Source of the DNA: Apostichopus japonicus
Taxonomy: Eukaryota; Echinodermata; Holothuroidea; Aspidochirotida; Stichopodidae
NCBI RefSeq assembly: GCF_037975245.1
Contig: NC_092569.1
Coordinates: forward strand, 16,939,501-17,003,500
Reading direction: 5' to 3'
Length of the DNA: 64,000 nucleotides
The translations under genes were made by a program, and so were the position numbers. Positions 1-64,000 of the stretch are shown one piece after another (the first letter of the stretch is position 1; each line of letters begins with the position of its first letter). A model generated the notes under the pieces. It ran no database searches. It was not told the DNA's origin and saw nothing but the letters and a program-made list of their open reading frames with translations.

Positions 1-300
1 AAAATGGAAAATATTGGAAATACTCATTCGAATTATCACTAGAATTCTACGTACTTCTCACAGTCACGTTACTGATACATACAGATCAAACAATAAGTTC
101 AAATCTGAAATAATATGCTAGCACATATTTTAACATATTATATAAGGAATTAAAACATCACTACGTAAATTACTATCATGTCGAAATTTGGTGAAGTGAT
201 ATCTAACCTTAATTCAAATAGAAAACATTGGAATAATTTGCTACTGCACGTTGCCGTAAAACAATGTACCAAAACCGATTTTCCTGTCTTTGTTTTTCAG

Positions 301-611
301 GTCGTAACTTTGTTATTTACAGCAGAGGTAAACAATTCAGTACATTTGACCGAGACCATGATACTTGCGGTAACTTCCACTGTGCACAGGTACACAGAAG
401 CGGCTGGTGGCATTCTGATTATTATTGCTCTTATTGTTATAGTTCCAGTTATTGCCATGATTTTCAATACAGCAGCAGCTGTCAATCACGTTGTACCGAT
501 GACAACCTCAATGGAGTCTACAATGGTGAACGGGGGACACAGATCTTCACTGACTACTATTACAACTGTAACATCGGATCCGTCGAAATGAAAATTCGAC
601 CTTCTTCATGA
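301..611 (+). CDS. G1: terminal exon of a fibrinogen-related protein gene (5' part outside the window)
   Basis: This is the last coding exon of a plus-strand FReD gene. It follows a pyrimidine-rich acceptor ending TTTTTCAG at 300 and ends at a TGA at 609-611. The split first codon (phase 1) matches exon 8 of G3 and G5. It encodes the C-terminal third of a fibrinogen domain: GKQFSTFDRDHD (calcium-site region, DRDND in relatives), SGWWHS, NLNGVYNG, and VEMKIRPSS at the end. Between GWW and NLNG lies a Cys-rich insertion typical of this locus. Exons 1-7 must lie to the left, so whether the gene is intact cannot be judged. The exon itself has no stop or frameshift. Its insertion loop resembles that of G5 more than that of G3. 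Confidence 0.85.
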
Positions 612-2693
612 GATGAGGAAACCTATACGGACCATCAGATTTTACTCAAAACAATTGATTTCAGAGTCTAAACACGATTTGAAAAAAGGGTGGACGATCG
701 CTATGGAAACTTAGATGACATGAAAGTCGACGTAGTACATGTTCCAGTCGTAAAAATATATCTCAAATATATGAATTCTTTAATTCTGGTGAAATGTTAA
801 TTAATTTATACAACGGTGACCAGCAGTAGCAATGCGTTTCCTTTTGTTCGACGATAACGCTCGAAGAAAAGCCGCAGCAAAAAGAAAACGATGAAGCCAT
901 CTTAGAAAAATTAAAGCATGTTATGATTTCCTCTGATGTGTCACACATTAATAAATAAAAATGCAAGTACATTTCTTCAAATGAGAAATTTCGTCTTGAA
1001 TAAAATCGTTCAGTAGCAGCAAGTATCTTCTTTTTTTACTAGAATACCGCTGAGAGAATGGTTCTTTACGATTCTATTACAATTCCACCATGGAGTGAGC
1101 ACTCCACATTGCAAAAGGTATATTAACATATTTGGTCGCCAAGTTCTAACGAAGTACTCATGATTTACATTTAACAGACTCAGATTAAAAACACTTATGT
1201 TGAAACCGTGCCTGTTTTGTATTGACCGTGTGGTCAAACTTAAGAGAGGGCGCTGTCATATATTTCCTATCTTTCCTATCTATAGTACCGTTCGTAACGG
1301 TATCAGGAGTTGAGCATCAGTTCTGTAGCTATCAAAATCCCGTTAATAGTTACTGATAGAAAGAATCTTTTGAAATATGTATGGTCAAGCTTGCAGATCA
1401 AACAACTTGTCTAATCATTCTATCTTGGTGCTTTCTAGTGCACTTCTCTATTGTTCGGCGAAACTGCATAAGTGTTAACTTGAACTAGTCAATCACACTG
1501 CGTGTTTTATGAAAAGTCACCCTGCGTCTTCGTATTACTGTCACCTATTTAAGATCCTTAAACGTACATATAACGCACAGTATAGGACCGATATGACAGT
1601 GCCCTATATATAAAATTGATGGGCCCCATTGCCGAATCAAGTTTTTCTAATTGAGAAGCGAATATGTCCAGCCATAGTTCCCCTTTAAAACCTTAAAGTC
1701 ACCCAAGATAGAGCATGGGCACGAAATACCAAACAACATGATTCACTCTCAACCAAATTCACTTCACAGTGAGACCCTAAACAGATGATCGACAATTATG
1801 ATGATAATTGGAGTATCACGAGTCCCTTTTCGAAAGGAATAAATAATATACATGACACTGCCTATAAGTGAATAAACGATCTAGACTAATCTACACATTG
1901 CTTGTCTGCAAAGAATTTCAAATAGCTCTAACAAAGATCACCCAAGATAAATCCAGTCATGTTGCCAGACCGGACAATGAAAACCAGATGGTGGGCGGGG
2001 GGGGGGGGGGTGGTTGGAGGTGTCATTTACCACCCGTACAGATTACTTTTGAGAACAATGTTGTTTCTGCTCGGAATAAAAATATATCAACTATGTTGTT
2101 AGTATCTATTCAGGTGATACACTGCATGGGAGGAAATATGGGGTAGCTTTCATAAAAAAAATGCCATTTAAAAAAAAAAATTGAAGTGAAATTATTAATC
2201 AGTACAATCCCTCATTACGTTATCGATTGGAGACTCTGTACTTACAACCGTACATTGATCGGAATTCAAATTTGGAATGTAAATTTGCCTTAATAATTGT
2301 TAATGTGGGTGTGGTTGGGAAGAGATGGGGGAGGGAAAGAAGATGTAAAACACAGGGTAATATCCACAGAGACCATTCGCTTGTATTTTGTATGGCTGTC
2401 GATGTACACTTTGAACGTACGAAAAAAAAGATTAAGAAAAGAAAAAAGTTTGCAATTTTAGAAATGACTCTAATTCACCATCGGATATGACAAACCGCTT
2501 TATAGTAACCTTAAAAGTTGAAACATTGTTGATTAGTTTAAGGGATGATTTGTTCTCATTTATGAACTTTCATTTGCTAGGTCTTCAGTTACAGGCTAGG
2601 CTATAGGGCTAATGTATGATGCAGTAGGTTAAAATGTATCATTAAAAATAAACCAGTTTGGCCTACGATTAGGCTGATTGATGATTATTTGCA
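612..2693. other. Tail-to-tail spacer, first part; no gene seen
   Basis: This holds the probable G1 3' UTR to about 960, then non-coding DNA that aligns with 28874-30530 and 47955-50692. Unit 2 lacks the stretch around 1200-1290 that units 1 and 3 share. A poly-G run lies near 1997-2010. Open frames here are short and not conserved between the units. Confidence 0.7.
950..959 (+). terminator. Candidate polyadenylation signal of G1
   Basis: Two overlapping AATAAA hexamers lie about 340 bases after the G1 stop. The same overlapping pair recurs at the equivalent place after G3 and G5. This is a motif match only. Confidence 0.5.
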
Positions 2694-2863
2694 GGTAGAT
2701 CATTTTTGCTTTTGCAAAGTTCTGAATATTTAACGATTGTTGAGATGTTCAACGTCAGTGTTCTACGTCCAACTCTAGCGGAATATACATTATCAAGCCA
2801 GACGGTATGAAGAACCATTTGAAATATTCTGTAACGACTATATTGGCAATGGGTGGAGGGGTC
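2694..2863 (+). pseudogene. Pseudo-exon: FBG-A first exon remnant
   Basis: This is a decayed copy of the 170-base exon that encodes the start of FBG-A in G2, G3, G5 and G6. An AG acceptor (TTTGCAG) is still visible. The core reads as CSTSNSSGIYIIKPDG once the frame is changed. A one-base loss after GAATAT shifts the frame, several in-frame stops follow, and the donor GT has become TT. No other exon of the same gene copy is found nearby. It therefore looks like the stump of a lost plus-strand gene. The same remnant occurs at 30531 and 50693. Confidence 0.8.
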
Positions 2864-3427
2864 TTACGTCCATGACTATTAAAGTTGTTCAAGTATATGC
2901 GGAACGGCGACATAACTAAAGTATTTTCATGTCAGCTCATACCATGCTTTTTAATAGTTTCACTTCCCTAATAAAGTTAATATATTGATTTGCCATTGAA
3001 ATATCTTACACCAAGAATATGAGTTCTCAATGTATGATGTAGCTAAAACTTGCAATTAAAACTCATAATATTTGACGAATCAAGCAACACATACATGCAT
3101 TTCGTGCGGATAACACATTTTCTAATGGACACTCGAAAATTTAAATTCATAAACCTATGCATCCCTGTCATAAATCTAAGTGCCTTGTGTATTATTATAT
3201 CTTAGCGTGTTCACTATGAAGAATCTCTACTTCCTCTATGCAAGACTTACTTTCTGAAAGTGTAATGCACATACTTCACCACGCATGACCGTGACAATGA
3301 CTCGTGCGATAACTCCCACTGTTCTGAGAGACACCGTAGCTTTTGAGGGCATTAGTGCACTATTGGGGCATTAAGTGACAGAGAGCAGCTCTAATTGGAT
3401 AATGTGGTGGATAACATTGGATATTCC

Positions 3428-3735
3428 GAAATAATTATGACAATAATAATAATAGTAATAATCATCAGTTCTTTTAACGACGCTTAAGCGACCACGATGT
3501 GGGGAAGCCGGCAAGGTCTCATGGATTGCAACTTACACGTCTGGTGGCTTCCAATTCAACATTGTAACTCTTGTTTTCATTAATAAAGTCTTTCCCAAAG
3601 GGAACACCGTATATTGCTCTTGGATGAAACCCCACCTTCCTATAACCCAGTTGGGTATCGAACCATGAAACTCCCGATTGCTAAGCCTCGTTGCTTCAAA
3701 TGCCACCGCCTTTATCCACTCGGCCACAGCACTAG
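3428..3735 (-). mobile_element. tRNA-derived SINE with trinucleotide tail
   Basis: On the minus strand the element begins with a tRNA-like head. A perfect A box (TGGCCGAGTGG, 3716-3726) and a B box (GGTTCGATACC, 3654-3664) are present, resembling class II Ser/Leu tRNAs. A unique body follows, ending near GCGTCGTTAAAAGAAC, then an ATT-rich tail at about 3434-3466. A box plus B box with a simple-repeat tail is the standard plan of a tRNA-derived SINE. A copy sits at the same place in unit 3, and its 3' half sits in unit 2, so it inserted before the unit was duplicated. The 64-codon open frame across it is not a gene. Confidence 0.75.
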
Positions 3736-6045
3736 TATACGATATTATGTGGAATTACTTCAAAATTATGTTAACTTCGTTTTTACAAACCGCTGCTTAT
3801 ACAATTTATTATGGTAAACATACGGCTTATTTAAACTTATTATTTCCATTAGATCCACGACACTATACCACATCCACAACCAGGAACATTGCTAAGAACG
3901 TGGAAAACTTGTCGATCCACCTTGCGCTTGATCATGAAATCGTGAAACGGTTTGGGAATAGTTATCGAGAACATGTACAATGATCCAGCCAGGTTTCCAA
4001 TCGGGTAGGATCTTGCTTGCCCAGTTTGTCGGGAACGAATTGGTAACTTTTAAGCTCATAATGAGACGTGGCCAGAAATGATTTTTCTCGGGAGTTTGGG
4101 TGATAATGCTGGCTGATGACCGTCCTGTGCTGAATCTAAAAGGAGGGATATCCTCTCCTCTTTAAAGAAATACTTGTATAAATAAGAGGCCTATATGTCG
4201 CATCATTTTAACTACGTATATGTAATACAGGTGGAAGGAGTGTTTCGACTTTTTACCTCGACATTTTGAGGCTTTATTACAAAGTACCAACATAAAGTTG
4301 TGTTAATAAAAACTTTGCTTAGGCCTAGGTTGAAGGGGGGGGGGGGGCAGGGGCAGTTTTACCCGTCAAGTGCATGGTGTTATACTTCCTGGCTAAATAC
4401 AAAGGTAATTGGATATTTGGTTGCCCCTCCGGCCTGTCCCTTACTCCTCGAAGAACATGTGCCGATGTGTCGTCTAAAGCCAGTCGGCCAGGAATTCTAA
4501 GAAGATTGTCATACACAAAAAGGTGCTCGTATCATTCTAACGTTTAAATGACCGGGTTCACCATTCACCATTCAATTATGTGAATAATTAATATTGGAGG
4601 ATTGACATCGAGTCATTTACACTTGCTCTCTCTTAAAGTAGATAGCGATCTGATAGCATTATTTACTCGTCTCACTGTATGTGATAATATGGTAATTATT
4701 TTGTGTGTCGTACATAATCGAGGTATTTTCAAAAGTACCACAATATGCATGGCTAGTAATAATTTGTCAGGTTCTAGTCTTATATTCTACTATAAATTCG
4801 GTTCAGACAGAGCTTGCGGTTCGCTAAAAGGTTCAGTTAAGCAGAACGCACAAACATGTGGTTACATTACAATGATCCGACCTACCCCCCTCCCCCCACC
4901 CCCACGCTTTTGATGTTATGGCTCGTTAATTGTTTTAATCATCGACTAAATAGAATGCATAAACATTATGAAAATAATCGACGTCTGCACCCCCCCCCTA
5001 GTTATGAAAAAAAACCAGTCTATACTACACACGGAATTTAAAGGAGAAGCAACTTTAACTTCCATATTTAAGGTTAAAGATAGAGATGGCAACAAATCCT
5101 CCCAAAAATATCCAGAGGCCTGGTGTGGTAATATTTATATACACTGTTGTGTTATCAGTGTACCGTGCAATCAAAATTAATCTCAAATTAATCTCTACCA
5201 CATTATTCAATGGATATTGAGGGCTGGGGATACTTTTTCTTTACCATTCTGTTACGAATTGTCTTTGGCACAAAGTTCAGGAACTGAATGTGTGAAATAA
5301 TAGTTGACATCATAAACAAAGAAACAGGATGAGACTGACATAAGGATATGGTAGACGGCCACGGATATTATAATACGATTTTTTTGGCAATATGAAGCTA
5401 GGAAGAAAAGGTTATCAGGCAAAATTTCACACGTAGAATAATTTATGGTGCTTTAACAATACTTCGCTAGATCTGTATTCGGTGGAATATATTGAAAACA
5501 AATTAAACTATTTTTTAAACAAGGAAGTGTTTGTAGTGAAACGCAGCTAAAAGGAAGGGTTGCGCTGCACATCTATCGAGGTAATTTCATTTATACGCAA
5601 TGACAGGGATAGAAATTTGATTGGGGCTCTCGTCACCTGACCCCCGACCCCACCCCCACACTCCCTCCGGTTACGCCACTGTACTTCATTGATATAAACA
5701 CAAATACTCGTATATGATCAATTAGTTTATTCATATTTACTACAGGTGAAGCACAAACACTTTAGGTAATAATTGCAGATAAAGGAATATTAAACAATCT
5801 GTCTGAAGATTAAAGAATATTTTTTTGCAGTCTGCGTCTCGCATTTGAACAAATAATCTCCTCATTAAATTTTTTTGAGAGGTTTCAATCCTCAATGATG
5901 ATACATAATCTATCGATACTACGAAGGGCTCGTGTCTTCCAAGTGATTTGTTGTTCTCATAACGAGAAATATATGTTCGTTTTACAGCTCATATTTTCCA
6001 AAATGGTTTCGGCAGAAACCACTTGATATATTATCCGCCATCAAC
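3736..6045. other. Tail-to-tail spacer, second part; no gene seen
   Basis: This non-coding stretch aligns with 51536-54316 of unit 3 and, after large losses, with 31335-32339 of unit 2. It has poly-G/poly-C runs (near 4337, 4885 and 4990). A repeat-end motif, GGTTACGCCACT, lies at 5669-5680. The last part is the probable 3' UTR of G2. Confidence 0.65.
5726..5731 (-). terminator. Candidate polyadenylation signal of G2
   Basis: AATAAA on the minus strand, about 315 bases beyond the G2 stop. It is conserved at 32014 (G4), 54051 (G6) and 17065 (orphan exon). Confidence 0.5.
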
Positions 6046-9000
6046 TCAAGAGGATGGTCGAATTTTCATCTCAACAGTTTGGGGGTTGCAGTAATTATTA
6101 TAATAAGAAAAGATCCTCTCTCCGTTGCCCCCATTGTAGTCCCCGTTGAGGTTTTCATAAGTACAAATTGAATGGCAGCTGCTTCCGTATTGGAAATGAT
6201 AGCAATAGTCACTTGTACAAGTAGAGCACCAATTATTCGAGTGCCACCAGCCACTTCTGTGCTTCTCTGCGCAGTTGAATGTATCGCATGCGTCGTTGTC
6301 TTGGTCGTATGTGCTGAACGGCTTACCTTTGTTATTAGAGAGATAATAACCTGCGAATTAAGAACAGATCCATCAGTGGTTAATTTGTGAACAACAAAAT
6401 TTAAGGTAAGCAATGTTGTCCTTTTCCACACCTTTCTATGAATCAGAAAACGTACTAAATTTTCACCAAAAAGGGTGGAGGGGGTGGGAAGTCTCAGTTG
6501 TCTAATTGAAGGAGAGTAAGAAACAATGTCTTTTTTCATATCTTTATTTTAGTTCAAGCACATTTTAAGAACTGGAATATTAACATTTAGTTTCCTGTAT
6601 TTTAACGAAATCATTTGCAAGGAGAGACTTTTTTTTACATAAATATATAGATTGTATAAATCATTTCCTCATGAGAAGTGCCGAGTTTCATAGAGCTTGA
6701 AATCAGGCTTATATTTGAATGGTGTTTATTGGTTTCCAGTAGCTCTGAGAAGTTGCATACTCACGCTACATGTTACACGTGAGTACGCATCATGTTTTCT
6801 TTGGTAGTCATACTATTGTTGTTTTGAGCAATGCAGCTAAAGTAAAAGTAATCGTATCGGATAAGTCATATGTTCTCAAACATTGCCGGGAACTGATCGA
6901 CTGATATATTATTATACGTTACATATTTGGCAAGGAACTTGTGTGCTTTTGTTCAATGTATGTGTGCTTGTTTATAACTGTGAAAACAAATCTCATGATC
7001 TTTATGTTGACCTTGTAATCTCTCCTACTAGATAGATACTTGTATAATGTTTAGCAAAATTTAATGACAATAATGTCTTGATTAGAATTAAAAGTAAATT
7101 TTCAAATGTTACTAATGCGACCTTTGTGTTTATTAAGTTTATTAATGTCATACACAGATATACACAAGACAAAATAACACGTTCCTTGATATTAATTAAT
7201 GCTGCCAGTATAGAGGAATATCATTTTAAGTCCATCACGTTTTGGCTTACACTTTTTGCATTATTTCTTTCTTGTTCCATAATTGGTGCTTGGGCTAAAT
7301 AAAGTAATAGTAGCTTTTATTGTTCGCACTACTAAAATGGACTCGAAGCTAGATGTCATACTATTGACCTAAACAGAGTGAGGACGTTTGTCGGAGCCGG
7401 AAAGGGGAGGGAGGTTTTATACAATAACATAATGTGTTACAGCATTTCAGGAACTAACAATGTTTATATTTAACATTAACATGTCATTTGTCACAATTTT
7501 AAAGTCAATTCTTTACGTAAGTTTGAAGTTTGATGTATCATTCTGAGAAAGAATATGAATTGCAGACATATTAACAACAAACCTGCAGCTCCACTGGGAC
7601 TGGTCCTGCTTCCCAGTTTATTCATTTTGTACTTGGTGTCCTCGGACTCTATTTGAAACTCTGTAAACTCAGAATATAGACTCGTCCCATCTGAAGTAGT
7701 AATATCAACTCGTAGTTTGGTAGGGTTCAGATTGGTCAGGTAATAGAGTTTCTCATTCCCAAGCCATAGGTTTCTGTTGTTACCAAAGCCTTCTTTGTAT
7801 GTAGTCCAGTTTTGATGAAAACTAGTTTCGTCATCAGTGCGACGTTGAAAAACCTATCATTGAAACAATAGAAAGAGGCATTGATATCAACGAAGGGAAA
7901 TCCATACGGTTTAAACATGATTAAGAAGCAAAGTTCTACAGATCGTCTTAAAGATTACATCATAAATAATATTTTAGTGAATTACCCTTTAAATTGTTGT
8001 CACTTTCTGGATTACAATCGATGGAACATAACTGAATAGTATTCATATGTTCAAGGTATTTTAAGATATTAATTGTCATATTTGGAACCTTCAGTCATGT
8101 TAATTTGTTGAATGTTTATCTAATGTAGTTTGCTGGTTTAATGTATATAACTGGAATGTATCCAGAGCATTTACTCATAAGAATACATGAGCAGCGTTGA
8201 AATGACTCACGGTCCATCCTTCGTCGCCGTGCATTTTGCAGTGAACACTGAATGGGGACTCTGTCCATCCAGAAGGCATGATTGTATATACGCCATCGCC
8301 ATGTCCAGCGTCATTAACATCCTGGCAGTCTGTATACAAGGATTCACAAGTTGCACCGTCACCTTCGTATCCTTCATTACAATAACACTGTCGTATTTCA
8401 TTCCTGACATCACACACAGCATCGGTACTACATATGTAGTCGTCACAGATCAGTCGGTTATTGTTACAAGAACACTTTTGTGTGCAGTCTTCGTTAACGG
8501 ATGTTTCTCCGTTCTAGAATTAAATTGATGAAAATATTAAAAGACTAATGTTTCAAATGGCTATTGTGCTTACATTTTGTGTTATTGTAACGCTATTACA
8601 TTGAAGTTTTATTTCTGTTTCGTTTGCATTGTCACTTGATATTGAAATTAGTCATGCGAATACTCACTGGTATAACCAGGTTGGCCTCTGCTACGAAACA
8701 CCCGCATTCACTCGCACTGATGCAGTCACTGCCTTGCATGACGAAACCAGCTGGACAGGTGCAGCCCTCAGTACCCAAACAGCTACTATTACAACCAGAT
8801 TGTCCGTTGGGATCTTCACATGTTGCTTGGCATGTACATATTCCGTAGATCATGTTCGTAGGACATGTAGAGATCAATGTACCTGTCAGTTTGTAAGACC
8901 AACAAAATACTTCCAATTTTGACAAGAATCATTGCAAATACCTCTGCCATGAAATATTATCATTTCCAAACTTTAAAGTAAAATAGTTAAATAAGAAGAA

Positions 9001-12000
9001 GCAACATTGAACAGATTATGCAGAGTGAAGAATACGGCTTTGAGGTATATATTTTTGAAATAATAAAGTTATGATTGTATTATTATTAACATTTGTTTGT
9101 ACTTTTTATTATTTTTTTTACTTACGTGCATTACTTTCGAGTGGTCCAATATGTGTAACCTTATATTGCCCCCATTCATCAGTGATACGAAATCCTCGGT
9201 ATGTTGTATAGAAAGAAGCTCCATTAGATAATTCTATATCCACACGAAGTTCGTAGTCTGCTTGGTTCGTCAAATATGATAACTTTTCATTGCCGAGCCA
9301 AAACTCAGTTGAGAGAAAACCAAATCCATCTTCATACTGTGACCAACTCCTATTGAAATTCACAGAACCGCTGTCGCGGCGTTCTATGACCTACGATAGA
9401 AGAGAAACAGATTGAGAATACTATCACCACTTAAATACACTCTCTTAATTGCACACAAATATGAAACGGACAATAGATTTTATCCAGTCATGTTGCTATT
9501 AACACAGATCATTTCCGAAAATAACAGCCCAATATCGACGTTACTGGATGGAGGATGCCACTTGTTGACGATCCCTACACATTGTTAAGTTATAACACCT
9601 ACATGCTAACATAAGGCTTTATCACGTTTAAAATATGACATACACATTTCCATTTAGACGTACCGTCCAGCCTCCTCCGCCAACGTCGTTGTTGCAGTAC
9701 ACCTCAAATGGTTCTTCAAAGCCATCTGGCTTGATAATGTATACTCCGCTAGAGTTGGACGTAGAACATTGACTTTGAACGTCTCGGCAGTCCTTTGGAT
9801 ATTCAGAACGTTGATAAAAGAAGTAATGAGCCACTGTAATAAAGAAATAAAAATATTGAAAAATTATATCATATGCATGCTTTGTGTTCAATTTCTAATA
9901 AAAACGTGTCACCGTATAATGATACTTAACCGATAAAGAAAATTTTCTGTGATTTTAGGAGATCGCTAAAACCGCAGCAGGAAAGTTGAACTAGATAATT
10001 GTTTTGAAAAGTAACATGGACACCTAACATCAAATTGGGTACATATGTCATTCCCTGTGTAAGAATACGTTGCATTTATCTATTTTTTTCTCTTTCTCTT
10101 TTTCCCTCTCTATTTTTTCTTTATTTTGTTTAGGGGGTAGGGCGATATTATATATATTATAAAACAATTGTCAAAAATATATGTTGTAATGTTTGCATTT
10201 TTGTTAATTTGTCGAAAGTAACACACTAAATACTGTCTCACACATATACTGTCAATGAAACAGAAACAAAAACAGAATTAAAAAAAAGAAAGTTATCTTG
10301 AAAATAACGAAACTCATTTATATTGGTTAACTACGTGTTTTATATTAGATGGAATGACAAAACAGATCAATTGAGGTTAATGGGTGAAAAATCTTACTTT
10401 GAGTGTCATCTGTAGTTGAAGGTAAACTTCTCCGATGAACAGTCTATTAATGAGAAGAAGAGTCATCAACAATATATGTCAATATGGTATGTTTATTGAT
10501 TGTAACTGCCAGTAAAGAACTATCAATTTTTCTCAATTTCATTTATGAAATAATCTTGTACAGGCAAATTAGAAATTTTGGATAAAAAAAAATGAAAATG
10601 ATTAATATTTTAAATGGTTATTCACGAACATTCTTACCTACGCCAGGATGTTAGATAACTTCATCCATTACAGTTAAACAATTATTCCATTTTAATTTTG
10701 AAATGTGTACCTAACTTAATAAAATGAGTAATAAACAATCAGAAATGACTGTAAATATTTTCCATAATAAAATCTATAAATATATATTTTCTTTTAAGGG
10801 GGGGGGGGGTGGGTGGGTTGGTTGACTTAACCTTAGCTAGATTTCAAACTCAATATATTTGTTAAGGTTTTCTTCTTATTTGCACTATAAATATTTGCAA
10901 AGGTATTGGCTATACATTCAAAGAACACAGATGCAAATAGAATATATTTTTGGGCAAAACTGTGTTAACGATGAAATATTGATGAAGGCTGAATAATTTC
11001 GAATTTTACTATTTTACATTAACGAAACATGTGAACAAAATATGTTTGTAAACATTAATTTTCATATAAACAGTTCTTTAAGTTCGATATGACATTTGCC
11101 TGTATTTTGTTTATAGAAGTAGTAACTTCAGTGAATGAAGAAAACGTAACAAATAATATTTGTCTCTTATATTCAAAATGGCAATTTGTACATCGTCGCA
11201 ACATGTTTAGACCGGTATATTTTACAATGGAAGTTTTGGTAGGAAATGGATTAAAGTAATGATTTTTGTATAGGTAAAGATCCTCAAAATGACATAAAAA
11301 TAAACTTCTTAGTCCATTGACGCAGAGATCGTATGCGGTGCTATCGTAGCGTTTTCAGGGATGATCAATGAATGACGATTGGAATTAAGAAAAACCTACT
11401 TGTGAAAGAAGTAATATTTTTGAATACTAACGAAACGACTCTGAATTAAATGATAACTTGAGCCTATCGTTTATAACATATTTGCCAGTGTTTCTAGCTT
11501 GATAAAACGTATCAATTATTTCAATAAATAAAGTATACGACGTGAGTTAATGTGTAAAACAACCACAGCAAACACTTTATGTCTAATGGAATTGAGTATA
11601 TGAAAGGAAATTAAGAGTTCTATACACCGTATATTGTATTTATTAATTAAGACCTTTCTTACATAATGAGAGTACACTATTGGTTGACATTGAAATACGG
11701 CACGGTATGAATTGTACTAATTGCATGCGATAGGTTTACACGAGATTTTGGTCGATGTAAATAAAAAATATGCTTTAAATTGCAAAAAAAAACTAAATAT
11801 AATACATGTGAAAGTACTTAGCGATATTCTTTATCGATATATCTGTGTTACAACCTGAGCTAACGTTACATTAAAGAAACAGTCCAACGAATTGAGGGTG
11901 CAATTGTTGTAAACGTCATAATTTGAAGTCACCGAAAACTAGGTTTATAGTATATTACCCATGCATATCCTTTTCAAATTCCAGGAGTATCAAAATATCG

Positions 12001-13941
12001 TAGTTAAGGGTTTTATTGTCAACTTAAAAACGACTTTTTTGATAGATTAAGAAATTAACTCAGTAATTGTGCATTAGTCTTAATCGTCAGGAGAGACCGG
12101 TATTTTACCGGAAACTTCTAAGTACTTTTAAGACAACAAGAAGGAAAATTTTGAACAAACGAGATAAACATATATACATAGATATTATTAGTTTAAACTA
12201 AACAACAATTTTAGGGTATATCATTGCAAGTAAAGTATAGCCTTTGAAGTTTACCCATGACATTATGCAAGGTAAAAATAAGGTTCATTCATATATTAAC
12301 CAATGCTTACTAAGAAGAAATGGAATAAAACTAATTGGGAAATATATTAGTAAGTTATAGTAGCAAGTTTTTTAAACAGATTTTCTTTCTGATTTAAAAT
12401 TAAGTAATCTAGACCGAAAGTATACCCAGTCTCGTTAAATGACGTTGATGGACAAACAAGGACAAAGATGACGAATTTTAATTACAAACTTTATCAAAAA
12501 GGGTTATTTCTTATGTCTAAGCTTTCAGCACACATATTTCCAAAGTTACTACATGGAAGTTTATGTTTTTCTAATAACAAACAACCTTATCATTTTACAG
12601 GCCCGCCTATAATATTTCAATAACTTTGTTGATACTTTGAGTATGATATAATTATATTGACAATGATTTTCCTTTGCTATCAATGCTCAAACATAATTTA
12701 AGACCTATTTGACAAAGAGATTAAGTAATGAAATGATCAAGAATTTTCAAGAATTTACAAATTTTCTCAATTAAACAATATATTATTAAAATAATTCAGT
12801 TTAGATTGATTCGATTCATAAGACTTTATTTGACTAGTGCAAACGCGTAACGGCGAACGCGCCAATTGGACAAGAAGTGCAGTAATTTTATGTAATAGAA
12901 AGCGGACTGCAATTATTATTATTAATATTATATTTTTTACACTTGATATAAGAAGCAAAAGTTGGATAATTGAATTAATCAAATTTAAAGCTTGTTTTTT
13001 ATTCGAGTACGATTTACCTATACTTTACTTTGTCAATTCTTAGCGTACCAATGTAGTCAAATCAATCTGTTACTAGGCAGTTATACATATCTATATAAAA
13101 CTTTTAGCGTCTTGATCATAGTTAATGACATTTAGTGAGATCTACGTTGCAAGTTTACAGTTTCTAAAATGAATAGAGTATAACTGTTCAACTGTCTTAA
13201 AATAACTTTATCAAATGTTCTATTTTATTTTGAAAATATTAACAGTTATGTACCTAACCATAAAGAAAAATATACGAATGTCGTTTTCAGCTTTAGTGTT
13301 ATTGCATAAATAAGCGACGAATGGGAAATAAATACACTTAGCCAGATACATAGGCAATAAGGTGCGATATTAATTGAAAATATGAGAGAAAGTTCATCAA
13401 GGCAATGTAAAATTTGAAATATAACTAAACAGAAAATATAATTTGTTATGCAATTTCTTTTATAAGTTGCAATGCAAATTTTAAAACAAAAACACACTTT
13501 TATGTAGGCTGCTGAAGATAGATTATTCATTTGGAAAGAAGGAATTTATATATAAGAAGACTTCGAAAAATACATTTAATTTTTTATTAGTGGCCATATT
13601 AAAACTGCATGAGCTACTAAAACTCAGAATGTTGTATTAAAAATTGTAAAACAGATCATCAAGTTATAACAAGTTTCCATTTTTATGTTGGAAAATTTAT
13701 AATCAAGCAGGCATGAAAAATACATGTCAAAAAAATTCCCAGTAGTTGAATTTTCTACATGATATTTTGTTTAAATTATAACATCTAACAAGCAACACAG
13801 AAACGTGGACGCAAAGATTGATGAGAAATAAGAACAGGAACTTTAAAATGTTTAACTCACCGTTTCTTCCGAGGACGTAAAGGCGCTGGTTGTTGTGAAC
13901 AAGAATGCAAATACTGCTCGAACAGCCACGGAGAGCTCCAT
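6046..13941 (-). CDS. G2: secreted FBG(partial)-TIL-EGF-FBG protein, 551 residues, 8 exons
   Basis: Exons in coding order: 13941-13861, 10443-10398, 9833-9664, 9390-9126, 8882-8668, 8513-8211, 7853-7583, 6350-6046. All introns are GT-AG. The lengths sum to 1656 bases with no internal stop. Residues 1-27: signal peptide (MELSVAVRAVFAFLF...). 28-42: short linker. About 43-187: first two exons of a fibrinogen domain (EYPKDC, GVYIIKPDG, GGGWT, FWLGNEKLSYLTNQ), lacking the third exon. 188-259: TIL-type Cys-rich module (CPTNMIY...GCTCPAGF). 260-281: TILa/VWC-like piece. 287-315: EGF-like module (CNEGYEGDGATC). From 321: complete fibrinogen domain with DQDND, SGWWHS, NLNGDYNG and VEMKIRPSS. The terminal exon has eight cysteines; ordinary FReDs have about two there. 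N-glycosylation sequons include NRS and NSS. It is probably a secreted lectin-like protein; ligand unknown. It diverges from G3 across a 7.9 kb spacer. Confidence 0.85.
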
Positions 13942-14037
13942 ATTTATGAATGTCTTGGTAAAATACGAATGACAATTCAAATGAATGTATCTCTAGAGGT
14001 AAGAAATATTCCTAAAAACAACGGATGACCCGAAGTG

Positions 14038-14045
14038 CATTTATA
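14038..14045 (-). promoter_or_regulatory. Candidate TATA box of G2
   Basis: TATAAATG on the minus strand about 100 bases before the ATG. It lies in a block conserved upstream of G4 and G6 at the same spacing. No transcript start is known. Confidence 0.45.
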
Positions 14046-14154
14046 AAGTTGTAAAATTATGATGTCTCACAGCCAGATCGCATTGTACTTGTACGTTGTA
14101 TTTACAGTCTTTCAGTTGTAAACATATAAGGATTCAAAGGCATCCATCCACAGT

Positions 14155-14164
14155 GGAAACTTCC
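14155..14164 (-). promoter_or_regulatory. Candidate NF-kappaB/Rel site upstream of G2
   Basis: The minus strand reads GGAAGTTTCC, which fits the Rel consensus GGRRNWYYCC. It lies about 110 bases upstream of the TATA candidate. The ten bases are identical in all three units (14155, 36889, 63272). Rel control would suit an immune lectin, but this is inference from one short motif. Confidence 0.35.
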
Positions 14165-17100
14165 AGTCGGTCAAGAAAGAGGGATTCGTTACGTCACGTT
14201 GCCGAGATATCTTTACATTGTACGCGAATTTGCCATTTACATGTTTGTAGATGACTTGTGTGCATTTAATGTATAGAAGCGGGTTAAGTATAACAATAAT
14301 ATTCTGGTATAAGACACTTAACCAGACGACGTTAAGTGTCACAGAAAGCTGCCCCACGAAATAGGTGTAGATTGTTTTCATTCAATTGATCCTAGTACAA
14401 TTGAAAAGTTGAAAAATGTAAGGAAACAACGATGAAATTCCATTTTATTTAAACTTTAGGTACTATGGTCTATACTTTCAGCATGCAACGTGCTTTTACT
14501 GCTAAATATAAGGTACTCAATTGGTATACAACCTTTACTAAAATTATTCAAATCATCTCGTGGAATCAACGTTCTATACCCTCTTCATTTCTTTACCCTC
14601 TCTTATTTAGTATGTGTACTTTTGATACACACCTACAAACGAAACCACATACACAAGTGGTCTGCATAGGGAGAGGGCAGGCGCAGAGTGTTTTCCTACA
14701 TAACATTTCGGGGACGAAGCGGGGAAGGGCATTGACAATATTTGGAGTTCTACTACAAAATGTATGATAGATGATGGAAATAATATCATCACTTAACATT
14801 TACCAAATTAAACATGTTTCTTAGATCCTTCCCCATAAGTCAAATTTGGTGCCCCAACTAAGATTTGAAATCGATACAGAGGGTAGAGAAAGGGCGCAAC
14901 CATGCACCCATTTGGCGTTTTCAACCCCCAGAAGAAAACAGAAGGACCAACCAAACCATCTCTATTGGCACACGGACAATTACTAAATATCCTGAAGTAT
15001 TCCTTTCATATTAAATATATGCATCCGAAAATATTTCAATATATTTTGGTGCAAAAGTTACAATAAAAGCACCGTGTTGCATCTAAGTATCCTCCTTTTT
15101 TACAAAAAGAAAATCCCAAAAGGAAGGTAACAACGTCCCCTTTGAACCACTCTGGACGACAAAAATAATTATCCTCCCACTGCAAAAAGTATTCTTGCGC
15201 CGCTAGGTTAGAGCCTTAATCGTACCATGAAACTTTAGTTCTCAGACTCTAAAAATGGTGAAAATTTTTTTGTTTGTTCCCTCACATAAAATCAGGCTGG
15301 CTACCTGCTTCCTTGAACACTATCAATTACACAACGCTTGAAGAGCATTCAACAAGTGTTCCCACATGTTGCTAGATTGTGTACACCTGAATCCTATCCG
15401 GTATTGCCCTGTCGCGCTTATGCTAGTATTACATGATCACATCGATATTACAAAAGCAAAAATTCGTAGCATCAACAACACGAAAGATGAAGCTAGATAC
15501 CCACATCTGCATACGTGCATATTAATATGGTAATATCGTTTGGCTACTTCATAATTTAGCAATGTCGCATCATTGGCATATCGAAAGATATAATTACAGA
15601 TGCCAACGTCTGCAAACTGGCATATTTACATTGTGAACTATCTTTACTTAACAGCCTTGAACCTAACCGTATTTTCCAAATATATTGCATAATTGAAATT
15701 TAAAAATTTGTTTCTTTTCAATCGTGATTTACTATTACGTTTCTTACATTGTACAGATTATTGTTTTGGGGAAGTTAATAATAAGCGGAAAGAAATCCAA
15801 GCGTAAACAAATGAACATTTCCGAACAATAACAGTGGTTATTTAACTAGTATATGTTGAAGTCTTGACAAATCTTTAGGGTATCTAGATAAATGGGTTGT
15901 CTGACTGTTATTGGAGCATAACGAGCATATTATATATGATGTTAAAACTGTTTTCTCATAACATAAATCTTATGAGGCCTTGGGTGCTCTGTTCTCATAT
16001 TGTTTACAGTACATAAATACATTGCTCACACTTAGTTTATAAATCCTATGTATATCTTTATAATTGGTGTATTATTTTAATAAGAAATTTCCGAATCGAA
16101 ATTAGAATTAATATACAAAGTAAAAGATGGTACAGCGTTCGGATTTTGACAATAAGGTTCAGTTTTTGTCCTTTCAACTGTTTTGTTTGAAGTTCTCATT
16201 TTGGTTTGGACTATGAATTGAACAGTACAGTTTAAGCGACCTCATTGTTTATGCGTTACTATAATTATGATATCAATACATTTGTACATAAAAGCTCAGT
16301 TTCGGTTGAGGCTACATTCAGCAAATACAAAACCTTTGTCCAATGATGGTATAAAGTTATAAACGTACATATACTATAACAATCATGGTGGCCGGATATC
16401 CCGTTGGTTACAATGTGTAACGAATGGAGGGCGGGGCCTCGTAGCGTTAACAGAAAGCAGAATAATAGGATACTATTTAACACGAGACGCAATTCCCGTC
16501 AATTACGGATAACGTCCATTGCAAACTGTTTTAATGGAGCCTTTTATTGCACTTTGTAATTTTGGTCCAATCTTTTCTTGTCAACCAATATCACTTTTTT
16601 GGTAAGAGAAGGGGGGGGGGTGGGAGATTGGGGAAAGACATTTGACTGGAGGAGGCTGGGATCCCGCTTCCTGTCCTCGCTTGTTTCGTCACTGTACGTT
16701 AGTACAACACAATGAACAAACAAAAAACACACGTAAGGTCCTCCTCCATTTGGTTTATTCGTATACATTCAGTCACTACAAAACAGTCAGTCTAGTGCCA
16801 TTGTTCATGTTTTTTTTTTTTTTACATTAATCGGTTTAATAAGCATGGTAGCAGATTACCTCGTTGGGTAGTGTATGTGTGACGAAAGAAGTGGATGGGA
16901 GGCCTCTTACAAATAGCTAAATGATAAGATAATATTTTACATTGAACGACAAGACATTGACTGGGGAGCTCCCCTCTACTGCCCACGCTGGTTACGCCAC
17001 TTCACTTTAGAGATAGAAACACATGAAAATAAAGAAATACACATTATGATCCTGTTCCATTTTGTTTATTCATATACATTACAATTGTAAACATAATCAG

Positions 17101-17407
17101 TTTAGGTAATCATTGCAAATATAGGAATATTAACAATGTGTCTGAAGATTAATGAATATTATCTTTTTCAATCTGCGACTCGCATTCGAACAAATAATCT
17201 TTTTATTAATTTTAATTTCAGGTTCACTGTGAGGTTCCAATCCTCGAATATGATACAAAATTTAATGTATTTTTTAGATACTACCAAGGGCTCTTTGCAT
17301 CTAGTTGATTTGTCTTTCTCAGAACGAGTATTATCTGTCCTTCTTATGCCATCATTTTTGCTCTATGTTTTAGAGAGAAATCACGTGATAGACTATCCGT
17401 CTTCAAC
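14165..17407. other. Head-to-head spacer, first part; no gene seen
   Basis: 14165-15894 aligns with 36899-39074 of unit 2; its first part also aligns with 63282-64000 of unit 3. It includes a conserved block to about 14300 next to the promoter. From 15895 the DNA has no counterpart in unit 2. A degenerate tandem duplication lies at 16380-17110 (listed separately). Confidence 0.65.
16380..17110. repeat. Degenerate direct duplication beside the orphan exon
   Basis: 16380-16800 and 16840-17110 align in the same orientation. Both copies contain a CATGGT(G/A)GC...TTGG start, a GACATTTGACTGG-like stretch, and a TTTGTTTATTC(G/A)TATAC motif. The second copy runs into the 3' UTR-like flank of the orphan terminal exon. 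Divergence is high, so the duplication looks old. Confidence 0.45.
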
Positions 17408-17731
17408 TTAAGACGACGGTCGAATTTTCATCTCAACGAATTGGTGGTTGCCGTAGTAATGATCATAATAATACGAGAAAATCCTCTTACCGTTGTCTAT
17501 ATTGTAAACACCATTTAGGTTGTCAATCATTCAACGTGAATTGCAGTTGCCGCTGCTGTATTGGAAAAGAAAAAAAAAAACAATGGCTATAGCTATCACA
17601 AGTAGAGCAATATATATCAGAGTGCCACCAGCCGCCTCTGTGTAGTTGTTCGCAATTGAAGTTACCACATGCGTCATTGTCTCGGTCATGCGTGCTGAAT
17701 TGCTTTCCTCTGTTATAATAGAAATAATAAC
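17408..17731 (-). pseudogene. Orphan FReD terminal exon, frameshifted
   Basis: A lone copy of exon 8 on the minus strand follows an acceptor CAG and ends at TAA. It starts YYFYYNRGKQFSTHDRDND and keeps GGWWHS and VEMKIRPSS. An A/T homopolymer (17571-17580 on the plus strand) shifts the frame in the Cys-rich loop, and a TGA follows shortly after. No exon 1-7 is seen upstream (to the right). The NRGKQFST start and the Cys loop resemble the plus-strand subfamily more than G2. A polyadenylation-like AATAAA lies at 17065-17070, and the 3' flank aligns with that of G2. It is a remnant of another gene copy. Confidence 0.8.
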
Positions 17732-18269
17732 CTGTGAAGAAGTTAGGCCTATGACTGCACTCACTATCGTGGCTAGCCTGTGTTAGGTCTCATCCCTTGA
17801 ATAATATCTCTTTCTAGGTCTAACCGACGTAGCGTGCACATTTGTGTCATTTCCTTCCATTACAATGAATAAACAGGTGTTTTCAGAAGTTTCCTCCGTT
17901 GAATTGTGTGAAAAAAAGTGAATAATAAAGGACTGCGTTAAAATCTTCATCGGGCCGCAGGTGTAGACTACCTTGTTTACATTTGTGTAATGAACATGCT
18001 TATATGGTCTGTCGCATTGATTGTACGGTGAATCGTTCGCGCCATAATGGCAAAAAAAAAAACAAACAATCGATTCCGACAGCTCTTCTTTATTAATCCT
18101 ACCTGGTCAGAGTGCATTTAGGATAAGAAACATTGAATCTGCTTCGGAAGTTTGTTTTCCGAAATTCATCAGCAAATGGGTATTGAGAATTTAAGTATTA
18201 CATAATTAAAAGTGGATATTTTGAAAAGTCAAACGGACGATGCGTAATTTAATAATAAGAATCATCGAT

Positions 18270-18272
<3 letters not shown>

Positions 18273-18339
<67 letters not shown>
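18273..18339. repeat. (TA)n microsatellite
   Basis: An uninterrupted TA dinucleotide run of 67 bases. Confidence 0.95.
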
Positions 18340-18343
<4 letters not shown>

Positions 18344-18811
18344 ACATACATATATAGCTGCTGGCCTTTCTTCAACTCATTTTGTCTGATCTGTTGAGCA
18401 TAATGCGTGGTCCAACGCAATAAGGAAAATGTCGTCTGATAAATTGCATAAACACTTGTATCTACCTATTGGAACATTCTGCAGATATATTTAGTCGGTT
18501 CAGGTCAATTTCACGTTCGTTCCATTAAATGAAATGGTGTCATGATGTTTGTACTGGTATGGCTTCTGTTTTAAAATGTTGTGTATTGCTCTTTTGTATG
18601 ATCTAATCTGTGCACTGACCCTTTTTTTTTAAATACCCTATTTCGAACTATTGGTCACTTTATTTCACACTGACTCGGTTCAGCTAATGATGGTGTATCC
18701 CATGAAACAATACAAAGGGTATCATATTTAGAGCGTCGGCCTAAAGGTTCAATTCTGGGCAGATAAAAGGAGTCGAAGAGGCAAAGAAAGGAACAGCAAT
18801 AAGTTTTTTTT

Positions 18812-18960
18812 TACACTAGTGTCTAATTACCGACGGTAGCAAGCTGTGTGTGTATTTTCTGGGATCCATGGTGGTGTCTAACACTTCTGTTACACATCAT
18901 TCGAAACCAGGTCAGATTACCGGCATTAGACGTTTCTTTTTGCGCGAGTCTCCACACCCT
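18812..18960. mobile_element. Partial copy of the TTAA-type element seen at 53019
   Basis: It aligns with the right half of the 53019-53376 element, from ACACTAGTGTCTAAT to GCGCGAGTCTC. It ends immediately before TTAA at 18961-18964. The left part is missing. Confidence 0.65.
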
Positions 18961-20105
18961 TTAAAGGTTAATGTTTTTGGAATTTTATCATGGAATAAAT
19001 AAACAGCTGAATACATGCAAACAATGCCAAGCCTCTCATGATGTGTCTTGTTGTCCTGAAATATATTAGAGAAACTTTACGCAATATGGTTTACCATGTT
19101 AGTTTACCGATATCAAAACCTTTCTTCATATACCCATGCCTGTTACAATACAAATTCACAACCGTCACCCTCACAACTTTGCACTGTTTGTATCGTTGAA
19201 AATATTCCCTTTTGTTGCCGACACTGACATTGTTTAAGATTTGAGACCCTTTAATACGCCAACGATATCGTCCATGCAGCAGTATATACACTAACATACA
19301 CATATCCTTTTCGTTATTTCTTTCGTTAATAAAATTGCTACTTTAGTCTCGATTACGTAGATAGAATTATCAACAAGGAACTTGTTTTACAACAGGTTCT
19401 ATACAGTGGTTGTTTGTTATAGATAGCTTTAGGCATATTTGTCACGTGGACATTGTTTACTGCGGTTGCCTGCAGACGCGTGACTGATCTGTGCTTTAGA
19501 TGAATGGAAAGACTCTGGAAATGCGTTCCCACAAACCCGGACAAGCTCTGACCCAGCCCTGATAATCTCCGAAAAAGCAAGGTTTATCCTTGCGTGGGAA
19601 CGGGACTAGGGATAGGGCTGGACCTAATAGCCCTCCGAAGGAAGGTGGATTGAGATTTGCTTGCTCGCAGAAACCCCTGCTGTGTGCAAATAAACTATGC
19701 CTTGATGCGCTGTGGTGGCGAGCGATTGACGCTATTACCGGTCTTATCTAGTGTACATATCAACAATGTATATATGTGTATACACAGGGAATTCCACAGT
19801 GGCACTCATATTCATACAGAATCGGTCTTGTCATTACTGTGGACCGCTTTTGGATATATAGGTCCATGCCCAAAGTGAATCAAAAGGAATGAAACTGTTT
19901 CTCGATCGACTCGGGAGTTTTCTTTCCAATCTGTGTCTGTAAAATTATGAAACATATTTCACAAACGGCAGAGCTTCTCGGTTTCACCAAAATGTTTCTA
20001 TTCCTAGGTTTTTTTTATATGGCATTACGGATAGGGCCACAGCTAACATAAATGACCGTTGACGTAGGCTTCTTTTCCTCTCGAACGTTTATTCAGCAAT
20101 TTGTC

Positions 20106-21784
20106 TCCTCGTCCCGGTGTGCCGCGTAATTGCGCTCATTTTTCCAGGCTCTTAGGATATGAAAACCGAATAATAAAATAGGCAACGAAGCCTAGAGAAA
20201 TTGCCCCAAAATCTCCATGGTCAATTTGATTAAGCTACTCAACCAAAGTGAACGTTATACACCACTTAGCCTATCACCGTGATTCTTTGATCAATTGGAT
20301 GCATATTTAAGAGTTTTGGAAGTACATTTTCGAGCGCTTTTCACTTAATTAACATTTGCAGTACTTTTGTCCTACAATTGGGATAGCCAGATTGCAGTTG
20401 AGCATTTAATGTACCCCCCCCCCCCACACACACAAAACTTTACTCAACAGTGAGCATGCGGAATGCGAACACAAGTTAAACATTTTTCTTCCTGTTGACA
20501 TGAGGACACAAATCTTGAAAATCATCTCTGAATGTGATAACCGTATTTCCGTCATCCGACGGCACGTTTCCTCCTCCGTACTACAGTCTGTTTGGATGTG
20601 TTACCTATCCCAACACAGTAGATCCATTACTGCTCAATAAAGTCGTTCAATGCAGGATGAAGACGGGCGCAAGACATGAAACTATCCATTAATTAAACCT
20701 GTAGTTACATACATTTGTAATTCTAACATTACATATTATTATTTATTTGCATAGGCTAGTATGAGAATAAGTGTTTTTTTAATTCATATGGTTTGGTAGC
20801 TCCATTGCTTTAGTTTATCCTTACTTTTGGTAAATCTGACGAGAAACAAAAATATCTGCAAATAAAATGAAGCATTGACTGAAACATACAATATATTACA
20901 AGTAATGAACAACTACTCATCAAGACATCGTCGACCGAAGGTAGAACACACCACAAATATCGATTTAAATGTGAACTTCACACGACATACCGTTATGCAA
21001 CATTTAATTATAATCAAAGTAATATATTACATATTTGATGTCATTGATATTACTTTTAAGAGACTTCCTTAAGACCGATTTAAGATCAAATTCTGGTTCT
21101 TGTGATTATTGTCTTTAAGAGGTGCAATACACTTGTTTCCTTAGCTAGCCCTTTATTGGAACGCCTACCATTGAAATTCCATACGTGCTTACTTTACATG
21201 CATCCAGTGGTGTAGTTCACGACTCACTGTTTTCAGTAACATTAACATATGAGGAAATCCACAGACAAACACAAATGTTTAATTTACTTGGTAGAATATA
21301 TGCTTTTTTTTTCAACCTCCCATGTCTGTAGAATATACGGCTGGTCTTTTACTGCCGCGAAACATCTGGAACCAAGAGACGAATACCATTTCAATAAAGC
21401 CATATCTCAAACAGAACCCCAAAAAAGGAAAGGTATGAATTATTAGAATAGAACAATGGACTGTCATCAACCTACAATATAATATGTCATCCCTGTAAGA
21501 ATGTACATCTACAACGGTCGCGAATCGGCGTCTTACACGTGAGTATGTATTTCCGTGAAATGACGTGATTCGAAAATCACGTACACTAGTGAAAGTTCAC
21601 AAATCGTTCAATAACATTTCAATATCTGATTGACGGATACCTGTTGATCCATCTCGACGAACACCATCAGACTTTACATAAACTACATAATATGCGATAT
21701 AGAATGAGCCTACAGTAGACTTGTCAATTTATCAGAAAGAAACTTCAAGTCATCCGTTGTTTTTCGAAGCGAAAATCAGTCCAG
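20106..21784. other. Upstream region of G3; no gene seen
   Basis: It aligns with 39085-40770 upstream of G5. A poly-C/CA tract lies near 20414. Similarity to the G5 side rises towards the start codon. Confidence 0.6.
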
Positions 21785-21792
21785 TATAATTT
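21785..21792 (+). promoter_or_regulatory. Weak TATA-like candidate of G3
   Basis: TATAATTT lies 70 bases before the G3 start codon and is conserved before G5 (40771). It is a weak motif and could be chance in AT-rich DNA. Confidence 0.3.
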
Positions 21793-21854
21793 TGGGAACC
21801 GTTGATACGTTCTACCCGAGCTGTCATTCCTGATCTTCTTCGAAAGTCATAAGG

Positions 21855-24800
21855 ATGGAGTTTGTCTTGCTTGTAAGCGCATTTTTTGCATTTTCGTGTA
21901 CAACGATTGTCAACGTTGCGTCGTCAGATCAAACGGTGAGTTACATAATCTAGAGTAGTATTTGATTTTCCATTATATGAAATTTCTACATATATTTTTC
22001 AAGATCCAAATAGTTTGTAATTATTGTATTTACAAGAGAAGGTGTTCTAGATAATGTATAGAAGGAATATGATTATTGGTTGATACGAACGATAACGTTT
22101 CACATTTCAAAAGTTGTTTTTATCACAATGTTGAAGGCATAGTACATGATCTTTATATTACAACTCATAAAGCAAACCAGATTGTTACTATCTGAATGTG
22201 AATAGCATTAGAGTAATTGATTTTTTTCCTTTCATTCATTTAATTCAAACAAAAGAAAAATGGAAAATTCTATTATTTACTCTAAAAGTAATTTGTAGTT
22301 ACACCAACTGCCATTATTGCTTTTTCTTCACTTTGTGAATTTGTTCTTATATTAAATGAAACACATTTTGTCCACATATTTGTTTTCTTAAGAATAAAAG
22401 AATATAATGTATTCATTAATAGAGTACCGCAAATTAATAAAATTCAACCTAAGATATCGTGAACATATAATTTTACGTACAGCACACATTGAGATTGACA
22501 CATTGAAATGTCAAAAAATGTTCACATGTTTGATTTTCTTAAGTTACCATTACTACTAATATTCCATAGTCGAACAAATTTATTTACTTTCATTTGTGTA
22601 CTAAAATGTACCGTTCATATCCCTATTAAACTTAGCAAGAGCAAGGAGGATTTAGATGAAAACATTTTTTGCTATTGTTTCTTCATTCACGCAAAGAAAG
22701 CTTTATATGGTTGTATAAACTTCATATTAATTCATGTAATGAGTCAAATGATGTATTTATCTCAAAAATAAGACATTGCTTTCATTTGTTCATTAAAAAA
22801 AGAAGCCACGTGCATTTCCTAGTAGAGTTAGAAACAAATAAGTTCACTTCTTGTCATATATATATATATAAAGTTATGTTTTCATGGTTTTCATCTAAAT
22901 TATTTTATATAAATCCTCTGATGATTCCAGTAACAACTTTAACGACGTAAACTCAACTTTCGGTTAAAAACACTATAAACAATTTTTTGAATAAAATAGT
23001 CGGACTAGAAAGAAGTAAAATAATTATAATGACTCTTTACAAATGATAACCAACATATCATGTTAACTCATCTCCATTATATCGTTAGCAATATGTTGAT
23101 ATACGTTTATTTGCTAGAAATATGTTTCCTATGAACTGGTGTTCACGGCCATCATTAACTCAGCATACAACTGGCTGAATATTGGGTTGATAAACTTGTT
23201 CTATGGTAATATAAGTTGTCGACAAAATAGTTGAAAGAGTAAGCAATTACCAACCTCAGATGTAAACAGTAATCTGGGAAAAATATTCAGTTGTAACATT
23301 ATGTTTATTTGAGTCATACCATAATACTAATTAGCGAGATCGTCATCGAACTGGCTAAATTCAACTTATTGTTACGAATATCATTTAAATATTTAGTCGT
23401 TGGATACATATTATGCATTATGTCATCTACTTTGCTAATTAAAATACAACAACGAAACTTAGAAAAGAGCGACAGTATCAAGTTTGCATGGGGTTTCCTG
23501 AAAGCCATTTTCTTTTATTCTTTGATTCTTTCAAAATGTGGGACGTAAAATATACTTTTTGTCTGTGATGTCTCTCTTGGAAGATTAAGAGAGAGTGATA
23601 ATATTGTTATAAAAGTGCTCAAATAATTGTTAAGAAGATATAAATGAATACCTGGATCAGGGATAAGGCTGATGGGCCGGTAATATAATGGATCGGATTT
23701 GGAGTTAGTTCACTACATTTTTTTTCCAAGAGGATTTTATCTTACTCTGATGAGGTTACGAAATGATAATTAATAGTGCTAAGAATTTGACGTTACTGAC
23801 TTTACCTCTCTCTAGATTATTATCATACAGACAAATGGATAAGTTCTATAACCATGCTAATGGGCACAAAAATATCGTTTTTAAACATGCTAGTATCCTG
23901 AAAAGTTAGGGCGAAATGTGAAATAACAAAATTTACATTGATTATGTCTTTAAAACAGACTACTAGCAGTTACATTCATCAAGCTCGATCTTGTTAACGT
24001 TTAACATCATGAATAAACGTGAGCGGTGCTTCTTCGAATTTGTCAATATTCAACAAAGTTACACTTGTAAGATTTCTCTATGGACATTTTTAAGTATATA
24101 TCCCTAAATTGATCAATGTATTCATTTTGTATGGCTACCACCGGATCAATGTAGTCTTCAAACAAAGGTAACAGAAATTTATGTTAGGATGCAAAGAACG
24201 AATTTGGTTGCATTGACAATAATGTTCGCACGTTTAATAACGGTGAGATGTATCTCACGATTTCCACTATGAGAGAACACGTGCATTGATTTTTTTCCAT
24301 ATCTACAAGACATCATATATTATTTATTTGCAGAGTAATCATCAGCACAGCCTGCCTTCAACTACAGATGACACTCAAAGTGAGATATATGTTGCCTTTT
24401 ATAAGTTATTATATTTATGTTTACAGTACGTTTAATTTTGCTTTGGTGAGTAACACTATTTTTTTCAGTAATTGAGAGTACACGATGCTACAAATTTAAT
24501 CATCGTGTTATATCTCAATATAGCAATGCTCTTGGCAATGCAAAGAGGCAAGAGCAGTTGCTAAGTCTAATATTATAATTAATTTACACAAGTGAGAGTC
24601 AATAACATGCCAGGCGTTATTCACATTAGTCAAACTGTCTTTGGACAATGTCCTTGTCAAGAAATTCTTTTCGGTTAAATGTCCAAAACAAGTGGAAATT
24701 GAAATGTGTATTAACGGTATGTTTTTGAGATATTCATTGTGAGGATTATAACTTAATTCAAATATATATCCATTTTTTTTGCAATTATTATTATCACCTG

Positions 24801-27800
24801 CAAAAGTAGTGCAGAAATTATGTCGCTTTTCTTACAGGTGGATCGTATTTCTTTTATCAAAGTTCTGAATATCCCAAGGACTGTCGAGATGTCCAACGTC
24901 AGTGTTCTACATCAAGTTCCAGTGGAGTATACCTCATCAAACCAGATGGTTATAAAGAACCATTTGAAGTATTCTGCAACAACGATGTAGACACAGGAGG
25001 ATGGACGGTACGTCCATGACTATTTAAAAAAAAATGCTGCCAAGAGTTTGCTTTAAAATAAGTGTCGTGCTGCTATTTTCGGAGATACATAATGCATGTC
25101 AATTTTTCAAACAATTTGATGATTAATTTATCACTGTAATATATTAAAGTTGAAATATTTACTTAGCTATCAATATGATGTGTAACTATTTGGATTTCAT
25201 TAGTACATATTTTTTGTAAAAATATTTGGTTTCTCATGAAGATGAAATGAAATGGATTTGTAAAGAGAAGCAAACATAGTTTTAACTCAGTTACCAAGAT
25301 GACATCATTGTTGCATTCATATCATAACACTGAACGTGAACAATTATTTTTACAGAGAGTTATGAGTACATAGTTTGACCAAACGATGTCAATTTTTACC
25401 AATTTCACTAAGCTATCAACTGCAACCACCAGAAAAATAACTAGCAACAGGAATATGTTTTAAAACTCGTTTCTTTATGTTAGGTCATTCAACGACGCGA
25501 GGGTGGCTTTGTGAACTTTAACAGGAGTTGGGCACAGTATGAAGATGGATTTGGATTCCTGTCCTCTGAGTTTTGGCTCGGCAATGAAAAGTTGTCGTAT
25601 TTGACGAATCAGGAAGTGTATGAACTTCGTGTGGATATTACTCTTTATAATGGGTCAGCCTTGTATGCTATTTACAAAGATTTCCGTATCACTGACGGAT
25701 GGGGTCAATATATGATATCCAGTATCGGAGTATTGGAAAGCAATTTAGGTAAGTGGCTGAGATGATTGATAAAGTCTTAAATCAAGAACTACCGATCGTT
25801 TACCTTTATCTCCAAGTATTTTACATTCGTTCCCATCAATACAATGCAAACACGTTTCCTTCGTTTGTTCATTGTGTACACATTTTCATTGCGTTATTTC
25901 TAGCCCGGAAATTCTGGTTTTGCCATAAAGTAATATTACATATTTGTTTCCCATCCAGGCTCAGCACTGTCAACCTGTCCTTCGAATATGATCTACAACA
26001 CCTGCAGTTGCCAAGCAACGTGCGATGATCCCAATGGAGCGGGTGGATGTAATAATACCTGCCTGGGTAGTGAGGGTTGTAACTGTCCTACAGGGTTCTT
26101 AATGCATGGAAGTGACTGCATCCCTACGAGTGACTGTGGTTGTTTCATAACAGATGAGAATTTGGTTATACCAGTGAGTACTTAATTTTATTTAACTATA
26201 TATTGCTATTGCGAATACTCACGAAAGTATGACTATTTTTGGTCTTATATATTGTTACTGTTTTGTATTTTAGAATGGGGAAACATATGTCAACGATGAC
26301 TGCACACAGAAGTGTTCGTGCAGCAATAACCGAATAAGCTGTGAAGATGACTACAGGTGCAGTGCTAATGCCGTGTGTGATATGAACGCTGAAGTGAGAC
26401 AATGCTCTTGTAATGAAGGTTATGGAGGTGACGGACTAAGTTGTGAACCTTTATATGAAGACTGTAAAGATGTTTACGACGCCGGCCATACACAAGATGG
26501 TGTTTATACAATCGTTCCGTCTGGATGGTCGGGCTCATCATTTAGTGTGTACTGTAAAATGGATAATGGTGGAGGATGGACGGTAAGTCTTTTGTTCTTT
26601 CTGACTGTTGAAACGTGTTAAGAGGTATTAGTTTTAATTTTAGCCGATGACCTGTCTAATATATATAATCAAAATATACAATTCGCTACGGAAATTACAT
26701 TTCCGGCTTATTTACAATATTTAAGTTTACACATACAATTCGGATACATTATTGAAAAACTAAAGGAACTCTGAATAATAGTAAACTTACTCAGTCCACA
26801 GTAATCTATGAAAGTAAGAGACAATAACTTTATATACAAAAGCATATTCTAATGCGCCCTATAGAACAGCTTATAGACACAAAAGTATTGTTTTGCTGTT
26901 TCATACGGTTAAATGTCATGCATAAACTGATATTGCATTATCAAAACATACAATATCTATGAACCAATTGATTGCTTGTTAATAAATGATTTTCGCTTTT
27001 TTTTTTACACATTTGCTCAGGTATTTCAACGTCGCACTGATGATTCTACTAGTTTCTATAAGGACTGGATATCTTACAAGGAAGGATTTGGTGACGGTGA
27101 AAACTTCTGGCTAGGTAATGAAAAGCTTCATTACATGACAAATCGGAAAAATTACCAGCTTCGCTTTGACGTCACTACCTCCGACGGGACACGGAAATAT
27201 GCTGAATACCCAGAGTTTCAAGTTGAGTCTGAAAGCAACAACTACAGATTGAATAAACTCGGAGATAGGAGTAGTGGCAATACAGGTTGGTAAAGACTCT
27301 TCCTCTTCTCTTAACCTTTTGGTTTCGGGAGTGTTGTTCCGAGGCGTAATTATAGTCATATAAAAGCACGTACTGGTTGACCATCTGCAATGTTTATATT
27401 TTATACCCTCTTCCGTGCAATAAAAATATAATCAATTTCAAATAACGATATGTCACAGTTATATGTAATTTATTACGCTTCAATCGTTAAACCCTAAAAG
27501 TACGTCAGTTTTAAGGCACACCTGATACAGGTCAAGGGTCTTGTGAACAACATTGTCTTTGTCATGTGAAAGAAAGCAGTGGTGCAATGTTTTAATTTAA
27601 GTTCGAGTTCAAATCTCTTTTCCCTCGATGTTTACCTGGTAATGGATTAAAACGATGTTAACCCGTCAATGAATTAATACAAGTTATCCTACTCAAAATT
27701 TACATTTAACCGGTTTAGGAGCTAAAGTTGGAATTATCATGTTAAACGACGGTCTGATTATGACAACGCAGTAGCTTTGAAGTGAGCGTTAATATTACAT

Positions 27801-28873
27801 ACAACCATGAACATAACCCGAACCAATTTTATTATCACAATATAATTGCAGTTATTAGTGTTTTAAATTTGACAGCTTGATTGATTAAAGTTGAAAATCA
27901 CAAAAGATTTGTTGCTTAATCATCTCGAAGCAGACTGATATTAAAACAATAGACAACTATGCTACATTATATTCGATGATAAAAATAACAATCTTCACAC
28001 AAAAACATAAGTTCGAGAAACAACTACAGCAGACGGCTGACATTTTCACAAGTGAATCATGCCAACGCACAAACACACACCCTGCTCTTATCATCAAACC
28101 CTACAAAACATCAATGCATTATGAGATGCACACAAGAAAACTGACCTTACAAACATGATTCAGTGGTCATTTGTATAGTACAATTGAGAATCCTTTACTA
28201 GTGTGCGATTCTTTTAGACTCGAATAGTTACATATTTCCTTTCGACTATGTTATGCCAAAATGGTAAATACTAGAAATATTCATTCAAATTATCACTTAA
28301 ATGATGCGTAGTTCTCACAGCCACGTAACTGAAACATACAGATCAAACAATACATTCAAATCTGAAATAATATGCTCATACATATTAATACATATTTAAT
28401 TAGTATAAGAATATCACTGCGTAAATTGCAGTAATGTCGACATAAGGTAAACTGAAATCTAAACTTAAAGCAAGTAGAAAACATTGGGATTATTTGTTAC
28501 TGCACGTTACCGTAATCAATGTACCAACCGATTTTCCTGTATATGTTTTTCAGGTCGTAACTTTGTTAATTACAACAGAGGTAAACAATTCAGTACATTT
28601 GACCGAGACAATGATGCTTGCGGTAACTTCAACTGTGCAGAGCTACACAGAAGCGGATGGTGGCATTCTAATATTCAGTGCTCTTCTTGTCATAGTTACA
28701 ATCGTTACAATTATTGTCATCATTTTCAATACAGCAGCAGCTGTCATTCAATTTGTACCGATGACAACCTCAACGGAGTCTACAACGGTGAACGGGGGAG
28801 ACAAATTTTCACTGACTACTATGAAAACTGTAACATCGGATCCGTCGAAATGAAAATTCGACCTTCTTCATGA
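21855..28873 (+). CDS. G3: secreted FBG(partial)-TIL-EGF-FBG protein, 556 residues, 8 exons
   Basis: Exons: 21855-21935, 24334-24379, 24838-25007, 25484-25748, 25959-26173, 26274-26582, 27021-27285, 28554-28873. All introns are GT-AG, phases equal those of G2, and the lengths sum to 1671 bases with no internal stop. The signal peptide (MEFVLLVSAFFAF...) differs from the minus-strand subfamily. Domains: linker; truncated FBG-A (SSEYPKDC, GVYLIKPDG, FWLGNEKLSYLTNQ); TIL module (CPSNMIYNTCSC...GCNCPTGF); TILa-like piece and EGF-like module (CNEGYGGDGLSC); complete FBG-B (GVYTIVPSGW, FWLGNEKLHYMTN, FDRDNDACGN, NLNGVYNG, VEMKIRPSS). The Cys-rich loop of the last exon is four residues longer than in G5 (SYNRYNYC). 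It is nearly identical to G5 through about exon 6. It is predicted secreted and lectin-like; ligand not predictable. Confidence 0.87.
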
Positions 28874-30530
28874 GATGAGGAAACCTAAACGGACCATCAG
28901 ATTTTACTAAAACAACTGATATCAGAGTCTGAACACGATTGAAAAGAGGGGTAGACGATCACTACGGAAACCTGGATGACATGAAAGTCGACGTAGTATA
29001 TATTCCAGTCGTAAAATATATCACAAATATATGAATTCTTTTAATCTGGTAAAATGTTAATTCATTTATACAACGATGACCAGCAGTAGCAATGCATTTC
29101 CTTATGCTCGACAATAACGCTCTAAGAAGAACCGGAGCAAATAAAACACGATGAAGCTATCTTAGAAAAATTGAAGCATGTTATCATTTCCTCTGTTTTG
29201 TCATACATGAATAAATAAAAATGCAAGTAAATTTCTCTAAATGTAAAATTTCGTCTTGAATGAAATCGTCCAGTAGCAGCAAGTTTATTTTCTTTTACTA
29301 GACGACCGCTGAAAGAATGGTTCTTTACGATACCATAGTAAATTTGATCTTGGAGTGAGTACAAAATGTACTTAACAGTGCAACAGGTATATTTATTATG
29401 CGTAAGTGTAAAACTTGAACTAGTCAATCACAAGGTATGTTTTTATGAAAGGTCACCCGGCGTCTTTGTATAACTATCACGTCTTTCAACTGATTTTGTA
29501 CCGATATGACAGTGCCCTATATATAAAATTGATGGGCCCCATTGCGAATTAAGTTGTTTTCTTATTGAGAAGCGAATAGGTCCAGCCATGGTTCCCCTTT
29601 ACATACTTAAAGTCACCCAAGATAGAGGATGGGCACGAAATACCCAACAACATGTTTCACTTTCAACCAACGCCCTTCACAGTGAGACCCTAAACAGACA
29701 ATTGTTATGATAATTGGATTATCACGAGGCCCTTCGAGAAGGAATGAATAATAAACATGACACTGCCTGTTGGTTAATGAACTTTCTACACTGATCTACA
29801 TTGTTTGTTTGCAGAGTATCTCAAAGAGTTTTAACAAACGTCACCCAAGATAGATACAGTTATGTTGCCAGACCGGACAATAAAAAACAAGGTGGGGGTG
29901 GATGTGGCATTGTCCACCCCGTACTGACTATTTAAGATAACAATGTGGTTTCTGCTAGGAATAAAACAATATATCAACTCTGTTGTTAGTTTCTATTCAG
30001 GTGGTACACTGCATAAAAGGAAATTTTGGGTAGCTTTCTTACAAAAGCCATCTAAGTGAAATTATCAATCAGTACAATCCTTCATCACGTTATGAATTGG
30101 CGACATTGTACTTACAACCGTGCATAGATCGGAATTCAAATTTGGAACGTAATTGTTAATGTGGGTAGTTGGTTGGGAGGAGATGTGAGATAGGGGATGG
30201 AAAGAAGGTGTACAATCCAGGGTGATAGTTATCATCAACAGAGGACATTCGCTTTCATTTTTGATGTCTGTCGATGTACAATTAAAACGTACGATCAAAA
30301 TACGTTTAAGAAAAATTAAAACAAAACTGAGACACTTGGTTCACGATACCGTGGTTCACTTAACATAATTTGGCAACGTTTGCATTTCTAGAAATGACTC
30401 TCATTTATCATCGGATATGACAAACCGCTTTATAGTAGCCTAAACGTTGATTCTAAAAAACGCAAATCTGACATGTTTACCGTTTACTGCGTGTGACTGT
30501 CAAAGGTCAAAAAGTTTAGTACGTCCTGTG
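28874..30530. other. Tail-to-tail spacer of unit 2, first part; no gene seen
   Basis: It aligns with 612-2693, with internal losses (for example near 29410, where units 1 and 3 carry extra sequence). No conserved open frame is present. Confidence 0.65.
29210..29219 (+). terminator. Candidate polyadenylation signal of G3
   Basis: Two overlapping AATAAA hexamers about 340 bases after the stop, matching those after G1 and G5. Confidence 0.5.
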
Positions 30531-30683
30531 TTTTAGCAAAGTTCTGATTATTTTAAAGATTGTTGAGATGTTCAACGTCAGTGTTCTACGTCCAACTCTG
30601 CGGAATATATATTATCAAGGCAGACGGCTTAAAGAACCATTCGTATATTATGTAACGACTATGTTGGCAAATTGGGAGGGGTC
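30531..30683 (+). pseudogene. Pseudo-exon: FBG-A first exon remnant (unit 2 copy)
   Basis: Counterpart of 2694-2863. It is recognisable from AGCAAAGTTCTG to GTCGTACGTC. It carries indels and stops, although the donor GTACGT is intact here. The 5' end is eroded. Confidence 0.75.
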
Positions 30684-31203
30684 GTACGTCCAGGACTATT
30701 AAAGTTGTTCAAGTATATTCGGAATTGCTAAATATACTAAAATATTGTCATGTTGGCTCATAAGGCAAAGTAACATACGATTTTTTTCAATAGTTTTTTC
30801 TCTAATAAAATTAATGCATTTATTTAACATTGAAACATCTTAAACCAAGAATGTATCAGGTAGCTAGAATTGGCAATTAAAACTAATAATATTTGACGAA
30901 TCAAGCAACACAAACATGCATTTCGTGCGGATACTACATTTTCTAATGGACACTCGAAACTTTGAAATTCAATTACCTATAACTTTGAAGAATCTCTAAT
31001 TCTTTATGCTAGAATTTCCTTCTGGTAGTATATGGCAAATACTTTAGCCCGCATGACCGTGACAATGGCTCGTGCGATAACAGTGACACATTGTGTCTGA
31101 GAGACACATTAGCTTTTAGTGGCATTCGTGTACTATTGGGGCATTAAGCTGCAGATGGCAGCTATAATTGGATAATGTGGTGGATAAAATTGGATATTCC
31201 GAT

Positions 31204-31330
31204 ATAATAAGAATAATACTAGTAATCAGCAGTTCTTTTAACGACGCTGAAGCGACCACAATGTGGGGGAAACCGGCAAAGGCTTAGGTCTTACAACATA
31301 CACCTCGGATGGTTTTCAATTCAAATTTTA
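31204..31330 (-). mobile_element. SINE 3' remnant
   Basis: It matches the body and tail of the 3428-3735 SINE (GTTCTTTTAACGACGCT on the plus strand and an AAT-rich tail). The tRNA-like head is missing and the match stops next to the inverted block at 31335. Confidence 0.65.
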
Positions 31331-31334
31331 TTAC

Positions 31335-31612
31335 ACACAATTAGTTCCTTGAGTTTGTGCCAAAGGCAATTCGTAAGGCAATGGTAAGGAAAAAGTACCG
31401 CTAGCTCTCCATATCCAGTGAGTAATGTGGTAGAGATTTATTTGAGAGGCATTTTGATTGCACGGTACCATGATAACACAATAGTATATATCAAAATATT
31501 ATTTCACCACGCCTCTGCAATTTGCTTGGAAGATTTTTAAGCATCTCTATCTTTAACCTTAAATATGAAAGTTAAAGTTGCTCCTCCTTCAAATTTCGTG
31601 TGCAGTATATAA
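31335..31612. other. Local inversion of spacer DNA in unit 2
   Basis: The reverse complement of this stretch aligns with 5030-5295 (unit 1) and with 53380-53620 (unit 3). Examples are CAACTTTAACTT...CATATTTAAGG and CCGTGCAATCAAAAT. Flanking sequence is in the normal orientation, with deletions on the left. Confidence 0.75.
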
Positions 31613-32013
31613 TGTTTTCTTTTTAACCCCTCTGGTTAATAACCCCTCTGGTTGATAACAAAAAAACAGAAACAGGATGAGACTGACATAAGCATATGGT
31701 CGACGACCGCAGATATTATAATACGATATTTTTTGCCAAAATGAATCTAGGAAGACAAAGTCATCAGGCAAAATTTCAAACTTAGAACAATTTATGGTGC
31801 TTTCTCTTGGGAATGATTGCCAAAAACAATAAACTAATTTTAAAAGAAAGAAATGTTTGTAGTGAAACGCAGCCAAAGGGAAGAGATGCGCTGCACATCT
31901 ATCGAGGTAATTTCATTCAAACGCAATGACAGCTCTCGTCACCTGTCCCCAACCCCTCCCACCCCTGCTGGTTACGCAATAAACCAAATAAATACACATA
32001 TATGATCATTTCG

Positions 32014-32019
32014 TTTATT
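32014..32019 (-). terminator. Polyadenylation-signal-like hexamer after G4
   Basis: Minus-strand AATAAA at the position equivalent to 5726 and 54051. Confidence 0.4.
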
Positions 32020-32339
32020 CATATTTATTACAGTTCAAGCACAATCAGTTTAGGTAATCATAGCAGTTAAAGGAATATTCAACAATGTGTCTAAAGATTA
32101 ATGAATATATTTTTTTTTTGCAGTCTGCGTCCCACATTTGAAACGATAATCTCCTCATTCAAGTTTCCTCGAGAGGTTTTAATTCTCAAAGATGATACAT
32201 TATCTATCGAAAATACAAAAGGAGCGTGTAGACTAGTTGGCATGTCTTTCTCATAACGAAAAATATATGTTCGTTTTACAGCTGATATTTTCCACAATGG
32301 TTTCGATAGAAACCACGTGATAGATTATACGCCATCAAC

Positions 32340-35300
32340 TCAAGAGATTGGTCTAATTTTCATCTCAACAGTTTGGGGGTTGCAGTTATTATAATAATGA
32401 GAAAAGATCCTCTCTCCGTTGCCTCCATTGTAGTCCCCGTTGAGGTTTTCGTAAGTTCAAATAGACGTGCAGCTGCTGCTGTATTGGAAATAATGACAAT
32501 AGGCACCATAACAGCTAGAGCAGTAGGTGTTCGTGCGCCACCAGCCACTTCTGTGCTTCTCTGCACAGTCGAAGTTGCCACATGCGTCATTGTCTTGGTC
32601 ATGCGTGCTAAATTGTTTTCCTTTGTTAAGATAGAAATTATAACCTGCGAAGTAAAACAGAGAGGACCACCAGTGGTAAAGACTTGGCCATTTAACTATA
32701 ACGTAAGTACCCTGATATATTGCACACTTTGGTTGGGACATAGAATACGTTTTACAGTATAATGGGAAGAGTAGGGGGGGGGTGAAGGGGTTTGATAGAG
32801 ATTCATAATTCAAAACTAATGGGGTAATTCCGTGATCATTATATATACTTCTTGTTGCATATTTATTCTGTATTGATCTTTGTTTTATTCAGGATTACTA
32901 CTCAAAGGAGATGACGATTATATGGATTTAAATTAATGATGTTTAATATAAAAAAAATAGGCTTGCCTACGGGAAATTATTGTTTAATGATATTAAATAT
33001 GATCATTAAATTAGTCACTATTGTGTTTGATTGTTAATGAGAACTAAATCCTTGTCTTTCCATTGACTAATTTTTAGCTATTATTTTCACATTGTAATTT
33101 CAGTCTATGCCTAAGGTTTTCTTTGTCTTCAAACACAGTGTGTGGCTCTTTTTGGTGTTATTGTTTCACAGATCTTATAAGAAACATTATTTTGTTAGTA
33201 GTGTGTGTTCAATCGGGTTTGATTTGCCTTACAATTTTTCTGTGAAGATATAAGGTCGTATTTCTCTTCCATAATATTTCCTGTTCTAATATTGATGCTA
33301 GCTCATTCAGCATATGTTCTTTTTCATCGGCTAGTCAGACTACCTCAATGTTTTGTCTATGATACCAACGGTATCCAGCTGGTACGGTGGCATAGTAAAA
33401 TCTAACACTGTGCTGTTTATTAAAAGTAACAGATCCAGATAGTACGATAATTTTGTACTGTTTCTTTACAGTAAATGGTCTAGATGGGACGATCATTTTG
33501 CAATTGTTCAGAGCATTGGCTCAAATCACGTTCAAGACAAAACCTTCTTTGCCTTTTTAAAGTTTATAACGCCAACACTAGCGAATGCAAAGAAGGTTCT
33601 TCACATCAATCGCAACAAATAAAGATAACCTGATTATGCGTGGTATTATTTCTTCACTGTTTCTATCTATTTTGTGTTCTAATTAATGCGTGAAAATTAT
33701 CATATATACCCAGAAATGGATTATAAACTTCATAAAGTATATCAGTGTGCGTGAATTGTGAAAGTGGGGGGGGGTGGTGGGCAGGAGCGGGCGGCCCGGG
33801 GTGTAACACCAAACCCTCTTTGTGAGGGTTTATGATCCAGTGTATTTAGAGCATATTTTTTAGGTAATATTTATCATCAAGATGTGTTGACGAACACTGT
33901 AGTAACTTTAACTTGACCTACCAAGGCAAGGCGCAAATATCAAATATGAAACAAATCTGTAGTTCCACTGTGAGTGCCCAGTTTATTCATTGTGTACTTG
34001 CTGCTTTCAGACTCGATTTGAAATTCTGTATACTCAGCATATTTAGCCGATCCACTAGCAGTAGTGATGTCAATTCGAAGCTTGTAGTTTTTTCTGATTC
34101 GTCAAGTAATGAAGTTTTTCATTTCCTAGCCAAAAGTTCCTGTTGTCACCAAACCCGTCTCTGTAATCAGTCCAGTTTTGATAAAGTTCGTAGAGTCATC
34201 GTTACGACGTTGAAACACCTGGAAGAATATCGGAAAAGATAATAAAGGAAAGATAATAATGGGAGTAGTTGAAGCATGCTAACAACCAAACTCAATCGAA
34301 GAATACCGACTATATATATATACAAAATGATATTCAGTCTGATAAACTTAAGCTATATTTTTGCGCTGTTTCTCTTAGGAGGAGGGTAATGTTAAGGGTT
34401 GTCATCATTTACATCTACTCAAGTGTTCTTAATATACGTACCTCAAAAAGAATTATTCATAAACAAATCACAGAAACATAGTTGAAACATTTATAGTGTT
34501 TTTCAATGAAGACTTACGGTCCATTCTCCTCCGTTTTCCATTTTAAAATTTACGTCGAATGGTATACCAGGCCATCCAGTAGGCTTTATTGTATACACGC
34601 CATCTTGCCTTTGTCTAGCGTCATAAACATCCTGGCAGTCTGTATACAAGGGCTCACAAGTTTCACCGCCACCTTCATATCCCGCATTACAATAACACTG
34701 TTGTACTTCATTCTCGACATCACACAAAGCATTGGTACTACAGCTGTAGACTGCATAGGTCAGTTGGTTATCGTTACAAGAACACTTTTGCGTGCATTCA
34801 TCGTTTACGGATGCTTCTCCATTCTAAAATGAAATAGATGAACATATAAAAAGACATATATTTCAATTGGTGATTGTGCTTACACTTTGCATCATCGTTA
34901 CGTTATTTAACTTAAGTTTTATTTCTGTTTCGTTTGCATTGTCACTTGATATTGAAATTACTGGTGCAAAATACTCACCGGTACAACCAGGTTGGCCTCT
35001 GTTACGAAACACCCACATTCACTCTTATTGATACAGTCATTCCCTTGCATTAAGAAACCAGCTGGACAGGTGCAACCCTCAGTACCCAAGCAGTCACTAT
35101 TACAACCAGATTGTCCGTTGGGATTTTCAAAATGTTCTGTTTATTGATTGTAGCTGCTCGTAAAGAACTATCAAATTTTCTCAATTTCATTTATCAAATA
35201 ATCATTTACAGGCATATTAAGCATTTTGTAAAAATCAAAATGATTAATAATCTGAATGGCTATTCAAGAACATTCCTACCTACGCCATGATGTTAGAGAA

Positions 35301-36674
35301 CTCCATCCATTAGAGTTATACAATTATTCCATTTTAATTTTGAAATGTGTACCCAACTTGGTGAAATGGGTAAAAAACAATCAGAAATGACTGTAAATAT
35401 TTGCCATAATAAATTTTATATATGTATACATATATATATATTTTTTTAAGGGGGAAGGGGGGAGTTAGGTTGGTTGACTAAACCTTAACTAGAATTTAAA
35501 CTCAATCTATTTGTGAAGTTTTCCTTCTTCTTATTTGCACCAGAAATATTTGCAAAGGTAATGGTTTTACATTCAGGGAAAACAGATCAAATTAAAATAT
35601 ATTGTTTGCAAAACTATGTTAGCGATGAAAACTTAATGAAGACTTTTACTTTTACTTTTTTACATTAACGAAAAATGTGAACAAAATGTGTTTGTATACA
35701 TTAATTTTCATATTAACAGTCGTCTCAGCATATCATAAAGTTCGATATGACATTTGTCTGTAATTTGTTTGTACAAGTTGTAACTTTAGTAAATGAAGAA
35801 AACGTATCAAATCATCTTTATTTGCTATATTTTAAATAGCAATTACTAACAATAACTTAAGCCTATTGTTTATAACGTTTTTGCCAGTGTTTTTAGCTTG
35901 ATAAAACATATACATTTTTTCAATGAATAAAGTATACGAGTTAATGTGTAAAACAACCACAGTAAACACGTTATGTCTTATGCAATTGAGTATATTGGCT
36001 GACATTGAAATACGGCACGGTATTGAATGTACCAAATGCATGCAATAGGTTTACATGAGACATTGGCCGGTGTAAACAAAAAAATATGCTTTAAATTGCA
36101 AATAAACTAAAAATAATACATGTGAAAGTATCTAGGGATATTTGATATCGATATATCTGAGTTACAAACAGATTAAAGTTACATTAAAGAAATAGTCAAA
36201 CGAATTAAGGGTGAAATTGTTGTAAACGTCATAACTTGAAGTCTTTGGGAACTAGGTTTATAGTATAGTACCAATGCAGATACTTTGCAAATTCCAAGAA
36301 TATCAAAATATCGTACTTAAAGGTTTATTGTCAAGTTAAAAACTACTTTTGTGATAGTTTAAGAAATTAACTTAATAATTGTGAATTAGTCTTAAACGTC
36401 TGGGAGACCGGTATTTGTAACTTCTAAGTACTTTTAAGGCAACAAGAAGGACATATTTGAACAAACGAGATAAACATATATACATAGATATTATTAGTTT
36501 AAACTAAACAACAATTTCAGGGTATATTATTGCAAGTAAAGTATAGCCATTGAAGTTTACCCATGCAAGTATTGTTGTAAATGTTTAACTCACCGTTTCT
36601 TACGAGGACGTAAAGGCGTTGGTTGTTGTGAACAAGAATGCAAATACTGCTCGAACAGCCACGGAAAGCTCCAT
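32340..36674 (-). pseudogene. G4: pseudogene of the minus-strand FBG-TIL-EGF-FBG gene
   Basis: Recognisable exons: 1 (36674-36594), 5 partial (about 35130-34979), 6 (34823-34518), 7 (34218-33957), 8 (32644-32340). Defects seen: (a) GAA to TAA at 36600-36602 stops translation at residue 25; (b) a deletion joins intron 1 to the middle of the TIL exon, removing exons 2, 3, 4 and half of 5; (c) exon 7 has a one-base loss near 34183 and a one-base gain in an A/T run near 34090, leaving about 90 bases out of frame; (d) the exon 7 donor GT is AT; (e) a TGA at 32457-32459 replaces a conserved Cys codon in exon 8. Exon 6 is still open but has lost two cysteines, including the first-disulphide Cys of FBG-B (VNFKM for VYCKM). 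It is not expected to give a functional product. The number of independent lesions rules out a simple sequencing error. Confidence 0.9.
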
Positions 36675-36771
36675 ATTTATGAATGTCTTGGTAAAATACG
36701 AATGACAATTCAAATGAAATGTATCTCTAGAGGTAAGAAATATTCCTAAAAACAACGGACGACCCGAAGTG

Positions 36772-36779
36772 CATTTATA
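36772..36779 (-). promoter_or_regulatory. Conserved TATA candidate of pseudogene G4
   Basis: TATAAATG on the minus strand, equivalent to 14038 and 63155. The promoter block looks preserved although the gene is broken. Confidence 0.4.
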
Positions 36780-36888
36780 AAGTTGTTAAATTTTGATGTC
36801 TCACAGCCAGATCGCATTGTACTTGTACGTTGTGATTTACCGTCTGTCAGTTGTAACATAGAAGTATTCAAAGGCATCCATCCACTAT

Positions 36889-36898
36889 GGAAACTTCC
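36889..36898 (-). promoter_or_regulatory. Candidate Rel site upstream of G4
   Basis: GGAAGTTTCC on the minus strand, identical to the sites before G2 and G6. Confidence 0.3.
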
Positions 36899-39800
36899 AG
36901 TCGGTCAAGAAAGGGGGATTCGTTACGTCACGTTGCCGAGATATCTATACATTGTACGGGAATTTGCAATTTACATGTTTGTAGATGACTTGTGTGTATT
37001 CAATGTATAGAAGTGTGGGTTGAGTATAACAAGATTATGCTCAATTCTTTTATAAGACACTTAACCATACGTCTTTAAGTGTCACAAAAAGCAGCTCTTA
37101 CGAAATATGGTGTAGAATTTTGTCATTCAGTTGATCCTAGATCAATTGAAAAGTTGAACAATGTAAGGAAACAACAATGAAATTCCATTTTATTTAAACT
37201 TGAGTTGCCACAGTCTATACTATCAGCATGCAAAATTGCTAAATTTACGGTACTCAATTGGTATACAAGCTTTACTAAATTTATTCAAATCATTTCGTGG
37301 AATCAACCTCCTCTACTCTATCCATTTATTGATTTATTGAGTGTTTCCCTACATAACATTTCGGGGACGAAGCTGCGAAGGTGCATTAAGAAGATTTGGA
37401 GTTCTACTACAAAATTTATGATAGATGATCGAAAAAATATCGTTTCCCATTTAACAACGTAAACATGTTCCTTAGATCCTTCCCCATAACGAATGTAAGC
37501 CAAATTTTGTGCTGGTGCCCCATCTAAAATTTGAAAGCGATACAGAGGATAGAGCAAGGGCGCAACCACGCACCCATTTGGTGTTTTCAATCCCCAGAAG
37601 AAACCTGGAGGACCAACCAACCCATCTCTATTGGCACACAGACAATTACAACATATCCTGAAGTATTCCTTTAATAGTAAATATATGCAGTCGAAAACCC
37701 TTCAATACTTTTTTTTGTGCAAAGTTGCAAAATATTGCACCGTGTTGCATCTAAGGATCCTCGATTTTACCAAAAAAATCCCAAAGGAAGGTGACAAACG
37801 TCCCCTTTGAACCACTCTGGACCACCAAAAGTAATATCCTCCCACTACAAAAAATATCCTTGCGCCGCTAGGTTAGAACCTTAATCGCATCATGAAACTT
37901 TAGTTGTCGGACTCTTAGAGTGGTGACAAAATTTGTTTTGTTCTACGGAGAGCCAAACGTTTCATAAATGTCGCAGAAGAAAGTGAAGTGTCCAAGTTAA
38001 TATATATATATGTCCAATTCGATATCAACATGTTACAATTCGATATCAACATGTTACAATTCCATATGAACATGTCGAAACAAAATACAATATGAATTGC
38101 GTCTATCAATATGTCAAATTCAACATCAGCATGTCGAAAACTTGTAACAGCATGACACGTACTAAACTGGTCATGTCAACATTGCTTGCTAGATACAATA
38201 TTGATGTCGTGCTATAATTTTGGAACGTCGGCGCGCGCCAACGTTTCGTTAATGCCCAAAACTGTATATATATGTCGAGATTTATATGAGAATGTCCAAA
38301 ACTTGTGTCAGCATGTTGAGAGAAGGAAATAAAATATTCAAGCCACAGGGATCACGTTGATGACATATTGGTATTTTGTTTCGACATGTTCATATGGAAT
38401 TGTAACATGTTGAATTGGACATATATAGGCTATATATATATATATATTAACTTGGACACTTCACTTTCTTTTTCGACATTTATGGAACGTTTGGCACTCC
38501 GTATTGTTCCCTCACACCATATAACGCTGGCTACCTGCTTTCTTGGATACTATCAATTATATAACCCTTAAACATCATACAACAAGTGTGCTTGCACCTT
38601 GCTAGATTGTGTACAACTGAACCCTATCCGTGTATTGTCCTGTCGCGCTTAGGCTATACATGATCGCATCGATATCACCAAAGCGAAAATTCGCAGCTTC
38701 GACAACACAAAATATGTAGCTAGATACCAACATCTGCATACGTGCATAGTAATATTGCACTATCGTTTATGCTACTTTTATATATGCCAACGCCTGCAAA
38801 CTGGCATACTTACATTGTAAAATATATTTACTTAACAGCCGTGAAATTAACTATGTTTTCCAAAATATATTGCATATTTGAAATTTATAAATTTGTCTCT
38901 CTTCAATCGTGATTTACTCTTACGTTCCTTACATTGTACAGATTATTGTTTTGGAAAAGTTCATAATAAGCGGAAAGAATTACAAGCGTAAACAAATAAA
39001 AACTTCCGAACAATAACAGTGGTATTTTAACTAGTATATGTTGAAGTCTAGACACATCTTTACGGTATCTAGAAAATGTTTCTTCCCGGTGTGCCGTGTA
39101 ATTGCGTTAATTCGTTCAGGCTCTTAGGATATGAAAACCGAATGATAAAATACGCAACGAGGCCAAAAGAAATCGCTAAAATATCTCCGTGATCAATTTG
39201 ATTAAACTATACTCAACCAAAGAGAACGTTATACGCCACCTATCACCATGATTCTTTGATCCATTGAATGCATATTTAAGAGTTTTGTAGTAAATTTTCG
39301 AGCGCTTGTTACTTAATTAACATTTGCAGTACTTTGGTCCTACAATTGGGATAGCCAGATCGCAGTTGAGCATTTAATGTACCCCACCCCCCCCCCTCAC
39401 CACACACACACACACAAATAACTTTACTCTGCAGTGAGTATGCGGAACGCGAAAAAAAAGTAAAACATGTTTCTTCCTGTTAACTGGTAACAAAAATCTT
39501 GAAAATCATCTCTGAATGAGAAAACCGTATTTTCCTCATCCGACGGCACGCTTTTTCCTCCGTACTACAGTCTGTTTGGATGTGTTAAACTAACCCAACA
39601 GAGTAGAGCCAGTACTGCTGAATAAAGTCACTCATTGCAAGATGAAGACGGGCACAAGACATGAAACTACCCACAAACTAAACGTGCAGTTTCATTTGTA
39701 ATTATAACATAACATAATATTAATTGTTTGCATATGCTAGTATGAGAATAAGTATATATTTTAAATTCATATGGTGTATAGCTCCATTGTTTTAGTTGTA

Positions 39801-40770
39801 CCTTACTTTTGATAAATCTGACGAGAAACAAAAAAAAAAATGCAAATAAAATGAAGCATTGACTGAAACATCCAATATATTACAAGTGATGGACAATTAC
39901 TCATCAAAAAATCGCCGACCTAAGGTAGTACACACCACAAATATCGATTTAAATGGGGACTTCACACGAAATACCGTTATGCAACATTTCATTATAATCA
40001 AAGTAATAATATTACATATTTGATGTCATTGATATGACTTTTACGAGACTTATTTAAGACCCCTTTAAGATCACATTCTGGTTCTTGTGATTATTGTCTT
40101 TAAGAGGTGCAATGAACTTGTTTCTTTAGCTAGGCCTTCATTAAAACGCCTACCATTAAAATTCCATATGTGCTTACTTTACATGTATCCAGTGGTGTAA
40201 TTCACAGTTAACTGTTTTCAGTAATATTAAAATTAAAAAAAAAATATACACACAAACACAAATGTTTAAACTACTTGGTAGTATATGTTTATCCTATTTT
40301 CAACCTCCCATGTCTGGAAGAATGTTCGGCATGTCTTTTACTGCCGCGAAACATTTGGAACCAAGAGCCGAATACCTTTCACTAACGCAATACCTTCAAA
40401 CGTTAAAAAAAGAAAGGTGTAAATTGTTAGAATGAAACAATGGACTGTCGTCAACCTACAATATAATATGTCATCCCTGTAGGAGTCTACATCTACAACG
40501 GTCGCGAATCGGTGTCTTACACGTGAGTATGTATTTCCGTGAAATCACGTGCACGCTAGTGAAAGTTCAAAAAACAATCAATAACATTTCAATATCTGAT
40601 TGACGGATACCTGTTGATCCATCTCGACGAACACCATCAGCTTATTGTATTAGAAAACTTTAAATAAACTATATAAAATGCGATATAGAATGAGCTTACA
40701 GTAAACTTGTCAATTTATCAGAAAGAAACATCAAGTCATCCGTCGTTTCTCGAAGCAAAAATCAGTTCAG
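36899..40770. other. Head-to-head spacer of unit 2; no gene seen
   Basis: It aligns with unit 1 up to about 39074 and then jumps to the equivalent of 20106. It holds the foldback element at 37944-38503 and a poly-C/CA tract near 39385. Open frames are not conserved. Confidence 0.65.
37944..38503. mobile_element. Foldback/MITE-like element with long terminal inverted repeats
   Basis: The ends are TACGGAG...CTCCGTA. Inverted repeats of about 120-150 bases extend inwards (GCCAAACGTTTCATAAATG on the left; its near-perfect complement on the right). The element is flanked by TTGTTC at 37938-37943 and 38504-38509, a candidate 6-bp target duplication. Unit 1 has the empty site near 15270. No transposase is encoded and the superfamily is not assigned. 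Confidence 0.85.
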
Positions 40771-40778
40771 TATAATTT
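40771..40778 (+). promoter_or_regulatory. Weak TATA-like candidate of G5
   Basis: TATAATTT 70 bases before the start codon, as in G3. Confidence 0.3.
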
Positions 40779-40840
40779 TGGGAACCATTGATACGTTCTA
40801 CCCGAGCTGTCATTCCTGATCTTCTTCGAAAGTCATAAGG

Positions 40841-43800
40841 ATGGAGTTTCTCTTGCTTGTAAGCGCAGTTTTTGCATTTTCGTGTACAACGATTGTCAAC
40901 GTTGCGTCGTCAGATCAAACGGTGAGTTACATAATCTAGAATAGTATTTGATTTTCCATCATATGAAATTTCTACATATATTTTTCAAGATCCAAATAGT
41001 TTGTAATTATTGTATTTACAAGAGAAGGTGTTCTAGATAATGTATAGAAGGAATATGATTATTGGTTGATACGAACGATAACGTTTCACTTTTCAAAAGT
41101 TGTTTTATTCACAATGTTGAAGGCATAGTAAATGATCTTTATATTACAACTCATAGGGCAAAACAGATTGTTACTATCTGAATGTGAATAGCATTAGAGT
41201 AATTGATTTTTTTCCTTTCATTCATTTAATTCAAACAAAAGAAAAATGGAAAATTCTATTATTTACTCTAAAAGTAGTTTGTACCGTTTACACCAATTGC
41301 CATTATTGCTTTTTCTTCACTTTGTGCATTTGTTCGTATGTTAAATGTAACACATTTTGTCCACATATTTTTTTCTTAACAATAAAAGAATATATTGTAT
41401 TCATTAACAGAGTACCGCAAATTAATAAAATTCAACCTAAGATATCGTGAACATATAATTTTACGTAAAGCACACATTGAGATTGACACATTGAAATGTC
41501 AAAAAATGTTCACATGTTTAAAATATATATATTTATACCTAGATTTTCTTAAGTTACCATTACTACTAATATTCCATAGTCGAACAAATGTATTTACTTT
41601 CATTTGTTTACTAAAATGTACCGTTCATATCCCTATTAAACTTAGCAAGAGCAAGGAGGATTTAGATGAAAACATTTTTTGCTATTGTTTCTTGATTCAC
41701 GCAAAGAAAGCTTTATATGGTTGTATAAATTTCATATTAATTTATGTAATGAGTCAAATGATGTATTTATCTCAAAAATAAGACATTGCTTTCATTTGTT
41801 CATTAAAAAAAAAAGCCTCGTGCATTTCCTAGTAGAGTTAGAAACAAATAAGTTCACTTCTTGTCTTATATATAAATAAAGTTATGTTTTCATGGTTTTC
41901 ATCTAAATTATTTTATATAAATTCTCTGATGATTCCAGTAACAACTTTAACGACGTAAACTCAACTTTCGGTTAAAATCACTATAAACAATTTTTTGAAT
42001 AAAATAGTCGGACTAGAAAGAAGTAAAATAATTATAATGACTCTTTACAAATGATAACCAAAATATCATGTTAACTCATCTCCATTATATCGTTAGCAAT
42101 ATGTTGATATACGTTTATTTGCTAGAAATATGTTTCCTATGAACTGGTGTTCACGGCCATCATGAACTCAGCATACAACTGGCTGAATATTGGGTTGATA
42201 AACTTGTTCTATGGTAATATAAGTTGTCGACAAAATAGTTGAAAGAGTAAGCAATTACCAACCTCAGATGTAAACAGTAATCTGGGAAAAAATATTCAGT
42301 TGTAACATTATGTTTATTTCAATCATACCAGAATACTAATTAGCGAGATCGTCATCGAACTGGCTAAATTCAACTTATTGTTACGAATAACATTTACATA
42401 TTTAGTCGTTGGATACATATTATGCATTATGTCATCCACTTTGCTAATTAAAATACAACAACGAAACTTAGAAAAGAGCGACAGTATCAAATTTGTATGG
42501 GGTTTCCTGAAAGCCATTTTCTTTTATTCTTTGATTCTTTCAAAATGTGGGACGTAAAATATACTTTTTGTCTCTGAGGCCTCTCTTGGAAGAGTTAGAG
42601 AGAGTGATAATATTGTTATAAAAGTGCTCAAATAATTGTTAAGAAGATATAAATGAATACCTGGATCAGGGATAAGGCTGATGGGCCGGTAATATAATGG
42701 ATCGGATTTGGAGTTAGTACACTACATTGTTTTCCAAGAGGATTGAGTTGTAAAGTATCTTACTCTGATGAGGTTACGCAATGATAATTAATAGTGCTAA
42801 CAATTTGACGTTACTGACTTTATCTCTCTCTAGATTTTTAGCATACAGACAAATGGATAAGTTCTATAACCATACTAATGGGCACAAAAATATCGTTTTT
42901 AAACATGCTAGTATCCTGAAAAGTTAGGGCGAAATGTGAAATAACAAAATTTACAATGATTATGTCTTTAAAACAGACTACTAGTAGTTACATTCAACAA
43001 GCTCGATCTTGTTAACGTTTAACACCATGGATAAACGTGAACGGTGCTTCTTCGAATTTGTCAATATTCAATAAAGTTACACTTGTAAGATTTCTCTATG
43101 GACATTTTAAGTATATATCACTCAATTGATCAATGTATTCATTTTGTAAGGCTACCACCGGATCAATGTAGTCTTCAAACAAAGGTAACAGAAAGTTATG
43201 TTAGGATGCAAAGAACGAATTTGGTTGCATTGACAATAATGTTCGCACGTTTAATAACGGTCAGGTGTATCTCACGATTTCCACTATGAGAGAACACGTG
43301 CATTGTTTTTTTTCCATATCTACAAGATATCATATATTATTTATTTGCAGAGTAATCATCAGCACAGCCTGCCTTCAACTACAGATGACACTCAAAGTGA
43401 GATATATGTTACTTTTTATAAGTTACTTTATTTATGTTTACAGTACGTTTAATTTTGCTTAGGTGAGAAACACTATTTTTTTTCAGTAATTGAGAGTACA
43501 TGATGCTACAAATTTAATCATCATGTTATATCTCAATATAGCAATGCTCTTGGCAATGCAAAGAGGCAAGAGCAGTTGAAAACGGCAGCTTAGCTAAGTT
43601 TAATATTATAATTAATTTACACATGTGAGAGACATATTAACCAAGTGGCTAAACCTTGATTAACATAAATAATAAAAATAATAAGAAAAACATATCGAAT
43701 TAACGAGAGTCAATAACATGCAAGGCGTTTTTCCTATTAGTCAAACTGTATTTGGACGACGTCCTTGTCAAGAAATTCTTTTCGGTTTAATGTCCAAAAC

Positions 43801-46800
43801 AAGTGGAAATTAAAATGTGCATTTAACGGTATGTTTTTGAGATATTCATTGTGAGGATTATAACTTAATTCAAATATATCCATTTTTTGCAATTATTATT
43901 ATCACCTGCAAAATTAGTGCAGAAATTATGTCGCTTTTCTTACAGGTGGATCGTATTTCTTTTATCAAAGTTCTGAATATCCCAAGGACTGTCGAGATGT
44001 CCTACGTCAGTGTTGTACATCAAGTTCCAGTGGAGTATACCTCATCAAACCAGATGGTTATAAAGAACCATTTGAAGTATTCTGCAACAACGATGTAGAC
44101 ACAGGAGGATGGACGGTACGTCCATGACTATTTCAAACAAATGCTGCCAAGAGTTTGCTTTAAAATAAGTGTCGTGCTGCTATTTTCGGAGATACATAAT
44201 GCATGTCAATTTTTCAAACAATTTGATGATTAATTTATCACTGTAATATATTACAGTTGAAATATTTACTTAGCTATCAATATGTAACTATTGTGTAACT
44301 ATTTGGATTTCATTAGTACATATTTTTTGTAAAAATATTTGGTTTCTCATGAAGATGAAATGAAATGGATTTGTAAAGAGAAGCAAACATAGTTTTATCT
44401 CAGTTACCAAGATGACATAATTGTTGCATTCATATCATAACACTGAACGTGAACAATTATTTTTACAGAGAGTTATGAGTATATAGTTTGACCAAACGAT
44501 GTCAATATTTTACCAATTTCACTAGCTATCAATTGCAACCACCAGAAAAAACAACAAGCAACAGGAATATGTATTAAAACTCGTTTCTTTATGTAGGTCA
44601 TTCAACGACGTGAGGGTGGCTTTGTGAATTTTAACAGGAGTTGGTCACAGTATGAAGATGGATTTGGATTCCTGTCCTCTGAGTTTTGGCTCGGGAATGA
44701 AAGGTTGTCGTATTTGACGAATCAGGAAGTGTATGAACTTCGTGTGGATATTACTCTTTATAATGGGTCAGCCTTGTATGCTATTTACAAAGGTTTCCGT
44801 ATCACTGACGGATGGAGTCAATATATGATATCCAGTATCGGAGTATTGGAAAGCAATTTAGGTAAGTGGTTGAGATGATTGATAAAGTCTTAAATCAAGA
44901 ACTACCGATCGTTTACATTCATCTCCAAGTATTTTACATTCGTTCCCATCAATACAATGCAAACACGTTTCCTTCGTTTGATCATTGTGTACACATTTTT
45001 ATTGCGTTATTTCTAGCCCGGAAATTCTGGTTTTGCCATATATATATATAATATAATATAAGAAATATTACATATTTGTTTCACATCCAGGCTCAGCACT
45101 GTCAACCTGTCCTTCGAATATGATCTACAACACCTGCAGTTGCCAAGCAACGTGCGATGATCCCAATGGAGCGGGTGGATGTAATAATAACTGCCTGGGT
45201 AGTGAAGGTTGTAACTGTCCTACAGGGTTCTTAATGCATGGAAGTGACTGCATCCCTACCAGTGACTGTGGTTGTTTCATAAGAGATGAGAACTTGGTTA
45301 TACCAGTGAGTGCATCATTTTATTTAACTATATATTACTATTGCGACTACTCACGAAAGCAATGACTATTTTTGGTCTAATATATTGTTACTGTTTTGTA
45401 TTTTAGAATGGGGAAACATATGTCAACGATGACTGCACACAGAAGTGTTCGTGCAGCAATAACCGATTAAGCTGTGAAGATGACTACATGTGCAGTGCTA
45501 ATGCCGTATGTGATATTAACGCTGGAGTGAGACATTGTTCTTGTAATGAAGGTTATGGAGGTGACGGACTAAGTTGTGAACCTTTATATGAAGACTGTAA
45601 AGGTCTTTACGACGCCGGCCATACACAAGATGGTGTTTATACAATCCTTCCGTCTGGATGGTCGGGTTCATCATTTAGTGTGTACTGTAAAATGGATAAT
45701 GGTGGAGGATGGACAGTAAGTCTTTTGTTCTTTCTGACTGTTGAAACGTGTTAAGAGGTATTAGTTTTAATTTTAGCAGATGATCTGTCTAATATTTATT
45801 ATCAAAATATACACTTCGCTACAGAAATTACATTTCCGAGTTATTTACAATATTTAAATTTACAAGATACAATTCGAATACATTATTGAAAATACTAAAG
45901 GAACTCTGAATAATAGTAAACTTACTCAGTCCAGAGTAATCTATAAAAGTAAGAGACAAGAACTTTACATACAAGCTTATTCTAATGCGTCCTCTAGAAC
46001 AGCTTATAAACACAAAATGAACTGCTTTGCTGTTTCATACGGTTAAATGTCATGCATTTACTGATATTGCATTATCAAAACTTACAATTTCTTTAAACCC
46101 ATTGATTGCTCGGTAATAAAAGGTTTTCACTTTTTTACACATTTGCTCACACACTTTCAGGTATTTCAACGTCGCACTGATAATTCTACTAGTTTCTATA
46201 AGGACTGGACATCTTACAAGGAAGGATTTGGTGACGGTGAAAACTTCTGGCTAGGTAATGAAAAGCTTCATTACATGACAAATCGGAAAAATTACAAGCT
46301 TCGCTTTGACGTCACTACCTCCGACGGGACACCTAAATATGCTGAATATCCAGAGTTTCAAGTTGAGTCTGAAAGCAACAACTACAGATTGAATAAACTC
46401 GGAGATAGGAGTAGTGGCAATACAGGTTTGTAAATGCTCTTCCTCTTCTCTTAGCCTTTCGGTTTCAAGAGTTTGGTGCGTATTATATTCATATAAAAGC
46501 ACGTGCTGGCTGATCATCTGCAATGTTTATAGTTAATACCCCTTCTGTGCATAACAAATGTAATCAATTTCAATAAACGATATGTAACCATTATGTGTAA
46601 TTCTTACGCTTCAAACATTAAACCCTGGAAGTACAGCTGTTTGAGGAAGAGCTGATATGGGTCAAGGGTCATGAGTTCGACACTGTTCTTTTCGTGTGAG
46701 AGAAAGCAGTGGCACATTGTTTTAATTTTAAACCGAGTTTTAATTTTACTTTCTCTCGATTTTTAACTGGTAATGAATTAATACCAGTTATCCTACACAA

Positions 46801-47954
46801 AAGTTACATTTAACCGGTTCGGGAGCTAAAGTTAGAGTCATCATGTAAAGGACGGGCTGATTATGTTAACACAGTAGCTTTGGAGTCTGCGTTAATTTAA
46901 CATACAACCATGAACATAGCCTGAAGCAATTTAGTTCATCACAATATTAATACAGTTATAAGTGTTTAACATTTGGCAGCTTGATTGATTAAAGTTAAGA
47001 CTCACAAAAGATTCGTTTTTCAATCATCTCGAAGCAGATGGAGATTAAACACTAAACAATTATGCTACATCAGATTCGTTGATAGCAAATTACAATCTTC
47101 ACACAAACTCATGATCGGAAAACGACTACAGCAAACGGCTGACATTTTCACAAGTGAAACATGCTTACACACAAACACACACCCTGCTCGAATCATCAAA
47201 CCGTACAAAACATACATGCATTATGAGATGCACACAAGAAAACTGACCTTACAAACATGATTCAATGGTCATTTGTATAGTATAATTAAGAATCCTATAC
47301 TAGTGTGTCATTCGAATAGTTAGATGTTTCCTGTCCACTATGTTATACCAAAATGGTAAATACTGGAATTATTCATTCAAATTATCACTAAAACTATGCG
47401 TAGTTCTCACAGCCACGTAACTGATACATATAGATCAAACAATACATTCAAATCTGAAGTAATATGCTAATACATAGTATAACATATTTAAATAAGAATA
47501 AGAATACCACTGCGTAAATTGCAGTAATGTCGACTTAAGGTAAACTATAATCTAAACTTATAGCAATTAGAAAACATTGGGATTATTTGTTACTGCACGT
47601 TACCGTAATCAATGTACCAACCGACTTTCCTGTTTTTGTCTTTCAGGTGGTAACTTTGTTAATTACAACAGAGGTAAACAATTCAGTACACATGACCGAG
47701 ACAACGATGCTTGCGGTAACTTCCACTGTGCACAGCTACATAGAAGCGGCTGGTGGCACTCTAATAATCATTGCTCTTATTGTTATAGTTCAAATTATTG
47801 TCATCATTTTCAATACAGCAGCAGCTGTCAATCAATTTGTACCGATGACAACCTCAATGGAGTCTATAACGGTGAACGGGGAACACAGATTTTCACTGAT
47901 TACATCTACAACTGTAACATCGGATCCGTCGAAATGAAAATTCGACCTTCGTGA
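40841..47954 (+). CDS. G5: secreted FBG(partial)-TIL-EGF-FBG protein, 552 residues, 8 exons
   Basis: Exons: 40841-40921, 43351-43396, 43946-44115, 44597-44861, 45091-45305, 45407-45715, 46161-46425, 47647-47954. Splice sites are GT-AG, phases equal those of G2, G3 and G6, and the total is 1659 bases with no internal stop. The domain plan is that of G3: signal peptide, linker, two-exon FBG-A, TIL, TILa/EGF, full FBG-B. Exons and introns 1 to about 6 are almost identical to G3. The last exon (HDRDND, CSYCYSSNYC, RPS at the C-terminus) is closer to G1. FBG-A has an extra cysteine (DVLRQCCTS against DVQRQCSTS in G3). Intron 2 contains a 78-base insertion at 43632-43709. It is probably a recent duplicate, or converted copy, of G3 that is still functional. 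Confidence 0.87.
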
Positions 47955-49245
47955 GACGAGGAAACCTATACGGACCATCGGATTTTACTCACAACAACTG
48001 ATTTCAGAGCCTGAACACGAATTGAAAAGAAGAGTGGACGATCACTATGGAAAATTGGATGCTATGAAAGTCGACGTAGTACATATCACAGTCGTATCAG
48101 AAATATATGAATTATTTAAATCTAGTGAAAAGTTAATTTATTTATACACCGATAAACAGCAGTAGCAACGCATTTCCTTATGTTCGACAATAACGCTCGA
48201 AGAAACAGCGGTGCATATAAAACATGATGAAGCCATCTTAGAACAATTGAAGCATGTTATGATTTCCTCTTTTGTGTCACATATGAATAAATAAAAACAG
48301 ACATGTAATTTTCTTTATATGCGAAATGTTGTCTTAAATAAAAACGTTTAGTAGCAGCAAGTATCTTCTTTTGTTTTTACTAGAATACCGCTGAAATGAT
48401 GCTTTGTTTACGATACTATCGCAAATTCTAACATGGAGTCATTACAATGTATTCCTCAGTACAACAGGTATATTAAATTATTTGGTGGCCAATTGTTTTT
48501 AAAGAACTACTCATGATTTAGATTATCAGACTCAGATATCAAACACTTACGTTGCAACCGTGCCTGTTTTGTATTGACCGTGTGGTCAAACTTAAAAGAG
48601 GGCGCTGTCATATATTTCCTATCTATAGTACCGTTCGTGAAGGTATCGGGAGTTGAGCATCAGTTCTATAGCTAACAAAATTCGGTTCGTAGTTATTGGT
48701 AGAAGGAATCTTTGAAGTATGTATGGTCAAGCTTGCAAATCAAACTACCTGTCTAATCATTTTATCTTGGTGCTTTCTTGTGCACTTCTCTTTTGTTCGG
48801 TTAAACTGCATACGTGTTAACTTGAACTAATCAATCACACAGCGTGTTTTTAGGAAAGGTCACACGGCATCTTTGTATAACTGTCACGTCTTTTAACTGA
48901 TTTTGTTGACTCAAAGATCCTTAAACGTACATATAACGCACAGTATAGGACCGATATGACACTGCCCTCAATGTAAAATTGAAGGGCCCATTGGGGAATC
49001 AAGTTTTTATAATTGAGAAGTGAATTGTTCAGCCATGGTTCCCCTTTAAATACTAAAGTCACCCAAGATAGAGCATGTGCACGAAATACCAAACAACATG
49101 ATTCACCCTCAACCAACGTCCTTTCACAGTGAGACCCTAAACAGGTGATCGACAATTATTATGATAATTGGAGTATCACGAGGCCCTTCGAAAAGGAATA
49201 AATAATATACATGACACTGCCTATACGTTAAGAAACCTTCCAGAC
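47955..49245. other. Tail-to-tail spacer of unit 3, first part; no gene seen
   Basis: It contains the G5 3' UTR, then DNA aligning with 612-1880 of unit 1. No supported gene. Confidence 0.65.
48286..48295 (+). terminator. Candidate polyadenylation signal of G5
   Basis: Two overlapping AATAAA hexamers about 330 bases after the stop. Confidence 0.5.
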
Positions 49246-49674
49246 CAGGGTTTCTGTAACTTTATCCCCTCACAAACCCCATGTGGATATCAGAGTTGTC
49301 CACGAACCCCCAACGCTTCGACACCACCTGAGTCATCATTTTACTATAATGCGCATAAAGATCAAGTTCATAGTGTAATATTGTACTGTCATGCGTACAC
49401 CAACTTCACCAGAGTCTTGCGTGCTGTGTCTGTTTCATAATTCAGTTATTTATCACATGTATGGTACGGTACTTCTATGGCAAAATTTGCGTATGGAACG
49501 CGAAAACAGTTTTTCAATAGGTACGACTTTTGTACATTACTAAATTATATGATATATCAGACTTTATATCAACAAAAAGTACCCGAGTTTTGACTTTCAG
49601 AAACGTCTCACAAAACCCCTAGGATGGACTCACGCACCCCTGGGGGTTCATGCACCCCAGTGAGGGAACCCCTG
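49246..49674. mobile_element. Non-autonomous hAT-like element
   Basis: It begins CAGGGTTTCTGTAAC and ends GAGGGAACCCCTG. The short imperfect inverted ends have the CAGGGGTTC form common in hAT elements. The 8-base flanks TTCCAGAC and ATCTAGAC match at six positions. Unit 1 has the empty site with one ATCTAGAC (near 1878). It codes for no transposase; the 90-codon open frame that spans its left end is not a gene. Confidence 0.75.
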
Positions 49675-50692
49675 ATCTAGACTAATCTACACATTGTTTG
49701 TCTGCAGATAATCTCAAATAGTTCCAACAAACATCACCCAAGTTACGTCCAGTCATGTAGCCAGACCGGACAATAAAAACCAAGGGGGAGGGGGAGTGGG
49801 GTAGAGGTGGCATTTACCACCCCGTAGAGATTACTTGTGAGAACAATGTTGTTTCTACCGGAATAAAAATATATCAACTCTTTTGTTAGTTTCTATTCAT
49901 GTGATACACTGCATGGAAGGAAATACGGGGTAGCTTTCATAAATAAATGCCTTTTAAAAAAATATTTTGAAGCGAAATTAGTAATCAGTACAGTCCCTCA
50001 TTGCGTTATCGATTGGAGATTCTGTACTTAAATCCGTACATTGGTCAGAATTCAAACTTGGAACGCAAATTTGCTGTAATAATTGTTTATGTGGGTGGTT
50101 GGTTGGGAGGAGATGTGAGATGGGGGAGGGAAATGAGATGTAAAATACAATATTTATTATCAACATAGGCCATTGGCTTCTATGTTTTATGTCTGTCGAT
50201 GTACACTTTGAACGTACGAAAAATACATTTAATAAAAAAACGTTTGCAATTGTAGAAATGAATGTCATTCACCATTGGATATGACAAACCGCTTTATAGT
50301 AACCTTAAAAGTTGATTCTTAAATACGCAAAACTAACATGTTTACCATGCATCGTGTGTTGACTATAGACAAGGAAAGTAGTAACGTTAAATATAAGGAC
50401 AATTTGTAAACATGTTCGAAGAAAAATTTGTCATGATCCCGAGGTTAAGAGCATTACAGCTAAGACATATTGTTCACAAATATTTTCATTGGTGACTGAA
50501 GGCTGAGAGTAACTAAGAAACATTGTAGATAAATTTAAGGTATGATTTGTTCTTCTTTATGAACATGTTTTTTTCGTTGGTCTTCAGTTACCGGCTAGGC
50601 TATAAAGCTAGTGTAAGATGCAGTAGGTTAAACTGTATAATTAAAAATAAACCATTTTGGCCTCAATTAGGCTGATTGGCGTTTATTTACAG
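49675..50692. other. Tail-to-tail spacer of unit 3, middle part; no gene seen
   Basis: Aligns with about 1878-2693. G-rich tracts occur near 49785. No supported gene. Confidence 0.6.
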
Positions 50693-50870
50693 GTGATTCA
50701 TATTTGTTTTAGCAAAGTTTTGAATATTTAAAGATTGCTGAGATGTTTAACGTCAGTGTTCTACGTCCAACTCTGTGAAATATACATTATCAAGCCAGAC
50801 GGCTTGAAGAACCATTTGTATTTTCTGTAGCGTCTATGTTGGCAAAGACGGACGGGGGGGGGGGGAGTTT
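50693..50870 (+). pseudogene. Pseudo-exon: FBG-A first exon remnant (unit 3 copy)
   Basis: Counterpart of 2694 and 30531. The acceptor TTTACAG is visible. An in-frame TAG lies near the start (TTTTAGCAAAG), indels follow, a poly-G tract has expanded at the 3' end, and the donor GT is lost. Confidence 0.75.
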
Positions 50871-51174
50871 TACGTCCATGACTTGTAAGTTGTTTAAGTA
50901 TATGCGGAACTGCGACAAAACTAAAATATTGTCAGGTCAGCTCATACCTTGCTTTTATTTCCCTAATAAAATTCATATATTGATTGCTATTGAAACATCT
51001 TGCACCAAGAATATGCATTTTCAATGTATTATGTTACTATTATATGCAATAAAACTAATAATATTTGACGTATCAAGCAACACATGCATGGATTTCGTAC
51101 GGATACCACATGTTATGGAGCACAATGCTTGTAATACTCAGAGAGATAGATGCATCATGTTCTTGCCAAAAATA

Positions 51175-51303
51175 TCATAATAATAATAATAATAATACTA
51201 CTACTACTTCTACTACTACTACTACTACTACTACTAATAATAATAATGATGACGATGACGACAACGATGACGACGACGACGAAGACGACGACGACGAAGA
51301 CGA

Positions 51304-51336
<33 letters not shown>

Positions 51337-51362
51337 CGACGATGACGATGATGATGATGACG
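51175..51362. repeat. Compound trinucleotide microsatellite
   Basis: AAT, then ACT, AAT and GAC/GAT triplets. The array sits where the SINE tail lies in unit 1 and replaces part of the SINE body. It creates artefactual poly-Asp/Thr open frames. Confidence 0.9.
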
Positions 51363-51535
51363 TCGGGTGGCTTCCAATTCAACAATTTAACTCACATTTG
51401 CAATTATAAAGTCTTTTTCGATGGGACACGTAGATTGCTCCTTCCTTTAACCCAGCTGGGTATCGAACCATGAACCTCTCAATTGCTAAGCCTCGTTGCT
51501 TTACATGCCACCGCTTTTATCCACTCGTCCTTAGA
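51363..51535 (-). mobile_element. SINE 5' part (unit 3 copy)
   Basis: The tRNA-like head has an intact B box (51459-51469) and a degraded A box (51521-51531). The 3' body is replaced by the microsatellite. Confidence 0.7.
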
Positions 51536-53018
51536 ACCGGTATACGATTTTTTCGTGGAATTACTTCAAAATTATTTTAATTCCGTTCTACAAACCGTTG
51601 CTTAAACAATTCATCATGAAAAACATACGGCATATTCAAACTAGTTATTTCCGTTAAATCCACGACACTTTACCACATCCACAACCAGGAACATCGCTAA
51701 GATTGTGGAAGGCCTGTCGATCCAACTTGCGCTTGATCATATAATCGTGAAACAGTTTGAAAAATAGTTATCGAAAACATGTAAAATGATCCAACCAGGT
51801 TTCTGATCGAGTAGTTTCTGGCTTGCCCAGTGTTTTGGGAACGAATTGGTAATTTTATAGCTCATAATGAGACGTTGAGGACAATCGCTGCAATTGTAAA
51901 ATCTAAAATCGTTAATTGAAGGTTTAAAACTATCATTTTATTCGATATCAGATCATCATTTTCCCCCAAATAGTTCTACCAAGCTCGTGGCCAGAAATTA
52001 TTTTTTCTAGGAAGTTTGGGCGATAATGCTGGCTGATTACCACCCTTGGCTGAGTCTAAGAGGTAGGATATCCCTTCCTCTTTAAAGAAATTATTGTATA
52101 GATAAGAAAGCCTATATGTCGCATAATTCTAACTACTTATGTGTTATACAAGTGTTAATTTAATGTGTGTGTTATTAAATGTAGGTCTTATGGCAAATGT
52201 ATAAATCTATTTGGAAGTAGGAGGTGAGGGGATCGGGAATGAGGGATGGAGCGAGTGTTTCGACATTTAATCTCAAAATGTTGAGCCTTTATTACAAAAT
52301 ACCCACGTAAAATTGTGCGAATGAAACTTTGCTTAGGCCTAGGTTGAGTGGGTATGGGGGGGGGGCAGTTTCACCCCTCAAGTGCATGATGTGAGTCTTC
52401 CTGGAAAAATACAAAGAGTCATTTTATCTGCACTGACAATGGGAGATTTGGATCCTCCACCAGCCTGCCCCTCATCTCTCGAAGAACATGATACGATATC
52501 TCGTCTATAGCCAGACGGCCAGGGATTCTAAGAAGATTGTCATACACAAAAATGTGTTCATATCTTTCTGCCGTCTAGATGACCGGTTTCATCATTCAAC
52601 GTGAAATGTGAATAATTAGTATTAGAGGATTGACATTGAGTCATGTACACTCGCTCGTCTCACAGTATGTTATAAGATGGTAATTATTTTGTGTGTCGTA
52701 CATAATCGAGATATTTTCAAAAGTACCACTCTATGTTTGGTTAATTATGGTTTGTCAGGTTCTAGTCTTATTTTCTACTATAATGTCGGTTAAGACAGAG
52801 CTTGCGGCTCGCTAAAGATTCCCTAAAAGCAGGACGCACCAATACGTGGTTACATTACAGTAATCCGACTTACATCCACTCCCACGCTTTTGATTTTATG
52901 GGTCTTTGTAAGCATCGATGTAATAGAATACATAAACATTTTATAAATAATCCGACGTCCCCCCCCCCCCGCTCCCTCTTGGCTATGAATAAAATATTAT
53001 ATACTGCACGAAATTTAA
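51536..53018. other. Tail-to-tail spacer of unit 3, late part; no gene seen
   Basis: Aligns with 3736-5040 of unit 1. It has about 100 bases (51885-51988) and about 75 bases (near 52160-52240) that unit 1 lacks. Poly-G/C runs lie near 52357 and 52960. Confidence 0.6.
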
Positions 53019-53376
53019 AGGCATTGAAGACTCTCCCCGAACAGCGAGCCGCCATCTCTAACAAGTTGACTTTCCGTTGCTTGCAAGCGAAGTTTTTCTC
53101 TTGTCGCTACAAAATGCAGATAGTAATGAATCGTGATACCTTGTTATCATTAGCTGGACCTGAGATGTCCATCGCTGTATCGTTTGTTCACTGTGCTGTG
53201 GGTATTGACCGCAGCTGTATGTACTGACTGTACACTAGTGTCTAATAACCGACGGTAGCAAGATGTGTGTATTTTGTGGGATCGATGGTGGTGTCTAATA
53301 CTTCTGTTACACCTCATTCGAAACTATTTCAGATTACCGGCATTAGACGTTTCTTTATGCGCGAGTCTCACACTCA
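53019..53376. mobile_element. Non-autonomous DNA element with TTAA target duplication
   Basis: 358 bases between two TTAA copies (53015-53018 and 53377-53380). Unit 1 has the uninterrupted site with one TTAA, AATTTAAAGGAGAAG, near 5040. The ends are imperfect inverted repeats: AGGCATTGAAGACTC at the left, and GAGTCTCACACTCA at the right. TTAA duplication is typical of piggyBac and Kolobok-type elements; the family is not decided. A partial copy lies at 18812-18960. Confidence 0.8.
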
Positions 53377-53380
53377 TTAA

Positions 53381-54316
53381 AGGAGAAATAACTTTAACTT
53401 CCATATTTAAGGTTAAAGAAAGAGATGGTAACAATCCTCCCAAAAATATCCATAATATTTATATACACTGATGTGTTATCATTGTACCGTGCAATCAAAA
53501 TTAAACTCAAAGTAATCTCTACCACAGTATTCAATGGACATTGAGGGTTGGAGATTTCTTTACCAATCTGTTACGAATTGTCTTTGGCACAAAGTCCAGG
53601 GACTAAATGTTTGAAATAATAGTTGACATAATAAACACACAAACAGGATGAGACTGACATGAGGTATGATCGACGGCCACGGATTTTATAATACGATTTT
53701 TTTTGGGTAATATGAAGCTAGGAAGAAAAGGTTATGAGGCAAAATTTCACACGTAGATTAATTTATGGTTCTGTTACAATACTTAGCTACATCGGTATTC
53801 GGAGGAATGTATTGAAAACAAATTAAACTAGTTTTAAAACAAGGAAGTGTTTTTAGTGAAACGCAGCTTAAAATGAAGGGTTGCGCTGCACATCTATCAA
53901 GGTAATTCCATTCATACGCAATGACAGAGATAGACATTTAATTCAGGGCTCTCGTCACATGACCCCCTCCCCCACCCTGCTGGTTACGCCACTGTAATTC
54001 ATTATTATAAACACAAGAAACCAAATAAATACACACATATGACCATTTCGTTTATTCATATTTATGACAGTTGAAGCCCAATTAGTTTAGGTAATAATTA
54101 CAGTTAAAGGAATATGCAACAATGTGTCTGAAGATTAATGAACAAATTATTTCCTCAATACAGTTGCTTGAGAGGTTTCAACCCTCGAAGATTATTTATA
54201 AGATATCGATACTACAAAAGGCTCATGTCGTCCAAGTGATTTTTTGTTCTTATAACGAAATATATTTTCCACAATCTATTCGATAGAAACCACTTGATAG
54301 ATTATCCGCCATCAAC
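53381..54316. other. Spacer and probable 3' UTR of G6; no gene seen
   Basis: Aligns with 5045-6045 of unit 1. It includes the repeat-end motif GGTTACGCCACT near 53982. Confidence 0.6.
54051..54056 (-). terminator. Candidate polyadenylation signal of G6
   Basis: Minus-strand AATAAA, about 260 bases beyond the stop, conserved with G2 and G4. Confidence 0.5.
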
Positions 54317-57300
54317 TCAAGAGGATAGTCGAATTTTCATCTCAACAGTTTGGGGGTTGCAGTAATTATTATTATAAGAAGAGATCCTCTCTCCGTTGCC
54401 TCCATTGTAGTCCCCGTTGAGGTTTTCATCAGTACAAACTATATTGCAGCCTCCGTGTTGGAAATAATGACAATATTCCCAATGGCAATCAGAGCACCAA
54501 CGATTCGAGTGCCACCAGCCACTTCTGTGCCTCTCTGCGCAGTTGAAGTTATCGCATGCGTCATTGTCTTCGTCGTATGTGCTGAAATGCTTTCCTTTGT
54601 TACTAGAGAGATAATAACCTGCGAATTAAGAACCGATCCATCAGTGGTTAGTTTGTAAACAAAACAAAAATAATGTAAGCAATGCTTTCCTTTTCCAGAC
54701 CTTTCTATGAATCAGAAACCGTACTAAATTTTCACCAAAGAGGGTGGGGGGTGGGGGCATCTCACTGGTCTAATTGAAAGATATTAAGAAACAATGTGTC
54801 TTTTCATACCTTTATTTTAGTTTTGACACATTTTAAGAACTGGAATATTAACATTTAGTTTCCTGTATCCTAACGGAAGCTTAGTGAAATATGTATGTTA
54901 GCTGGTCATTTCCCAGGAGGGATTTTTGCTTACATAAATATATATATATATATTGTATAAATCATTTCCTAGTGGGAGATGCCGAGTTTCACAGAGGTTG
55001 AAATCAGGCTTATATTAGAATGGTGGTTATTGGTTTCCCGTAGCTCTGAGAAATTGCATATTCACACTACATTTTTCACGTGAGTACACATCATGTTTTC
55101 TTTGGTAGTCATATTACTGTTGTATTGAGCAATGCAGCTATAAAATATTAGCAATCGTATCGGATAAGTCATATGTCTTCAAACATTGCCGGGAACTGAT
55201 CGACGTCACATGTTTGGCAAGGAGCTTGTGTGCGTTTGTTAAATGTATGAGTGTTTGTTTTTAACTGTGATAACAAAACTCGTAATATTTATGTTGACCT
55301 TACTCAATAGATACGTGTATAATGCTAAACAAAGCTTAATGACATAAACGTCTTGATTAGAATCAAAAGTTAATTATCAAATGCAACTTATGAACACTTT
55401 TGTGTTTATTTAGTTTATTAATAAAATACAAAGATAGACACAAGACAAAATAACACGTTCCTTGATATGTATGCAGCCAGTATAGAGGAATATGAAAGGT
55501 ATATCATTTATAGCCCATCACGTGTTGGGAGTAATAAAATAATAGTAGTCTCTATCGTTCACACTACTGAAATGGACATGAAGCAAGATTTCATCCTATT
55601 TACTTAACCAGAGTGAGGACGTATGTCGGAGCCGGAAAGGGAAGGGAGGTTTTATGCAACAACACAAAATGTGTTACAGCATGTCAGGAACTAACGATGT
55701 TTATATTTAACGTTCACATGCCATTTGTCACATTTTCAAAGTAGATTCCTTACGTAATTTGAAGTTTGATGTATCATTCTGTGAATGAATATGAATTGCA
55801 GACATTACACATATTAACAACAAACCTGCATATCCACTGGGACTGGTCCTGCTTCCCAGTTTATTCATTTTGTACTTGGTGTCCTCGGACTCTATTTGAA
55901 ACTCTGTAAACTCAGAATATAAACTCGTCCCATCTGAAGTAGTAATATCAACTCGTAGTTTGGTAGGGTTCTGATTCGTCAGGTAATAGAGTTTCTCATT
56001 CCCAAGCCATAAGTTTCTGTTGTTACCAAAGCCTTCTTTGTATGCAGTCCAGTTTTGATAAAAACTAGTTTCGTCATCAGTGCGACGTTGAAAAACCTAT
56101 CTTTGGAACAATAGAAAGAGGCATTGAAATCAACGAAAGGAAATCTAAACGGTTTAACAATACTTAAGAAGCAAAGCTCTACAGATCGTCTGAAAGATTT
56201 CATCATAAATTTGTAATGCTGAATTGTCCTTTAAATTGATGTCTGACTGATAACTGACTAGTATTCACATGTTCAATGTATTTTAAGATATGAATTGTCA
56301 TATTTGGAACCTTCTGTCATGCTAAATTGTTGAATGTTGGTCTAACGTAGTTTGATGGTCTAATGTATATACCTAGTGCGAATGTATCGAGAGCATTTAC
56401 TCATAAGCATAAATGAACAGCGTTAAAATGACTTACGGTCCATCCTTCGTCGCCGTGCATTTTGCATTGAACATTGAATGGAGACTCTGTCCACCCAGAA
56501 GGCATGATTGTATATTCGCCATCGCCATGCCCAGCGTCATGAACATCCTGACAGTCTGAATACAAGGATTCACAAGTTTCACCGTCACCTTCGTATCCTT
56601 CATTACAATAGCACTGTCGTATTTCATTCCTGACATCACACACAGCGTCGGTACTACATATGTAGTCGTCACAAGTCAGTCGGTTATTGTTACAAGAACA
56701 CTTTTGTGTGCAGTCTTCGTTAACGGATGTTTCTCCATTCTAGAATTAAATTGATGAAAATATTAAAAAACTAATATTTCAAATGGCTATTGTGCTTATA
56801 TTTTGTGTTATTGTAACGTTAATAAACTTAAGGTTTATTTCTGTTCCGTTTACATTGTCACTTGGTATTAAACTTAGTCATGCGAATACTCACTGGTATA
56901 ACCAAGTTGGCCTCTGCTACGAAACACCCGCATTCACTCGCACTGATGCAGTCACTCCCTTGCATGACGAAACCAGTTGGACAGGTGCAGCCCTCAGTAC
57001 CCAAACAGTCACTATCACAACCAGATTGTCCGTTGGGATCTTCACATGTTGCTTGGCAAGTACATGTTTCGTAGATCATGTTCGTAGGACATGTAGAGAT
57101 CAATGTACCTGCCAGTTGTTAATACCAAGAAAATGCTTTCAATTTTGACAAGAATCATTGCAAATACCTCTGCCATGAAATATGATATATTATATTATAT
57201 ATCATTTCTGAAGTTTAAAGTTAAATAGTTAAATAAGAAGAAGCAACATTAAAAACATTATGCATAGTGTAGGATATGGCTTTGATGTATACATTTTTTT

Positions 57301-59204
57301 AAATAATATAATTATGATTGTATTATTTGGATTAACGTTTTGTCTTTGCTTTTTATTTTTTTTTTACTTACCTGCATTACTTTCGAGTGGTCCAATATGG
57401 GTAACCTTATATTGCCCCCATTCATCAGTTATACGAAAACCTCTGTATGTTTTATAGAAAGAAGCTCCATTAGATAATTCTATGTCCACACGAAGCTCGT
57501 AGTCTGCTTGGTTCGTCAAATATGATAACTTTTCATTGCCGAGCCAAAACTCAGTTGAGAGAAAACCAAATCCATCTTTATACTGTGACCAACTCCTATT
57601 GAAGTTCACAGAACCGCTATCGCGGCGTTGTATGGCCTGTAACAGAAGAAAAACATATTGCGAATACTATCACCACTCAAATACACTCTCTAAATATCAC
57701 ACTTATATGAAACGGACAATTACATTTATCCAGTCATGTAACTATTAACAAAGATCGTTTCCGAAAAAACAGCCCAGTCTCGACGTTACTGAGTGGAGGA
57801 TGCAACTTGCCGATGACCCTGCACATTTTCAAGTCATAACACCTACCTGCTAACATAAGGCTTTCACGTTTTATCGTTTTATTTATAACACAGCTTATCA
57901 CGTTTAAACTATGATATGAGCATTTCCATTTAGACGTACCGTCCAGCCTCCTCCACCAACGTCGTTGTTGCAGTACACCTCAAATGGTTCTTCAAATCCC
58001 TCTGGCTTGATAATGTATACTCCGCTAGAGTTGGACGTAGAACATTGACATTGAACGTCTCGGCAGTCTTTTGGATATTCAGAACGTTGATAAAAGAAGA
58101 AATGAGCCACTGTAATAAAGAAATAAAATTATTGAAAAATGATATATTATGCATGCTTTGTGTTCAATTTACAACAAAATCGTGTCGCCGTATACTGATA
58201 CTTGACCGTTAAAGAAAATCCTGCTAAGAAATTGACAACTCTCTGTGATTTAACAGATTGCTAAAACTGCATCAGCAAAGATGGAACTAGATAATTGTTT
58301 GAAAAGGTACATGACCACTTTACAACAAATTTGGTAAATATATCATTTCTTGTGTTATAATACGTTGAATTAATTTATTTCCCCCTCCCTCTGTTTTTTT
58401 CTTTCTCTTTTTTCTTTATTTTTCGGGGGGGGGGTGGGTGGGGCCGATTGTTTGAAGTAACATTAACACCTTATATCAGATTTGGTACATATATCATTAC
58501 CTGTGTAAGAATACAATACATACATCTATTTTTCTCTCTCTTTTTCCCTCTCTCTTTTTTCAGTAACATTTTTCGGGGGGTGGGGCGATATGATTTATAT
58601 TATAAAACAGTTGTCAAAAGTGTAAGTTTGAATGTTGTTATCTTTTCGAAAGTGAGATACTAAATACTGTCTCACACAGATACTGTCAATGAAACAGAAA
58701 CAAAACCAGACATAAAAAAGGAAGTTAACTTGGAAAAAATGAAACTCATTTATATTGGTTAACTACGTGTGTTAATATCTAGATGGAACGACAAAACAAA
58801 GCAGTTAAGGTCAATGGGTGAAATATCTTACTTTGAGTGTCATCTGTAGTTGAAGGTAAACTTCTCCGATGAACAGTCTATTAATGAGAAGAAGAGTCAT
58901 TAAAAATATATGTCAAAATGTTCTGTTAATTGGTTGTAACTGCTTGTAAGGAACTATTAATTTTTCTCATTTTCATTTATAAAATACACATGTACAGGCA
59001 AATTAAGAATTTTGGATGAAACAAATTCAAAATGATTAATATTCTGATTGGTTATTCACGAACATTCTTACCTATGCCAAGATGTCAAAGAACTTCATCC
59101 ATTACAGTGATGCAATTATTTTATTTTAATTTTGAATGTGTACCCAACTTGGTGAAATGAGTTAAAAACAATCAGAAATGACTGTAAATATTTGCCATAA
59201 TAAC

Positions 59205-59278
<74 letters not shown>

Positions 59279-62200
59279 GGGAGGGAGGTGGGTTGGTTGA
59301 CTCAACCTTAGCTAGAATTCAAACTCAATATATTTCTGAAGTTTTTCTTCTTCTTATTTGCACTAGAATTATTTGCAAAGGTATTGACTATACATAGAAG
59401 GAACATAGAATAAAAATATAATATATTTTTTGCAAACTATGTAAGCGATGAAAAATTAATAAAGACTGAAGAAATTCGAATTTTACTTTTTTTAAATTAA
59501 CGAAAAGTGTGAACAAAATTTGTTTGTAAACATTAATTTTCATATAAACAGTCGTCCCATTACATCATTAAGTTCGATATGACATTTGCCTGTATTTTAT
59601 TTATATAAGTAGTAACTTCAGTATGAGATAAAAACGTGACAAATAATCTTTGATTGTTGTATATAACATAGCAATTTAGACATCGTCGCAATATGTTTAG
59701 ACTGGTATATTTTACAATAAAAGTTTTTGTTATCAAAATTGTATCGTTTCATTTGTTTGCAGGAAATGAAATAAAGCAATGATTTTTGTAATGACAAAGA
59801 TCCTCAAATTGACATAAAAAATAAAATTTCTTACACCATCGGCGCATATATCGTATGCGGTGCTATCGTAGCGTTGTCAGGGATGATAAGTAAAGTAAAG
59901 TCAAATTTATTGATATTCATCATAAAATGACAATTTAATAAAATGGACTACGGCATCTCAAAAATAGGTTAAACAGTTATCTATGTATAATACAATTCAA
60001 AGTTTTAATACTTCTAGGTAAAAATGATCGCCTAAACCGTTCTGTTCGCATACGTGGGATCGTGTAAAATCTACGTGGTTTCATGTAAAAATCAAAGAGA
60101 GGGTGATCGGAATCCTCGACTATAGAAGAAGCACACTGACAAATTAAACGACCAATAAAATCATCCGTCATGGTAGAATACAACTTGACGGATTTAATAA
60201 AGTAGTCTAATTGTCCTTTAGAACAGGATGATAACCAAACTGGGCCACAGTACACAAGGAAAGACTACACCATTGTCTGAAAAGGCCAAAGCTGCTTATC
60301 AAAATCTAAGCCAAAGCCGGCGAGCCTACGAATACAATATAATCTCTGGTTAGCTTTTGATGCCATATTGTTCACGTGGGTATTCCAAGTAAGCGAGCTG
60401 CTGAAGGTTAATCCAAAATATTTAAAACCTGATACAACCTCAATCACATTATTGTCAATGTAGTGAATGACGATTAGAATTAAGAAAAGTTTACTTGTGA
60501 AAGAAGTTATATCTGTGAATACTAACGAAGTGACTTTGAGTTAAATGATAATTTGAGCATATCGTTTATAACATATTTGCCAGTGCTTTATAGCTTGATA
60601 AAACATATCAATTATTTCAATGAATAAGTAATATGGCGTGAGTTAATGTGTAAAACAACCACAGCAAATACTTTATGTATTTTCGAATTGAGTATATGAA
60701 AAGAAATTAAGAGTTCTATAAACCATATATGGTATTTATTAATTAAGACCTTTCTTACACCGTGTAAGTACACTATTGATGAACATGGGAATACGGCTCG
60801 GTATGAATTGTACAAAATGCATGCGGTAGGCTTACACGAGATATTAACTGATGTAAATAAAAAATATGCTTTAAATTGCAAATAAACTAAAAATATTACA
60901 TGTGAAAGTACCTAGCGATATTTAATATCGATATATCTGTGTTACAAACTGATTAACGTTACATTAAAGAAAAAGTCAAACAAATTAAGGGTGAAATTGG
61001 AGCTCTGTTTATAGTAAAGTACCCATGCAGATACTTTTCAAATTACAAGAATATCAAAATATCGTACTTAAGGGTTTTATTGCCAAGTTAAAAACTACTT
61101 TTTTGATAGTTTTAGAAATTGACTTAATAATTATGCATTAGTCTTAAACGTCTGGGAGACCGGTATTTGGAACTTCTAAGTACTTTTAAGACAACAAGAA
61201 GGACACATTGTAACAAACGAGAAAACATTTATACACGTATATTATTTGTTTAAACCAAACAACAACTTCAGAGTTCTGACAATTGTCTAAGTTAACACAG
61301 TATATACTATAGTATATTAATTAACACGGTATATACTGTAGTATAGTATTGCCAGTGAATTATAGCCATTAAAGTTTACCAATGCAAGCATGGCATGTAA
61401 GATAGTTGCTAAGTTCAATTATTCAAGTTTAAAACAAGGTTACATTCAAAGATTAACCAATGCTTACTCAGAAGAAATGAAATAAAACTAATCGGGAAAT
61501 ATAGTGGTAAGTTAAAATAGGAAGTTTTTAAACATCTTTTCTTTCTGATTCAAAATTAAGTAATCTAGACCGAAAGTATACCTAGTCTCGTTAAATGACG
61601 TTGATGGACAAACAAGGACAAAGAAGACGAATTTTAATTACAAACTTTATCAAAAAGGGTAATTTGTTATGCCTAAGCTTTCAGCACAGATATTTCCCAA
61701 GTTACTACATAAGAGTCAATGTTTATCTAATAACAAACAACGTTATCATTTTACAGGCCCGCCTATAATATTGCAATAACTTTGTTGATACTTTGAGTAT
61801 GATATAAATATATTGACAATGATTTTCCTTTGCTATCAATGCTCAAACATAATTTAAGACCTTTGTGACAAAGAGATTAAGTAATGATATGATCAAGAAT
61901 TTTCAAGAATTTACAAATTTTCTCAATTATACAATATATTATTAAAATAATTAAGTTTGACTAGTGCAAACGCATACGGCGAAGGCGCCACTTGGACAAG
62001 AATTGCAGTAATTTTATGTAATAGAAAGCGGACTGCAATTATTATTCGATTACATGTTTTTCGCTTGAAATAAGAAGCAAAAGTTTGATACTTGAATTAA
62101 TCAAATTTAAAGATTGTTTTTCACTCGAGTATGATTAACCTATCCTTTACTTTGTCAATACTTAGCGTACCAATGTAGTCAAATCGATCTGTTACTAGGC

Positions 62201-63057
62201 AGTTATACATATCTATTTAAAACTTATAGCGTCTTGATCATAGTTAATGAAATTTAGTGAGATCTACCTTGGAACTTTTACAGTTTCCAAAATGAATAGA
62301 GTATAACTATTCAATTGTCTTAAAATAACTTTATCAAATGTTGTGTTTTATTTTGAAAAAAGTAAAAGTTATGTACCTAACTATAAAGAAAAACATACGA
62401 ATGTAGTTTTCAGCTTTAATGTTATTGCATACATCAGCGACGAATGGGAAATTAATACACTTAGCCAGATGTATAGGCGATAAGGTGCGATATTAATTGA
62501 AAATATGAGAGAAAGTTTACCAAGGCAATGTAACATTTGAAATATAACTAAACAGAAAATATATTTTTTTATGCATTTTTTTTCTAAGTTGCATTGCAAA
62601 TTTTAAAACAAAAACACTTTTCTGTAGGCTGCTGAAGATAGATTATTCTTTTGGAAAAAAGGAATTTATATAGAAGAAGAATTGTTTTTCGAAAAATTCA
62701 TTTAATTTTTTATCAGTGGCCACATTAAAACTGCATGAGCTACTAAAAACCAAAATGTTGTATTATAAATTGTAAAACAGATGATCAAGTTATAACAAGT
62801 TTTTCTTTTTTTGTTGGAAAATTTATAATTAAGCAAGCAAGAAAGAAACATGTCAAAAAAATGCCCAGTAGTTGAATATTCTACATTGAAATTATAAGAT
62901 CTAACAAGCAACACAGAAACGTGGACGCAAAGATTGGTAAGAACTAAGAACAGAAACTGTAAAATGTTTAACTCACCGTTTCTTCCGAGGACGTAAAGGC
63001 GCTGGTTGTTGTGAACAAGAATGCAAATACTGCTCGAACAGCCACGGAAAGCTCCAT
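54317..63057 (-). CDS. G6: secreted FBG(partial)-TIL-EGF-FBG protein, 550 residues, 8 exons
   Basis: Exons in coding order: 63057-62977, 58877-58832, 58109-57940, 57636-57372, 57108-56894, 56739-56437, 56096-55826, 54618-54317. Splice sites are GT-AG, the phases match G2, and the total is 1653 bases with no internal stop. The signal peptide is identical to G2 (MELSVAVRAVFAFLF...). Domains: linker with TVHRRSLPSTTDDTQ; two-exon FBG-A (AIQRRD, FWLGNEKLSYLTNQ); TIL module; TILa/EGF; full FBG-B (DEDNDACDN, SGWWHS, NLNGDYNG, VEMKIRLSS). FBG-A has an extra Cys (DVQCQCSTS against DVQSQCSTS in G2). The last three residues before the stop are LSS, not PSS. Intron 1 carries a LINE fragment and a TA microsatellite, and intron 2 a local tandem duplication. 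It is intact and probably functional. Confidence 0.85.
58298..58600. repeat. Tandem duplication in G6 intron 2
   Basis: Two copies of about 150 bases (about 58298-58447 and 58448-58600). Each has TTTGGTA(A/C)ATATATCATT, a pyrimidine-rich stretch, and a TTTTTCGGGGGG run. Unit 1 has a single copy at about 10003-10150. Confidence 0.65.
59208..59276. repeat. (TA)n microsatellite in G6 intron 1
   Basis: A run of TA repeats of about 69 bases. The equivalent place in units 1 and 2 has only a short AT-rich stretch. Confidence 0.95.
59888..60463 (-). mobile_element. 3' fragment of a non-LTR retrotransposon (LINE)
   Basis: On the minus strand two adjacent reading blocks give the C-terminal end of a reverse transcriptase: FKYFGLTFSSSLTWNTHVNN...RLYCIRRLAGFG, then YCGPVWLSS, DSDHPLFDF and RTERFRRSFLPRSI. 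This is the usual end of CR1/L2-like ORF2 proteins. The blocks are in different frames, so it is dead. The 3' end has short TTTAC repeats. It lies in G6 intron 1; unit 1 lacks it near 11367. Confidence 0.8.
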
Positions 63058-63154
63058 ATTTATGAATGTCTTGGTAAAATACGAATGATAATTCAAATGA
63101 ATTGTATCTCTAGAGGTAAGAAATATTCCTAAAAACAATGGATGACCCGAAGTG

Positions 63155-63162
63155 CATTTATA
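63155..63162 (-). promoter_or_regulatory. Candidate TATA box of G6
   Basis: TATAAATG on the minus strand about 100 bases before the ATG, conserved with G2 and G4. Confidence 0.45.
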
Positions 63163-63271
63163 AAGTTGTAAACTTATGATGTCTCACAGCCAGATTGCAT
63201 TGTACTTGTACGTTGTATTTACCGTCTTTCAGTTGTAAACATATAAGGATTCAAAGGCATCCATCCACAAT

Positions 63272-63281
63272 GGAAACTTCC
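63272..63281 (-). promoter_or_regulatory. Candidate Rel site upstream of G6
   Basis: GGAAGTTTCC on the minus strand, identical to the sites before G2 and G4. Confidence 0.35.
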
Positions 63282-64000
63282 AGTCGGTCAAGAAAGAGGG
63301 ATTCGTTACGTCACGTTGCCGAGATATCTATACATTGTACGCGAATTTGCCATTTACATGTTTGTAGATGACTTGTGTGTATTTAATGTATAGAAGCGGG
63401 TTGAGTATAACAATAATATTCTAGTATAAGACACTTAACCAAACGACGTTAAGTGTCACAGAAAGCTGAACTCACGAAATAGGTGTAGATTTTTTTTTTA
63501 TTCAATTGATCCTAGAACAATTGAAAAGTTGAAAACTGTAAGGAAACAACGATGAAATTCCATTTTTTTAAACTTGAGTTGCCATGGTCTATACTATCAG
63601 CATGCAACGTGCTTGTACTGCTAAATATAAGGTACTCAATTGGTATACAACCTTTACTAAAATTATTCAAATCACTTCGTGGAATCAACGTTCTCTACCC
63701 TCTCCGTTTCTTGACCCTCTCTTATTTAGTATGTGTACTTTTGATACACACCTACAAACGGAATCACATACACCAGTGATCTGCATAGGGAGAGGGCAGG
63801 CGCAGAGTGTTTTCCTACATACCATTTCGGGGACGAAGCGGGGAAGTTCATTGAGTTCTACTACAAAATATATTATAGATGATAGAAATAATATCATTTA
63901 ACATATACCAAATTAAACATGTTCCTTAGATCCTTCCCCATTGGTCAAATTTGGTGCCCCAAGTAACATTTGAACAATTGTAAACTATCTTTACTTAACA
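63282..64000. other. Head-to-head spacer of unit 3, truncated by the window end; no gene seen
   Basis: Aligns with 14165-14880 of unit 1, after which the alignment breaks near 63985. Open frames here are shared with unit 1 only in part and contain no domain. Confidence 0.6.

What the first reader, a model, noticed from the sequence alone, without database searches (positions are those of the whole stretch)
6046..63057. A cluster of chimeric secreted lectin-like genes with a two-fibrinogen, TIL and EGF architecture
The four intact genes (G2, G3, G5, G6) have the order signal peptide, incomplete FBG, TIL, TILa/EGF, complete FBG. Ordinary FReDs (ficolins, tenascins, mollusc FREPs) have one complete FBG after collagen, EGF/FNIII or Ig domains. 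A TIL module between two FBG domains is not an arrangement I know. Exon lengths and phases agree in all four, so it is not a gene-prediction artefact. A role in immune recognition is inference.
Basis: partly seen in the sequence, partly recalled or inferred. Interest (0 to 1): 0.85.

Follow-up and report, generated by a model that had tools for sequence, protein, structure and literature searches.

The report
Sea cucumber double-fibrinogen lectin gene family
These are real, repeated genes of a sea cucumber for probably secreted lectin-like proteins built from a shortened and a full fibrinogen domain joined by small cysteine-rich modules; the animal carries dozens of them, and the part that should grip the target varies far more than the rest, as one might expect of an immune recognition repertoire.

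Summary
G2, G3, G5 and G6 each give eight exons with matching phases and proteins of 551, 556, 552 and 550 residues. Pfam finds two Fibrinogen_C domains, TIL, TILa and EGF_3 (under cut-off in G2) in the two scanned. The order is not peculiar to this cluster: capped genome-wide exon searches give 42 loci with four tested exons in order and 86 looser ones; 20 of 20 strict and 10 of 10 looser loci fetched agree. The genome is an echinoderm's, by size most likely Apostichopus japonicus, whose FREP expansion is published; my searches listed no paper describing this architecture. FBG-A is incomplete because it has only two exons, a phase 1-1 module that fits before TIL. FBG-A is conserved; the last FBG-B exon carries two tyrosine/serine-rich hypervariable loops near where ficolin-type lectins bind ligand, and usual pocket residues are missing. 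Within two-FBG pairs alone positive selection is not shown. Best explanation: a germline-diversified soluble recognition family with conserved stalk and variable head. Transcripts, ligands and other species are untested.

The parts
6046..13941 (-). G2, intact two-FBG gene, 551 aa; exons 13941-13861 SP, 10443-10398 E2, 9833-9664 A1, 9390-9126 A2, 8882-8668 TIL, 8513-8211 TILa-EGF-B1, 7853-7583 B2, 6350-6046 B3
   Evidence: splice sites and frame; Pfam
21855..28873 (+). G3, intact two-FBG gene, 556 aa; exons 21855-21935 SP, 24334-24379 E2, 24838-25007 A1, 25484-25748 A2, 25959-26173 TIL, 26274-26582 TILa-EGF-B1, 27021-27285 B2, 28554-28873 B3
   Evidence: Pfam
40841..47954 (+). G5, intact two-FBG gene, 552 aa; exons 40841-40921 SP, 43351-43396 E2, 43946-44115 A1, 44597-44861 A2, 45091-45305 TIL, 45407-45715 TILa-EGF-B1, 46161-46425 B2, 47647-47954 B3
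   Evidence: 93% identical to G3
54317..63057 (-). G6, intact two-FBG gene, 550 aa; exons 63057-62977 SP, 58877-58832 E2, 58109-57940 A1, 57636-57372 A2, 57108-56894 TIL, 56739-56437 TILa-EGF-B1, 56096-55826 B2, 54618-54317 B3
   Evidence: 92% identical to G2
24838..25748 (+). FBG-A module of G3 (exons A1 and A2): phase 1 at both ends, no third FBG exon, no stop
   Evidence: a phase-1 donor and acceptor pair between A2 and TIL found in 24 of 30 other two-FBG loci scanned
28667..28753 (+). HV1 of G3 FBG-B: hypervariable, cysteine-framed, Tyr/Ser-rich insert between WWH and CTDDNLNG
28808..28828 (+). HV2 of G3 FBG-B: hypervariable segment before CNIGSVEMKIRP
6166..6240 (-). HV1 of G2 FBG-B
6091..6111 (-). 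HV2 of G2 FBG-B
301..611 (+). G1, last FBG-B exon only; E2 to B2 of this two-FBG gene lie left of the window (L012)
32346..36674 (-). G4, degenerate copy: stop in SP exon, no A1/A2 in the capped lists, truncated TIL, interrupted B2 and B3
17565..17723 (-). isolated fragment of a last FBG exon

Best explanation
The genes encode soluble, probably secreted FREPs of a sea cucumber that work as a germline-diversified set of recognition molecules. A conserved N-terminal part (FBG-A without its ligand-binding subdomain, then the cysteine-rich TIL-TILa-EGF) acts as stalk and probably as oligomerisation platform; a complete C-terminal FBG-B acts as binding head. The usual acetyl-pocket residues of FBG lectins are not conserved in the head; the same region carries two tyrosine/serine-rich hypervariable loops, so paralogues should bind different targets. 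FBG-A arose when the first two exons of an FBG gene, a phase 1-1 module, came to lie between a signal-peptide exon and a phase-1 TIL exon; the third FBG exon carries the stop codon and could not be kept there. Shown: gene structures, phases, copy number (lower bound), conservation, loop variability. Inferred: secretion, stalk and oligomer role, ligand binding, immune use, and the direction and course of the exon shuffling.
For: Eight-exon models and domains. 42 strict and 86 looser loci; order kept in 20 of 20 strict loci fetched (chosen because they had the four exons) and in 10 of 10 looser ones, where the exons missing from the capped lists were then found, except A1 in 3 whose pieces end too early. 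A2 exons (34) and B2 exons (34) fall on two sides of one branch, support 100/99, so FBG-A has one origin among these genes. Ten loci with TIL-TILa/EGF-B2-B3 and no A1/A2 within about 4.5 kb upstream were fetched; in 6 of 10 a different signal-peptide exon ends at a consensus GTAAGT donor in phase 1, the phase TIL needs (my search asked for phase 1). dN in 14 close pairs (A1 and A2 from 10 of them): A1 0.03, A2 0.03, TIL 0.05, TILa exon 0.06, B2 0.05, B3 framework 0.08, HV1 0.23, HV2 0.38; in the 10 two-FBG pairs alone HV1 0.18 and HV2 0.26. In 11 pairs without window genes HV has the highest dN in 10 of 11, and 19 of the top 20 of 493 sliding windows centre on HV1 or HV2. 36 of 36 HV1 sequences differ, 28 have four Cys, Tyr+Ser is 42% (HV2 49%) against 13-18% in B3 framework, A2 and B2. 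Equivalents of FIBCD1 Tyr405 and His415 read His in 34 of 36 and Thr in 33 of 36 rows.
Against: No transcript or protein was seen. HV1 shows no excess of nonsynonymous change (dN/dS 0.73 in 14 pairs, 0.65 in 11, 0.54 in the 10 two-FBG pairs), and HV2 falls from 2.14 (14 pairs) and 3.78 (11 pairs) to 1.13 in the 10 two-FBG pairs, so its excess comes mostly from single-FBG genes. dS is raised in B3 too, which points to gene conversion or mutation; the HV limits were set after I saw the alignment. Relaxed constraint could explain much of it. A. [quoted passage not shown] Some copies are broken (stops in L014 B3 and L020 A1). A phase-compatible A2-TIL intron was found in 24 of 30, not all. The TIL model is weak (pLDDT 64). 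Placement of the loops at the ligand site rests on a sequence alignment, weak around HV2.
Confidence: 0.52

Rival explanations
1. Matricellular or repair factors: the proteins serve visceral regeneration, wound sealing or matrix assembly after evisceration, and the loops vary because constraint there is relaxed in a redundant tandem family.
For: A. japonicus FREPs are the most expanded family, 21 in one tandem cluster, up-regulated at mRNA and protein level in early and middle visceral regeneration (PMC5638244, section read). TIL-TILa is closest to FCGBP among solved structures. HV1 dN/dS is below 1 in every set, and HV2 is 1.13 in two-FBG pairs.
Against: Relaxation alone does not explain the kept cysteine frame (28 of 36 with four Cys) or the Tyr/Ser bias. 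The paper does not name these genes, so the link is by family only.
Confidence: 0.28
2. Protease-inhibitor lectins: TIL is a working serine-protease inhibitor targeted by the FBG head, for example against microbial or gut proteases.
For: PF01826 is named for inhibitors, and the best, weak, fold match of the TIL model is the Apis chymotrypsin inhibitor 1ccv (E 0.02).
Against: By sequence the TIL profile matches FCGBP (6e-13), then weakly fibrillin (0.015) and von Willebrand factor (0.025), with the inhibitor BSTI at 0.27. The 5th-6th cysteine loop, where I recall the inhibitory site, reads NNT, NSS, NSD, NRD, NST and so on with no fixed residue. The fold model is poor.
Confidence: 0.08
3. Mis-joined neighbours: FBG-A exons belong to a separate upstream gene and TIL-FBG-B to another; the order is a by-product of dense tandem duplication.
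For: TIL-TILa-EGF-FBG does exist as a stand-alone gene, in 6 of 10 fetched loci with its own signal-peptide exon.
Against: A2-TIL introns of 178-848 bp with phase-1 donor and acceptor in 24 of 30 loci, by a lenient scan; no stand-alone signal-peptide exon hit in the 30 two-FBG pieces; no third FBG exon found between A2 and TIL at E 1e-3 or 1e-2, with FBG-B third exons as queries; order kept in 30 of 30.
Confidence: 0.05

Closest known systems
Sea cucumber FREPs (A. japonicus expanded family, PMC5638244; Parastichopus FREP-A, Holothuria FREPs)
   Different: In the passages I read no two-FBG/TIL/TILa/EGF order or hypervariable loops are described
Ficolins, tachylectin-5A, FIBCD1 (FBG lectins)
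   Same: FBG-B matches ficolin-1 at 6.5e-37 and tachylectin-5A; second calcium-site Asp kept in 36 of 36 rows, first in 30
   Different: No collagen match; equivalents of Tyr405 and His415 read His and Thr in most rows; an insert of usually 24-30 residues (16-38 in all, the shortest from a row cut by a stop) before Cys414; second FBG in front
Anopheles multi-FBG FREPs (PMC1242226, passages)
   Same: More than one FBG per protein, most of them not full
   Different: Joined by hinges of about 20 or 150 aa in the passages seen; no TIL-TILa-EGF bridge mentioned there
Mollusc FREPs (one or two IgSF domains plus FBG; start of abstract of PMC7588048)
   Same: Large FBG family
   Different: There the variable part I recall is the Ig region; here it is in FBG-B, and no Ig domain is found in G2 or G3
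FCGBP, VWF, mucins (TIL-TILa modules)
   Same: TIL-TILa region of G3 (residues 193-309) matches FCGBP 8rde (TIL alone)
   Different: No VWD domain found
SpTransformer (185/333) of sea urchin
   Same: Large, diversified immune family of an echinoderm (starts of abstracts seen)
   Different: Unrelated sequence, as I recall; not compared here

Membership tests
FREP/FReD (FBG-domain proteins) | Fibrinogen_C domain over cut-off | tested here: met
   two stretches each in G2 and G3, E 3.6e-79 and 4.9e-87
Ficolin / tachylectin-type FBG lectin | S1 acetyl pocket (FIBCD1 Tyr405, His415, Tyr431, Trp443 or Tyr) | tested here: not met
   405 equivalent His in 34, Asn 1, Tyr 1 of 36 rows; 415 equivalent Thr in 33, Ala 2, unread 1; 431-432 align with Gln-Ile just before HV2 and 443 falls in a gap at HV2 in G3
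Ficolin | collagen-like region | tested here: not met
   no such Pfam match in G2 or G3
Ficolin / tachylectin-type FBG lectin | calcium-site aspartates D-x-D | tested here: met
   second Asp in 36 of 36 rows; first Asp in 30 of 36
Mollusc FREP | N-terminal IgSF domain | tested here: not met
   no Ig match in G2 or G3
Multi-FBG FREP (Anopheles) | more than one FBG, some not full | tested here: met
FCGBP / zonadhesin-like | VWD-C8-TIL-TILa assembly (recalled) | tested here: not met
   TIL and TILa only
TIL serine-protease inhibitor | conserved inhibitory residue and activity | tested here: inconclusive
   loop variable; closest by sequence to FCGBP, by weak fold match to an inhibitor; activity not testable
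Diversified immune recognition repertoire | many copies with variability focused on the ligand site | tested here: met
   limits drawn after seeing the alignment, site placed by sequence alignment
Diversified immune recognition repertoire | positive selection on the variable sites | tested here: inconclusive
   HV2 2.14 and 3.78 in sets with single-FBG pairs, 1.13 in two-FBG pairs; HV1 0.54-0.73
Diversified immune recognition repertoire | binds microbes or is induced by them | not testable with these tools
   only family-level reports: one fibrinogen-like gene 2.58-fold up at 4 h after LPS in A. japonicus coelomocytes (PMC4264123, passages)

The most novel reading that the evidence does not exclude
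A sea cucumber carries a germline repertoire of soluble recognition proteins, 86 loci counted as a lower bound and perhaps well over a hundred, in which the fibrinogen lectin fold has been made antibody-like: a conserved two-FBG, TIL-TILa-EGF scaffold displays two tyrosine/serine-rich, cysteine-framed hypervariable loops at the FBG ligand site, replacing the canonical acetyl pocket, each paralogue having its own specificity.
Probability: 0.36. Interest if true: 0.82.

Novelty: new variant of a known kind. Interest (0 to 1): 0.62.

Why it matters
FREP expansion has been a headline feature of the A. japonicus genome, without a molecular reason for so many copies in what I read. A fixed scaffold with two hypervariable loops at the binding site gives a concrete, testable answer: different heads, different targets. 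If true it adds an FBG-based case to the diversified recognition systems of invertebrates, in a farmed animal with bacterial disease. The phase 1-1 FBG-A module also shows neatly how a C-terminal domain can be moved inside a protein by losing its stop-bearing exon.

Tried and rejected
A direct SP-to-A1 splice at the strong SP donor was rejected: phases clash (0 against 1); a 46-nt exon (E2) conserved in the four genes solves it. My first automatic B2 donor was wrong and was replaced. A TIL+TILa tree script failed and was redone with treekit. The TIL structure model is too weak to use (pLDDT 64; best Foldseek E 0.02). Ten other ORFs of the window have no Pfam match at E 0.1. Positive selection is not shown for HV1, nor for HV2 within two-FBG pairs.

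Counts and dropped rows: each genome search scores at most 150 candidates (first looks 595-1333 for the four exons), so copy numbers are lower bounds. Of 42 strict loci 4 lie in the window and 20 were fetched (one, L012, is G1); of 44 looser loci 10 were fetched; of 31 loci with TIL and TILa exon but no listed A1 or A2, 10 were fetched (34 when 3 with one of the two are added). The single-type signal-peptide exon was found in 6 of 10. dN/dS pairs were chosen greedily by lowest dS; pairs with dS under 0.005 or from 0.6 up were dropped; 10 pairs are two-FBG, 4 single-FBG. The 36 B3 rows are 33 from these loci and the window plus 3 of 6 distant ones (L047, L048, L051 fell out by a strand setting in my script).
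Full report
WHAT IS THERE. The window is C9:16,939,501-17,003,500 of a 671.58 Mb genome in 35 contigs. COX1 on the mitochondrial contig C35 reads through with the echinoderm code (11 TGA codons inside; AAA as Asn gives RMNNMSFW, which I recall as conserved; other mitochondrial codes were not tried), and the gene order COX1-ND4L-COX2-ATP6-COX3-ND3-ND4 (labels by my reading of the ORFs) is echinoderm-like from memory. Size and contig number fit the A. japonicus assembly of PMC10344927 (671.60 Mb, 34 scaffolds; passages read); the species name is an inference. Four intact genes, one pseudogene, one terminal exon and one fragment are present. The copies lie on segments that repeat at 72-92% identity.

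GENE STRUCTURE. Each intact gene has eight exons with these phases: SP 0-0, E2 0-1, A1 1-0, A2 0-1, TIL 1-0, TILa-EGF-FBG-B1 0-0, B2 0-1, B3 1-stop. FBG-A consists of two exons like the first two of the three-exon FBG-B and lacks the third, which in FBG-B carries the calcium motif, the ligand-site region and the stop codon. A1+A2 has phase 1 at both ends and can be put into or taken out of a phase-1 junction without a frame shift. Pfam finds Fibrinogen_C twice, TIL, TILa and EGF_3 (under cut-off in G2) in G2 and G3. The signal peptide is judged by eye; no predictor was run.

IT IS CODING. Between the G2 and G3 lineages dS is 1.32, but dN/dS is 0.10 in A1, 0.14 in A2, 0.21 in TIL, 0.11 in the TILa exon, 0.16 in B2, 0.09 in B3, and 0.53 and 0.48 in SP and E2 (at such dS the ratios are rough). 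Both FBG parts and the bridge have been kept by selection.

HOW COMMON. Searches with the A1, A2, TIL and TILa-EGF-B1 exons of G3 (150 best hits each, so lower bounds) were chained by position. 42 loci have all four in order, and 86 (these included) have at least one FBG-A exon plus TIL or the TILa exon; most lie on C9, some on C20. Of 20 strict loci fetched, chosen because they had the four exons, 20 show A1-A2-TIL-TILa/EGF-B2, 19 also B3, and 16 E2. Of 10 looser loci, in which the capped lists lacked one or two of the exons, 10 show A2-TIL-TILa/EGF and 7 also A1; the other three pieces end within 500 bp upstream of A2. TIL identity there falls to 35-50%, so the order is old within this genome.

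STAND-ALONE RELATIVES AND DIRECTION. Ten loci with TIL and TILa exon but no listed A1 or A2 were fetched with about 4.5 kb upstream; none has A1/A2 there at E 1e-3 and all ten have TIL-TILa/EGF-B2-B3. In 6 of 10 a different signal-peptide exon of 70 nt ends at GTAAGT in phase 1, exactly what TIL needs (the search asked for phase-1 donors); in the other four no start was found. In the TIL+TILa tree single-FBG loci sit among two-FBG loci, needing 3 changes; with midpoint rooting and partial support, loss of FBG-A is the simpler reading, but the direction is not proved. All 34 FBG-A mid exons separate from all 34 FBG-B mid exons at 100/99 (few columns; the looser loci gave A2 only, and other FBG genes of the genome were not in that tree).

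WHERE IT VARIES. The B3 alignment shows a largely invariant frame (FST.DxDND, GWWH, CTxxNLNG.YNG, EMKIRP) around two variable stretches. In 14 disjoint close pairs (10 two-FBG, 4 single-FBG; A1 and A2 from the 10) dN is 0.028 in A1, 0.033 in A2, 0.054 TIL, 0.063 TILa exon, 0.052 B2, 0.079 B3 frame, 0.229 HV1 and 0.375 HV2; dN/dS 0.25, 0.25, 0.46, 0.41, 0.35, 0.35, 0.73 and 2.14. In 11 pairs free of window genes HV1 is 0.65 and HV2 3.78 (62.8 nonsynonymous, 4.2 synonymous), pooled 0.92; the nonsynonymous share differs from the rest at p 1.9e-6 (HV1) and 4.4e-9 (HV2), counts rounded and pooled; 19 of the 20 top windows of 493 centre there. Against my first reading, in the 10 two-FBG pairs alone dN is still highest in HV1 (0.18) and HV2 (0.26) but dN/dS is 0.54 and 1.13. 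So the loops change 5 to 9 times faster than FBG-A, but positive selection is not shown in two-FBG genes. The limits were drawn after seeing the alignment, and dS is raised in B3, so gene conversion or relaxation is possible. Tyr+Ser make 42% of HV1 and 49% of HV2 against 13-18% in B3 frame, A2 and B2; 28 of 36 HV1 have four Cys, 6 five, 2 three; all 36 differ. Six distant C9 copies carry Cys- or Tyr-rich inserts in the same place.

WHY THIS SUGGESTS RECOGNITION. In FIBCD1 the acetyl pocket is formed by Tyr405, His415, Tyr431, Trp443 and Ala432 next to the Cys401-Cys414 disulfide, equivalent to Cys206-Cys219 of tachylectin-5A (PMC3908420, passages read). Alignment of G3 FBG-B to tachylectin-5A (query with HV1 left out, so the Cys before NLNG is taken as Cys414) and counting along it puts HV1 just before Cys414. 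Tyr431-Ala432 align with Gln-Ile directly before HV2, and 443 falls in a gap at HV2; the alignment is uncertain there. The 405 equivalent is His in 34 of 36 rows and the 415 equivalent Thr in 33 of 36. The canonical acetyl site is thus not met, and the same region carries the variability. FBG-A lacks this whole part and is the slowest-changing region, as expected of a scaffold.

TIL. By sequence it is closest to FCGBP, far before any inhibitor; by a weak model the best fold match is an inhibitor, followed by mucin and VWF modules. A structural, disulfide-rich linker seems likelier than a protease inhibitor.

LITERATURE. FREPs are the most expanded family of A. japonicus, 21 in one tandem cluster, mainly on one linkage group, and up in visceral regeneration (PMC5638244, passages and one section). 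A Holothuria FREP rises after LPS in intestine (PMC2702171, passages) and FREPs are reported in H. tubulosa coelomic fluid (PMC12119288, passages). A fibrinogen-like gene rises 2.58-fold in A. japonicus coelomocytes at 4 h after LPS, while the same paper cites no rise in H. glaberrima (PMC4264123, passages). The H. glaberrima genome preprint mentions FREPs in three places found (PMC13228809, passages). Anopheles FREPs may hold two or three FBG domains (PMC1242226, passages). My searches (25 of 47 papers listed, 25 of 232) listed no paper whose title or abstract start shows this domain order; most listed papers were not opened. Subscription journals, protein databases and bioRxiv were not searched, and supplements were not open.

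VERDICT. It is a new variant within a known kind (FREPs). Its interest lies less in the four genes than in the scale of the family and the hypervariable head.

Noticed in passing
C9:16,889,650 and 16,964,340 (window 24,840), and C9:16,899,338 and 16,974,018: Exons of G3 (A1, A2, TIL, TILa, B3) recur 74.7 kb away at 100% protein identity, and G4 exons recur with equal scores: a very recent block duplication or an unmerged haplotype in the assembly.
   Followed up: no
G000:C29:14745-31219: COX1-like fragments in several pieces on a second contig besides the mitochondrial contig C35: nuclear mitochondrial DNA or an assembly leftover.
   Followed up: no
G000:C9 4-36 Mb: FBG exons are spread over most of this 37.5 Mb chromosome, including a minus-strand array at 16.17-16.72 Mb with spacing of roughly 12-17 kb.
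   Followed up: partly
G000:C9:19-35 Mb (L046-L050) and C9:6.33 Mb (L051): Six distant FBG copies also carry Tyr- or Cys-rich inserts between the WW motif and the NLNG motif, so the loop may be general in this genome's FREPs.
   Followed up: partly
window 51177-51362: Tandem repeats of ATACTA and GACGAC type at and after the end of an ORF (50779-51180) without Pfam match.
   Followed up: partly
G000:C20:8629399-8633607: A locus with two TIL exon hits before the TILa exon, hinting at TIL duplication.
   Followed up: no
L020 A1; L014 B3: In-frame stops in single exons of otherwise ordered two-FBG loci: pseudogenes or assembly errors.
   Followed up: no
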